Assembly: GCA_015179045.1 (NCBI GenBank)
Contig: WHUZ01000051.1
Span: forward strand, 1 to 64,000
Length of the DNA: 64,000 bases
Origin: Kalaharituber pfeilii
Lineage: Eukaryota; Ascomycota; Pezizomycetes; Pezizales; Pezizaceae
Direction of reading: 5' to 3'
Numbering within the stretch: position 1 is the first letter of the stretch; each line of letters opens with the position of its first letter. The translations under genes and the position numbers were made by a program. The notes under the pieces are model-generated. The model had not been told where the DNA came from. It made no database searches and was given only the letters and a program-made list of their open reading frames with translations. Of this stretch, positions 1-64,000 are shown piece by piece.

Positions 1-1127
1 ACCTTTGTTATTCTGTCCCAGTCATACAAGCACGAGTGGTACCATTTGCCTGATAACCGTACCTTCGCTGGTGTTTGACTATCTGATTCTACCTCCCCCT
101 CCAGGTAGATAACAATCGAGCTAGTCTTCTTTCCCTCCCTCCTTTCTTTTCTCACCAACCATCTTGCCGCAACAATCTTCCCCATCCATGGGTTCGCCTT
201 TTCCATCCACTCTCTTACTTTCCCAAGTTTCTTCGTCACCGCTATGCCATGCACCACAACTGCCCGGCCAGATTGCGGGAGCCTTTCTTTCTGGGATGTT
301 CTTGCTTTCGGAGATGATGTTGGAGGCTTCTTGTTCTGCTTGGGGGGGTTGGTACTGGACCCCCTTGCTGCGTTTTTGGATTGAGAAGCGGTGGACCTTG
401 TTCGGTTTTTCGGTGGTGCTGCTGGAGGTGGGTTGGTTTTTTGTGCTAGGGGTGTATTTGGTGGAATGCTTTGAGAGACGATTGCTGCATATGACAGCGG
501 AGGTATTGTCTCTGGCTCGGTCTGTGTTTCCCCTTCCTTTTGCCTATAACTTCGCTGTGTGGGAGCATAGTTCTTGCAACGTTCCCCTTTCGCTGCTGCT
601 GCGAGTAAATCTATGCGCTGGTGTACGTGTCCGAGATAGCCTAGGAACAAGTCTGTTGGCTCGAAGTTTGGTCTTTTCATAAGGTCTTCTATACATTTCT
701 GGATATGAATAATGATATCTCCCACTGCCTCAAGCATACAAGTCATATTAACTCCACCAAGTTTTTCAATGATTGACTGGAGCAGTGGGGCCTCGAGACG
801 AGTACTTCTGGCAAGTGTTGTCTTGGCACCTGAAGATGTGTTTTTCGGTGCCGGGCTGCCCAATGCCGCGAATCGATTGGTTCGATCCATGGTGGAAGTG
901 CCAAGAAGTCAGGGGTAGTAGTGTGCTTGTCAACGGAGCAGGGAGCTGAAATCTCCTCAAAACTTAACCCCCAAGGGAAACTTGAGGAGTTGGGTTTTTT
1001 GGAATAAAAGTTAGATCTAAAGACTCAGCGCACTGAGAGCTTTCGATCTATGTATGTTTCGCTGGGGGGGACGCTGTGGTTGCGGAGTGGCTTCCGAGTG
1101 CTCGTCCTGTCGAAGTGGTTGTCGCTG
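1..1127 (-). mobile_element. LINE (Tad1-like), 5' part, runs off the left edge
   Basis: 5' untranslated region (about 891-1127) and first part of ORF1 of a non-LTR retrotransposon on the minus strand. The 5' region resembles 2275-2433, which lies at the head of the neighbouring minus-strand copy; similarity stops near 1127 and 2433, so these are taken as the 5' ends. The body beyond ORF1 is outside the window. The copy abuts the truncated ORF1 of the next element, giving a same-strand tandem arrangement. Confidence 0.7.
3..890 (-). CDS. LINE ORF1 protein, N-terminal 296 codons (partial at window edge)
   Basis: An uninterrupted minus-strand frame starts at ATG 888-890 and stays open to the window edge; I checked every codon and found no stop. 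The N-terminus reads MDRTNRFAALGSP. A Ser/Pro/Lys-rich basic linker follows. The last ~75 residues hold the segment shared with the other ORF1 copies here: AVVVHGIAVTKKLGKVREWM, then a WLVRKE motif, then KKTSSIVIYL. In Tad-type elements this is part of the RNA-binding ORF1 protein. Unlike the other ORF1 copies in the window it has no frameshift, so this copy may be young or active. Confidence 0.75.
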   Translation of the reverse strand, partial: MDRTNRFAALGSPAPKNTSSGAKTTLARSTRLEAPLLQSIIEKLGGVNMTCMLEAVGDIIIHIQKCIEDLMKRPNFEPTDLFLGYLGHVHQRIDLLAAAAKGERCKNYAPTQRSYRQKEGETQTEPETIPPLSYAAIVSQSIPPNTPLAQKTNPPPAAPPKNRTRSTASQSKNAARGSSTNPPKQNKKPPTSSPKARTSQKERLPQSGRAVVVHGIAVTKKLGKVREWMEKANPWMGKIVAARWLVRKERREGKKTSSIVIYLEGEVESDSQTPAKVRLSGKWYHSCLYDWDRITK

Positions 1128-2433
1128 GATGGATGCGGGTGACAAAGGCAAGAAGTCGACAAGTCCAATCTCCTCCGTCTGTCTGACTCGTACAACCATT
1201 TCCCTCCCAACCGCACTCTCTGAATTTCGGTCTCTTCCTTCAAGTATATCACGGCTGAGCTAGTCTTTTTTCCTTCATCTATCAGTGTCTCCTTGCGTCT
1301 CAGCCATCTAATCCCAACAGTCTTGCCTAGTTCTCGGTTTGCTTCCTCCAATCATCTTCGGACGTTCCCCAGGTCCTTTCTTAGGGCTATTCCGTGCACA
1401 ATGATGCTGGGTTTCTTAGTGGTGGCATCGGGACTGGGTGGGGGAGCGCTTCTGGTGTTGGGGCTAGATGTGGTGTCCCTGGGTTTTGGGGTGCGCTTTG
1501 GCGTGGGCTCGGGGGTTGGGGTGGGATTCGAATTGGTGGTGACAGCCTTGCGCTTCTTGGAGGGCTGCTTGGGCTCTGGGGTGAGCTCTGGGGAAGTGGT
1601 GGGATTCGAATTGGTGCTGGCAGCGGGGGTATTTTCCCTGGGCGCTGCTGGGGTATCAGTGTTGGACGCCGCGATCTTCCTTGCCTCCTTGCCGTAGTTG
1701 ACGTTTGAAGGCGTAATTGTCAAGGTTCGACGGTGTCTTGCCCTTGCACCTCCTAGAGGGCTGCGTGGTCTCTGGGGTGGTCTCTGGGGGGGCGGCGAGG
1801 GCGGCGGCGGGGGGTGCTGGTCGTGTGCTCCGGGGGCGACGGCTCCTCCGAATGCACGATGTCAATTGTGCTGAAGCCGAAGGCTTCGGATGTGTGCTCC
1901 ACCGGCGTTTCAGAATGCACGGTGTAGGTTGTGCTGAAGCCTAGGGCTTCATGTGTGGGGGGCGGTGGTGGTGGTCCGGCAGTCCAGCCTGGGACCGTGA
2001 CCCAGCTTGGGAAAGGCCCTCCGGCGAATACCTTCATGCCATATTCCTGGAACCTTATGATCAGGTGTGACCCTGCCTTCGGCGGTTTTGTGTCCTTTGC
2101 CTTGGGGTTGTAATATCCCTGGCTGTTCCACAGTGTGAAGGCGTCCACATGGATTGGCAGATCCAGGGTGTCGCTCATCGCGGACTTCGGCGGCATTTGG
2201 TTGGTGCTTGGCGCGCGGCTAGACGGGTATTATTGGGGCTTGGAGCGGGGGCAACGGGGTGGTGAGCTGAAGATTTCCTTGAAGTTTCACCCCACGGGGG
2301 AAACTTGTGGAGTATGGTATTTGGGAATAAAAATTAGATCAAAAGACTCAGCTTTCGATCTATCTAGGTTTCACTAGGGGGGACGTTGTGGTTGTTGAGC
2401 CGCTTCCAAACGCTCGTCCTGTTGTGGTTGTTG
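1128..2433 (-). mobile_element. degenerate LINE copy: 5' region and truncated ORF1
   Basis: The 5' region (about 2275-2433) is homologous to 960-1127. ORF1 follows from 2196 and breaks off near 1170, just after the shared motif RLGGKWL...YESDR. The other copy's 5' end begins about 45 bases later. No RT or 3' tail is attached. Confidence 0.6.
1166..2196 (-). pseudogene. frameshifted LINE ORF1 remnant
   Basis: ATG at 2196 opens MPPKSAMSDTLDLPIHVDAF and runs about 145 codons to 1753. Coding similarity then continues in other frames: 1352-1723 (Pro/Thr-rich linker, then SIIVHGIALRKDLGNVRR) and 1166-1351 (GIRWLRRKETLIDEGKKTSS, then VRLGGKWL). At least two frameshifts separate the pieces. The order matches the ORF1 fragment at 49150-49616. 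It cannot make an intact protein. Confidence 0.65.
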
Positions 2434-4626
2434 TCCCGTCCCACTGTTGCTGATAATGGTGGCAGTGGTGAGATGCTGAGGCCGGTACAGTTGATTCAAT
2501 ATTAGAGGTTGCGCAGGAATAGAGAATCCAGTAAATGTGAGAGGCTTCTATGTAAGTGTAAGTTGATTGGTAAAAGGGTTTGGATGTCTTCTGCTAATAC
2601 AAATGGCAGGGCTTTGCCCCGAGCGGCTTTACTACTACGGCGTGGGAGGGCCAGTATCTAAGGGACCTTGTATGAGGATAATGAAGGGGCTTTAGCACTA
2701 GGAAACAACGACTGATATACGTCACGAACAAAACATATCCACACAAGAGAAAGACATCACATCCTTGTGCGCAGAAGGCATTCACTACGAAGCAGATGAT
2801 GCGTGACTTACACGAGCGGGAGAGTATGCGAGGGCTGCATTGTCACGGTGAAGGCTAAATCACGAAGGGAAGATGTAGAGATACCGTGAGTCTATTGACC
2901 TTAGAGTAGCAAGAACAGCAGGTTTATATACATGAGAACGCATAGCATAACGTGACTTAGGAACCATAACTGAATAAGGAAGTATCAGGAAGGTGAGAAA
3001 GGCACGGGATGCATGGTTTGCAAGAAAAACTCCGTGGCGTAAGCTACACAAAAGTTGGCGTTGTGGCGTGATTCATATACAGTCCAGTAGCGAGACTAAA
3101 TGCATATGAGTGGAACGAAAAGATAACAGCAACAGGTGGCAACGGATGTAATGTTCCGACATGACTTCTTCATCAAATCTCTACCAAAGGAAATCCATAG
3201 GAAACATGCAGTTCTGGATTGACATTCACAGAGGAATCTCACAGCGGCGATGGAGAGTCACGCAAGTAGCAGCACCACGGTCAAGAACATGCAATCTTTG
3301 GAGGGAAAGGAAGATGAGGATGAAACACCGAGCAAGAGTGGCCTCCGTGATACTTGTGGAATCCGGGAGGTATTGCCGAAATGAATGATGTTGGGGTATT
3401 TTACAACTAATGCAGCATAGCCTTCGCGATCATGAAAAGCCTAGGCGGCAATTAGAGGGAGGTCGGAACGGATGAGACGCCGTAGGTTCTTCCCGATGAT
3501 GATATCACTAAAAAATACTGGATAAATGTACGGTTGTCCGAGAAATTCTGTTTCATAAGAGCAACAGAACAAAAGTTTTAGTCATAAATGCACTGCATCG
3601 ACATCAAGTGCCTTTATTCCTTAGGTGAACCAACCCCATTAACAACTTGCGCTGCTGATACGGACGTCATCGCCAATGCTAATCTCGACCCTAATCGCAA
3701 TACCCGACCTCGCAACCGGACGTAGGAGATATGGACAAAACCTCTTCAACAGCGGGTTCTGAGAGAAGACAGAATAACCCCGAAGCACTGGAATACTAGC
3801 TTTCGTCATAAACAGGGCAGTTACGAGTGGAATGCTGGCCTCAAAAAATATAAGATGACCTGATGCTAATAACAACACCAGCAATTCAAACGATGACATA
3901 TTGGTGGATTATCGTGTTACCTGTCTAAATGAAATAAAAACGGAATCTGCTCGATGTGTATGGACTTAGAGGGAAATGACTTGGCAAGCGATCACTGATA
4001 TAAAGCAAAAAAAAAGAAAAAGAGGGAAATGACTCACCAAAAGAACTTTTGGATGCTCCTCTTGACAATAAAACTCTTAATCTTGCAGGCCTCGCTCAGC
4101 TGTTACCTGTCAATACGGCTCATTTTGTCCGCGCTTCCTTTATCTAACGCAACTTTTCCTTTCTTTGAGGTTCTGACCGATTTTAGATCCCACAGTATAG
4201 AAGAACGGGACAATACCCTCGACAAAATCTCGTCAATGTTCCTAGTGCTATCCCGAAAGGACCTTGACCTCCCCCAGTCGCGAGTGCGGGAACTATCTAC
4301 GCGTCCCGCTGGGTGAGTTGGCGGCGTAATTGCGCACGACGGGACGGCATCACATGGTCAACGATCATCCCTAAGGAAGAACAGACTGTCAATTTCGTGA
4401 CAGCAACACTGAGAGGTAGGGGGTACGAACATAAGTCCAGGTATAAACTTCGTGGATTCTGGACAGAGGACTGATAGATACGGAGAGGTGTATAAAAACT
4501 GAGTTAAGAAATTCTCGGCTGGACAGTTGAGTTCCCTATTGGACAGGTCTTGGTGGAAAAGCTAGAAGCGGGGAGGTGGTACCTTGCCTTTAGGCTCAGC
4601 AAATTAGACTGATCACAAAGGAGAGA
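2434..4626. other. no gene recognised
   Basis: Short open frames only (under 100 codons), none with recognisable motifs or splice-consistent extension. Moderate base composition. Confidence 0.5.
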
Positions 4627-4683
4627 TTTTCTTTTTTTATATATATATCATTAATCGCATGCCGCCCTAAGGGCTATGGCGAT
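4627..4683 (-). mobile_element. LINE 3'-tail-only insertion (57 bp) with 12-bp TSD
   Basis: The insert carries only the 3' hairpin and A tail of the local LINE family (minus strand: CGCCATAGCCC, GGGCGGC, ATGATAT, then A-rich). It is flanked by perfect 12-bp direct repeats acaaaggagaga at 4615-4626 and 4684-4695. This is the signature of target-primed reverse transcription that stopped within ~40 nt of the RNA 3' end. Confidence 0.8.
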
Positions 4684-5352
4684 ACAAAGGAGAGAAAAAT
4701 TGCGTGCTGTGTCAAAGGAAAGGGCATAGGGACAGATCATTTGGGAGGAAGTGATGGCTTATAGAGAGCCACATTCTTTGTACTTCTTTTTTGTAACCAT
4801 GATCATGACAACTGTCAAGGTTAGAGTATACGCGAGCCGGCCACAATTTCTCCCCTTAGTGAAGACTGCAAGTGAACACCGTCTAGAGTTACTTGAAAGC
4901 ATTGAGAACCGTGCTGATATCATACCATTCTGTTAAAAACCGAGATGGCAATAAAGCAGTGAGGACTGATGAATTAATTAATGCTAAACATGAGAGAGAA
5001 AAACAATGATTTATATACACGAGAGTCATTAAATTATATGACGTAGTCATGAGACTTATTAATACTTATGACGTTGTCATGAGCATGAATTTGCCAAAGT
5101 AGCTGAGCCAAGATATGAGGCTGTGTTGCTGCAATATGATGAGAGCTGAAGATGACGACATATGCAGTGGTAAGAACAGCTGAACATGACAACAGCATCA
5201 GCTTGTGTCTCGCATCAGCTTAACTCGTTGCATGCCTCAGCTCGTATCTTTCAACACATTCAAACAGAAATGCATCCCACATTATTGATTACCACTCATT
5301 CGACAGGACGTGGAGTTATTGTTTGTTTGACACTTAGCTACTAACGAAGTTC

Positions 5353-5906
5353 CACACAAGGGAGTAAGAGGCAACGAGAAGGCAGACAGGGCGGCGAAGG
5401 TAGGCACCGCCCTACAATGCGAAGAAGAGATAGCCACAGAGACGGGGATCCGCCAAGAAGCCAAAACCCTCAGAGCCAAAGAAAGAAATCGCCTACAACT
5501 GACATATCGACCGCTACAACAGATAGACAACCGCAAAAGGATCTCCGTTTTAGCAGGCATCCTCGGAAACAAGGGACTCAAAGAATGGAGATACGGCATA
5601 GGCAAGGCGGATTCACCGGAGTGCCGATGGTGCGGAAAGGCCCCGGAGAACTTGACACACATAGCAAGGGATTGCCAGGCATGGAAGCGAAAGACAAAAC
5701 AAGGGGCGGAGTGCTTGACGCAGCCGGGAAAGGGAGTCAATATCGCGGAAATACTGGAGTGGGCAGGGCAGGACTGAATTCTTCAGGTTTCTTTTAATTC
5801 CTATTTCTTCTTTGTTTTTCTTTATCAGTTTGTAAGGAATTTTAGTCTATATAAGATCTCGCCATAGCCTATTAGGCGGCACGCGAGTAATGAAATAAAA
5901 AAAAAA
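5353..5906 (+). mobile_element. 5'-truncated LINE (RNase H end + CCHC finger + 3' tail)
   Basis: 554-bp insertion flanked by perfect 12-bp TSDs ctaacgaagttc (5341-5352 and 5907-5918). It contains the last part of ORF2 and the family 3' tail (TCGCCATAGCC, GGCGGCACGCGAGTAATG at about 5862-5893) followed by an A run. Confidence 0.85.
5355..5777 (+). pseudogene. LINE ORF2 C-terminal remnant, open frame
   Basis: 141 codons including the stop at 5775-5777 are open, with no start of their own. They begin in the RNase H tail (GVRGNEKADRAAK), continue through the conserved linker (RNRLQLTYRPLQQ) and reach the zinc finger CRWCGKAPENLTHIARDC (C-x2-C-x8-H-x4-C), ending EILEWAGQD. The intact frame suggests a fairly recent insertion. 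It is a dead 5'-truncated copy. Confidence 0.75.
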
Positions 5907-5918
5907 CTAACGAAGTTC

Positions 5919-6264
5919 AGGGTAACGAGGGCTTCCGCCTCGTGACGGAGATCCTGCGGTAACAGATGACGATACAAATTCCAGTATAGTGTAGGAATTT
6001 CGGGAGTATCATTAAGTACCTTCTAATTAAGACTATACATACATAGATAGAGCTGACAAAATATTAAGAACTCCGACGACAAAGACTGTAGGGCCCGTAG
6101 GGCCCGTAGGTCTCATCCTCCAATGCTAGACTTTATCCTAGATGCTGCCTTTCCTAGGTTGAGTCATATGAATCCAGATTTCTGCTTGGTATTGTGCATG
6201 AATCTTTGATATGCGCTCACTTGCTTCTAAACTTATTAAAAAAAAAAAAAAGGAAAGAGGGGAG
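5919..6264. other. no gene; spacer before the 5S rRNA gene
   Basis: AT-rich spacer with a short GGGCCCGTA duplication near 6091-6110 and an A run at about 6238-6251. Nothing coding seen. Confidence 0.45.
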
Positions 6265-6269
6265 AAAAA
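6265..6269 (-). terminator. RNA polymerase III terminator of the 5S gene
   Basis: A T run on the minus strand directly follows the 3' end of the 5S rRNA, as expected for Pol III termination. Confidence 0.75.
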
Positions 6270-6388
6270 ATCTACAGCACCAAGGATTCCCACGTGGTCA
6301 CCCACCGTAGTACTAGCTTGGCGATCTGAAGCTTAGATATGGCAGAGCGGACGGGATGCCTCGTTTTCTTCAGTCTATGGCCGTAGAT
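6270..6388 (-). rRNA. 5S ribosomal RNA
   Basis: A 119-nt minus-strand match to fungal 5S rRNA recognised by sequence: the CATCCCGTCCGCTCTGCC block, TAAGC, the GGTGGGTGACCAC block of the internal control region, and GAATCC near the 3' end. The termini pair as helix I (AUCUACGGC with GCUGUAGAU, one G-U). A T run follows immediately. It stands alone among transposons, consistent with dispersed 5S genes as in Neurospora-type ascomycetes. All main conserved blocks are present, so it could be functional; a pseudogene cannot be ruled out without a covariance-model score. Confidence 0.88.
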
Positions 6389-7319
6389 ACCAGTGATTCA
6401 TAACTGATTCATATCAATCCTGCTATTTTTTTTTTTTTCTTACACAGCCATCGGGTAATTTTCGTTTCCGGAGTCACAAACCTGTGAATAAAATTGCAGG
6501 CTTACCCGCCAATTTTCATCGTATTTGTTTAATAAAAGCCAAATGAGGACTTTGAACATGCCTGATAGAGGATGCGCTGGCAGTCGTGGCTGTGCCGCTG
6601 TGGGGGGAGGAGGGAGGGGAGAGGGGACTTAAATATGCATGTAACACTGAGGTATCCCGACAGCAACCCTCTCGTACGAGTAAATCAATTTCGGAGTCTC
6701 GTCCCCGAGTTTAATCTGCGTTGCCAGCGAAAAAAAGAATTCACATCTATGCCGTAATACATATTAACGGGCTATGGGGGTTCTTGATACAAGTACGTAT
6801 GAAGGCAGTTCGCAACGCGGGTGACACTTGTTGATTGAGGGCTACCTTCCCCAAGTACGTACATACATACTACTCCCTAGATTTTTACAAGTACTAATAG
6901 ATCTGATAATCGGATTATTGTTGCTACATAAAGTAAGCAAGTACATCTTGTAAGTATGCCCCATTAAAACATACTAGGCAGCTCAAGGGCTGTTCGCCAT
7001 GGCAGGGCACCTCGTCTACCTAAGGAATTTTGGTTATGCAACGCTACAAACAGATCACAGTTTAATGTATGTTCCTGCCCCGAACATTTAAGCTCTAAAA
7101 AACATACAACCCCATCAGTACAGGTGAAAAGTTCTATCGTGTATATTTATGCATTTTCCCCCAAGTTGACTTTCGCATTCTAGTTGGAATAACAGAGATA
7201 TGAGAAAAAGAAAATACAGCACAATCTGTCTCCCAAATTCGTAAGATGAAAGTCCTGCTCATTCTTTATCTTCATCGTATTAGTTGCACCCAAGACTCCT
7301 CCATCAACCAAAATATACT
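6389..7319. other. no gene recognised; one short mini-element-like match
   Basis: AT-rich sequence without supported coding frames. Positions 6990-7007 match the first 18 nt of the family B mini-retroelement on the minus strand, but without the tail or TSDs. Confidence 0.4.
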
Positions 7320-7392
7320 CCCTGCCATAGGCTTGTAGCCTGTATGCGGGTTATGTGATCAAAAAAAATAAAATAAAATAAAATAAAATAAA
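7320..7392 (+). mobile_element. mini-retroelement family B, copy 4
   Basis: Starts with CCCTGCCATAGGC and ends TTATGTGATC followed by an A-rich (AAAAT)n tail. The body folds into a hairpin (GGC/GCC and AUA/UAU stems). The 5' boundary is the same as in copies 1-3. No convincing TSD was found around it, so it may be older. Confidence 0.55.
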
Positions 7393-7553
7393 TTTTTCAT
7401 ACAAGAAAAACAATAGACAAGGTCAAACAAAAATCCTTTAATTATAACAACCAATTCTCAAAACACAAACCTCATAGGCCTGGATATACCACCGTTCCAA
7501 AATTCTCCGCAGCTGTTAAATCCTACAGTTGCACTGTACTGCATGTTTCTGAG

Positions 7554-7955
7554 TCAAGCAATATTCGCTTCAGGATCTTCCGTCTTCCTACTCTCCTGGC
7601 CGGCTGAGTCGCCACTCGGTCTCTCATCCGATTCATAATCCCAAAACTCCCAACCAGAGTCATACTCGGAGTCGTACTCCATATTCGAGTTATAGCTGTG
7701 ATCAGAAGTATTGTCCAAATCAGAGTCGTAGTCTCTGAGTAGATGCTCGGGGACCGGATGGTGCTGGAGGAGCGGGCTTTGCCGGCAGGGCTCCTCCGGT
7801 GACTTTGCTTTTTCGACCGCCGAGGGATTGGAGTTGTTAGGCGCTGGCGTAGAATAGGGGGTAGTAGGAGTACCAGAGGGCTTGGGAGGTTCAGTTTGAA
7901 TGGCGGGGGGGGCGGGTTTGATTTGAGGAGATGCAAGAATTGCTGTTGAATCCAT
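7554..7955 (-). CDS. hypothetical acidic, Pro-rich small protein
   Basis: 133 codons from ATG at 7955 to TGA at 7554-7556. The N-terminal half is rich in Pro, Ala and Ser; the C-terminal half is strongly acidic with Tyr (DYDSDLDNTSDHS, MEYDSEYDSGWEFWDYESDE). No domain, signal peptide or membrane segment is recognisable. Biased composition makes a chance frame possible, but the regular acidic/Tyr pattern is unlike the neighbouring spacer. Function unknown. Confidence 0.4.
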   Translation of the reverse strand: MDSTAILASPQIKPAPPAIQTEPPKPSGTPTTPYSTPAPNNSNPSAVEKAKSPEEPCRQSPLLQHHPVPEHLLRDYDSDLDNTSDHSYNSNMEYDSEYDSGWEFWDYESDERPSGDSAGQESRKTEDPEANIA

Positions 7956-8453
7956 CTAAGAGAGCTCCAGTAAACGTCAGTCAATCCCGCCATCTTGACG
8001 TTCTTTAAAGGAAAAATATGTAAACTGGCGTACTATTCCTCGATTGCGACAGAATTTGATTTGGGTAGTGAGCAGCCTAGATAAGCCAACAGAGAATTCG
8101 CTCGACATGAAATTATCGCACTCGATCAGTTATTATCTACAAGTAGATTAGTATGCCTTCTTGACGATGTCCGTAAGACGGTTCGCATTTTTGGCCTACC
8201 TCTAGGAATTGATGAACATTTCTAGGGGCTGAGCTCACCATAGCAGGAGGCAACGGTAGCCCTGAGCTTGGGCGCACCAGCGAAACCTAATAAGCCGCGA
8301 AGACAGATCGGGATTCTGAATCCTGTTGTTTTACTGCTGCCCTCTGTTGTTGTCAATTGCCTCAAATGAAGAACACTTGGAGGATGTAGAGACGCTCCCT
8401 TATGCAACAAGGAAGGAACGTATGGTTTCAATGTCGACGCCGGAATGCTTAGA
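7956..8453. other. no gene recognised
   Basis: Spacer upstream of the small acidic reading frame. No supported coding, RNA or repeat feature. Confidence 0.4.
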
Positions 8454-8523
8454 GTTTTTTTTTTTTTTTTCGGGGGGGTGGGGGGTCACGTTACCCCGCA
8501 TACAGGCTACCGGCCTATGGCAG
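8454..8523 (-). mobile_element. mini-retroelement family B, copy 5 (70 bp, 12-bp TSD)
   Basis: On the minus strand the body reads (CC)CTGCCATAGGCC, GCCTGTATGCGGGG, TAACGTGA, then a C-rich patch and an A tail. It is bounded by perfect 12-bp direct repeats ggaatgcttaga at 8442-8453 and 8524-8535. Same 5' end and hairpin as the other copies. Confidence 0.8.
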
Positions 8524-8845
8524 GGAATGCTTAGAAGGTATTGGGCCTGCGAAACAAGTGACATGCAATTGCTTGCGAACTGCCTTTAAAAGCGAATATT
8601 GAGCTCAGTCTCGAGACTATACGAGCCTGCTCTAGTTGACCATGAGGCTAGTTAGTGGTTACGAGACGAAGGCTAGTTATCAGCGGTATTCAGATTAGCA
8701 TATAAAATGGAATCCGGCGGACAAACCAGTTTATCCGGTCTGTAGTCTGAGTACCCTCTTGTGAAAATCGGATTTTCTGCAAAAAAACGCGAAAATAAAC
8801 CGGTTTAACTGGTTTATTACCAGATAAAATTTTGTATGGAGATGA

Positions 8846-8891
8846 CCGGATTTTCCGGACTTGATAAAATTCTGAAATCCGGAAAATCTGG
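8846..8891. repeat. inverted repeat / hairpin with 14-bp arms
   Basis: Arms CCGGATTTTCCGGA (8846-8859) and TCCGGAAAATCTGG (8878-8891) are reverse complements except for one position, around an 18-nt loop. The left arm itself nearly repeats CCGGA. Role unknown; possible remnant of a small inverted-repeat element. Confidence 0.5.
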
Positions 8892-9222
8892 CCAGATCTA
8901 TCGTATTATCGTGCCTGAGTAACCTTCGTGCCAACCAGACTAGAGTAACCTGCTGCTTCCATGTTCCAGTCACAGTACACACAACGGCGTGCCAAGATCA
9001 TGGTTGCCATTCCAGCCAATAGAATTAAACATTCGTGGAATACTAGTCTTGAATAGTCTCGTAACCAGACTAAGTCTTGAAGCAGAATACTTGGAGTATT
9101 CCTGGTAGTCTCGTAACCAGACGCTGAATAGAGTTTCCGGGACTAATCAAGTGCTTAATTTATTTTATTCCTGCTATAATAGCGATTGCTCTGTGCATCA
9201 GAGCCAGCGTATGTAAAATTGG

Positions 9223-9276
9223 ATTGTAACTCAATTGTTCGAACTCAGCATTGTAACTCAATTGTTTGAACTCAGC
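9223..9276. repeat. 27-bp direct repeat, two copies
   Basis: Two adjacent 27-bp units (9223-9249 and 9250-9276) starting ATTGTAACTCAATTGTT and differing at one base. Confidence 0.6.
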
Positions 9277-11508
9277 TTTGAACATGTTCTTGCTTACGTG
9301 CGTAATTGCGCTGCATTGTATTGCAATTTTCCATTGGATAACCCGTGTCGTTCTGGAAGCAGGAATATTCCAAGGTGAAACTGGAACAATCGCTCATTCG
9401 TACCGCTCTATTCAGCTCATTTCCCACTCAGTTACAGCCGTTAACCACATCAGATCTATTCCCGGCCGCATAGATCGGCAATATTGAAATCGCCTCCGAT
9501 GCAGATCCTAGTTCTTGACATCTCCTTCTTTTCCCCATTCCAGATCTCCATTCGCCAGCACCGCTCATACCCTGGTCACCCGATACATCCGCTAATACCC
9601 CGGTCTTTGGGTTCTCGCAATTGGATTTTACCTAGAGGTACACAGCTCGTCCCTGATTTTAGGATGCGATGTGCTCGATCAGACAAATGGCATGCAACCA
9701 TTTGTTTGGTTACATACAAGTAAATGAACCTGCCAAGATAGTGTGGTTAGCACCTACAAAGGAGCCATTCACGTTGCTAAACCAACATTGCAGAGGTACA
9801 CGACTAGTCCCAATACGGGCAACCGATTGAGTTTGCACCTGGAGGCTAATTTCCTAGCACAGCCCCGCGAACGAGACTACCTAAGCCCTTGTGTATACCG
9901 CTTGCATTGTATGGTTACGGTAGCATTCTTGTCTGGTACTAACCAGACGAAGGCTGATGTCAGAACATGCTATTCTTGCGTACATGCGATTATCAGTCTC
10001 GCATGCGCTGCTTGTTCTCAGCATGCTGTGGACAGTTAATGTCAATCTAAAGTTATAGTCTCATGCCAAAACACTCTGGCTGCTCAAGCTGATCGTGCCA
10101 AAGCATACCTTAGCTGATCCAGAGCACAGAGCTTGCGGCCTTTACGGCTCGCTAGTATCTTGGATAGGTCCCAATACCGTGGGTTGCCAATATTGTCCTA
10201 GTCCAGCTGATACTCTCCGAGAAATAGACTCTGACACAGCTGATCTTCCTGCTAATGAGACTAGAACAGTCAACTAACGTTCAGCCCAAGCAGGGTTGAT
10301 TTTTTTGTTTAAGCAAAACCAATAGTGAGATGAATGGACATAAGTCCAAAAAGAGTAAGTTTATCTTGCCAACATCCGGAAGTTGGCATGGAAGAAAACA
10401 GCGGCGCACGAATCAATACAAGAGTCATTCATACCAGGCTTCGCTGACTGGTAGCCCCAGTTGTATCACCTGAAGTTCTTGCACCCGCCGAGTGGCTAAC
10501 TCAAAAGGCCTGTTGGTGGCTTTTCCCTCGGGGCCATATGTTGCCATGATCAGTATCATAGCTACAAGCAGGGTTCTATAAAAAATCAAAAAAAATCTGG
10601 TGTCTCATGTGCTATGGCCTTGACATTTCGTCTTGTGAAACGTGTCCGTGCCGAATTGTAACCCAGTCGTGATGTCTTGAATTCTGTCTCAATCACTACT
10701 ACTCCGCTGTCACGATAGATCCCTCACTCAGCGTTCTTCGATATCCGAAAAAGCAATATGCGGTCCGAGCGGTTTCTGCGTGAATATCAGTTTCATGATA
10801 ACACCCCGTTAGGATTCAACCGAATAAGACATGAGAATAAACAAGGGAATATGATTAACTCACTTCTTTCGTGCCGATATTCCTCTCCCGGCCCTATCTA
10901 GAACGTCGATTTTCCACCACTTGCTTCTAAATCTCCCTGCTCGCACGCCTCCTGACCAATACTATAGAAAATGAGCACTCTCTGTCTTGGAATCTAGGAA
11001 CCACAGGTTTTCCCAAGCAGACCTTTTGTGGCTCGACAATCAGACATCACTGGATGCGAATATGTACTGTAGTATCACTACGGCCATTGGTCGTCACGAT
11101 CATTGATTCGAGGGTCCAGAACCTCCCTGCCTGACCCTCAAACTCACGAGGTCAAAAACGGTATTCTTAACGCAGTGAGGCTATTTCCAAACAAAAGAGG
11201 TTTATTATCTCTTTTGTCAAACAAATCTAGGGTTATCATGCATCTAGGGTGCCGGAGCAGACACATGTAACACAACTAAAGTGATGAAGCGGACGGAGCC
11301 TGCAGTGACATTCTCATCCCGTGACATCCAGGAATGCATCACAAGTCTCACCTCAGGATGAGACTATCCGAAGCTGGTAACTAAGTATTCCTGATAATTG
11401 GGGATGTGTGGTCTGTCATCTGGAATTTCAACCCAATTGAAACGGCGCCTTTTAGCTAGGTTGCACTAATCTGTTTAGTTTAGCTGTTTCCTTATCTTCC
11501 TTTGTGCG
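9277..11508. other. no gene recognised
   Basis: Only short open frames in all directions, with no domain-like motifs or convincing splice structure. Confidence 0.45.
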
Positions 11509-11600
11509 TGATCTCGCCATCGCCCACGAGGTGGCATGCGAGTAATGATATTTTTTTTTTTAAAACAAAAGAAATAAATAAATAAATAAATAAATATCTT
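11509..11600 (+). mobile_element. diverged LINE 3' tail (family A)
   Basis: ATCTCGCCATCGCCC...GGTGGCATGCGAGTAATGATAT is a diverged copy of the LINE 3' end, followed by a T/A-rich stretch and (AAAT)n. A 6-bp match (tatctt) on both sides is too short to count as a TSD. Confidence 0.5.
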
Positions 11601-12262
11601 GCATGAACAGGATCTAATCGTCCATGCACCCGATGGTCCCCCAATTTTCTGTGTGAGTGGACTACTCCTTCGTCTTAGTCACATTCTTCAGCAACCCAGG
11701 CATTTGTTGCAATAGAATACTCTTGTAACTGCTTCTGCATACCCAAACGTGCAGCGGAGGTCTAAACGATGTTAAGTGTTCAAACTCTGCGTAAATATAA
11801 TCCCGTATGAAATTTCAACTCCTCTCATCTTCTCTTCGTGGCCACTGCTGGCTCCAGGAACTCTGTATCTTCAACGTTCCGCCGCGCCACCAAGTTTGCG
11901 CAATTTACGCTTTTGATGCCCTGCCGTTGGAGGGTATTCAATGGAGTATGGAGCCTGGATTATGTGACCTCCCACCCCCCTGCAAAAAGTTCTAATAAAA
12001 GAGTCAAAAAAAGCCAAAGCAGTCACTGTAATCAGGAGTTGCTGATGGATTCATTCTGTTGGCTTTGGCCCGCTGGCGTTCATGCCGTTAGAGATTTTGA
12101 AATAAGAACGATTAAAGTCGAATATTTTGAGTGTTCTTCGTCGTGAGAAATTCACCCATCCTCAGATACATCTTTCTTGTGCTACCCAAAATGGCAATTC
12201 GGGGACCAGAAACTTCCTCTTGGCGCCAAGCTTTCGAATTCCACGCAAAGCGGCTTGAATGA

Positions 12263-14979
12263 TCATGATGCTCTCAGGAATGCAAGCATCGCGGAAGTCC
12301 CGCCGAAGTCGATTCCTATGCAGACCACTACACCTAGGTAAAAGGTAGCTTCCAGTTTGAATCTTAATTTCACTGCTAACTGGCTGTCGACCTCAACTCC
12401 CAGTGACCTCAGATTCAATCCTCCGATTTCCATGCTAGGCTGTCCACTCCGGAAGCTTGCCGTTGTACAGTGTAAATTAACAGTGCCCACTGGTCCCAGA
12501 TTCGAATTGAGATCTTTCATGAAGTGTCTGTCTTCGCCTTCCGTCTTGAATCCGCTCACTGGAGGGGGTTAATGTTCGATTCCGTGAACGGATTGCTCTC
12601 CAACCTATCGAAGCCAGAACTTATCGGAAATAGGCTTTGTGGTCGGAAGTGCGCATCTACTGTAATGGGTCAACTTTTCCTTAGAATCAACATCACCCAA
12701 CACAAGGAAATGGACACCACGCTGCGTATACGCTCCTTGATCTATTGAAACGAACTCTGCATGCTACAATATTCACAGGTGATTTCATGCTTTCTAATCT
12801 ACGTCCTCCATACTTGGGTTCTTTCAACTCGAGCACAATCCCTTGTATACGACTTGTTGATAGGAATAATTTAGAAATGTTAGCTATCTCTTCATCCTAT
12901 TCACCTACTTTCACCCGAATTTGTGGAAAATGACCCGAGCCAGTGATTGAAGAAGTTTTGCTTACAGTGGTCATTGAAGTTATTTGCAAGAATCTTTTCA
13001 CGGTAACTTCTCCACCGTTCCTTACGACCTCGGAAATTCTTTCCAAGACCATGTTCTGGAGGGCAAGCAAGTTTCGGTATTGTGATAAAATCAAATGCAC
13101 ATATGCTGCCGCGCTCAACCTAGCCTCATAGTCATTGACTGGTTGAGTGAGCGAAATTAAAGATGACTTCCGGAATAGACGGAAGTTTCTATTTCTAGGG
13201 CTGCCTTGCGGGGCATGCTCTATTCAGATGATAACATACCAGGTAAGTGTTATTATTCTATGTACATGGTGGATTTAACAATCACGTGCTGCGATTATCA
13301 CAATTCAGTATTCGTGAGCCAAGTCAACGTTTATGCACATGCAAGGCTCCTGACGGTGTTGCGGGGGAAAACAAGCTTCAATTCAGACTCGAGCTTGAAG
13401 GAGGTATAATCTCCGCATCCAACATTTCTCACATCAAGTTCGATTGAGAATTCGGGGCAAGTTGGCAAAATCCTCCCAAAGAATGATTGGAAGATGTTGA
13501 TGAGATTCATGCATAGTGTGTCTTGCAAGTGCCGCTAAATGCGGTTCAGATAAGTCTTAACGGAGGGTACTGATAACCTCCCTCACTTTGGTGCTTATTC
13601 CTACCACGCTGGTGGAAGTTTCATAGACTTGGGATAAGGTTTGTACAAGCACCTTATTCTTATTTTTACAAGTATTCTTGAATATCCTTTAACACTTGGT
13701 TCTTTCGTATGTAGTCATTTTCTACCGAAGCGAATTCGAGTTTCGTTCTTCCCAATTTGACCAGGAGCTCCCACATTGGAATTCATTTATGTAGAACACA
13801 GCTTACTGCAATCATTTCTCCGCAATAATCCCTCCCGGCATACCTATTACTAAGTGATTTACGGGAAAGACCATTACCTTTTGACAATCATCATGACGTA
13901 CATTGCAGCTCATCTTCCTTCCTCATGACCAGAAGCTTGCAGGCACATGCAATTCGGCAGACGGCGAATGGCGCAGGAGATGTAGTAATTTCGGTAGGAG
14001 AATGACTTCAGTATGCAATGAACCTAATGCAGAAAGTGTGGCTTAGTTCATATCCAAGGATCAGGTCTCGTGCTAGGATTGCACTGGTATGTTCATGCGA
14101 ATATGCGAACCTAGATATTATGCTAATGCGGCACTACTCACCGTACTCAGTACATCTCACCAATAAGACTGCATGCAGCCTTCAACATGGACGTCAGTTT
14201 TGGTCCCAATGGTCTTATTCGCGGATACTTCTTACACATAGGTACTTTCTTATTCAAGCCTGCAGCACTGTATCTACATACGCAAATGAATTCTAATAAA
14301 ATCACTTCTAGATACCGTACACCCTTGATTGTCGTCAGATTCTACCAAATAAGAACTCGCTATCACTGCTAGAAAGGAGGCCATCTGAATCCGATTTACT
14401 ACAAATTTACCTTTTCGGTGGCAAGTATATACTACAGCCTTACTCACGAGTTTCCACTGTATGCGGTTCACATACAAGGCATCCACGCGACAACAAAATT
14501 TCCCATGATGTTCATGAAACAGTATTACTCCTCCGAGAGGGAGAAAGTCTTGCATTCACCTACGTGACAAGTTTCCATAATCTTACGTTTCCCCCGATCC
14601 GCTATCACTTCAAGGGTCTAGGAGCAATGGCCACACTACCTGTCTCAAATTCTCCAAATCCAAGTTTAATACAACAACCTGGATATCCCGGTATGCGAAA
14701 ATACTGACAGCTGCATAGGTCCTCACAAATTCGCAACTTCAAGTGATTCCAGGCATTGGTGCAGATCAATGGTCCAAGCGCGACTGTATAGCTCAAAGTG
14801 TTAGGATGTAAGGGGTGGTTAATGTGGATAGGAAGCGGATATAGAGTATTTGGAGAACTCACTAATGCTTGCAAGATAGAGAGACTGGGTACTCCCGGAT
14901 TTGGCAACCTAGCAAACGAATACACAAAATATTTTCTATCTTTTTCTTTCTCTATATCCTGCCTTTTTCCACTACACAT
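12263..14979 (-). other. unresolved minus-strand exon-like segments, possibly a decayed gene
   Basis: Several minus-strand stretches read like coding exons: 12263-12559 (LGPVGTVNLHC...GIDFGGT), about 12590-12720 (GVHFLVLGDVDSKEKLTHYS), 12897-13118 (LILSQYRNLLALQNMVLERI), 13331-13528 and about 14605-14780 (CEDLCSCQYFRIPGYPGCC). Intron-like signals exist, for example GTGAGT at about 14860 with CTAAC and TACAG downstream. I could not join them: the segment at 12897 is followed in frame by TAG at about 12894 and then more coding-like sequence. Either a pseudogene or a gene with many small introns. No family recognised. Confidence 0.3.
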
Positions 14980-16490
14980 TGTTGATCCTGTATGGTGCCA
15001 GACTTAAGTGTACAGGAATATGCAAATCCGGGCTTCTTTCTCCGGATTCAATTGGGGTCTTGAAGTCGTGAGCAGGAAAGTCCTCATCATTTATCTCTAC
15101 TATACTCTTCCGACACCATCATTTTACATCGGACGAATGTTCTTAATTCCGCCGTCAAGCTACCAGGAGCTTTCCGATTTGACTAGGAATACTGAAGGAA
15201 TGAGGAATCAAGAAATGAAACGAACTTGTCATCAGCGGCATTGGAATTGTTTGCGACTTGCGTAGCGGATGTCGTTATGCTCTTCATTCCTTACAATTAC
15301 TTATGCTTGATATGATGATCCTATGGCTTTAATACTGATGTTGACTTGCACAGTTTGGTACTCTTTCTCGACATAGTTCTCAACTACTCAGACAATCCTC
15401 CGTACATTTATTTTCATGTGAGGGAGGAAGCAGATCAGCTCTAGAAAGTTTTCGACACCTCCAACTTGACACCTCACTCACGTTGGAGAATATTCATTCA
15501 TGACAATCCCATTCATACCCTCCCCCAGACTTCCGCATCAACGCTCACATTCTACTACCTCTTCAGCAATACCCATTCTCACTCATAAAATTCCACAAAT
15601 CCTAGACAATGCTGAGGTGAAGCTAATTTTCAATACAACCCGGATCTCCGCTCTCCGCATATCCCTACAATTTTTTAGGGAGGGAGGATTTTCACTACTT
15701 CCTCCAACTGGACAACGTACTTGGCTTTATGCAAGCTGACGACGATCCACTTCACAATTCCGGTTTTTTGAGGTCAACATGCATATCAGGCAGAGATACA
15801 AATAATACATTGCCACCAGTAACGTATATCCTGCTGTAGAGATGGATTCTAACTCTCTCTCTCTGCATTTTGCTTGTGGCGGGTCCGTTCTAAATGACAG
15901 GAATTCATGCCAGTAATGGGAAGATATCCTACACTACCCTTTCCGAATGCGTCCCCATTATACAGCTTCATCCGGCATCGGATCCCGTGCTCGAATACCT
16001 CTGCGGAATCTTATTCCTGCTAGGCGTACTTGTTATTTTACAGCATTAACTATGAGACCACACTACCTTCTTAAACTTAATTACCCCACTAACCCACTAA
16101 CCTTTCTATAATGCACAGTTCCCACCCCCCACCCCCCACCCCCTTACTTTCATGTGCCGGTTAACCTAACGTGACCCGTTTAGCGTTCGAACAAACCTCT
16201 ACCGCTTACGCACTAACATATCCAAAAATCCCCAAAACGCTTTTTAGTTTAAACCATTGACGTCAAAACTTTGCATACCATTTTACAATGCTTACATCAA
16301 TACTATTGCCACTATTGTTTCTTGATAGATAATATGTACATAAGTTCTCGTCTTACCAATTAATCTACCAACACAGAGAGAGACATAACGATCTCGTTGC
16401 CTAGCATATATCCCACTCCCATACATCATAACCCTTTTCTGCATATACCCAATATAAGCTATCACAACACCGATAAACCACACACCCCTT
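14980..16490. other. no gene recognised
   Basis: No supported coding frame. The (CCCCCCA)n patch near 16118-16143 starts the low-complexity block. Confidence 0.4.
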
Positions 16491-16499
16491 ATACATAAA

Positions 16500-17710
16500 A
16501 CCCCCACTCAAGCATTTTCACCCAATATCCATCCCATCCCATCCAATCCAATCCAATCCGTCAATCCACTCCCCACACTACAAGAAACCTTACCCTCAAA
16601 CTTTCGTCCTCCGCCCCCTCTCCTCCTCCTCCTCTATTCCTCCGTCCTTTATTTCCTTTCCTCTTTCCTTTCCTTTATTTCTTCTCTTTTATATCCACAA
16701 CCCCTCTCCCCACGCTCCTTTCCTTTCCTTACACACTAAACTCGCAAGTCTTATACAAAACCAAACACTCCTCTCTATCCCCATTCCTCATTCCCACCCT
16801 CATCCCCAGGTACAACCCAAAACCCAAACCCATTTTCTCAAAACAAAAATCACACATCACATCATAACATGTTCATATATCCCTATATACATATACCATA
16901 TACCATAGCCATCGCAATCCCAATCCCAATTCCAATCCCAATCCCAATTCCATTTTTCCCATATCTACACACACTCTTACACCCGCCCCCATCCCCATCC
17001 CCATTCCCACAACCCTCCCCACCCCTCACACACCTCACCTCACCTCACCTCACACCCTTTCCCCTGCATGTATATATATATGTATATGTATTCAAGTTTA
17101 TATTTTATATATATATATATGTACCTAAAATCAAAAAAAAAACTCTCTCAAAAAAAAAAAAAAAAACTGCAAGTTTTTATTTAAAACTTTAGCAAACATG
17201 TAGAAAAAAAGAATTGGGAGTGCATAATATGTGTGTGTGTTGTATGTTGCGTGTTATGTGTGTGAGATAGCAAAAAAAAAAAAAAAAAAAAAGTGACAAA
17301 AGATACCGTATATCAAAGAAACACGAGTCAAAAAAAACTAGCCATACACTACACAGAGAAAACCGCAAAGAGAAATAGAAAAAGTAGATCAAACGTTCAA
17401 TTAAAAAAAAGGGGGAAAAAAGAGGCGGGGCACTAGCATAAAACATCAAAAAAAAACACAAATTCAAAAACAGTCCAGCAAAATAGAAAACAAAAAGAAA
17501 CGGAAGCACCAAGAAAACGTTACCACGCGTGTGCAAGTGCAAATAAATAGATAACATACAACAAAAAATAAAAAACAAGCCCTAATACTTTGTCAGGTTT
17601 GTTTTTTTGCAATACCTTCGAACGAGCAAGAAAATCCAGACAAACAAAAAAAAGTCCCTTCACATCTCCACCCCCCTTACCCACCGCTCCCCAAAAGAAA
17701 CTTAAAACAC
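16500..17710. repeat. low-complexity, pyrimidine-rich then A-rich DNA downstream of the HTH gene
   Basis: The plus strand is C/T/A-rich: (CATCC)n near 16540, poly-pyrimidine 16610-16700, (TCCCAA)n near 16915-16955, TA repeats near 17075-17120 and A runs near 17150 and 17270. This is the 3' side of the minus-strand HTH gene. Open frames here are composition artefacts. Confidence 0.6.
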
Positions 17711-19080
17711 CTACACGCCCTCACCCCTCTTCAATCTTCCAATCACCTCCTCTCCCCTCTTCACCTTCCTCCTCAACCTCACAATCTCCCTCTCCATCTC
17801 CGCCACCCTCATCTGCAAGCTCCTCACCAGCTCGTTCCTCCCCACGAGGTACATCACCAACGACTCCCTGCTCAGCGTCGGATGCTGCGTCACATCCGTC
17901 CGCCCCGCGCCACCCGCCCCCGCCTGCGATGCGCTAGTGGCAGCACCACCCTGCTGCGCCTGCTGTTGCTGCTGGGAAGCTGCGCCCTCGCCACCCTCCA
18001 CATTCGCCCCCTCCCCTTGCTGTCCGTCTGCGGTCACGTCTGCCTGTCCTGCCATGAAGGACCTCATCAAAATCACCTCGTACCTCTTATGCAGTGCGGT
18101 GAGTTCCGCGTCCTCAGACGTCCAGCTACCTCCGCCGTATTCCTCCATCCCGTTGCCCACCGCGGCGTCCAATGCCCCCTCCATGTCCGAGTCGGAGTCA
18201 ATATCCCCTGAGGCACCGAGCCCTGGCGCGGCAAAGTGGTTGTGATTAACTCCCGCAGCATGGGTGCTGACATGGTTCACATGATTTCCGTGCGCGTGGA
18301 ACTGTCCTTGCATTCCATGCGGCGGCTGCCCAGGCTGTCCCGGCTGTGTTGCTTGTGGCAGAGGATGCGGCAGCACATGATGCATGACTGCGGTCGGCGG
18401 CATTGTATGATGATGGTGCTGACCTGCCTGCGGCTGCGGTCCCGATCTAACTTGCTGCTGTCCCCTTTGCGGGGCCTGCTGATACGGCACCACGCGCACC
18501 GTGTGGCCATCCTCCTGCTCCCCCACGATAGCGGTTCCATCAGCCTTCGCTGCGTTCCTCCCAATACCCTGTTGATTCTCCCTCTGCACCTGCTCATCAG
18601 CGCGTGCTGCCTCCTCCTCCACCTCCCCCCCACTCTGCGCGACGGTAGTCACTCCCGCCACTGCAATCGTGCTGCCTGCACCTCCCCCCGTTCTTCGCCT
18701 CTTGTTGCCCGCCCTGTACCTCCAGCGGCAGGACTTGATGCTGCCCCACCTCCTCCTCCGCGCTTACTCTTGGCCATACCAGCGCTCTCCGGGTTCTCCG
18801 GCGGGTTATCGCGGTACCGCTTCAGCGCCCGTGACACTGTGCTCTGGTTGATTTCCTTTCCAAAGTTCTGTGCAAACCATGTGACCAAGTCCTTCTGTTT
18901 CAGCTCCGGGTGCGCGCGGGAGTGAACGTACAACTGGTATCTCTCGCCGTCCGTCGGGTCCTCATACGGTCTTCGCTTCGGTGCGGATCCGGTGGGCCCT
19001 GGTGTCTGAGCTGCGGCGGCTGGAGTGGCAGTCGCTGGGGGGTGAGTGTTGTTCGTAGCTGGTGGCGGTGTCGAAGTCAT
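17711..19080 (-). CDS. CENP-B/ABP1-type HTH DNA-binding protein, two exons
   Basis: Start ATG at 19080 (context CACAATGA); stop TAG at 17711-17713. Exon 1 (19080-18768) encodes a Pro/Thr/Ala-rich leader and, at residues ~43-92, an HTH resembling the ABP1/CENP-B N-terminal domain (KDLVTWFAQNFGKEINQSTV). The frame then changes. An intron with donor GTAAGC at 18767 and acceptor TTGCAG ending at 18661 (107 nt; exon 2 from 18660) joins both parts in frame, giving about 420 residues; an acceptor at 18676 also fits. Exon 2 has Gln/His/Gly-rich low-complexity sequence, an acidic patch (DIDSDSDMEG) and a basic coiled-coil end (EMEREIVRLRRKVKRGEEV). No DDE transposase domain is present, so it is probably a stand-alone nuclear DNA-binding protein rather than a transposase. 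Splicing is inferred. Confidence 0.6.
18661..18767 (-). other. predicted intron of the HTH gene
   Basis: GTAAGC...TTGCAG, 107 nt, restores the reading frame between the HTH exon and the coiled-coil exon. A 92-nt alternative ends at 18676. Without splicing the frame stops at 18649. Confidence 0.45.
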
Positions 19081-19139
19081 TGTGTTGAATGTGAAAAATG
19101 TGAACAAGTGATTTAGTAGCGACAATTAGGATGAAACTT

Positions 19140-22060
19140 TTTTCCGTAAAAGAAAAAGAAAAAGGAATTGCCCTCGCCCAGTCTATTCTAAGGAAGAAGA
19201 AAGAAAAAAAAAAAATCAAACGTGGAAGGAGAAGGTCGTGTTGTGTTGTTGTTATTTTGTTGAGTAAGCTTGCGTTGATTTGTATTTTCTTTTTATTCAC
19301 TCCGGGATCGGGTCGTTGCCACCAGGCGGTACTTGTTCGGTGTGCACGTCGGAGGTGCTTTGGAGGTGTCCAGCGAAGATGTCGAAAATCGAGAAAAAGG
19401 AAAAAAAAAAAAAAAAAATGCAAGTTAAAAAAAAAATACAAGGAAAGATTTAGAGAAACTGAGGGAAAGGGAGATGGATCAAAAAGTACTTGGAAGAAAA
19501 GGAGATGAGGATAAGAAACAGGATTTGGTCTCTCGGGCTTGCTGGTTGGCTTGATGGCTGCTAGTGGAATAACTACTAGTCCTGGTGCGAAAGCCGTATG
19601 CAGAAATGGCCGCCTTTGGCTATTCCCTTGACCGCCGCTTCGATTGTGCCCTCTTTCCGAGTCGTATTGTATTTCTTGCTCTGCAGATCCAACCGCAGCA
19701 AGAGAATTTGAATTCCTCCTGGAATTAGTAAGTAGCTGAACGCGAGAGAGAGAGAGAGAGAGTAGAGTGCTACTCTTACGTTGCTCGTCTTTGTCTGCTT
19801 GGTTTCGTCTCCCGTAATCAATTCCCCCCTAGCTGGGCAGACCAATCTGTCAAGTATCCTGTTTTTTTTTTATGTTGTTGCGTTGGTGTGTACTTTCTTT
19901 TCCGGTTGACCTCTGCTACTCCCAGGGGTTGATCCGTGCGGTTATGCAGTATGCGGTCGCGATTCTCGGCTATATTGGCACTGTCACAAATGCGAGGAGG
20001 AAAATCAGGAATACTTCTGACCCAGCAACAAAAGGGATTCTGGTCCTGTATGCTGTGCCGCTCGTGTGAATGTGCAGCTGCCAGCCTCTTAATCTTCCCT
20101 TGCCTAGTTTTGTCGGACGGGGGTATGTCGGACAAGAGAGGTTTTGGTGACAGCTTGCTCGGGTTTTTCGGAGTCGACGCGGTGGCCGCAAATGCTCTAC
20201 CTCTGTATCCGTGTCGGTGGTGCTGGGTTGTGGGATGTAATGGCCTTGCCGTATGTATGTAGTAGGGATGGATGGTTGGATGTGGGTGGGGGTGTGCGAA
20301 TGCGTGATCGTGGTGCGAATATGGTGTGTGTGTTCCGTGTAACGGGGGGGGGGGGGGGGGGGGGGGGGGTGAGTGTCCGATGCGCGTTGGCGTGTACCCT
20401 ATTTGTATCCGGTTTTTTGTTTTTATTATTTTTCTCCCCCTTCCTTTCTCTTATATCCTTGAGCGAGCGACAGTTCAAGAGGGACGGGGTAGGGTAGGGG
20501 GTAGGGGGTAGGGGCGTTGAGGACCCGTTGGGGCGGAGGGGGGGGTGGTGACAGACGCTCAAGTTGACAAGAATAAAAAAAAAAAAAAAAAAAAAAAAAA
20601 GAATAGAGAGCGAGAGAGTTGGGACGTGGAATAAAAGGGAATTTGGGAATTTGGAATTATGTATGTCGGTATGCTGGAATACGCCCGGGGGCGGTGCCAG
20701 GATATTTTATGTGGGATGGGGGGGGGGAGGATGTGGGAAGGAATGCGGGCAAGTGTGTGTGTCAGAGCCGTGCAGCGCAGATGCGTTGCTGGGTCGCTGG
20801 GAGGAGCGGAAAGGGCAGAGTGCAGTACTCGCTGCTGCTGCTGCTGCTGCTGTGCTTGGCTGCCGGCGGACGAGGCGAGGGGGGGGCGGTGGGGGGCGGG
20901 GGGGGGGGTCGAGGTCGGTGGGGGTGGAAGCTTGCGCTGGTGCTGGTGCTGGCGCTGGCGCTGGTGCTGGGTGAATGCGCTGGAATATGGAATGCAAGTG
21001 ATGCGAGTGCGTGTGTGTGTGTGTGGCAGGCTGGGTGGGCGCCCAGCAAGCAGCAGCAGCAGGCAGGGCAGGGCAGGGCAGCGCGGGTCACTTGGCCTGG
21101 AGGGATGTACTCGTACTCGTACTAGTACTGTAGAGCAAGCAGAGCAGAGCAGAGCATGCGAGCTGCGCATCAGCGCATGCCCTCTTTATGCCCGCCGCCC
21201 GCCGCTCAACACTCACCTACATCAAGTCACTCTACGCTGCTGCTGCTGCTCCTGCTGCTGCTGCTGTATTGCACTCGACTCCGCTCCACTCCTACATTTC
21301 ATTACCCAACATTCGCTCACACGCGACCGCTAGCCTCACCACTCTATCCATTCAAACACACCATACATGTGCTCATGCTTCACCTCATACTTCATACCTC
21401 ATACTTCATACTTACCATCCCCCCCCCCCCCCCCCAAAGTCTCCGTCCCCGTTTCTCTCCGTTTCGAAAAAAAGTGCTAGCTGCCTAGTTTCCTCTTTCT
21501 CTTCTCCCAAACTTTTTCCATCTGCTCGACTCTACTCGCTACATACTCTTACTCATACTAACCTTTTTTTTTTTGCCGTGTACCCATTCCGCCCCCCCCC
21601 CCCCCCCCCCCACCTCCCACCAACACCACCACCAATCGCGCGCTTCGCACTTATGCTCTTAGCCCCTCGTACCCTCGCACCCTCGCACCCCCTCGATGAG
21701 TGCAAGTGCAACCAAAAAAAAAAAAAAAACCATGGCATGCGCCCACGAAAAGCAAGGAAGGAAGGAGCGAAAAAAAAAAAAAAAAAAAAAAAAAATGCCA
21801 AATGCGAATGCGCGACTCTTTTTGCACACATAATTTCAACGCGAAAGCCACAAAAGTTGCACCTTTCGGCCACAGATAAATATTCTAGCGATTGACTTTA
21901 TGCAGCCGATGCCCGAAAAAAATTTCTAAACCTTAGTACAGTACAAGTTACCCCCCCAAGCGCGCAAAATCTTTAACTGGCGGAATTTAAGTAGTGGCAC
22001 ACCACACACACACACACACACACACACACACCGCTTTTTCAAAAAAAAAAATTCCAAATA
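19140..22060. repeat. low-complexity block with a strand-composition switch near 21.17 kb
   Basis: The plus strand is G/T/A-rich up to about 21150 (G run 20343-20369, A run 20575-20600, CTG repeats 20830-20850, GCTGGT/GCTGGC hexamers 20936-20970). It turns C/T-rich from about 21180 (C runs at 21419-21436 and 21592-21611, CTG/CCTGCTG at 21238-21265, CA repeat 22003-22031). (GA)n lies at 19744-19762. Long open frames in all six frames here result from repeats. No gene is supported. Confidence 0.65.
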
Positions 22061-25000
22061 CCTCTCACACATGCTTCCATCATAGCAGGTATGCCCTACA
22101 TCATAGCATGTTATCCCTAATTCTAAAACTTATGTACTACTCCTATCTCGCAATTCGTCATGCCATCCATTAGCAATCACTGCTGACGCGATTTCTTAAT
22201 CATTCTTACCTTGTTTTCCCTTCCCTGACTGACCAACCACACTACCCCCGACCCCGACATTATCCACCGCCAAGCCAAATCAAAAACCGCCCCTAGACAC
22301 CTCACAAGTCACCCCGGTACAATCGCCCCAAAAAGTACTCGAGTAAATACATAGCAAGTACCCACTTATGTAAAACCGGCATCTTGAAGCATAGAGTACT
22401 CGAGTACATGGGCTAGAGAGGAACACGCCAACGTCCTCTGCGAGGCAAAAGGAAAACTACTGTAGTGCAAACATCGATAAAAGCCTCCTCTTTCATTTAG
22501 CAGACATATGATCTGTGCATGCGCATGCATCGAGAAATGAACAAACACATAAAACAACAGGAAAAACAAAATGCAGTCAAATTGCAATAGCCAAAAAAAA
22601 TAAATAAATAAATAAAAGTAATCACCTGCTTCCAGATCCGCCTCCGCGGCCACTGGTTACCCCCCAGCACCCCCCCATGGTCCCCCAACCTGCTCTACTA
22701 CTACTTGTGCCATATAGATAAACCCGACAACACATCACCGCGATCCAGGTCACAACTCGCTCCTTTCTCTCCTCATTCGCAATCAACTATTGAGTGGCTT
22801 GCTAACTAGCTCAGCCAAATATGTAATGTAACGCAACCCTTAACCAAGTGAGCAAAATGTTGAGCGTGTGTGTAACAGGTATGTTGCCCTAGCGTACTTT
22901 CAATATGCACGCTGCAATAAATTCATCAAAAGATCAGTATCAAATATGTTACCTATTGTTAATATCCCTGATGTATTCCCTCCACGTCGCATGTTCTGAT
23001 GCATGCATTCACTCATGCATGCGCACCTCCCTACTATGCTGTGTCAGTCGCGCATCACCATTTCCGATGGGTTCACTCTCGGTACCATCCCCTCCATGCA
23101 TTCCTTGAATTCGAAACTATTCCAAAACGACTGGGGTGGTAGTAGATGAGAACTGGTGATAGCAGTATACTACAGGGGAATGGATGGATGAATAAGTAAG
23201 ATAATAATATGGCCACCAATATGGTGACAAAGATCCGCCCTCGCTCTCACTGTAATTGCGTAATCCCCAGGCGTCACAGAGTTTGCGGAAATAAAGAGTG
23301 CTAGAGTACTAGGTGCTTTGATATGTCTCTTACCACATGAATTGTCAATTCTGCATGTAATGTCGGAAAGGACAGGCACTCATCTTGGTGTGGTGCAAAA
23401 AAGGAGCGGGGACCAGGGAGATAAAGAGACAAGCCATCCCGTCACCTCGCATTCGTTCACCATCGCATTCTATGCTGTTTCGAAACATTCATCTCAATTA
23501 TTCCATTGCTACTTTTCTTGCGATCCGTTATATTCCGCCATACTGAAAGCACCATATAATGTAGCTACCTATTCCTGCCACTCCCCTGTTTCTATTATAT
23601 TAGTCCCTCATTCAAACATCAAATCAGCTGCGGAATCGCTTACTCACTTCGGAAATGCAGCTAGCCACAATCTCCTTGAACACAGTCAAGGTAGCAAACG
23701 CACGAAGTCACGCATTCATGCATCTATGCCTGCATGCATATTTCTCGCCATTTCTGCTTCTTCCATTTTTGCTGGTAGGCGTTAGCTGCTCTTGCCGGGT
23801 GTAACCATCAATATTCCTGTTTTTCCCTAATTTTCATGAGTGTTTTTTTCTCACTTCTGTTGAATCCAGTCCGAGGTAGTTGCATGTCACAACCTCGTAC
23901 CAATTTGCCCCACTGTTGCCTGGTTAATCCTTTGCAACAATCCAGTCTGCTCTTGCGCTCAAACTATAGTCCAGACTAGCCGTTGATTCGCTGCGTTAAA
24001 AGAAACAAAAGTAAAATAAATATCAGCGCCAAGAGCGTGATTGTAAACCAAACCAGACCCAAAAGCGCAGGCTTACCTGTTCTAGTGGTCAGTGCCTAGG
24101 CGCATTACCGGTACCGTACCCCCCTCTGGAAAATTAATCCCAATCAAAGCATAGCCACATTAAACAGCAAGCCTGCATCTGTTGAAAGCTGGCTCCTCAC
24201 AAAATATGTTACTGAGCCTCGGCCAAGTTGTGCTTTGTCATTGCCGCCATGCTCGCCCATTTGTGTCAGAGGCGGCACGATAGAATAATAAACTCTGACC
24301 TTCACATGCGCGTAAACTCAACCCTCGCACCCCTCGGTATATCATATGCATATGCATGTATGCGCCCCGTCTCAATCAACTGCATTATTGATATTTCTTG
24401 CTTATTACTCCGCGGACGTCAATACAATTCCACGGGATCTTAACGGGTACCAGTGTAGATTATCTCTATCGTTCCTGCCGCAATGAAGCTAGGGGGCACT
24501 ATCTGCCAACGACTTTCGCCTTCTGTGAGTATGCGAAAATGTGCAATATTGTCCGGTCAGTGGATACTATTAGAACTCTAAAACGAAGGTATTGACAACT
24601 GATGCTTATGCGCAGAACTTACAGCCTTAAACAGCTTAGCGCTTTCGTTGATTTGAGTGCGGACAACACCTAAGTACAGTACTTTGCTGACAGGGAACCC
24701 CTATTCTCTCTTCTTAGCTAGGCCGTCATGATCACTATGCACGCATGTCACGTATTCACTTTAAACGGCGCATTAGCTTGCCAGGGTTTGTTGTCTGATT
24801 CAGTTAGCCCACTACCAATCGTCTTAAGTTACATTTTTCCTGAGTTAGTCCCAGCTCGGCGTCATCGGAATGAGTGGATTATGCGGCATCCCTGGCTGGC
24901 GGACAAAAACGCTTGCTGCTTAAGCCCTTCATCTTGAATCATGTGAAGCGGTTCGTAAAACGGCGCTGCATGTACTATATAAGGCAGTAAATTAGGACAG

Positions 25001-28000
25001 CACCAGTAATTCCAGAGTGGAATGTATGTAATACGGCAAGCTGTAGACCGACACTAGTCCTAGAAGATATGGATTTTCCCTTTCCGGGAATGCCGGCATA
25101 CATCCCACATGTCTCTCAACGAGGCCGTTTTCTGTCTAGCAGCTTTAGCTACTTGTAAAGTTACTGGTGTTGCATTGCGAGCACCAAGCCTTAAAGGGGT
25201 GCAGTCTCTGCCTAGATCGGAATTTAGTAGGTACACGTATCAGCAGGCAATTGATTGAGGTTGCCGTTTTCAACCTCGCCAACTCAGATCCGGTTCAGCG
25301 GCGACATGATCAGCAAGAGCTTTCCCTATTCAGGTAGAAGCATTTGTTGCATACATTTTTTATGAGAGTAGGCGGAGGTGGTCCCGGGAAAGAACACAAC
25401 CATGGGACTCCATACCCTATGGTACCTGCCGACCCATAACTCCGGTAGTTGGAATTGAATTCAGTGTCCATCAATGTTTCGGCGCCGAACCCGAGACATC
25501 AGTAGATACCCTCTCGGTAGTCTGAGAGCCGACCCTATCACCAGAAAACGTGAACTTCCCGGTACATAATGGCGAAACCATCAGATTTAACCACCAAGCC
25601 AAGCGTCACGCATTCAATGAGGTTCCAGAAAAATAACCACTACTAAAAAAGGAAATACAAGAATACTTCAACTGACTCACTTGACCGATTAAGCTAGCCT
25701 GAAATAGAAATAATCCCCGGTACCATTTCAACATTCATATTTCGATAATGGATCCCAAGTTGTCCCTCAGTACGTATTGTCAGCGTGGCGTACCGTTATG
25801 TTCCAATCAAGCCGGGGACTTGCGAATCATTGTCCATGAGAGCACCGCTGCACCGGTTACTATTCAGATCCAGATGATTGGAATCAACAAATCAACCGGA
25901 AGATTTTTCAGTCCGCCTCTAAGTCCACGAGACTAAGGCTGATCCAAGCGGATAGCATAGATGTAGAATTAATATTCACATCCAAGCAATGTTACTTGTA
26001 CGCAATCTTAACTTCCACTCAATATAAAACTAAAAAGGACGCGCCAGTTCATCAGCATGGAATACAACCCAGAAATCGCTAGTGAGGGTGCATCAGATAA
26101 ATATTGCTACCAACTGTTGCATCTACTCATCCATGTCGCAACACCATCCTATTACAATCATGTACGTCAGCATCGGACTGTCAGAATATTCGGGTAATGC
26201 TAGATAAATGGATATTAGACTATAAAAGTAGAAGGATATCGTTGGAGTTATGGCATGCTAACCCCACCATTGCGTCTGTACTTGTGTCCAAAATCCTGCG
26301 TAGGAGTGGATAGGAGGAGTTCCTGGATTTCGTCCCTATAATAAAATTAGAAAACGAATAGCCAGAAGAGTAGCTAGGCAAGAACATGACTGTCCCAATG
26401 ACGTATCACGACGAGACAATAAGTGTCGCTGCGCCGTACGAGAACCGACTTATGTGACATATGGGATAGAAAAATTAACAAATGCCTTGCTTGCAGTTCC
26501 AAAAGGCATTGCATAGGGTGTACGCAGATCTATATTGTGTTGGTTTCGTACCTATTGTTTGGCCTGGGGCGAGTAAATTGGCCTGACCATTCCTTCACCT
26601 TCAAACCACTGTGAAGCTCTGCATATTTGAGCATGTAGGCCTTCTCACACCATGTGCTAGCTCAAATTAAAATTAGTGGCATCCCTTTGCATGGGCTAAG
26701 CCTACAAGAAAATACCTCTATCACCTGAGTCAGCCCACCAACATGCGGTCCTTGTGCCCATTAGACTAATCACCCGCCCAGCTAGTTCCAAAAGCTGGCT
26801 GAAATTAGATCATATGCCCAAGAGCCAGGGAATTTTTTATTTGCTTTTCATCCTTACTCGTAAAGCTGCCCGCCTGGAGGGTCAACCCCTCGCGATTTGT
26901 AAGAATTTTGAGTTGTTTGCCTTGAGAATGTATCTTGCCAGTTTCATTAGAAGTGTATTGCATTATGTCAAATGGATATGAAACACCACAGCTTTCGCGA
27001 TTTTGGCACCTAGAGACGAGGCCAGAACATTAGATTTAACAGCTAAGGGGTCGAGTTGTATGAACCACTCAGGAAATCCAACAGTGAAAAGTGGATATTC
27101 AGATTCCGGAGCTGTTCCATTAGTCAGAGCCAAATCAGCAGGAATACCCTAACTTCCCTGCCCTGGTTATGCAAATTATGAACACCTTGATTTGCGGCAT
27201 TGTAGATGCAATCTGTTTCGTTGGCCAGGAGTGGGTGCAAACCCTGACGGTCACTGGTTACTTTTACTCCAGCATACTTGTCTGGATTCAGACAACACAC
27301 ACGTAGAGTTGGTAGGTTAGTCACTGGAGGCCTTTGCGTAAGAGCTTGCCCAGTATGTGAAATGTAGCCAAGGATTGTCGGCAACGGGTCCCAGCACACG
27401 CAGCACCAAGAAAGCTACATTCTTTTCCAAATCAGCATGAGTCCCAACGTGAAAGTTTGAGCCATCTTGAGCATTGCTTGAAACTTGGGGGTGCCTGCCC
27501 ACTTGATTCGGTGACGCTGGTTAGTATGTTATCCTAGAAATCTCGGACCCAGATGTTTCATGTCTCCATCCACTCGCGACCGCGAGTCCCATCATTATTA
27601 CTTACTGACGCCACGCAACCCCACACAATGATTATGGACACCGTCCTTTGCTGCATGCACGAATGTATGCGGTTTAGTTGAAGACCTACCCACCGTGTGA
27701 CATCACATGCAATTCCCGGCTTGCACAGCTGGCATGGACTTTAAGTGAGCAAGTCCTCTGTCTTAAGGCCCCGTCGATCTCCCTATCGTCACGACTACAG
27801 GTTTAGGTCCCTAAACATTAGCCACAACATGAGACGAGTCTTAGTGCATAATCATGAAAGGTGAGGGCTTAAGAAAATGGATAAATACCCTGGAGAGGAT
27901 ACTTCCGAACGTAACTGAGAATGTATCTGCTTACTATTAGTTCAAGAACCTAAGGCGTGACGTATTCAAAGAAAAATCAAGCTTTTGTTATTAATATTAG

Positions 28001-30385
28001 CATTTTAGAACTTGCGCTTAGCGACCTCCTGGACTCTACTCTCCTGAATTTATCGTGAATCACTGATATCGTACATTGGAATAGGGGTCAAGCAATGAAC
28101 ATTTTACATAAATCAGATTTTGAGGTGCAATTTCTAAGCGTCATCGTTAGCTCTTCCCCTATATACGATACTTTGTCACGAGTGAAGCATACTTATTATT
28201 GTCATGGACAGAACATTTTTTTGTAAGATAAATATTGTTATGTGGATCTTCGTTATGAAATTAAATCAAGACTAATATCTCTGCATGTGAGAGAAATGCA
28301 TCAGCAATACGAATATCAAGTAAATGTTTGACAGCTTCCCAAAAATACCTCTGTAACCCTTTATATACGCCTTGTTTCATAACCGTCCTGCCTGGTCCCG
28401 GTATACTTGTAAATCATCAGAATGAATTTCGCAAGCTCAAGCCTTGTTCAACCCTTTGGTATTTCAATAGGGCTATTAAATCGAGGACTGCGCTTTGAGG
28501 TCGAGTCCCCGTGCACCTGTGGCGCTAGCCGTGCCCGAAATCCGACGATGCCCATCCTGATTGTCATGGACCTTTAGATCAAGGAGAGGCTCTAGTCTTG
28601 GGGAGTGGCGCACGCGATCGATGCAAAGCATCATCCCGCTATCCGAAAGTTCGCGGTTGAATCGGCGAACTCAGTTAGCGATGAATAGAATCATGGGGAT
28701 CCACTTGCATGCATGGATCCATGCAGGTGCATGCACGCGCCATGTTAGGTGTGCTCAGAATGAGAAGAGCAGTGTGGCTGGGGCTATTATTTCGGTTTCG
28801 AGCTCCGATAGGCTCATAAGCAGAAGGGTGTTTGCGATAGAAGTGAAGTTGTACTGGCCAAATTGACAGCTAAATTAAGGTCTTCGCACTTGTGCCAATA
28901 GATCAGTAATAGAGCTCAGTTTGGCATTAATATGTACGTAACTGATGGAATGAGATGTGTGATTTATACCATGCCACATCATTCACTCTAAATGAAAACT
29001 CTCCGTGGCCAAGTGACAACGCATGCACCACCACAGATTGTGCGTAGTACAATTGCAAAAACGCTCAACACATCCCCGCCTCTATGGTGACAAAGCAGGT
29101 CCCAATGCAGGAAACTGACAGGATATCCTTGTTCATGCCACATTCAGTTCCGGAAGAGACAAGTGTATCCTTCATTAGCATAAACTCTGTTGCAAAAGGA
29201 TAAACATTGCCAATGAATGCACTCTTGATGCTGCTAACATCTACAATTAGTGTTATCATATCCGAAGGTCAGCTCATGTACGAAAATGACTGAAAAGTGC
29301 AATGTCTCAACAGAAACTGGTGTATCGTTTTGAACTAGAGCGATCGTATCCTGTCAGACTCAAAGTAAACGTAGGCCCGAACGCGCACATGCAGGCGTGC
29401 ATGCAGCCTTCTGCATCTCGAAGCTCATATTGTCAAATAACCGGATTCTCCACGCCTGCATATGTTCAAAAAGTCAGTATGATTTCACAGGCAATCCCTG
29501 ATCCAGACTTATCATGCTTAAAGCTTTTTCCCAATTGGCCTAGTAGGGATAGATTGTGCTTCTGTGCACAGGACATAGAGTGCCAAATACCCTTTCCAGT
29601 GCCGAAGCTACGAGAAACCTTTTGCTAAAGGGGATGGTCTTACTATACGCACACAAACTGAACACGAGGGACTCCGTGCTATTGAACAAAATGCTCCAAC
29701 TGCCATAACTCTGGGCCATCCCTATGCTAAGTGTCGGTGTTTCAGCCCTGTTGATGTGCGGTGTACTCTTACATACTAGGAGCGCAGGTTAACACCAATA
29801 TCGTGATGGACGAGGATGATCCCAGCGCACAGATTTGTGCGAACACCTCAACGGCATTCTTCGCTGTGTCTGGAAATTTTCAACATGATGCGTTTGGGCC
29901 CTGGGGTCATCAACATTGACACGTTCTCATTTGTAGCATTAGTACTGTATGCCGAATCTGAGAAGGCATTGCCAAAGTCGACCTAGTGCCTAACTGTAGT
30001 GTCATGGGTAAATGTGGTCGTATACAAGAATTGTTGCTTTATTTCATTGGTTAACTGGTGCATCCGTTCATGATCATATGGCACAGGCTGAGACACCTAC
30101 GTCGTTCACATCCCTGCATCATATAAGGAGCGTGTCTGTAAAGCATCAGCTGTACGCAACGATGAGGGAAAGGCTGCAAGTGAGGGAAGTCTTGGTGGTG
30201 GATGCGAGGGGTTGCGGAAGGAGGATGAAGGATAGAGGAGCTGAAGTGGACAGTAATTTCGAGGCACGGACTTCAGAAATACGGGGGCGTGTCTAGCGGC
30301 TACCGATTGGCGGAACAATCTTGAAGCGGCATTCCCTTGGCATTGAGCGTGCACGTGCCTAAGAGGAATGCCCGCACATCTTATG
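22061..30385. other. long stretch without a recognisable gene
   Basis: Over 8 kb with no domain-bearing frame and no LINE tail. Some minus-strand frames (27124-27399, 29065-29259) have protein-like composition but no motif or consistent splicing. GCATGC-containing palindromes recur, e.g. near 22513, 22998-23024, 23717-23743 and 28710-28725. Confidence 0.45.
28710..28725. repeat. 16-bp perfect palindrome
   Basis: TGCATGGATCCATGCA is its own reverse complement, inside a longer TGCATG-rich stretch (28705-28735). Confidence 0.7.
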
Positions 30386-30453
30386 TTTTTTTTTTTTTTT
30401 TTTTTTTTTTTTATATCACATGACCCCGCTTGTAGCTGTTCGCCATGGCAGGG
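30386..30453 (-). mobile_element. mini-retroelement family B, copy 1 (68 bp, 9-bp TSD)
   Basis: On the minus strand: CCCTGCCATGGCGAACAGC, then ACAAGCGGGG, TCATGTGATAT and ~26 A. Flanked by perfect 9-bp direct repeats catcttatg (30377-30385 and 30454-30462). The 5' end is identical to copies 2 and 3. Confidence 0.85.
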
Positions 30454-30489
30454 CATCTTATGTTGTGAAGTACAATGTACCTGATATAA

Positions 30490-31223
30490 TTTTTTTTTTT
30501 TTTTTTTTTTTTTTCATATCATTACTCGCGTGCCGCCCTGTGGGCTATGGCGAGGTTAAGTACATGAAGTTAAGTATAAGATAAGCGGAAGTGGTAAGGA
30601 AATAAAACTGTGATGAGGATAGAAATAAAAGTGAAGAAGGTCTGAGAAACCCGTCGTCCCGCTCTCGAAAGGAAATCTTGTCTCTACTCTAGCGCCGCCC
30701 ATTCAAGTAATTCCGCCAGTGTGTCTCTGTCTCCGTCTGTTTTGGGGGGCTTTCTTAGGTCCTCCTCTCCCCCCGGACATTTTCGTCTCCAAACTTCGCA
30801 TTCTGCAAAAACGTGTGCGGTGGTCTCCAGTGATTTACCGCACCATCTGCACTCCGGGCTGTCTGCTTTCCCGATCTGGTGTCTCCAGTGACGTAGTCCT
30901 TTGTTGCCGAGGATTCCTGCTAGGGTGGAGACTCTGGTTCCCAAGCGTTGTAGTGGGCGGTAGTCTATGCATAGCCTGTTTCGTTCTTTGGCTCTTCGTG
31001 ACCTCGGAAACTGGTGCTTCTGTAACCGTTTCGTCTTGGTATTGCAGGAAGGTTCCGATTTTGGCTGCCTTGTCTGCTTCGGTGTTTCCTTTTACGCCTA
31101 TGTGCGCTTTTACCCACATTAGTGCTACGTCCAGGTCACTTCGTGCTGCTCTCTCCTCCCATCGGTCTCTCACCAGTTGCGCGGGTCCCTCGTGGGTAGG
31201 GTCTCCGTTGGCGATTTTCTCCT
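30490..31223 (-). mobile_element. 5'-truncated LINE (RNase H C-terminus, CCHC finger, 3' tail)
   Basis: Begins inside RNase H (GDPTHEGPAQLVRDRWEE, WVKAHIGVKGNTEADKAAK), continues with a finger CRWCGKSLETTAHVFAEC and ends LLEWAALE at 30684. The 3' tail hairpin follows (CGCCATAGCCC, GGGCGGCACGCGAGTAATGATATG) and a 23-A tail. Direct repeats of 8 bp (tgatataa at 30482-30489 and 31224-31231) flank it. The coding remnant lies in two frames (30684-30944 and 30835-31173), so it is dead. Confidence 0.8.
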
Positions 31224-31298
31224 TGATATAAGTACTGCAGTAGTACTCATCTAAGAGAACAGTATCAAGTAGATAATGTCATTGTCGAGGCATTTGTA

Positions 31299-31809
31299 GT
31301 GGAGGCGGACAAGGCAGCCAATGCCTACAATACCAAGACGAGATAGTCACGGAACCCGGGATAAGACAAACAGCAGAAGCCAACAGAGCGGAGGAGAGGA
31401 ACCGCCTGCGGCTGCGCTATCGACCACTACAAAGGCTGGGGCACCGCATACGCACGTTGGCCGGACTCCTAGGAGGCAAGGGCTTACAAGCAAATCCAAT
31501 GGTCCGGAGTGCCGCTGGTGCGGGGAACGGGAGGAGGCCACAGCGCACCTGCTGGACGAATGCCGGACATGGAAAAAGATATGGCCAGGGGGAGGACAGG
31601 ACATAATCAGACCTCCGAAGGGGAGCGAGGGAGACAGAGACCCGCTGTTGACATTGATGGGGCGAATGGAGGTGTAATCTATTTCTGGGGGAGATTTCAT
31701 CGTACACTTTCCTGTCTTCTTATGTTATAGTATTTCATTTGTACCTAATCTCGCCATAGCTCCTAGGGCGGCACGCGAGTAAATTGTAATGATAAAAAAA
31801 ACAAAAAAA
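31299..31809 (+). mobile_element. 5'-truncated LINE, 511 bp, 13-bp TSD
   Basis: Plus-strand ORF2 C-terminus: linker RNRLRLRYRPLQRLGHR, then the finger CRWCGEREEATAHLLDEC in another frame (frameshift near 31490), then the 3' tail at 31747-31795 and an A-rich end. Flanked by perfect 13-bp TSDs cgaggcatttgta (31286-31298 and 31810-31822). It points away from the minus-strand LINE ending at 31223, 75 bp to the left. Confidence 0.85.
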
Positions 31810-31822
31810 CGAGGCATTTGTA

Positions 31823-33449
31823 ATCCTATACTAGCGGCTTTGCCCAAGGTAAAATAGACTGTGGCCCAGCATCAGAGGAGAGGAGTCAGATTGTGTACGT
31901 GAGGAGTGAAAACATCTTTTGAGGCGCATAAATACATCTGCATCAATGCTACCTTTTTATATGCTTCTAAGTTCTCCTAGTTACATGTATGTAAATATCG
32001 ATGAAAAAGGTTCGGGGCATCCCCTTCTGTCTCACTTAGAGTGTTTTCGACGCTGAACAACCCAGCTTACCAGAAGTGAGCCATCGCAAACCAGACATAA
32101 CCATCGCATTGGTTAAGTCCGGCTCTCCGTAGCGGGCTGCGCTCTCACGGAGATGGTCGTTTGAGCATTGACTACCAGCTTCAGCACAGTAATTCCCCGT
32201 GGAGCATCAAGATCTATGCCCTTTTTCCTCCACAGTAGGAACCATGCTTGGGTATGAAGCAACGTCAGCTCGACCTTGGCCCCACACAAACCGAAATACC
32301 CAGTTCTCTTTAAAGATTGAAGTCATCTAACCCTGCACCAGTGTTTCTGGAAACTCATTTAGATGTCCCAGCGATAGTTTACCTGAGGAAGTGGTGACCG
32401 GAACCAAAGGAGGGGGAGACGGATGGAATCAATGGGTGCGTGAAGGTGGTGACACCGAACCTGCGGTGAAAGCGGGGGCCGAAAGTGTGCATACGTAATG
32501 TTTCTTTCCCCGCGCCTCGTCATTGGCATGAGGCTAATATACCTCGTCATAGCCCAGCAGGACTGCATATGAGCTAGGAAACAAAAGGATAAAATAAAAA
32601 AAGGGTTATTTGAAGAGCTTATAATCAACATTATTGGTATACGTAGCTCTATCCACTCAATGAGTTCTCAAATATTTACGTAAAGGCGGTATAAGATAGT
32701 TAGGGGTTCACTTGCTCCTGTACCGAGACTAAACTCTTGTTCCACATATTGACACGAATGAGTTATTAATGGCACACACGGCTTTTCAGCTCGCACAAAT
32801 TTGATATGCCTTATATAGTATCTTGCTGGTATCGAGAAAAGGAGTCGCGGAACGTTAGTGTGGTTGCAAGTTGATGGGATGTGCTCTTGTACCCAAGTAA
32901 TGAAGCCGTGTCGTCAGCTGATTGATTGTGTCGTCTAGTGTACGTAAGGGTAACAAATCCAACTTTTCACTTCGTCAACTGGTGCTTGAGTCCAAGATTT
33001 TGAACTTCGGTGACATCGCAACTGATCCCTCCTCACAGGGCACATCGAATTTAGCAGAGTGTCGAAGACACGCTTCATGGAGCGGAGTAGCATCGGAATT
33101 AATAGTCTGGTAAAGGAATTAATTAGGGACAATGACCGTACTAGGTTGGGTAGCCAAGTCGGCGACGGCTTCCCAAGTGGTAGAAAAGTCACCCGCAAAC
33201 TCGAATATGGTATTTGGCCACAGGAGGGAGGGAAGGATAATCGTAGCAGAGCGGTGTCGCGCTGGGAGCTTGGTGTTGGAAATAGTTCTCCCTTCAACGT
33301 AGCAACTGCAATGGCCGTGCATTGGTAATTCTCTACAGCTCACGTAGCCCTGAGGGTCGCAGTTATTGGTATGCTTGGCAGTTGTTCTCTTGGCATGAGT
33401 TCATTCTGTGGGCAGAAGCAATATTGTAAGCTGCTAGTATATTAAAGCT
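31823..33449. other. no gene recognised
   Basis: Short frames on both strands only. 32935-33343 has overlapping frames with no motif. Confidence 0.4.
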
Positions 33450-33516
33450 TTTTTTTTTTTTTTTCTCTTTCAAATCACGTAACCCCGCTTGCAGATGTTC
33501 GCCATGGCAGGGCTGG
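33450..33516 (-). mobile_element. mini-retroelement family B, copy 2 (67 bp, 10-bp TSD)
   Basis: Minus strand: CCAG then CCCTGCCATGGCGAACATC, TGCAAGCGGGG, TTACGTGATTTG and an A-rich tail. Flanked by perfect 10-bp direct repeats tattaaagct (33440-33449 and 33517-33526). Confidence 0.85.
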
Positions 33517-35727
33517 TATTAAAGCTACAACCTCTCATATCAACAAGTCTCTTGAACTTAGTCCGGTCGGCCAACCAGACTACCTTGAACTATCTGTTAA
33601 TGCCTGAATCCTTAGCGCAGCCCAATTCACCGCACCAAGCTACGTTGGAAGGGACCAGTGCTGTTTCCTGGACTTCTGCTTGAGAACTCCACTTTTTATC
33701 CTCCGTCTCCTACGCAATTGGAAAACATTTCGGTGTCCAGGCTTTACAGCAATATTGAAACCAACCGGATGACGTGGAAAGGGTTGAGATTCCAGAACTC
33801 CGCATCGAGGAATTAATCAGGCTCGGTGTCCATGAGCCGCCTGGCTGTGCTATCTTTTTCTTGTGACCGCCGTTTCCGCAATTTCCACAACAGCGAGCGC
33901 GCCCAGGCGACCTTCAAATATACAAATTGGAAGTTCTCCAATGCTTTCTTGACATGGCAGAGAAGGATACGTCTGAAGCTGAAGCATTGCCTCCTCTCCC
34001 TTATGGAACCGGAGCCTGTGCGCCCTGCCGACGCCAAGACAATCCCAACGGTTGTAATAGAGTTATTGTGAATTTTGTTTGGCGAATACTGCAGCAAGCT
34101 TATCACCGCTGAAATGAAAGAACCGCTGCATCTGAGTGCATTATGGAACGAGTTGAAGGATCTTGCTTCGACCGCTGAGCCGTTCTTCTCAATTCTTCAC
34201 CGACTAGAGTGTCTTGAAATGGAACGCGAGCAAATACTGATGGAGCCATTATACTCAGAATGGTGGGAAAAGTGCAAGGAACTCCGCATTGATTGGGAGG
34301 ACATTCTGAACCCCATCAACCAATGGAGTTTGACAGAGGCTTGTGGCAAAACATTGACATTCACTTCATCGTTGAACAGAAGCTACGCCTGAATCACGTA
34401 CCTGAGCCTTGTGAGAAGAAGTTAACGAAAGAGCAACTGGAAGCTAAACGGAAGAGGGACGATGGCAAAAGGATTAATTAGCAGGTTACTGACACCACAA
34501 CCGAACTTTGGGTACTGGGCGTCGCGGTCATTGAGGCAGAACCTCCACTCCTAGATCGAGGACTTGATAACCCCGATGCCGATCGTACAAGGGCTATGGA
34601 CGAGAAGGACTGGGGTGTTCCCGTGAATTGCAGAGCTCTGGGGGAGATATATAGAGAAACCCGAGAGGAAGAAAGTGGAATGAAGTGCGGCAAATCTGCT
34701 TTTTGACAATTGGTTCTAATCTTGCAAGTGTCCGTATAAAGATTCAAGAAATGATGTAAGTGAGATTTCAGCCCTTTTTCCTCAGGTGTCAGAACAGCTC
34801 TAGAGTTACATACATACTGACAGTGTGCAACCTTCCTCGTTTGGAGGTTTGCTTAGCCGCAACTTCACTTACATGGCCTCTCGTGTCGTTCGTTCGTACA
34901 AAGCATTTCACCTCATTGCCCCTCTTGCGGTAAAATTCTTTTTTTTTAGCAAGAGAGTAAGTTGGATGGAAACTATTATTTTACAGTCCGGCGCTCCAGT
35001 ACAATAGTCATCATACAACAGGATTTGAAGTAGAAGCTGACAAGAAGGTGCCTCAGAACTGATTCATCTGCAGTAACAAAGCAGAGTTCACTCATCTGGA
35101 GGAGCGGCCAAATTCACAACCCGGGCTACAGCAAATTCCAGCTACTCCACCGAGTAGCAGCTTCAAATCAATGTGGTCAGAAACTAGTGCAGGAATTTGG
35201 AAAAAAAGGCTTCAAACGTTAGTCATCTTAAACCATGATGGCCTTGACATCTCACAATGGTTGAAGGAGGAATGAAGTATCAAGAGCTTCCGGAAGACAT
35301 GGCAGCAGTTGCCACATAGCTTCATGTTAGGACGGGAATAACAGACCTCATGTAGCTCATGAAGATGCTTGCTGGCGATGCAACCAAGCTTCGTCTGGAA
35401 TACTATGAACGGATGTTTAATGCATTAAAGGGGAAATCCTCTGCAAAAGTGGAAAAGGCCACCCCCAAGACCCCAATGTTGTCACGATTCGGAGTTACAC
35501 GAGATGAAGTAGACTCTGATGATGTCTTGTTTGAGGGAAGAGCTATTATATACATCCTATACGGCAATTTGTTAGAACGTCTCAAGACTTTGACACTCCT
35601 GGCACATCACCTCGAAATGGTGAAGAGATCTGCAATATTACCTCGTATCTACTGGTCTTTCTGAAATTTGAACTCGAAGTTACGGTATTTAATGCAAAGG
35701 GCGCGGTGAAGCACTATAACATTACAG

Positions 35728-35769
35728 GGCGGTATGCGACCAAGATATTTTTTTTAAAAAAAAAAAACC
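35728..35769 (+). mobile_element. 42-bp LINE-tail insertion with 12-bp TSD
   Basis: GGCGGTATGCGACCAAGATAT plus a T/A run resembles the last ~25 nt of the LINE 3' end (GGCGGCACGCGAGTAATGATAT). Flanked by perfect 12-bp repeats ataacattacag (35716-35727 and 35770-35781). The TSD is clear; assignment to the LINE tail rests on a short match. Confidence 0.6.
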
Positions 35770-35895
35770 ATAACATTACAGACCTAGGACTTGGACAAAA
35801 TGGCGGAGATGATAGAGGCAATATTTGATTGGTGCGTGAAGCCCGAGGAGGGAATTCCATCGACAGGCAACAGCCACGAAGGCAAGATGGGCAAA

Positions 35896-35961
35896 CGAGA
35901 CGACATGGAAACGCAAACGAGACGACATGGAAACGCAAACGAGACGACATGGAAACGCAAG
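35896..35961. repeat. 22-bp tandem repeat, three copies
   Basis: Three units of CGAGACGACATGGAAACGCA(AA) in tandem; nearly identical, so a recent expansion or slippage. 22 is not a multiple of 3, so each unit shifts any reading frame across it. Confidence 0.8.
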
Positions 35962-36540
35962 CGGACACTTTTGCGTCGCCGCAACAGACAGTAACTGTTA
36001 ATGACAAATATGAAAAAGCAGAACAGAGAGGCCCGAAGAGGAAGTTTGCATCAATGAATGGTGAGGGGTGGAGTGGAGTAAAGATGAAGAGCGGAATGGC
36101 GAAGAATTGCATAGCGACTATTGGAACACAGATAAGCGCATGGCCATAGTCCAGTAGCTGACTTCCGTTATCAACAACGCTGAAGACGCGGAAGGCTTTC
36201 TAAAACTCCTCCCACGCCTTTCATCCATAGGGTTGGAAGTTTTTCCATTTATCTCTGGAACAGAAGCTGTACTGCAAATGAAGAAAACGAGGTAATGAAA
36301 ATTGATGATTGCTCTATCCACCGGAAAGGGAACCAGAAGACTAATACTTTCCTTATCTATTTAAAGGACAATTACGACATGATACTAAAACAAAGTTGAG
36401 TCGCTTACCTGGGACGACTTGAAGCTACAGAAAGCCCTGCTATATACACAACTAGGGCTGGATGCTCTCAGGGAATAGCCGAAAGGCTAGATACATCGGA
36501 AGCAATTGTGAAGCCAAATACAATGGATCTTAATGTAACA

Positions 36541-37636
36541 TGATCCTTTCTCGGATATTCCGCAGTGGATTACAAGAGACGCTGTCTTCTCCGAGAAGTT
36601 GAAGGACAAGAGTCTGGAGTTTGTAGCTGCTCTATTCGATGGCAACGCAAGGGGTGGGTCTGAATCACTGCTAATTGGTTTGATGGGTATGCGGCGATGA
36701 AAGTTGGAGCTTCCACTCGCCGACGGAAGGTTTACAACCATATGTGTTCGGTTTTGAAAAAGAAGGCTCAGACAAGTCGATGGAGGAAAATTCTCCAGCC
36801 CTGTTGTAATAAAGGGAGAACGAACCCCTCGTGAAGGAAAAGAAATTAGAAGCAGGTGAGGGTGAGTCGGCGGATCAGTCATTTACGGAGGTCAATGAAA
36901 AAAAAGTCCTTAGGAAGTAACTGAAATAGAGGGGGGGAAAGGGTGAAGAAACATGCTGAGGGAAAGGTCGTGCAGAAGCATTAGTGCATTGGGTGAAGGA
37001 GACCGAGTGTGTGGTGCTGAAGAATTAGAATGAATATGGGACGAGGAGTAGGAACGAAGCAGGCTGAGGCGGAGAGCAGAACGTGGAGTTAGCGCAAGAG
37101 AGGAAGGCTTGCCGGAGTTTCCACCTGGGGCCCACTGGTAGAAGAAGTATGGGCTGGTTGCAATTCCAGTAATCATTGGAGAAGGATTATCAACATGATG
37201 GTGTCCATTGATATTCTTCGGACTTGGTATATCTATTCGCAAAACCATCTATTCACGTATTGGGAAAGCGAGAACTCGATAGGTATTGGAGGAGATCTAA
37301 TAGAGGGGTAATTGCGCTCTGCTGTTCAAGTTTGAGTCCACCATATTTCACTTTGTTTCATTAGTGCTACCTTAATTTTTTAATCAGGTTGTTCAAAGGT
37401 TCTTCAATCGTTGGACTACTGGAGATATTGGAGATATCGAACTGTACTATGGTATGTTAATATACACGCGCAGCTAGAAAAAGCGTTTTGCTCTCAAGAT
37501 TATATTCAAGTTTATAGACATTTTAAGACAAGATTGTACTATTTGTTACTCCCAGTGTCCCCAATGCGTTGTGGTCACTAGAGTTGCAGTAGGTGTCCTT
37601 GACTGAAGGCCTGATTGAGGGTAAGAGAAGAGTTGG
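36541..37636. other. no gene recognised
   Basis: Short frames on both strands, no motif. Probably an extension of the decayed region to the left. Confidence 0.35.
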
Positions 37637-39579
37637 TTTTTTTTTTTTTTAAACATCATTAATCGCGTGCCGCCCTATGGGCTATGGCGATATTTTACGT
37701 ACATAGGAGATAAGAGATGAGAGAAACGAGAAAAGAGCAAACAGAACATAAAACCGAGATAAACGACCACGTCCTTAGCGTTCCACCCATCCCATCAATG
37801 CTACCCAGGGGGTCACCTTCGCCTTCGGCCCCCTCTTGTCTCCCCCAGCCACCTCATTTCCCATTCCAGGTGTCTGCTCCAGATGTGCGTTGTCGGCTCT
37901 TCCTCCTCTCCGCACCATCTACATTCCGGCCCGTCTGCCTTGCCGATCCTGTGTTGCCATGATCGCAGACCTTTGCTGCCTAGTAGGCCGGCCAGTGTCC
38001 CTACCTTGTGGCCTAGTCTTTGCAGGATTCTATAACTCAGTCCCAGTCTGTTTCTTTCCTCCGTTCTTTGTGCTTTTGCGTGCTGACGCATGCCGGCTTC
38101 CATGACGATCTCGTCCTGGTACTGTGAATGCGCCAATCCTGGCTGCCTTGTCGGCCTTTTCATTGCCCTAGATGCCTTTATGTCCCTTGACCCACATTAC
38201 CGCTACGTCCAGGTCTCCTCACGCCGCCCTGTTCTCCCAAGCCTTTCTGACCAAGTTCGCCGCACCGTTGGGCATCGGCTTGCCCTCTGCGATCTTTTGC
38301 AGTTTGCTGATGGCTATCCGGAAGTCCAAGGCTATCAGTAGCTCTCCACTTTCGGAGCCCAAGGCCTCGGCCATTACCGCGAGTTCTACGTCGTTGACGG
38401 TTGCCCTGTTGCCCATGTAGCGGGAGGTCGTAAACCCTGCCCGGTTGTCATCCGTCCGTCATATCACGGTGCCTGCCCTTCAGTCAATCCGGCTTCCATC
38501 CGTGAAGATACTCTTCCACCCTTCATCTTCCGCTTCTGCGAAGCCTGTCCCATTCCTCTTTTTCGAGTCTGCTGGGAGAGAGGACAGTGTGACTAGAGGG
38601 AGCGGGTTCCTGTTGTTCAGCTCCCTCCTCAGGTATGTGGGGTTCTCCTCTTCTTCCTTCAGCTTTTCCTGTTTGAACCTTAAGGTTCTGACCTCCACCT
38701 GTGGGCGTTCGCCTTCCATGAAAGTCTGTATTGACTCTAGATTAGCCATCTCCTCCACTACACCTCGTCGTGTTCCCCATGGGGCCCCGGTTATCGACCG
38801 TGCTATGGTGTACTGCCATTTCTCTAGATCCTCTTTTTTTTTTTTTTTTTTTTTTTTTATATCAGTACTCGCGTGCCGCCCTATGGGCTATGGGGAGGGT
38901 TTATTTAAATGAAAAACTAAACGGACTAAATAAATAGATGGGGGCCACGGTTCTTGTTGTGCTGCGGGGGTGCGGTCTAGATCCCTTAGTTTGCCCCCTC
39001 AGATGGTCCGTAGGCATAGTCCGCCCATGCCCAGCTGCCCCAGGTCACCATGGTTCTTACTATGCTGGTAAAGAGTTGTCTTCTCTTGGTGGGCTCCAGC
39101 CGTGTGAGCCTCGAGACTACCTCCCAGGCTGCCTTCCCTAGGTTGAGTCTCTTCCTATGATGCTTGTCGAACTTGAGTTCCCAGTCTATCTGTAGACCTT
39201 CCAGGCAGTAGTCCGGCCCCTAACCCTAATGATTAGGGACTCCTTCATTGTTCGGTCGAGCTCGTAACCCTCCTCTGCCATCTCCCTTGCCAGGAGGTTT
39301 TGGAGGGTTTTGATAGCCTTTCTTAGCTTCAAGAGAGACTTGCCGGAGAGGACACATGGAAGTCGTCGACGTATGTACGGATGAAAGCCCTTCAGTTCCC
39401 TTTTTCCACTGTTGGCTTGATTCCTGCCAGGAATAGTACTGTTGATAGGGGTGAGCTCTGTGGTATACCATCCGTCATTTTTGCTCTGGTACGTCTCTAA
39501 TTGTCCCAGGAGGTTAAAAGTTGTGGGTTGTAGGAAGCCCTCTATGAAGGCTGCTAGGTTGGGGTCCACTCCTCGGACC
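37637..39579 (-). mobile_element. 5'-truncated LINE (RT, RNase H, CCHC finger), interrupted by a 144-bp insert
   Basis: From right to left: RT segments (NLAAFIEGFLQPTTFNLLGQ near 39560, LLKLRKAIKTLQNLL), the post-RT region (WELKFDKHHRKRLNLGKAAW near 39180, ending WAWADYA near 39010), then after the insert EKWQYTIARS near 38820, RNase H (FTDGSRID near 38485), the finger CRWCGEEEEPTTHIWSRH near 37910 and the 3' hairpin plus A tail (37637-37690). The coding is frameshifted several times. Its upstream end coincides with the A tail of the larger LINE, which may have inserted into it. Confidence 0.75.
38832..38975 (-). mobile_element. 144-bp LINE tail-only insertion inside a LINE
   Basis: Contains an A tail (T run from 38834), the 3' hairpin (CGCGTGCCGCCCTATGGGCTATGG) and ~80 bp of 3' UTR, no coding. 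Perfect 9-bp repeats tctagatcc (38823-38831 and 38976-38984) flank it. RT and RNase H homology of the host LINE resume on either side, so this is a later insertion. Confidence 0.75.
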
Positions 39580-39710
39580 TTTTTTTTTTTTTTTTTTTTT
39601 TTATATCATTACTCGCGTGCCGCCCTGGGGGCTATGGCGAGATTAGTTACATGAGATTAGATACATATGAAGGTAGAAGAAAAGGAATAAGAAAAGATCC
39701 TGTGTGTCTC

Positions 39711-40154
39711 CTATGCCCCTGCCCACTCCAAGATGTCTCTAAGTGGGTCTGTGTCCTTGCTCTTCGGAGGAGTGACCAAGTCTTGCATGCCTCCTGGCCA
39801 CTTTCGTTTCCATGTCCTGCACCTAGTGAGCACATGTTCAGTAGTCTCCTCCTCCTCCCCACACCATCGACATTCTGGGCTGTCTGCTTTCCCGATTTCG
39901 TACTGCCATTTCCGTAGTAACTTGCCGCCCAGTATTCCTGCTAGTGTGGCTATGTGTCGACTTCCAAGTCTTGTCAAGGGACGGTAGCTGAGCCCTAGCC
40001 GGTTTCTCTCTGTGGCGCGCTGATGTCTCGAGGTTTGTCGTATCCCATCTTCTGTTATGGTTTCATCTTGGTAGGGGAGGCATGTGCCTATTTTCGCAGC
40101 TGTGTCTGCTTCGGTGTTCCCTTTGACTCCTATATGGGACTTGACCCACATCAC
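39711..40154 (-). pseudogene. LINE ORF2 part 3: RNase H end and CCHC finger
   Basis: 147 codons: WVKSHIGVKGNTEADTAAK (last RNase H motif with conserved Asp), the RNRLGLSYRPLTRLG linker, and the finger CRWCGEEEETTEHVLTRC (C-x2-C-x8-H-x4-C), ending ILEWAGA. This finger recurs in four 5'-truncated copies in the window and helps identify them. Confidence 0.8.
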
Positions 40155-40200
40155 TGCAACGTCCCAGTCACCTCGGTCTGTTCTCGCTTTCCAGGCGTCT

Positions 40201-41706
40201 CTAACCAGTTTTTGCCGGTCCTTTGTGGGTGGGCTCTCCCTGGGCGATCTTTAGGAGCTTGGATATCGATACCTTAGAGTCGGTTATGATCAGGAGTTCC
40301 CCAGCTTGATTGCGTAATGCTTCGCTCATGGCAATGAGTTCTGCATCATTGACAGTAGTCTGTTCCCCTAGGTATGTGGAAGTAGAGGTGTCTTTTGCGT
40401 AGGTGCCTAGGCCTGTCTTGTAATCTATCCTGCTCCCGTCAGTGTAGACGGAGTTCCACCCCTCGTCCTCGGCATTGGCTATGGCATTCTCGAACTCGAG
40501 CTTGTCTGCGTCCGCAGGTAGTGCTGCTAGGATGGCTAGTGGTAGGGGGTTGTTGTGTGAGAGAGACCCCCGTAGGTACCTGCACTCATTATCCCTGTTT
40601 TGAATTATCTCATCGTGGAACCGTAGGGCCCTGGCTTCTACCCTCTGGCGTTCTCCTTCTAGGAATGTTTGGGCTGATTCTAGGTTGGCTATTCCTTCGA
40701 CTACGTCTCGCCTGGTACCCCACGGGGCTGCAGTAATCTTCTGTGCTACTGTGTATTGCCATTTTTCTATGTCTTTGATCTTGGTTGCTGGTGGAGACTG
40801 TCTTGAGTAGTCCTGCCATGCCCAGCATCCCCATGTGGCGATTGTGCGTGCGATGCTTGTATATATCTGTCGTTTCTTGCCTGGTGTGAGGCGAGTGAGT
40901 CTCGATGCCACTCCCCATGCTGCCTTCCCGAGAAGTAGTCTCTTCTTATGATGTCGAGTAAATTTTAGCTCCCAATCTACCGTCAATCCGGTTAGCCTAT
41001 AGTCAGGGCCTTTTACCCCAATTATTAGTGTCTCGGACTTGTTTGGGTCAATTTCGAATCCATGCTCTGCTGCTGTTTCGGTGATTTTTGCCCTGTGTAT
41101 CTTTATGGCTTGTCGGAGTTTTAGGAGTGACGGATGTGAGATTACACTGTGGAAATCATCGACATATGACCTGGTGAAGTTGTGTTGGTCTACCTTCTCT
41201 GCCACAGGTGCTACACCTATCAGGAATAGTACCAGGGATAGTGGAGATCCTTGCGGTGTACCATCTGTCATCCTCCCTGTAGCTCTCCTTTTGCCATCCC
41301 ATGTCATGTTGTAGTTGGTCGGCATCATAAAAGCTTCTACAAAGCTCGCTAGGTTATGGTCTGTTTGTCTTATTCGAGCAACCACCTTGTCCCTTCGAAG
41401 AAAGTTAAAAGCTGACTTGATATCGTCTCCTACTAGGGCTACCCATTCTTTCTTCTGTAACCTCTTCTCTGTCTCCTTCAGCACTTGTCGCTGTAGATCC
41501 TCTGCACCTCGATGGCGTCTTCCTCCAAGCTGAGTGTCTCTGAAAAGGTCGTCTTTTCTTTGTAGCAGGTCTGCGATGACTTTTTGACCTAGCTTCGCTA
41601 CTGTGTTCAGAAGCGTTATGGGTCTCCAACTCCCTACCTGATCTCTGGGTTTCCCTTTCTTGAGTATCATAACCACCTCAAAGCCTCTGGCAAAAGTCGT
41701 AGTCAC
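40201..41706 (-). pseudogene. LINE ORF2 part 2: reverse transcriptase and RNase H
   Basis: About 500 codons. RT motifs in order: SWRPITLLNTVAKLGQKVIA, DIKSAFNFLRRD, GTPQGSPLSLVLF, the catalytic SYVDD and LIIGVKG. RNase H follows with SVYTDGSRI, ELIAMSEAL and LIITDSKVSISKLL. The frame ends at 40201, a few residues after QGEPTHKGPA; the rest of RNase H is in a third frame. The first in-frame ATG is only a reading start; the real start is 42982. Confidence 0.8.
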
Positions 41707-42982
41707 CGTTTATATACTCTACAATTCTCTCTCTTACAGCAGTCCATAGAGTCGTACCCTTCAGAAGCTTCAGTAAGCCATATTGTATGCCATCGGGTCC
41801 CGGTGCTGATCTTGGTTTAGCTTTTGTTAGTGCCTTTTCTATCATCATCCTGGCTTGATCTTTTTCGACGGTGAGTCCTGTTGGTCTGATAGTAGTGGTC
41901 GTAGTTTCTTGTCCTTGTGATATGAAGTTGCGCTCAATCAATACCTTAGCTATCTCCTCGTCTGAGCCTGGTATCCCCATGAGGTCTCTTTGGCGGAAAG
42001 GGTCTCTTGCTAGCCTGAAAATATCCCATGGTGAGGTGATTCTGTCCTCTTCTAAGAAGCCTTCCCAGTATTCCTTCTTCTTATCTCTTATTATCTCCCT
42101 AAGTAGTCTTCTCGCTCTTGTTTTCTCTGTGTGGCTAGCCCCGCTCTTTAGAATGGTTCTGGTCATTTGTCGTGCCTCTTTTACCTCCTTGTCGAACCAT
42201 CGTTTCGTGCGTCTGGTGATGTATGCATCTTTTGTAAACTTTTGGCTTAATTCACATAGTAGTTCATACCCATCAATACCTTCGGCTAGTTTTCTGTTGC
42301 CATATTTATCAACAAATTCTTCCCATTTGTCCCAGTCTGTTACTTTAATGGTTTTGGCCTCTGTCTTCTTTCTGGTATCCAATGTTCCGATAATCATCAC
42401 ATGGTCTGTACCAGAAATCCATGTTGTCTTTGTTGTTTTCCATTCCCTGGGTCTTGCGAATACCAGGTCCAAGAGTGCCGTTCTTATCTGTCCATTGATT
42501 GTCCGTGTCCATGTGATAGTATTTCTATCTATCTGTTGGAGTAGTCCTCGTGCTTGGAGGGTGTCTTTTAATAGTATGCCTCTAGTATCTTGTTTCGGAG
42601 ACCAGTCATAGTGATGGCTGTTGCAGTCCCCTATTATCATATCCGTTACTCCTATCTCTTCCAATTCCTTCTCAATATCGGTGTCTCTGTTCCAGTACAC
42701 TCCAGTAATCATTCGGTCGTCTAATTGTACTGTGATGTGGTTGGCTTTGCCGTCTATTTTCATGCTCATTATTCTGTCCTTCCTTACGTAGGCTGTTATT
42801 GCTCCGCTTTTTATAGGAGAATGTACGTTCGTATAGCTTGGATGAAATGTAGTTCCTCCCCTTGGTGCTCTCCAGCATTCCCCTATAAAAAGTATATCTA
42901 TTTTCTTGTCTGCTGCTTCCTGTAGGGCTAGGTCCGTCCCCAGTATTGACCTGCCAACGTTCTGGTATGCGACCTTAATCAT
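41678..42982 (-). pseudogene. LINE ORF2 part 1: endonuclease and start of RT
   Basis: 434 codons from ATG 42982. APE-type endonuclease motifs in order: YQNVGRS (N), LFIGECW (E), IIGDCNSHHYDW (D/N), LDLVFARP, and SGTDHVMI near residue 200. Then a linker with many basic residues and the first RT block PRSAPGPDGIQYGLLKLL near the C-terminus. The frame stops at 41678, where RT homology continues in another frame from about 41706. Confidence 0.8.
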
Positions 42983-45900
42983 AGTCTTATTTGTCGATAC
43001 CCTGGTGCCCTATATGGGGTCGCTTTCTCCTGTGCTGCTCTCGCTCGTTCACACCCTTCCTCGTGTCCGCCTTTCTTTCGACAAGCCTGGCATGACTTTG
43101 CAAATGGAGTTTCATTGAGGTCGACTGGGTCTTCGTAGTCTCGCCTTGCTGGTGGCTCTTCAGATGTTCTGGAAGGTTGCGTTGTCTGGGGAGCCACTCG
43201 ATTACCTGTCCCACTACGAAATGTCGGCAGTATCCATCTGGAGCAGTGTACCTATATCTTCTGGCTTTATTCGAGGTCTCCTTTCCTAGATCCTGTCTTA
43301 GGTATAGCTTTATTCTATCACCTCTGAAGAGTAAGCCTGATTTTAGGGTCTCGACTACTCCATCAGTCACAAAAATGGATAGTGCCTTGTTTCCTTGTGT
43401 TGGGACCTGTTTGTTAGTTAATCTGCGTACTGATCTATTGGCCAATACTCCTGGATTGTCAGCTCTCAATTCTCTCTCCACCCTGCTCGGAGCCTCATTG
43501 GTTCCTATGTTAAAAGTTACTAGCTCAACCATTCTGTGATCCCAGTCGACCTTTAGATGTTGGTGTCCATTGCATGTTGCTTTCTCTAGGGGGCCTAGAG
43601 ACCTAAGTCCTTTCTTATACTGAGTATCTGCCATGATTAAGATTCTTTCGTGGGGGTATTCTGGGTCCAGGGCAACGAATCTCACTTGGTACTCTGCTTC
43701 CGTTCCTAGGTTTCGATTGATCCTGTCTCTCATGGCCTTTTTGTGCTCGAACACTGAGTGTGATCTTGGATCCTCACTAATACTCTGCCAGTTTTGCGCC
43801 CCAAAGACTCTCGCCTGCCACAGTTTCTCCTTGGGTATTACTTCTTCCTCACCCTTCTGTGCTGGCCCCTTGAGTAGTGTCCGCTTTTCCTCTTGTCTCT
43901 GAGTTGGGGTTCCTGCTTGGGGTTTGTCTTCTCTTGTGAGTTTGGCTTCTTTTACTGCCGTAGCATATGATTTCCTTTTCTCAGTGGATTGGGAGGGTTT
44001 TGTCTCATTCTCTGGTGTCCTCTCCTTGCTTTTCTCTCCTTTATGTGTCGGTATGTTGGGAGTACTACTTGTGCCTCTCGTCTCGGCCCCTTCTTATTGT
44101 CCAGTTTCTCAGTGGTAGGAGCACCCTCACTGGTGGCTGTTTTGTTAGTATTATTTCTAGCTGTTCTATTGGTAGCTGCTCCCTTTCGTCCATCTCCTTG
44201 GGGCTTGGATCCACCTCGTGATGTCTTAGGAAGCTGTACTGTAGTTGTAGACTTTATCACAGGTTCTTGCGCCGGGCTTGAGTTTGTTGGTATGCTGTTG
44301 GACATGTGTATGGTACTCGACATGTCTGTGTTGTCTCGCATGGCTATGTCTCTGTCAATTTCGATTGCGTGCTTGCTGTCTTTGAGGTTCGTATTGGTGA
44401 GGTCATAATCCATACTATCTCCTCCTTCTTCTGTAGTCTTCTGGGCAGGTACCGAGGAGCTTCTCTTTCCTACCGGCCTTCGTATCATTCCTGTGAGGGG
44501 CGATGGTATTGTCTTGAGCCTGACCGCGTGCCTGCTATCCTCAAGTTTCACGTTTGTATAAGTTCTGTCCATTTGGTCCCCTCCTTCTTCAGTAGTTAGT
44601 TTGTTATTTGGCATGGGTGATGCGCTAGGCGTGCTGAGGTCAATTAATGTAGGCGTCTTTGTCTCCAAGGGTGTGGCCGTTGCTGTCAATTCGGGCGTGT
44701 TTGCTCCTGAGGTAAGGTCATTCCAGTTTGTTGTATGTGTCAGTGTGAGTTCTGGTTCCATTTCGATTCTGCCTGGCGTGACTACCCCGAGTCTTCTTCT
44801 TAGGTCATCCAAGATATTGCTGTGGTATTGTAAGGCGTCTAGGATAATCCTCACCCAACTGTCGTCCCGCTCTCTGAGGGTGTCTCGGTTGAATATCTCG
44901 TATAGTATTTCGTCCTTGATTTTCTTTCTTTCGACTGCCATCTGGTTGAGCATGAAGTGGCGAATGCCCTCGTGGTGTGTTTCTAAGCACACTCTCGTGT
45001 GCTGTTTTAGGTCTTGTTGTGCCTCTTCTAGTTCCCGGCTTATGTCAGTATGGATGCTATCCGTTCCTGCTGCTTGCTCGCTCCTCCAGGCCCAGTATTT
45101 ATCAGCCATATCCCTCGTCCATCTTTTAAGGTCATTATCCACTTCTCTTTCCCACCTGCCCAGTCCGAATCGTTTCTCTAGTCCCCGTAGGGCTTCTGCT
45201 GCTGAAGCTCCCATATATCTGGCAGTCTCTTGTTTCATACGGCCCTGAGTCATCTTGGTTTCCCAGGATCGTGCCTGCCTCGCTGCGGCTATTGCTGTAT
45301 CCAGCATGAATTGCTCCTCATAGGCACTCTCATCCATGTCCGGGGTTCGGGGTCTGTCCGGAGTTGGTGGCCGAGTGCTGGGAGTTGCCGGTATATATAT
45401 TACTGTGTCGTCTGATGACTCGCTTTGTGTGTCATCATCTTTAATGAGCATGTGTGCTCCGGCGTGAGGCACCGGGGTGTACCCTTCATTGTCACTAAAG
45501 TCTGGGTCCTTGTATAGGGGGAGGGACGTGGTCTTGCTTGTGGATGCAGGTTCCTCTTGTGAATCCAGGACCTCTGACTCATTGTCATATGTCGCCGGAA
45601 TCGTAGTTCTTAATTCTGGTGGTCTCACCATGATCATTTCTTCCATCTTGTCGTAGGTATTAGGGGCGGGTGGCTTTACTACAATTGTCTCCTCCATCTG
45701 GTCTTCGGGTGGGCGGGAGTCCATGGCCTTGCTTCTTTCGATGAACTCAATTATTTGCTGGGTCAGAACCCTGCCTGCCTGTATGTCGTCGATAGTTATT
45801 GTCCTAACAGGGACCTCAATGTCCTCCTCGTCTGCGAATACGCCTCGCCCCACCGCTAGGGTGGTTGCATTTTCCATTCTTTCTGCCTTTTCCGGTTCTC

Positions 45901-46126
45901 CCTTTCTGGTGTGTTGGATAATGTCAGCAAACTTATGAAGGGTCCATTGCTGGTCTTCGGCGATAAATGTCATGTCTTCATGCGCCTTCCAGTCCTTCAC
46001 CATATAAAACTCTATGTTATTTACCCTTGGGCGGCGCTTTGCCGTCCGTGTGGCGCTTTTTGCTTGCCGAAGAGGGTCGGCCCGGCTGTTGGTTCGGCCT
46101 CTTGTGGCTTTCGTGGTTGGAGCCAT
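42979..46126 (-). pseudogene. LINE ORF1 (RNA-binding protein), frameshifted
   Basis: ATG at 46126 opens 724 codons to 43952: a basic N-terminus, a DWKAHEDMTFIAEDQQWTLH segment, then long acidic and Ser/Thr/Pro-rich regions with two related internal blocks (TTEEGGDQMDRTYTNVKLED and TTEEGGDSMDYDLTNTNLKD). Homology continues in another frame at 42987-43754 (SIFVTDGVVETLKSGLLFRG, RRYRYTAPDGYCRHFVVGQV), then shifts again into 42979-43197, which holds a zinc-knuckle-like motif CQACRKKGGHEEGC. At least two frameshifts. The end overlaps the ORF2 start by 4 nt. Confidence 0.7.
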
Positions 46127-46432
46127 CGGTGGCTGGTGGGTTGTACGCTATTGGTCTTAGTATGTTGGGTGGCGTTTGGGTGGCAAGGGGTGTGTGTAGC
46201 TAGTGGATGTGAGTGGCGAATAGTGGGTGGCAAATACTGTCCTTATCTGGGTTGCGTATTTTCGTAGTGGTGGGGAGGCCGCTGATGGGGTCTCAGGGTG
46301 CCCCCGCCGTCGAGGCGACTGTACGAGCTGAAGGTGGGTTGGGGGGTTGGTGGAGGTTCTGGGGGGCGTTCCCAGAGCGTTGATGGCTGTTTCTTTGGGG
46401 AAGGTGTCTAAATGTTCGTTTTTGGTAGATAT

Positions 46433-48070
46433 TTAGAGGTCCCCGCGACCTTCGGGCCGAGGGGCGTCGTCTGTCGTTGTCCGCTTGTCGCTAGCTGTCC
46501 TGTGGGTCGAGATACGGGCTCGGTCACGTGATCTTGGACGTGGCCCGAGGAGGTTGTAGAGGTGTGTGAAGAGGCACCCGTCGCGGTCCGCGCCTAACGC
46601 GCCATCCCCCGCGTCGCACGCCGTTGCCGCGTTCCAGCCCGCGTTCCGCACGGTCTGGGTGTGCGGCGAAAGATCCCGGGGGGTCATCACTCCCGCGCCG
46701 CAGAGCCGAACCACGACGATGCTACAGTTGGGGCGTCCGCCTTCTGCCGCGTCCAGAAGCGCATAGGTGCCCCACCGACGTCCTTGCGCGGACCCGCCGA
46801 CCTTGTATACCGCGTAATGCTGGTTGACCGCAGCAGGGGAGGCGGCCTGGCGCGGGAACAGAGCTCGGTTGCAGCTCACCGGCCAGGTCTGGAGCACGGC
46901 CAAGCGCGCACCAGCGCGGGAATTCGGTGAGGCGTGGCCACGCCAAAGGTCGGCATCGACGCTGGTGTCGATTACCGCAAGCATGGTGGGCATCGAACTG
47001 TTCACGCGGAGGGCGTTGTCGTACCAGTAAGCGCCGAGGCCGGAAATGCTGCAGTCCAGTGGACTGTGTCCTCGCGCGCTACACATGTCGCGCGATCCAG
47101 ATTCACGCGCGGGGATTAGCGACTGTTTTCCCGGGGCCGCTCATCTCAGACACTGAGGAGGAGAATTATGCAAGGACTTACCCGTCGTTCAGCCGACGGT
47201 CCCAGTGCGATTCGCACGGGTCCGATGACACCAGCAGGCGCCCGGATTGGGCCGCCAACAGAGTCCCTACCTCGCACGCAGCGGCAGCCAGTCGCCCGCG
47301 GAGGATGCGCCATCTGACGTACTCCCCCGCGCGGGGCTTCAGCGCCCAGAGCCATGAGCCGAGCTGGCGCTCCGGCGGGAGCATGTAAGACAGGCCGGCC
47401 CACGAGTCGGCAAACTCGGGCGCGCGGCACGCGAGCTCCGCCAGCGCGAGGGCCATCTCCGCGCGGAAGTCGATCGTGCGGGCGGCTGCCGCGCGGGGCT
47501 TGGACATCGACCTCATATGATCACGGGCCAGCGGGCGGATCTCGATCTTGGTGTGCGTGGCGGTTATCAGAAGCGCGGGGTCGGTGGCGATAGTGGAGGC
47601 CTTGACGTCGTGCGCGAGCACGGTGGCGCTCGTTGCGCGGCGCTGGCATATCCTGTTGCCCGGGGAAGAGCACCCGCGTTATAATTATCAAGACAAAGCC
47701 TCCACGAGGTGCCGTCTCTGTGAACTTGGCCATGAGGAATTTTGGGCGACCGCTGCACCGGCTGGCTATCCCAAGCTTTATTCTACTGTACGTACCTGTC
47801 GAACAGCTCCCTTGCACTGACTCCCACACCTGCGCTATACAGAAACCCGCTTCCGAAAAACACGCAGACAGCTTCAGCGCACACCGCTTCTCTCGTAAAC
47901 ACCTCGTGCTGCGCTCTGTTGACCTGGCGCAGGCTGCCCACGTCCCGCGGCTCGAGGTAGCCGAGGATCTGGATCAACAGTTCCATGGGGAGGCATTCGA
48001 GGAACGGCGGCGGCGACTGGTGCGTGCCTGGCCTGGCATAGCTGTTTGGGAGTGGGATATGATCGACCAT
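46433..48070 (-). CDS. F-box protein, three exons, 458 aa
   Basis: Exons 48070-47796, 47652-47182 and 47063-46433 (stop TAA at 46433-46435). Introns 47653-47795 (GTACGT...CAACAG) and 47064-47181 (GTAAGT...CACAG) have matching phases; the spliced CDS is 1377 nt. An F-box lies at residues ~24-65 (FLECLPMELLIQILGYLEPR), so it is probably an SCF ubiquitin-ligase substrate receptor. The remaining ~390 residues are Ala/Arg-rich and contain an Asp/Cys-containing region (LDCSISGLGAYWYDNALRV) with no family I recognise. The gene is much more GC-rich than its neighbours. It lies between the 5' end of the large LINE and the Tc1 relic. Start chosen at the ATG before the F-box. Confidence 0.65.
47064..47181 (-). 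other. intron 2 of the F-box gene
   Basis: Donor GTAAGT, acceptor GACACAG, 118 nt, phase 2. A GCTAAT branch-like site lies inside. A nearby alternative acceptor (CTGCAG) keeps the frame and would shorten the protein by five residues. Confidence 0.5.
47653..47795 (-). other. intron 1 of the F-box gene
   Basis: AG|GTACGT donor and CAACAG|G acceptor, phase 2 on both sides, 143 nt. Skipping it would end the protein at 47783. Confidence 0.6.
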
Positions 48071-48623
48071 TGTTTTTGCTGGATTGATGGGTACTGTGTA
48101 CAGGTGGGGCGAGACAAGGGTACATCTCAGCCTCACGGATGTTGAGTATTTTCTTCCTGTGCATATGCAGTATGTTACTAGGGTGATTGAGTTGCATGAG
48201 GGAGCATAAATGTTAGTGCCAAGATGATCTGCCTTAATCTTATCTGCTCATTGGCAGGTAGAGACAAGAGCTAGAGGCAACATCACGTGCTTTGGATATG
48301 CAGGGTACCCTTTGAATCAGTTAAACTCCGTAGTGGCAATGTGCAAGTGATTTATTAGACATGGCTGTTTTTTGTGCCACAGCGAGAGGGTTCAAAGAAC
48401 TGAAAAAAAAAAAAAAAAAAAGAGACTCGAGGAAGGCGAGTAAATTTCCGACTTTTTTTTTTATATCATTGTTCACATGCTGTCCTATGGGCTAAGGTGA
48501 ATTTAGGTGAAAATGAAATTAGGAGAGTAAAATATGAGGTAATAAAGTAGAAAGGTCCTCCTGTTCAGTAAGATATAAGATAGCAAATTGCCGATGCAAG
48601 CTTGCATCATGCAAAAACGGTTG
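48071..48623. other. intergenic region upstream of the F-box gene
   Basis: Putative promoter region. Includes an A run at 48402-48421 and the diverged LINE tail at 48450-48510. No coding frame supported. Confidence 0.4.
48450..48510 (-). mobile_element. diverged LINE 3' tail
   Basis: T run, then ATATCATTGTTCACATGCTGTCCTATGGGCTAAGGTGAA: a diverged copy of the family A 3' end on the minus strand. No clear TSD. Confidence 0.6.
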
Positions 48624-48919
48624 AAAAGAAAACGCCCACCTTTGCATAATCTTTGGGCCTGCGTGCATAAACTTTAGGCCTGTACTTAATTAAGACATAC
48701 ACGCGCCTAGGTCTTACAACGTTGCGCTAAGTTGGGAATTCTGAGCTGGAGATGATTCCTAACATTAGGGGAAAGAAAATATAAGGTTGACTCCTAAAGG
48801 GTCAAGAAAAAAATCTACAGCACCCTACAGGTAACTGACAGCCGAATTTACAAAATCCTGCCTAATAATGTCAACTCAAACTGCTGCCTCCTCAGTGCCT
48901 CCGTGCCGCTCTCAAGAAG

Positions 48920-48981
48920 CGAATGACCGACCTTGAAAAAGGTCAAACTGTCCTTCTGGACCAACGGGGTTGTCATTGCAA

Positions 48982-49017
<36 letters not shown>

Positions 49018-50060
49018 CAGTACTCGCTTGCTGCCCTATAGGCTATGGCGAGGGTTTATTTGGAATCAAAGTAAGAAAAAACAGTAACAACTACATCACT
49101 TAAGTACATGTTGTACCATTCATGGTGCGGGTGGCAGGCCCAGTATGTCTTACTTCCGTCCCCTGTCCGATTCATACCCTTCTGATCTTAACCATCGTCC
49201 TCCGAGCCTCACCCTCCCTACCTCGGTGGCCTTCTCCGAGTAGACTACCACTGAGCTGGTTTTCTTCCCATTGTCAACCAGCGTGGTCTTCTTCCTCAGC
49301 CAACGAATTCCGGAGATTTTCCCAAGTCCTTTGTTCGCTGCCTCTAACCATTGTCTGACCTTCCCTAAGTCTTTTCGTAGGGCGATCCCGTGTACCACGA
49401 TGCCGGCTCTTGGTTTCGTGGTGGCGTCGGGAGTGGTTGGTGGGGAGGCGGGGGTGCTCCTGGGGCGGGGAGGGGAGTTTTTTGGTGGGGTGGCTTCCGC
49501 TCGGTGGTGCCTGAAGGCTGCTTCTTGGCTAGGCAGCTTTCCTCTGCGCTTCTTGACGGAAGGCTCCTCTGCGTAGGGTGGTTCTCCCAAGGGTGTGGTG
49601 TCGACCAGAGGTGACGATTGCAACAGATTGCGAATCAAAAGTACTATTCGAGATTTCCTTAAGCATTATAAGGAGTGAGGCACTGCTGAAAATTTGCCTA
49701 AGAGTGGAAGACGAAAAAGCTAAATAAGAATGTTATGGACTCTATTACTGCTTTACTTGATAGTGACCTATCTGTATCAAAGCTCTCTCTATAGAAACAT
49801 TTAAAGGAAAATCTAGACATCAAAGTTGAGTCGTGAACCCTCGATTGGAACCTCGGCCTTGACGGCTGTCGGAAGTGGAGAGCTGGAAAGAGACCTAAAT
49901 TAACTCCTATCCATGCTGCAGCGAGGTTAGCTTGGGCCCTGGAGAGGAAGGATTGGACAGAGGAAACCTGGGCAAAGTATGTTTGGTCTGATGAATGCCA
50001 TGTTGAGAGAAGTAATGGTTGTGGTGCGAAGTGGATATGGAGGAAGAATAGAGAGGAGTG
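48920..50060 (+). pseudogene. Tc1/mariner transposase remnant, interrupted
   Basis: Before the insert: MTDLEKGQTVLLDQRGCHCN (N-terminal HTH). After it: IRDFLKHYKE, an in-frame TGA, GTAENLPKSGRRKS (typical second HTH and GRPKK-like box), and after further stops RPKLTPIHAAARLAWALERK, DWTEETWAKYVWSDECHVE (first catalytic Asp region, WSDE) and WIWRKNREE. The downstream DDE residues are missing. In-frame stops and frameshifts show long decay. Confidence 0.7.
48988..49616 (-). mobile_element. internally deleted LINE (ORF1 segment fused to 3' tail), 13-bp TSD
   Basis: 629-bp minus-strand insertion between perfect 13-bp repeats attgcaacagatt (48975-48987 and 49617-49629). It carries part of ORF1 (49616-49150: IVVHGIALRKDLGKVRQWLE, GIRWLRKKTTLVDNGKKTSS, YESDRGRK) joined directly to the 3' UTR, hairpin and A tail (48988-49040). 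All of ORF2 is missing. Removing the insert and one TSD makes the transposase HTH frame continuous. Confidence 0.85.
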
Positions 50061-50179
50061 ATATGCTGTAGAAGCAGTGGACCCTAGCAGCTAATTTCTT
50101 ATTGGCATTAGTGGCGGTAATAGCGCGTATGTAGGTCTAAGACATCAAATTATGCAAATTTAGGTGGGCGTTTTCTTTT

Positions 50180-50642
50180 GCCATGTGACTGTATGTACTA
50201 TATCATCACACGAAGTCACTCTATCATGCATCTGTTGCCGCGGCCCACTGAGCCTCAGCAGGCAGCTGAAGTCCGCCTATTGCTATCGTGGGGTACAACG
50301 GTTTTACGTCGTCCAACCGATGGCATAGCCCTGCCATGGCGAATAGCTGCAAGCGGGGTTACGTGATATTAAAAAAAAAAACGGATGGCATAGAGCTGGA
50401 GTAAGAAATAAAAGTGAATGACATGCTTGATTACGTTACAGAAAGAGGGCTAACACGCCACAAGAGAAGGCGTGACCGCAGGTTTGCGTTAATATATACC
50501 TTATTTTTTTCTCCTTCCTTTTTTCTCCTTTTTTTTTTTGATTTGGTCTGAGATGTCACAGTGCTCGCACACTGTCCTAAAGGGTGTAGCTACGGCCAAA
50601 AGTTGCTGAAATCGGGAATAAAGAAATTTAAGAAATGCGGTA
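50180..50642. other. spacer with a mini-element and a possible old LINE tail
   Basis: Contains family B copy 3. Around 50530-50610 a T run followed by GTGCTCGCACACTGTCCTAAAGGGTGTAGCTA vaguely resembles the LINE 3' end; too diverged to be sure. Confidence 0.4.
50329..50383 (+). mobile_element. mini-retroelement family B, copy 3 (55 bp, 10-bp TSD)
   Basis: CCCTGCCATGGCGAATAGC, TGCAAGCGGGG, TTACGTGATATT then A11. Flanked by perfect 10-bp direct repeats gatggcatag (50319-50328 and 50384-50393). Plus orientation; the shortest clear copy, with the same 5' end as the others. Confidence 0.85.
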
Positions 50643-51252
50643 GAGTGCTTCACCTAGAAACCGATCATCACCGGGAAACCGATCAAGTCCATTAACTTAC
50701 ATACAGAGCTGCTGTGAATGCAAATGACCCTCAAGTGGCCTCAAATTAAAGCCAGAGCATGGAAGAACGTAGTAAATTATTTTCTGCACTTTCTTCTCCC
50801 AGCTTGTCGCATCTGAGGGGTGATATATACTGGAATATATGCAACCCTATTCTAGCGTATACTTTTGAGTCACCATATGTGAATGAGATTATCTGAGGCC
50901 TTTGCATCTCAACATATCCTCTATTGCTTATGCTAAGTAAGTATACCAAGTTTTGTGATCATTGGACTTATCAGTACAGAGTTACTGCCACGTCAAATAA
51001 TACATTTTCGCTTACTTAGATTGATAGCCGTATTGAGGTATTATTTGATGAGAAAGATGCACAGAGACTCTGTAAAGCTATATAATTGTAATACACGCAT
51101 AGGGAAATGTTTTCTGAATAGATTGCAGCATTGACAAATAGTCGGGGTAGTTGAGCACTACAAGATATACATATATGTAAAATCCTAACCTCCTCACATA
51201 GTACGTAGCAGTGTATGCCCAATATGAGTCGCTAGAGGTTTAGAAACATGCC
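50643..51252 (+). repeat. left inverted-repeat arm of the foldback element
   Basis: Reverse complement of 51779-52386 over its full length, with few mismatches and small indels. Open frames in both arms encode the same short peptide and are not taken as genes. Confidence 0.85.
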
Positions 51253-51778
51253 TTAGCACTGTCATGCTATTCCTTGTAAGCTTATATAGGATATACATGA
51301 CTCCATTAGATCCTATAGGACTACTATAACCGCACCAGTGAGTAAGTATCGAATGTGTATTATAAGCAGTGAATAATATACATATTATACTTATAGAACT
51401 AATACCTATGAGATACATGGCAGTAGAAATAGGTTTAGTAGTCAAGTCTCATATTGTCCTTAATGTAATATAATTCCGTATAGTATAGACCCTTATTAGT
51501 ATAGAAATGAATACTTCAACAGTATAAGTAATAAAGATAGTACACACAGAGAATTAACCTCTACCAAGTGAAAAAGAAACTTGACTAGCAATTCTAACTA
51601 GTTCTTCTTACCAGTTCATATCACCTTTATGATAGCAACACATTTTACTGCTGTCACATAGCGCATGCATGGTATATACATATGCATATATATTCGATAT
51701 GTAGTGCTCATTCTGAGTCAGCCCTTTAGTACCCCATCGAGTGGTAGCAGTGCCGGTGATAGTACATGAAGCTAGCAG

Positions 51779-52386
51779 ACTATGTTTCCGAACCTCTAGT
51801 GACCCATATTGGCATACACTACTACGTACTATGTGAGGAGGTTAGGATTTTACATATATGTATATCTTGTAGTGCTCAACTACCCCGACTATTTGTCAAT
51901 GCTGCAATCTATTCAGAAAACATTTCCCTATGCGTGTATTACAATTATATAGCTTTACAGAGTCTCTGTGCATCTTTCTCATCAAATTATACCTCAATAC
52001 GGCTATCAATCTAAGTAAGCGAAAATGTATTTTTTGACGTGGCAGTAACTCTGTACTGATAAGTCCAATGATCACAAAACTTGGTATACTTACTTAGCAT
52101 AGCAATAGAGGATATATTGAGATGCAAAGGCCTCAGGTAATCTCATTCACATATGGTGACTCAAAAGTATACGCTAGAATAGGGTTGCATATATTCCAGT
52201 ATATATCACCCCTCAGATGCGACAAGCTGGGAGAAGAAAGTGCAGAAAATAATTTACTACGTTCTCCCATGCTCTGGCTTTAATTTGAGGCCACTTGAGG
52301 GTCATTTGCATTCACAGCAGCTCTGTATGTAAGTTAATGGACTTGATCGGTTTCCCGGTGATGATCGGTTTCTAGGTGAAGCACTC
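51779..52386 (-). repeat. right inverted-repeat arm of the foldback element
   Basis: Complement of the left arm; ends GGTGAAGCACTC before TA. Confidence 0.85.
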
Positions 52387-52599
52387 TAATTAGCAATCAA
52401 ATCAACGCATACAAGGAAACCTAAAAGAAAAAGTATTAACCCGGCTTCGTTGTGCCTCCAAAGCCTCGTCACTCTCTCCCCTTCTTCCTACCGCCTCATA
52501 TCCCTCTAGCAGGTTAGCCGGAAGGCTCCCCCTCCTCCCCGTATCACGTAATCTGTGGTCCACCTACACGCTCACCTCTGAACCCAACGTTTTGCTACA

Positions 52600-52976
52600 T
52601 CATTGTAGTTCAACAAGAGTTTCTCCCCTTGTAGGGTCCACCGCAGGCTCCCCAACTGCTCTGCGCTGTTTAAGTAGCCGAAGATTAACCGTATCGAGCC
52701 CAGTGACACCCTGGATTTTCGCATTTTCGAGGACCAGTATGTTCTTGTGTGATGCCCATTGACAGGTGATATACAAAGGGTGACGCTCGAATTGGGACTG
52801 TGCTTTGTGCTGGATCTCCCATACACGGAATCCTCGAAGACCACCTACTGCAAGGTGAAGAGCAGTGGGACCGATAGCCCAAGAAAGAGAGAAGATGGAA
52901 TCGAAACAGTTAAGGCAGGCAACTGCTTGTCTCGAGGAGATTGCCCACAACCGCAAAGTTTTATCAACGCTGCCTG
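52600..52976 (-). pseudogene. 3' end of the NLR gene, separated by the copia insertion
   Basis: Continues WD40 repeat 13 (SGSVDKTLRLWAISSRQAVA), then a degenerate repeat 14 (LHLAVGGLRGFRVWEI) and a tail ending NLRLLKQRRAVGEPAVDPTR...VELQ, stop 52600-52602. No stop or frameshift before the end. It has no start of its own now. Confidence 0.8.
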
Positions 52977-52981
52977 AAGCA

Positions 52982-53479
52982 TGTCAAAACGGACAGTCTG
53001 ATCCCGCCTTCTATTATCACGACATACACGTTCTGTTAATGTTTTATTGGCTTAATTCTTTCTTATCTTCGTTTCACATGTCGTTTACATGGATGGTTGC
53101 TATGGTTATCTCGTATATTGTAATTCTTTCATTTATTTACGGAATTACTTCGGATATCACATTCAGCTGGGATTTGTTTCGAACTCGCATACAACTTGTG
53201 TTACTTCGTCTTTTCTTTACGAATCTGTACAAGTTTGTTGCCTATATCTACGGCTACCATTTGGGTATAGTCGTCTCGCTTTCTGTGTATATAGTCTGCG
53301 GAAACCCGCACCCACTTAATACCATAGAGTCGCTCAACTCCTCTCCTCGTTACCTTCCTCCGTGCCTCCACTCCATTGCTGCCTCCGTTTGCACCATTAT
53401 CTTTCCTCTATAGCGCTTGCCCCGCTATCCTTATTCTTCCGCTACGCATCGTATTACCCTCTCGTGGGTCACGTTGTTA
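52982..53479 (+). repeat. 5' LTR (498 bp)
   Basis: Begins TGTCAAAACGGACAGTCTG and ends GGGTCACGTTGTTA. No difference from the 3' LTR seen on line-by-line comparison. The internal 124-codon hydrophobic frame is shared by both LTRs and is not taken as a gene. Confidence 0.93.
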
Positions 53480-53494
53480 GGTTATGAGCCCGGT
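53480..53494 (+). other. primer-binding site (half tRNA-iMet type)
   Basis: GGTTATGAGCCCGGT directly follows the 5' LTR. Its complement contains GGGCTCATAACC, the anticodon arm (CAU) of initiator tRNA-Met. Copia-type elements prime with a tRNA-iMet fragment cut in the anticodon loop; that the same happens here is inference. Confidence 0.75.
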
Positions 53495-53546
53495 CTCATA
53501 ATCTTTTCAAAGATAATTCACCAACGACACCGTCTTCCTTACAACC

Positions 53547-53651
53547 ATGGGTGACCGAAGCTCTGATTCCTCCTCCTCCTCCTCCGGGACTTCCGTTCCC
53601 AAACAGGAGTTCTCTCTAAAGGATATCCCTCTTAAGATGTACCGACGTTAA
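53547..53651 (+). pseudogene. probable gag start, out of frame with the rest
   Basis: ATG at 53547 opens MGDRSS, a Ser run and KQEFSLKDIPLK, then stops at 53649. Just downstream another frame carries DPTKLASWKEKD and runs into the main gag-pol frame without a stop, so one small indel near 53640 separates them. Confidence 0.6.
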
Positions 53652-53859
53652 ACCTACCGATCCAACTAAGCTTGCTTCTTGGAAAGAAAAGGACCTTACC
53701 GCTCGTGTCGCTCTCACATCCTATACGGATCCTTCGCTTCATTATCTCATTACACCAAAGGAAAACGCAGCCGCAGCATGGAAAGCACTTCAGGAGAAAT
53801 TTCAGCTAAGGAACGAGTTCACGCTTTTTTACCTCATCTACGAAATATTCAGCATTCGG

Positions 53860-55728
53860 ATGGACGAAAATACGTCTCTTTCAGACTTCATCGCTAAATA
53901 CGAATCTCTTTATGCTCAAGTCTTGACAAGAACCCGTGACGCCACCGACGAATATGGGAAAGCTCTCTTCAAGTACTTCGACCTGGACAATACCAAAAGC
54001 ATTCATCTTCTCATCGCTCTTCCTTCCTCCTACAATAACAAAAAGGACACCTTGGTTACCGTCAAGCCTCTCCCCAATTATAGCGAAATTTGTACTCGGT
54101 TGCGCGCTGGGGAATCTGCCAACTCCAATACCTCCACGGCCTTCTCCACTCAGACTCACCCGAACAAAAAGCAAAAAGGCAACGGAAAGAAACCAAACCC
54201 CCCGAAAGAAGGAAAGACTGCGCCTCCTAAGGCTGGCGAATGTTCATACTGCAAAAAACATGACCCCGCCAACATGAAAGGCCATGTCCATGGTAATTGT
54301 TCCAAGTTGAAGGCTGATCAAGCAGCAAAGAAGAATCAAAACTCTCCATCATCATCATCCACCGTATCCAATGCTGTTGTCCAACGTGGCCACGTTACAA
54401 TAGCATCTGAGGTCTCGGTATGCATGATTTCCAGAGAAAGCACCTTCAGACAATCACTAACACTCCCTCCAGGACTCGTGGTAGCTCACAAGGCTGCTGC
54501 TCACAAAACATATGAGGTATGGGCTTTAGACACTGCATGCTCTTCTCACATCACCGCTGACTACTCACAATTAATTGATCCAGTCCGCTGTCATCAATTA
54601 GTGGAAGTTGGTGGAGGGACTGATCTACTGGCTACATATCGTGGCAGTATCTCTCTTGATGTCGAAGTGAATAATGAGTGTAGGACCATCTCTCTTTCCC
54701 ATGTTTTGTATGTGCCTGTTTGGAATACTGTGAATCTCTTGTCTTGGAGGAAAATTGCTGTTCTTGGACATTATTTTTATGGAGATGAATCTCGGATGGA
54801 TGTTTTTTCTAAGAAGAATAATTCTTTGCGTTTGTCTGCTATTTGGTCTGAAGAAACTATGATATATGAGGTCCGCGCATTGACTAAACAGAGCAAGGCT
54901 TACTCTACCTCAGTGCAATTCTGGCATGAAGCATTAGGTCACTCATCACCCACCTTCTGGCGAAATGCAGAATCCATATACGCTGATGGTAAAGTATTAC
55001 CAAAAGCTCCTTCTACGTTTATCTGTGAGAAATGCGCCCAGTTTAACATGAAGCGTTTTACACCACTGCCAGTTAGTGACCGATCGACTCAACTCTTCGA
55101 TTTGATCCACACCGATCTCTCCGGTCCAATGAGTACACCATCACTGGGGAAGAAATGTTTTTACTACATTTCTTTTATTGATGACTTCTCTAGATATGCT
55201 GAAATACGCTTTCTACGCCTCAAGTCTGAAGCAGTCTCCGCTCTTCAAGCACTTTGCGAACAAGTCTTCAACCAAACCGGCCGATATCCACGAAACATAC
55301 GGTCCGACCAAGGTGGCGAATTTGTCAACAAGGAAATGGAGTCTTATTGCCAATCCAAAGGCATAAAACACCAGACAACCGCTGCCTACTCCCCAGAGTC
55401 TAATGGGATTGCGGAACGATTCAATCTTACATTAGCCAACATGGTACGACCCGCACTGTCAGATAATCCTCCAAGCCTATGGGCAGAAGCCTTTAATTGG
55501 GCCTGCTACATCAAAAACCGGCTTCCTCATTCGGCGCTTGGGAAATCGCCGTTTGAATTAATGTTCAATAAGAAACCAACTATATCCCATCTCCGCCCTT
55601 TTTTCTGTCGCGTCTATGTTCACATTCCAGAGGAGAAGCGACCTGCAGGATCAAAACTAGATGCACGAAGCTGGGAAGGAAAGTTGGTTGGATACTCGGA
55701 CTCCCCCCTTTATGTTCCGGGTATATAA
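53860..55728 (+). CDS. copia gag-protease-integrase polyprotein
   Basis: 622 codons from ATG 53860; coding similarity starts upstream in the same frame (from about 53650), so the real gag is longer. Zinc knuckle-like CSYCKKHDPANMKGHVHGNC (residues ~128-147; longer spacing than a classical CCHC), protease LDTACSSH (~223), pre-integrase HHCC (WHEALGHSS, ICEKC), integrase D,D,E: HTDLSGP (~417), RSDQGGEF (~482), PESNGIAERFN (~513). Ends at 55728 after a C6 run (55701-55708 area) where the frame shifts. Confidence 0.88.
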   Translation: MDENTSLSDFIAKYESLYAQVLTRTRDATDEYGKALFKYFDLDNTKSIHLLIALPSSYNNKKDTLVTVKPLPNYSEICTRLRAGESANSNTSTAFSTQTHPNKKQKGNGKKPNPPKEGKTAPPKAGECSYCKKHDPANMKGHVHGNCSKLKADQAAKKNQNSPSSSSTVSNAVVQRGHVTIASEVSVCMISRESTFRQSLTLPPGLVVAHKAAAHKTYEVWALDTACSSHITADYSQLIDPVRCHQLVEVGGGTDLLATYRGSISLDVEVNNECRTISLSHVLYVPVWNTVNLLSWRKIAVLGHYFYGDESRMDVFSKKNNSLRLSAIWSEETMIYEVRALTKQSKAYSTSVQFWHEALGHSSPTFWRNAESIYADGKVLPKAPSTFICEKCAQFNMKRFTPLPVSDRSTQLFDLIHTDLSGPMSTPSLGKKCFYYISFIDDFSRYAEIRFLRLKSEAVSALQALCEQVFNQTGRYPRNIRSDQGGEFVNKEMESYCQSKGIKHQTTAAYSPESNGIAERFNLTLANMVRPALSDNPPSLWAEAFNWACYIKNRLPHSALGKSPFELMFNKKPTISHLRPFFCRVYVHIPEEKRPAGSKLDARSWEGKLVGYSDSPLYVPGI

Positions 55729-57784
55729 TCCTACAAGAAAAACCGTGGAGATTGTGCGCTATGTCAAGTTTCCTCCTATATCGTACACTTACACTGACAT
55801 CCACAACGCACCTACCACTATACCATCCACAACGTCCGAGCATAGTGAAACCCAAGAAGTTACCGAGGTTCCCGAAGCATCATCCTCTACGGATACCGCA
55901 ACTCAAGAACAGTCAAGCACTCAACAACCTTCCTCTTCCTCAACTCCACATGATGAGATTCCAGAAATGGATATCGAACATTCGGAGCATGGTTCCCATG
56001 ATGAAGAAGATGAAGATGAAGCTGTTACCTCCGATCCCACCACTCCACCTCGTCGCACCGGTATACTTACCCCCATGGCTCCTACGACTAATAGAAAGGG
56101 ATTCAATCAGCCTCCTTCTAGTCGCCCAGTATCTCAATTCAACCCTTTTCAGATAATTCCTGGAAAGAGAGAGAGAAAAGCACCTGAACGGTTTGATCCC
56201 TCCTCTTACGGTCCTGGTGGCTCATACAAGGGCAAGGAAAAGTCGTATGTATCTATTGAACCTACAACTTATACCGAAGCGATGAATTCGTCTGACATGG
56301 ACAAGTGGTCACAAGCAATAGCTGAGGAGTACAGTTCAATTGTTGATGCTGGTACCTGGACGGTACATGACAAGTCTGAGTTGCCCCCTTCTCGAAAACC
56401 TATTAACTCTCGCTGGGTCTTCAAAATAAAACGCAATGCTGACGGGACTGTTGAACGCTACAAAGCTCGATTAGTAGTTAAAGGCTATGCACAAATTTCC
56501 GGAATTGATTATGACGAAACGTTCGCTCCAGTTACGCGATACGACTCCTTACGCTTAATCATTGCTATAGCCGCTCAATCGAACCTCCTTTTGAAGCAAT
56601 TGGATATTAAATCAGCATTCTTGTATGGCGATCTTGACGAAGAAATATGGATGAATCCTCCGCCTGGGATTGGTCTTGATGGGAAAATTCTTCGACTTCG
56701 AAAAGCCTTATATGGCTTAAAGCAAGCACCCCTTCAATGGTTCTCAAAGCTGTCCGACGTGCTTGCTGAAATAGGGTACAAATCAACGATGTTCGATCCG
56801 TGTGTCTTCATAACTGCTGATAGCAAGTCATTTCTTGTTGTTTATGTTGACGACATGACTATTGTGGGACTGCAAGCAGATTTAGATCGCTTAACTGCGC
56901 ATCTACAATCACACTTTCAGGTTGCTGTAAAAGGCGATCTCCAATGGTTATTAGGAATCGAAATCAAACAAACAGAGAGAGCAATCGAACTCTCACAGGA
57001 ATCCTACATCAACGATATACTTGAACGTTTCGGTATGTCTCAATGTCGACACGTTTCAACCCCCATCGACCCGAAAAACAAGCTCCGCAGAGCTTCTCCG
57101 GATGACGAACCTTATCAACAGCAACTCTACCAGCAAATGATCGGTTCTCTGATGTATCTTGTTACCTGTACTCGACCTGACTTAGCTCAATCTGTTTCCT
57201 TTCTCTCTCAATTTTCTTCTCGTCCTCTTCAATGTCATCATACTGCTGCTAAACGAGTTTTTCGTTATGTTTCTGCTACACGCAACTACTCTCTTATATA
57301 TCCAAAAGGTTCTTCTCCTCTTGTTTTACATGGTTTTAGTGATTCTGATTATGCTGCATGCTTGGATACTCGTCGTTCTCGTTCTGGATATGTTTTCATG
57401 TTAAACAATTGCACTATTTCCTGGTGGTCGAAGCTCCAGACTACTGTTGCTCTCTCGACCTGCGAGGCAGAATATGTTGCCTTGTCTCATACAACTCGAC
57501 AAGCAATCTGGTACATGAATGGATTCAAGGAGTTTAATCGACAACTTGATATCAAACTTCACTGCGACAGTACCTCTGGCATTAATCTCGCACAGCATCC
57601 CAAGCTTTCCTTTCAATCAAAGCACATCGACATTCACTACCATTACACCAGAGAAAAGTTTGCGGAAAAACTCTTTACACTGGATTACGTCTCTACCAAC
57701 GAAAATCCGGCAGACCTGTTGACTAAAGGACTGAAGCCTACTGACCATCACATTCATTACAATCGAATACGGAATTCAGTCTGA
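55661..57784 (+). CDS. copia reverse transcriptase-RNase H
   Basis: 707 codons, +1 relative to the integrase frame and overlapping it by 68 nt. Acidic Ser/Thr/Glu-rich linker, then RT (WVFKIKRNADGTVERYKARL, LDIKSAFLYGD, catalytic YVDDM near residue 394) and RNase H (DSDYAACLDTRRS, CEAEYVAL, HCDSTSGINLAQ). Ends 8 nt before the 3' LTR. The nominal start lies inside integrase sequence; translation probably continues from gag-pol in the parent element. Confidence 0.88.
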   Translation: MHEAGKESWLDTRTPPFMFRVYNPTRKTVEIVRYVKFPPISYTYTDIHNAPTTIPSTTSEHSETQEVTEVPEASSSTDTATQEQSSTQQPSSSSTPHDEIPEMDIEHSEHGSHDEEDEDEAVTSDPTTPPRRTGILTPMAPTTNRKGFNQPPSSRPVSQFNPFQIIPGKRERKAPERFDPSSYGPGGSYKGKEKSYVSIEPTTYTEAMNSSDMDKWSQAIAEEYSSIVDAGTWTVHDKSELPPSRKPINSRWVFKIKRNADGTVERYKARLVVKGYAQISGIDYDETFAPVTRYDSLRLIIAIAAQSNLLLKQLDIKSAFLYGDLDEEIWMNPPPGIGLDGKILRLRKALYGLKQAPLQWFSKLSDVLAEIGYKSTMFDPCVFITADSKSFLVVYVDDMTIVGLQADLDRLTAHLQSHFQVAVKGDLQWLLGIEIKQTERAIELSQESYINDILERFGMSQCRHVSTPIDPKNKLRRASPDDEPYQQQLYQQMIGSLMYLVTCTRPDLAQSVSFLSQFSSRPLQCHHTAAKRVFRYVSATRNYSLIYPKGSSPLVLHGFSDSDYAACLDTRRSRSGYVFMLNNCTISWWSKLQTTVALSTCEAEYVALSHTTRQAIWYMNGFKEFNRQLDIKLHCDSTSGINLAQHPKLSFQSKHIDIHYHYTREKFAEKLFTLDYVSTNENPADLLTKGLKPTDHHIHYNRIRNSV

Positions 57785-57791
57785 GAGAGAG
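57783..57791 (+). other. polypurine tract
   Basis: GAGAGAGAG directly before the 3' LTR, the expected plus-strand primer site. Confidence 0.75.
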
Positions 57792-58289
57792 TGTCAAAAC
57801 GGACAGTCTGATCCCGCCTTCTATTATCACGACATACACGTTCTGTTAATGTTTTATTGGCTTAATTCTTTCTTATCTTCGTTTCACATGTCGTTTACAT
57901 GGATGGTTGCTATGGTTATCTCGTATATTGTAATTCTTTCATTTATTTACGGAATTACTTCGGATATCACATTCAGCTGGGATTTGTTTCGAACTCGCAT
58001 ACAACTTGTGTTACTTCGTCTTTTCTTTACGAATCTGTACAAGTTTGTTGCCTATATCTACGGCTACCATTTGGGTATAGTCGTCTCGCTTTCTGTGTAT
58101 ATAGTCTGCGGAAACCCGCACCCACTTAATACCATAGAGTCGCTCAACTCCTCTCCTCGTTACCTTCCTCCGTGCCTCCACTCCATTGCTGCCTCCGTTT
58201 GCACCATTATCTTTCCTCTATAGCGCTTGCCCCGCTATCCTTATTCTTCCGCTACGCATCGTATTACCCTCTCGTGGGTCACGTTGTTA
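57792..58289 (+). repeat. 3' LTR (498 bp)
   Basis: Same sequence and ends as the 5' LTR; followed by the TSD copy aagca at 58290-58294. Confidence 0.93.
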
Positions 58290-61200
58290 AAGCAAGCAGC
58301 TGACCGTCGGGGGAAAAGGCCACACTACGTACCCCGTCATTGTGGCCTTCGAAGGTATAGACAACCTCTTGACGTTGAATTGACCACAGCCGCACAGTGC
58401 TATCATGACTGCCTGAAGCAAGCAGCTGGCCATTAGGGGAAAAGGCCACACTCCATACCTCACCATTGTGGCCGTCGAAGGTATGGATGACCTCTTGACG
58501 TTGAATTGACCACAGCCGCACAGTGCTATCATGACTGCCTGAAGCAAGCAGCTGGCCATCAGGGGAAAAGACCACACTCGATACCCAACCATGGTGGCCT
58601 TTGAAGGTATGGACAACCTCTTGATGTTGAACTGACCACAGTTGCATTGTGCTATCATCACTCCATGAAGTAAGCAGTTGACCGTCAGGGGGAAAGGCCA
58701 CACTCCGTACATAGCCATTGTGGCCGTCGAAGGTATGGATGACCTCTTGACGTTGAACTGACCACAGGAGCACAGTGTCATCATAACTGCCTGAAGCAAG
58801 CAGCTGGCCATCAGGGGAAAAGGCCATACTCGATACCCAACCATGGTGGCCTTTGAAGGTATGGACAACCTCTTGACGTTGAACTGACCACAGTTGCATT
58901 GTGCTATCATCACTCCATGAAGTAAGCAGCTGACCATCAGGGGAAAAGGCCACACTCCGTACCCAGCCATTGTGGCCTTCGAAGGTATGGTCAACCTTTT
59001 GACGTTGAACTGACCACAGCCGTACAATGCCATCCTCACCGCCTGAAGCAAGCAGCTGGCCATCAGGGGAAAAGGCCACACTCGATACCCCACCATTGTG
59101 GCCTTCGAAGGTATGCACAACCTCTTGACGTTGAACTGACCACAGCCGCACAGTGCTAATACAGCATGAAACAAGCAGCTGGCCATCAGGGGAAAAGGCC
59201 ACACTCCCTACATAGCCATTGTGGCCTTCGAAGGTATGGATGACCTCTTGCCGTTGAACTGACCACAGCCGTACAGTGCTATCCTCGCTGCCTGAAGCAA
59301 GCAGGTGGCCGTCAGGGGAAAAGGCCACACTCAATACCCCATAATTGTGGCCTTCGAAGGTATGGACGACCTCTTGACGTTGAACTGGCCACAGCCGCAC
59401 AGTTCTATCATCACTGCCTGAAGCAAGCAGCTGGCCATCAGGGGAAAAGGCTACACTCAATACCCAGCCATTGTGGCCTTCGAAGGTATGGATGACCTCT
59501 TGACGTTGAACTGACCACAGCCGCACAGTGCGATAACTGCCTGAAGCAAGCAGCTGGCCATCAGGGGAAAAGGCCACACTCCGTACCCAGTCATTGTGGT
59601 CTTTGAAGATATAGACAACCTCTTGACATTGAACTGACCACAGCCGCACAGTTCTATCATCACTGCCTGACGCAAGCAGCTGACCGTCAGGGGAAAAGGC
59701 CACACTCCATACCCGGCCATTGCGGCCTTTAAAGGTATGGGCAACCTCTTGATGCTGAACTGACCACAGCCGCACAGTGCTATCACCACTGCCTGAAGCA
59801 AGCAGCTGGCCGTCAGGGGAGAAGCAACAGGAATATACACTCGCAGCACCTGGTAGCTTCATGAAAGGTCTCTCGCCAAACGACACCCGCTGCATGCTAG
59901 CTTCACTCAAGTCTGCCTCTCTAAGCCAAGTTTGATGCATCCGAACCTATTTGCCGGATATTAGGTAAGATGAGAGAAGCACATTTTTTATAAAAGGTCA
60001 ACACAAGAAACGAACCTGATGTAGATCTGCATTTTGCAGTTGAGCCCTATCAAACCAGCCACGGCTTAGATCAGCTCCTGCAATCCGAATTCCACGCAAA
60101 TCATAACCCGTAAAGTTTCTTCCAGCCCTCACTAGAATTGTAATCGCATTTGCTGCAGCTCTTGAAAAATGAACATCCGATTTCGATCGCTCAATTAATG
60201 TTAATAGACTGTCTTGCAAAGAGATGGTATCTTTGGCTTGTTCGACAATGAAATCAAGAACACCAGGATCATCAACCAGATGAAACTCATTGATCAATCC
60301 ATTAGCGGTGCCCTGTTCAAGTAACTCATCGTGCCAAACTACTTCGGCTACCAAAAAGTCCCGTAGCGATTTGTGTAAAAATCGATATGAGTGCCCCTGC
60401 CGAATAAGTGGTGAACTGAAGCGTAAAAGCTGTGTTACATGGTCATCATTGGCTAAAAACGCTTTCCAGATAGACTGATTTTGTGAATGGGAGTTCCTAT
60501 AGAAGAGGACACTGGGGACGTAGGTTGCTTCTAGCACTTGATAACGATACAAAGCTAGTGCGAACTGTTGACAAAAGTGTCGTGCTTGCAAGCTGAATTC
60601 ATTCTGCTCTAAATGGGTATACGCATCACGGTGACTGTCTGATAACTGAATGGTATCAAAACGGGCCTTTGCTTTCTCAAGCCATTCATCGATGAACTGT
60701 TTGTACAAGTTCATGCGCTTGAGCTTTTCTTTGTTCTGAGCTGGTGCCACGGTCATAATCATCTGGAGGAGGAAAGGATTGCTGATTAATGAACACACGT
60801 CAGGTTTCATTATATACTGTTCGTAATCCTCAACTGAACGGCCAGTAGGCTTAGCCTGTATATATTGTGAAATATACCGCCGAATGCTTGACTTCGAAAA
60901 GGGCGCAAGCCAATATTCTTGCAGGAGCAGAGGCTGACCGGGGGGGTAACACTTGCTTTGGTAACTCGTGGGTAAATACTCAGGTCGGCTTGTGATGATG
61001 ACTTTAGTGTTCCATAGGTCAAGTTCGTTTTCTGTATAAAAATTGCGGTCCCGCTTCTCAACTTCATCATAGCCATCCAGGATAAAGACGAATTGCTGTT
61101 TCTTTCGTGCCAGCTTTATTTGATCTTCGTGAAAACCTTGTTTGATAAAAAACGTAGTTATCATATCTTCGTGTTTTTCTTTTCCTGGTGTACAGAACCT

Positions 61201-62963
61201 GAACAGTGGAATGAATAGCGGAATTGCGGCGGTTGCTTGATTGAGAGTGTCACGCTTATCATAGTCAGACCATAGCTTGCGAGCAAGATAATGGTTGAAT
61301 GTTGACTTTCCGGATCCTGCAGTACCTTGAATCAGGCAAATCCTTTGTGGCGCAGCGTCCGACAGGAAATTTTGAACAGCCTCTAGCAGATCAAAACGTT
61401 CGTTGTCATGCTGATGTCTCATTCCTTCTGCCGGAATATATAGGTCCAGTTTAAACTCCTCCAGCTGATATCTGTCGAGGTAGTTGTGCTTAAGCTGCTC
61501 TAACTCAGATGCGCCAAATAGTGTTTGATACTGATCCTGTTCTAATCGGAAGTTAATACTCAGCATATAACAAGGGTATGGCATGTAACGTACTAATCCC
61601 GTTTAACAGATCTTCGATTTTCTTGACTGAAGTGTAAATGTCTGAATTTGTTTTATGGCACTTAGTATTAATTGCAGGATCGTGCGGATGAATCATGATA
61701 TTGCCATAAACTCACCCTCTAGCCTGGTCAAAGGTTCCATTTCCCGCTTTATATCCTTCACCACACGGTCTATCTGCTCAAGTTGATTGGAATTCTCTAT
61801 TTTCATTAGGACAACGTACTTGTTATCAGAGTTGCACGTGTATTGAACATTCTTACCCATAATCCGTTTCATTGTTGCCCCGTCCGCACACTCTCGAATA
61901 ATCTTTTTCTTCTCGATTATTTTGTCGACGTAATCTTTCATAACCACTTGAAAAGGCATAAAAATACTTCGAATCTTAATTCCGCCTAGATTTCGGTCTT
62001 AGTGAAGTGCAAAATTAACGGAGCCGAATGTCCTACCCGATGCCGAAGTATTGAAATATTTCTGTACTTCAACTGCAAATTCCCGCACCGCAGTATAAAG
62101 TTCTTCTAAAGCAGAATCCAACTTGCATCTAAAATCCTCCGCTGTTAAATCTGAATGCAATGTGACCTCCAGCGATGCATCCTTATAGATATGGGCGTAG
62201 AATTCACACGTGGCCATGCTATCAATAATGGTTGCAGTTGCCCATTCCAAATTTTCCATTAATTCAACGTAATTGAGGGCGACCTATCATCATGATTAAT
62301 TCCAGCTTCATGCAAAATGATTTCATGACTAACGTTCATAATCATCCTAACACTAGCCCACACGAGAGCAGTAGTTTCAGGACTATGCTGTATTGCAACA
62401 TCGACAATTGATGCGTAGGTCTCCAAGCCTTTTAGGATCCGACCTATCTTGTCCACTACAGGAACAAGCTCACCATCGCTCTTCTTGTATTTCCACTGCT
62501 CCTCTTTGCATTTATCCTCAGCAGACTGTAAATCCTTGATTATAGCTTCAATAGCATTGCGTTGTTTGTTCTCTATCTTCTGCTGAGGAGTTGGAGGGTC
62601 TGCTTGCTCCTCCGGTGAATGCGATGTACCGCATGACGAAGAATTTTGGTTGGTATGTAATTGTGCTGATTGTGGTGGTACGGGAGTAGTAACTGTGCAC
62701 TCAGATGCCTGTGACTGTTCTTCTTGTGAGGTTATGCGAGGAAGAGCAGGCGTGAGCCTATTAATCGGGGGAGGGGCGCTGCTGGCTCTCAGGTTTCCCT
62801 TTTTTCCGACTGGAGATGTCGGTCGAGATAGGTGCGTGTCAAGTGGCGGAGATAAAGTGTCGCGGGTTTTGAAAACTGCCTTGATCCCACGCCCGACATT
62901 CAGCGCTTTGTTCTTCAAACTTAAGCGGAACCCCCCTGGACTTCCGGGCTCCGGATTATCCAT
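58279..62963 (-). CDS. truncated NLR product encoded by the present allele
   Basis: Exons 62963-62334, 62283-62037, 61985-61716, 61641-61594, 61541-60016 and 59946-58279. Translation enters the LTR after repeat 13's PDGQLLA and stops at 58279-58281, giving about 1462 residues: N-domain, NACHT, pentapeptides and 12 complete WD40 repeats. The last two repeats and the C-terminal tail are lost. Whether it is stable or functional is unknown. Confidence 0.6.
58290..59847 (-). repeat. WD40 array: 12 complete repeats and half of the 13th, 126-bp period
   Basis: Units of ~42 residues share GHNG-V-SVAFSPDGQLLASGS-DSTVRLWSVQ and differ mainly at a few positions (after GHN, before SVAF, before STV). Repeats 8 and 10 share LTSWSDDSTMQLW, and 9 and 11 share GHHGWVSS, so a two-repeat block was duplicated or converted. 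With the half repeat and one diverged repeat beyond the copia element the total is 14, enough for two seven-bladed propellers. High identity at DNA level suggests ongoing concerted evolution. Confidence 0.85.
59947..60015 (-). other. NLR intron 5 (69 nt)
   Basis: GTTCGT...AAATAG; phase 0. It falls between two pentapeptide units (ADLHQ / VRMHQ), keeping the five-residue register. Confidence 0.75.
61542..61593 (-). other. NLR intron 4 (52 nt)
   Basis: GTACGT...TATTAAC...GATTAG; phase 1. Defines a 48-nt micro-exon (61594-61641). Confidence 0.7.
61642..61715 (-). other. NLR intron 3 (74 nt)
   Basis: GTGAGT...TACTAAG...TTCAG, a textbook fungal intron; phase 1. Confidence 0.8.
61986..62036 (-). 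other. NLR intron 2 (51 nt)
   Basis: GTAGGA...CACTAAG...TCTAG; branch-like CTAAG 14 nt before the acceptor; phase 1. Confidence 0.75.
62284..62333 (-). other. NLR intron 1 (50 nt)
   Basis: GTTAGT...GATAG with TTAATC upstream of the acceptor. Phase 0. Splicing yields MIMNVALNYVELMENLEWAT, fitting the helical N-domain. Confidence 0.7.
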
Positions 62964-63230
62964 TGGAAATGCCGTGTCGGGGATTTCACACAATTCTCAG
63001 AGGTATTGAATGCGAAACTTCACAAAGGAGGCTGCCTATTTTCGATATGATGTTGTGGGCGACGATTAGCGATTCTTTATTCCCTTGCGATATTGGTAAA
63101 ATCCCGCATTTATTGTCATGAAGCAGTTTTCTCCTCCCAAGCTGCCATCCCTGAATCGTGGTTGGCTGACTGCATGCCGGACCCAGGACTCTTTGGCTAC
63201 TGCATCTCGGGGGTGCCGGAGAGTCTGGCA

Positions 63231-63268
63231 AATTATGCAGCGCCAAGGTACACACGTGCAGTTCCCAA
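63231..63268 (+). repeat. dispersed ~38-bp motif, copy 1
   Basis: AATTATGCAGCGCCAAGGTACACACGTGCAGTTCCC; matches 63908-63946 on the same strand and 63818-63857 in reverse. Confidence 0.6.
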
Positions 63269-63798
63269 GTTACGTATCCAGCTGCTGTGGAGCTCGAAAA
63301 ATGACATGGTTCAGTCTGGTGAACAGAAACCATACAATCTTTTCGACACATACAAACATGCAAGCACCGCAACCACACAACCATCACAAAACTCTCACAC
63401 CTGAAATTCTGTAGAATCATATACAGTACCTGGAAGAAAATAAACTGACCACCAGAATCTACTCAAAAGACTCTTGCAATTGTAAGATGTAAATATACAC
63501 TCTATAATATATAAAATACCAGACATAGGAAACTTGTAAGATGTTGCCTCAAGCTGGGACAGTGGAAGTGGTCGACCCTGCGGCAAGCTATCGAGCTTGT
63601 GGAGGTACTATCAAACTAGTAAAAAACTATAGCTATCAAGCTGGAAATATAATTGAAGAGCGATTGAGTTGATGAAGAGTAGTTATCTCATTGTATGGCC
63701 CATTATTTATTTATTGATTGTAGCACCCCTACTTAACTGGCAACTACTCGACGTGTACTAAGTTTGAGCCTACAACAAGTGCTGTTCTCTGTACAAAT

Positions 63799-63816
63799 CA
63801 AGGTACTAGTACCTTG
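63799..63816. repeat. 18-bp perfect palindrome
   Basis: CAAGGTACTAGTACCTTG is its own reverse complement. Adjacent to motif copy 2. Confidence 0.7.
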
Positions 63817-63817
63817 G

Positions 63818-63857
63818 CAGCTGCACGTGAGCACCTTAGCGCTGCATAATTCGCCGA
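63818..63857 (-). repeat. dispersed ~38-bp motif, copy 2 (inverted)
   Basis: Minus-strand GAATTATGCAGCGCTAAGGT...CACGTG; together with copy 3 forms an inverted pair 50 bp apart. Confidence 0.6.
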
Positions 63858-63907
63858 ATTTTCTCGAGTATGCATACTCGAATACTTTGGAAGCGGGGAA
63901 GTGTGCG

Positions 63908-63946
63908 GAAATATGCAGCGCCAAGGTGCACTCACGTGGTTCCTTT
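63908..63946 (+). repeat. dispersed ~38-bp motif, copy 3
   Basis: AATATGCAGCGCCAAGGTGCACTCACGTGG; shares ATGCAGCGCCAAGGT and CACGTG with the other copies. Confidence 0.6.
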
Positions 63947-64000
63947 GGTTACTATTACTGTAGAACGCTCAAGCTTGAGAAGGCCATGGAGTTGCAGCTG

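What the first reader, a model, noticed from the sequence alone, without database searches (positions are those of the whole stretch)
8442..50393. A family of ~55-70-bp poly(A)-tailed mini-retroelements with a fixed 5' end (family B)
Five copies (7320-7392, 8454-8523, 30386-30453, 33450-33516, 50329-50383) share a 40-45-nt body beginning CCCTGCC and ending in (A/C)GTGAT plus an A tail. Four have perfect 9-12-bp TSDs. LINE-derived copies normally have random 5' truncation points; here the 5' boundary is constant, so these look like discrete elements rather than LINE tails. That would be far shorter than any usual SINE. No internal Pol III boxes are evident, so the source RNA is unexplained.
Basis: partly seen in the sequence, partly recalled or inferred. 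Interest (0 to 1): 0.88.

Follow-up and report, generated by a model that had tools for sequence, protein, structure and literature searches.

The report
Stem-loop stubs of a fungal LINE
A truffle genome holds about a thousand jumping-gene copies only some 40 letters long, each being just the last RNA hairpin of a full-size jumping gene cut at the hairpin's base, which suggests how little RNA the copying enzyme needs.

Summary
All five window copies are real, four have target-site duplications, and the type is abundant: 1,625 exact hairpin copies genome-wide, 0 in the reversed-pattern control. They do not need a separate source gene: the body is the 3'-terminal stem-loop (SL3) plus poly(A) of a LINE (L109: endonuclease, RT, RNase H). 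But 5' ends are not spread. In a sample of one subfamily picked blind to the 5' end (first 48 of 413 listed), 41 start at or within a few bases of the first base of SL3, 3 at the next stem-loop (SL1), 4 run further. The base before CCCTGCC is templated (G, A or T by subfamily) and, if G or A, is the predicted first paired base of SL3. A second LINE family in the same genome (family A) has mostly spread ends (1 of 20 flush). So these are LINE 3'-tail stubs with structure-set, quantized 5' ends. I favour reverse transcription of 3' RNA fragments that begin at a stem base; RT stopping there is the main rival, not excluded. Host is most likely Kalaharituber pfeilii.

The parts
7320..7392 (+). Family B stub, ATAGGC subtype: 40-nt stem-loop body and an (AAAAT)n tail; no TSD found
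8455..8526 (-). Family B stub, ATAGGC subtype, C-rich stretch then A tail; base 8526 (T on -) is shared with the TSD
   Evidence: 38 of the 40 scored genome matches (of 580 candidates) end at query 85-89, this 5' boundary
8442..8453 (.). TSD GGAATGCTTAGA, left copy of the 8455 stub
   Evidence: by eye
8524..8535 (.). TSD GGAATGCTTAGA, right copy (its first bases overlap the stub's end)
   Evidence: by eye
30386..30454 (-). Family B stub, GGCGAA subtype; base 30454 is the templated G and also part of the TSD
30377..30387 (.). TSD CATCTTATGTT (AACATAAGATG on -), left copy
30454..30464 (.). TSD, right copy of the 30386 stub
33450..33513 (-). Family B stub, GGCGAA subtype; 3-nt filler between TSD and templated G
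33440..33449 (.). TSD TATTAAAGCT, left copy
33517..33526 (.). TSD TATTAAAGCT, right copy
50328..50381 (+). Family B stub, GGCGAA subtype: templated G (shared with TSD), SL3, GTTACGTGATATT, A tail
50319..50328 (.). TSD GATGGCATAG, left copy
50384..50393 (.). TSD GATGGCATAG, right copy
39580..46126 (-). Comparison element: LINE of family A (endonuclease, RT, RNase H), 3' end CTCGCC..GCGAGTAATGATAT and A tail
   Evidence: that the tail at 39580 belongs to the ORFs upstream is inferred from position and strand
4627..4683 (-). Family A stub whose 5' end is flush with its stem (rare case); TSD ACAAAGGAGAGA at 4615-4626 and 4684-4695
   Evidence: by eye

Best explanation
Each family B element is the 3'-terminal stem-loop (SL3, about 32 nt, plus the end of GTNACGTGA(T) and poly(A)) of LINE RNA, inserted by a LINE's endonuclease and RT through target-primed reverse transcription. 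Shown: sequence identity to the LINE end, poly(A), TSDs, and 5' ends that sit on the first base of SL3 or, less often, of the next stem-loop SL1. Inferred: SL3 is the RT's recognition element, as in stringent-type LINEs, so SL3 plus an A tail is enough template. Inferred and least certain: the 5' ends are fixed because the template is a 3' fragment of LINE RNA trimmed or protected up to a stem base (for instance by RT bound to SL3), and the RT runs off its end.
For: L109 has endonuclease (Pfam E 2.3e-12), RT (7.7e-13) and RNase H (6e-13) and ends in the tail. Sample picked by the 3' half only: 41 of 48 (of 413) start at SL3, 3 at SL1, 4 further on. Among the first 30 of 158 AGGGG-preceded copies, 13 start at or within a few bases of AAGCCTG, the predicted base of SL1; six of these 30 places, three of the SL1 starts among them, are also in the 48. 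The first base follows the parent subfamily: mostly G; A in A-preceded stubs (15 of 20 read have a TSD ending within 3 bases, 11 exactly); T in ATAGGC-type stubs (L003, L004, L031, by eye). 89 of 114 non-long copies have an exact TSD of at least 9 nt; 61 of 89 join exactly or share the templated base with the TSD, 15 carry one extra base (T 7, C 6, G 2, A 0). TSD overlap with the element's start is 16 of 89, not above the 25% expected by chance (p 0.14), so no sign of microhomology joining. A-type has the most stable hairpin just upstream (GGACUUCGGUCC, -4.2 against -3.4 kcal/mol in G-type) yet a lower stub share, against simple RT blockage.
Against: No RNA data: no fragment has been seen. The stub share differs among subfamilies with near-identical SL3 (G-type about 88%, 1,134 of 1,292, A-type at most 24%, 71 of 302), which the fragment model does not explain by itself. 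Family A, another LINE in the same genome with a hairpin of not much lower predicted energy (-12.9 against -15.3), gave 1 flush end of 20, so general RNA decay alone cannot be the cause. No SL3 pair changed on both sides, so the structure rests on folding energy and near-invariance; SL1 is lost from the best fold when 28 more upstream bases are added.
Confidence: 0.55

Rival explanations
1. RT termination: the RT starts on full-length LINE RNA, copies SL3 and falls off on meeting or finishing a structured domain, giving quantized truncation.
For: 5' truncation of LINE copies is usual (recalled); two pile-ups lie at domain borders; truncations inside SL3 followed by apparent template jumps also occur (L017; L046, L050).
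Against: Stops would be expected at the 3' side of the upstream hairpin (AGGG would be included), but ends lie 4 nt nearer the tail (inference); A-type with the stablest adjacent hairpin and S-type with a strong SL1 (-8.1) have low stub shares; no microhomology excess at junctions. A different RT for those subfamilies could rescue this view.
Confidence: 0.27
2. cDNA trimming: a longer unfinished first strand is chewed back by a 3' exonuclease to the hairpin that the cDNA itself forms, then joined.
For: Would also give flush ends at stem bases (inference).
Against: Should act on family A too, where 1 of 20 ends was flush.
Confidence: 0.08
3. An independent short retroposon with its own source gene and promoter, unrelated to LINE transcription.
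For: Fixed 5' end, TSDs, about a thousand copies.
Against: Several SL3 types (CTACAAGC, CTGCANGC, GGCCAAGTGC, ATAGGC) make stubs; longer copies with the same or nearly the same SL3 were seen for all but GGCCAAGTGC; stubs nearly always begin with the base found upstream in the long copies (one C-start, L088, among 39 exactly joined stubs outside the A-picked set); long A tails suggest a polyadenylated RNA (inference); ARAGORN found no tRNA in the window and 38 loci, Rfam only a 5S gene elsewhere in the window.
Confidence: 0.07
4. Ordinary random 5' truncation seen through a biased sample.
For: Some copies end at scattered places.
Against: 41 of 48 at one place in a sample blind to the 5' end; family A, sampled the same way, is spread.
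Confidence: 0.03

Closest known systems
Stringent-type LINEs and partner SINEs sharing a 3' stem-loop (UnaL2, ZfL2-1/ZfL2-2; Tad1-clade pairs are also named)
   Same: A 3' stem-loop shared by several elements and likely read by the LINE protein (PMC4176376, passages seen).
   Different: There the partner is a SINE with its own body (recalled); here the stem-loop plus poly(A) is the whole insertion, in about a thousand copies with ends on a stem base.
MGL LINE and Mg-SINE of Magnaporthe
   Same: Fungal LINE whose 3' end is mimicked by another element; template jumps at specific sites (PMC2104539, passages seen).
   Different: The passages seen report long chimeras; they mention no hairpin-only stubs.
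5'-truncated LINE copies (for example avian CR1 with a 3' hairpin; PMC8665684, passages seen)
   Same: Same kind of insertion: 3' end kept, 5' end lost.
   Different: Truncation points are normally variable (recalled); here they are quantized.

Membership tests
Non-LTR LINE, 5'-truncated copy | Sequence continues into a LINE with RT | tested here: met
   L109
Non-LTR LINE, 5'-truncated copy | TSD and A tail | tested here: met
   89 of 114 non-long copies with an exact TSD of 9 nt or more after an A-rich tail
Non-LTR LINE, 5'-truncated copy | 5' ends spread over the element | tested here: not met
   41 of 48 at SL3, 3 at SL1, 4 further
SINE | Pol III-derived body (tRNA, 7SL, 5S) with internal promoter | tested here: not met
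   no tRNA by ARAGORN in the window and 38 loci; Rfam at gathering score finds only a 5S gene away from the copies; promoter boxes were not scanned
SINE | Fixed 5' end, short, trans-mobilised | tested here: inconclusive
   fixed end and shortness met; trans-mobilisation not testable here
Stringent-type LINE 3' tail | Stem-loop at the 3' end shared between elements | tested here: met
   folds and shared SL3 across subfamilies
Stringent-type LINE 3' tail | RT binds this stem-loop and needs it | not testable with these tools
   needs binding and retrotransposition assays

The most novel reading that the evidence does not exclude
A class of retroposon whose ends are set by RNA processing rather than by a promoter: LINE RNA is cut or trimmed back to RT-protected stem-loops, and these roughly 40-nt and 80-nt polyadenylated stubs are the preferred insertion template, outnumbering longer copies of their subfamily about ten to one (44 to 4 in the sample of 48).
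Probability: 0.4. Interest if true: 0.75.

Novelty: new variant of a known kind. Interest (0 to 1): 0.6.

Why it matters
It gives a natural hint of the least RNA that a LINE RT accepts (one stem-loop and an A tail), shows truncation quantized by RNA structure, and offers two LINE families in one genome (B quantized, A spread) as a ready comparison for testing what sets the 5' end of LINE insertions. Repeat annotation with usual length cut-offs may overlook such insertions.

Tried and rejected
Tried without use: tRNA and Rfam scans for a small-RNA source. I first guessed a Mortierella-like host (wrong); one search found three homologues of the upstream ORF of the window's family A LINE on Kalaharituber pfeilii contigs of 921,809, 1,541,133 and 191,087 bases, the lengths of C68, C2 and C8 here. 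I rejected upstream hairpin strength as sole cause, because A-type has the stablest adjacent hairpin and a low stub share. I considered Pol II mRNA decay against Pol III transcripts as the difference between subfamilies and dropped it, since A-type copies contain a reading frame that looks by eye like a LINE ORF1. TSD hits of the script with one mismatch or 8 nt at far places (L116, L126, L134, L140) were not used. Literature searches listed nothing that I recognised as hairpin-only LINE insertions; only titles and abstract starts were seen, apart from passages of three papers; open-licence PMC papers only, so this is weak. PMC7550596 (Kalaharituber named once) was seen as a listing only.

Full report
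Observation. The five copies are present. Four have TSDs (10-12 bp); the copy at 7320 has none. Three are GGCGAA-type and two ATAGGC-type. The whole genome (78.0 Mb, 360 contigs) holds 800 exact GGGGTNACGTGAT (control 12) and 1,625 exact GGCGAA-type hairpins (control 0).

What the element is. Folding puts the body in one stem-loop, SL3: GCCCUGC paired with GCGGGGU, 7 pairs plus an inner stem, -15.4 kcal/mol with flanks, z -2.4. Copies that run further 5' exist. L109 (C7:137100-142900) holds a LINE with endonuclease, RT and RNase H domains in pieces of three frames and a CCHC motif in the upstream frame (by eye), ending in ..GGGTTTAGACCCAGGGGCCCTGCCATGGCGAACAGCTACAAGCGGGGTCACGTGATATTAAAA. Its RT is 30% identical over 295 positions to that of the window's family A LINE. 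That it is I- or Tad1-like is a guess from domain order, not tested by a tree.

5' ends. All subfamilies together: of the first 100 of 800 GGGGTNACGTGAT places (L009-L108, contigs C1-C26), the script found a TSD in 61: 44 put the 5' end 22-30 nt before GGGG, that is at the start of SL3, 17 elsewhere (6 to 514 nt), 39 had none (loci). One subfamily, blind to the 5' end (GAACAGCTACAAGCGGGGTCACGTGA, 413 places): of the first 48 listed (contigs C1-C19), 39 by script and two more by eye (L152 with a TSD of only about 6 nt, L171 in repetitive flank) begin at SL3; of the 39, 21 are exact, 16 are one or two bases off and in 2 the TSD word overlaps the first bases. Three begin at SL1 (L144, L156, L161) and 4 run further (L125, L164, L166, L174). 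From 158 AGGGG-preceded copies I read the first 30: 13 begin at or near the SL1 base AAGCCTG (11 with a script TSD, L134 and L136 by eye), one (L112) is an SL3 stub whose TSD happens to end in AGGG, and 16 are longer or different: TSD-defined ends at 119, 149, 404, 512 and 934 nt, others without a usable TSD, several with homology to L109 over 1.5 kb. Six places are in both samples (L115/L144, L118/L156, L124/L161, L125, L126/L166, L130/L174). SL1 is predicted as AAGCCUG-CCUC-CGGGCUU, but with 28 more upstream bases the best fold lacks it, so SL1 is less sure than SL3.

First base. Of 1,625, 1,292 are preceded by G, 302 by A, 31 by C or T. 158 and 231 of these have AGGG further upstream, leaving 1,134 G-preceded and 71 A-preceded others, which include some long copies with a changed AGGG. 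Of 20 of those 71 (from the part of the list shown), 15 are stubs with a TSD ending within 3 bases of the A (11 exactly), one has an 11-nt filler, one follows a poly(A), 3 are long copies. ATAGGC-type stubs begin with T (L003) or TT (L004, L031); their long relatives have ..ATGGGTCCCTGCC, and that type also has two-hairpin forms starting near TTAACCTGACCCGGG (L004, L006, L007) (by eye). The GGCCAAGTGC subtype gave 5 of 5 stubs starting with A (L033, L054, L123, L127, L205; in L127 the A is shared with the TSD, by eye). So the 5' base is copied from the parent, and the same end arises in several subfamilies.

Junctions. Over all fetched loci and the window, 167 distinct SL3 copies matched a relaxed pattern: 53 long-like, 25 without an exact TSD of 9 nt, 89 with one; TSD lengths 9-17, mode 13. 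The sets were picked in different ways (of the 89: 37 from the GTGAT sample, 32 CTACAAGC, 14 A-preceded, 3 from the long set, 3 window), so this is no random sample, and the pattern leaves out ATAGGC-type copies. 47 of 89 join exactly at the templated base, 14 share that base with the TSD, 15 have one extra base, 82 lie within 2 bases of exact. TSD overlap with the element's start is no more than chance (16 of 89, p 0.14).

Controls. S-type tails (CATGGCTTNGCGCT): 141 in all, 110 with GGGA upstream, so at most 31 stubs. None of 20 (of 231) A-type long copies starts at the SL1 position. Family A (2,036 exact copies): of the first 20 listed, 8 have script TSDs with ends at 10, 24, 25, 52, 74, 104, 125 and 216 nt; only L231 (24) is flush with an intact stem (L229, at 25, has lost the stem's 5' half and its TSD has one mismatch); 12 have none in the roughly 260 nt fetched. 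The window has one more flush family A copy (4627-4683) and one cut inside the hairpin (3987). The pile-up is thus a property of family B, strong in G-type, weaker in A-type and S-type.

Mechanism. Identity with the LINE end, poly(A) and TSDs support target-primed reverse transcription by a LINE. PMC4176376 (passages) reports that a LINE protein binds its 3' stem-loop and that LINE/SINE pairs of this type occur in the Tad1 clade; this makes SL3 the likely recognition element, not tested here. Why the end is flush is open. RNA fragments starting at stem bases would explain exact ends, two sizes, one-base additions and lack of microhomology. RT stop would explain two sizes but not easily the 4-nt distance from the upstream hairpin or the A-type read-through. 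Why stub shares differ among subfamilies I could not find.

Limits.

Noticed in passing
window 6269-6388 (-): 5S rRNA gene (Rfam RF00001, 89.9 bits).
   Followed up: no
L050, L046, L017/L116, L240: Head-to-tail chimeras: a truncated stem-loop tail preceded by the poly(A) of another family B or A tail, as if the RT jumped from a partly copied stem-loop to another RNA's poly(A).
   Followed up: partly
L136: A two-hairpin copy with about 15 T between TSD and element start, as if A residues were added to the cDNA end.
   Followed up: no
L002, L003, L004 (second copy), L005-L008 and window 8455-8526: ATAGGC-type tails often carry a run of C between GTGA and the A tail.
   Followed up: no
89 stubs: In the exactly joined class the last TSD base is T or C in 35 of 47 (p 0.0006 against base composition; one of several things looked at, not corrected).
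   Followed up: no
L111, L185 and other A-type loci (L182-L201): A-type copies share up to about 500 bp with a reading frame resembling a LINE ORF1 (..WMEKANPWMGRIVAARWLVNKERREGKKTSS..), possibly an ORF1-only non-autonomous LINE (by eye).
   Followed up: partly
window 52982-58289: Copia-like element (ORFs 53860-57784, named from recall of such ORFs) between two 500-bp repeats, each about 94% identical to the same stretch of L018, likely LTRs.
   Followed up: no
L012, L024, L036, L038 and others: S-type elements of roughly 200-340 bp with purine-rich repeats, scattered 5' ends and the same SL3 stem.
   Followed up: partly
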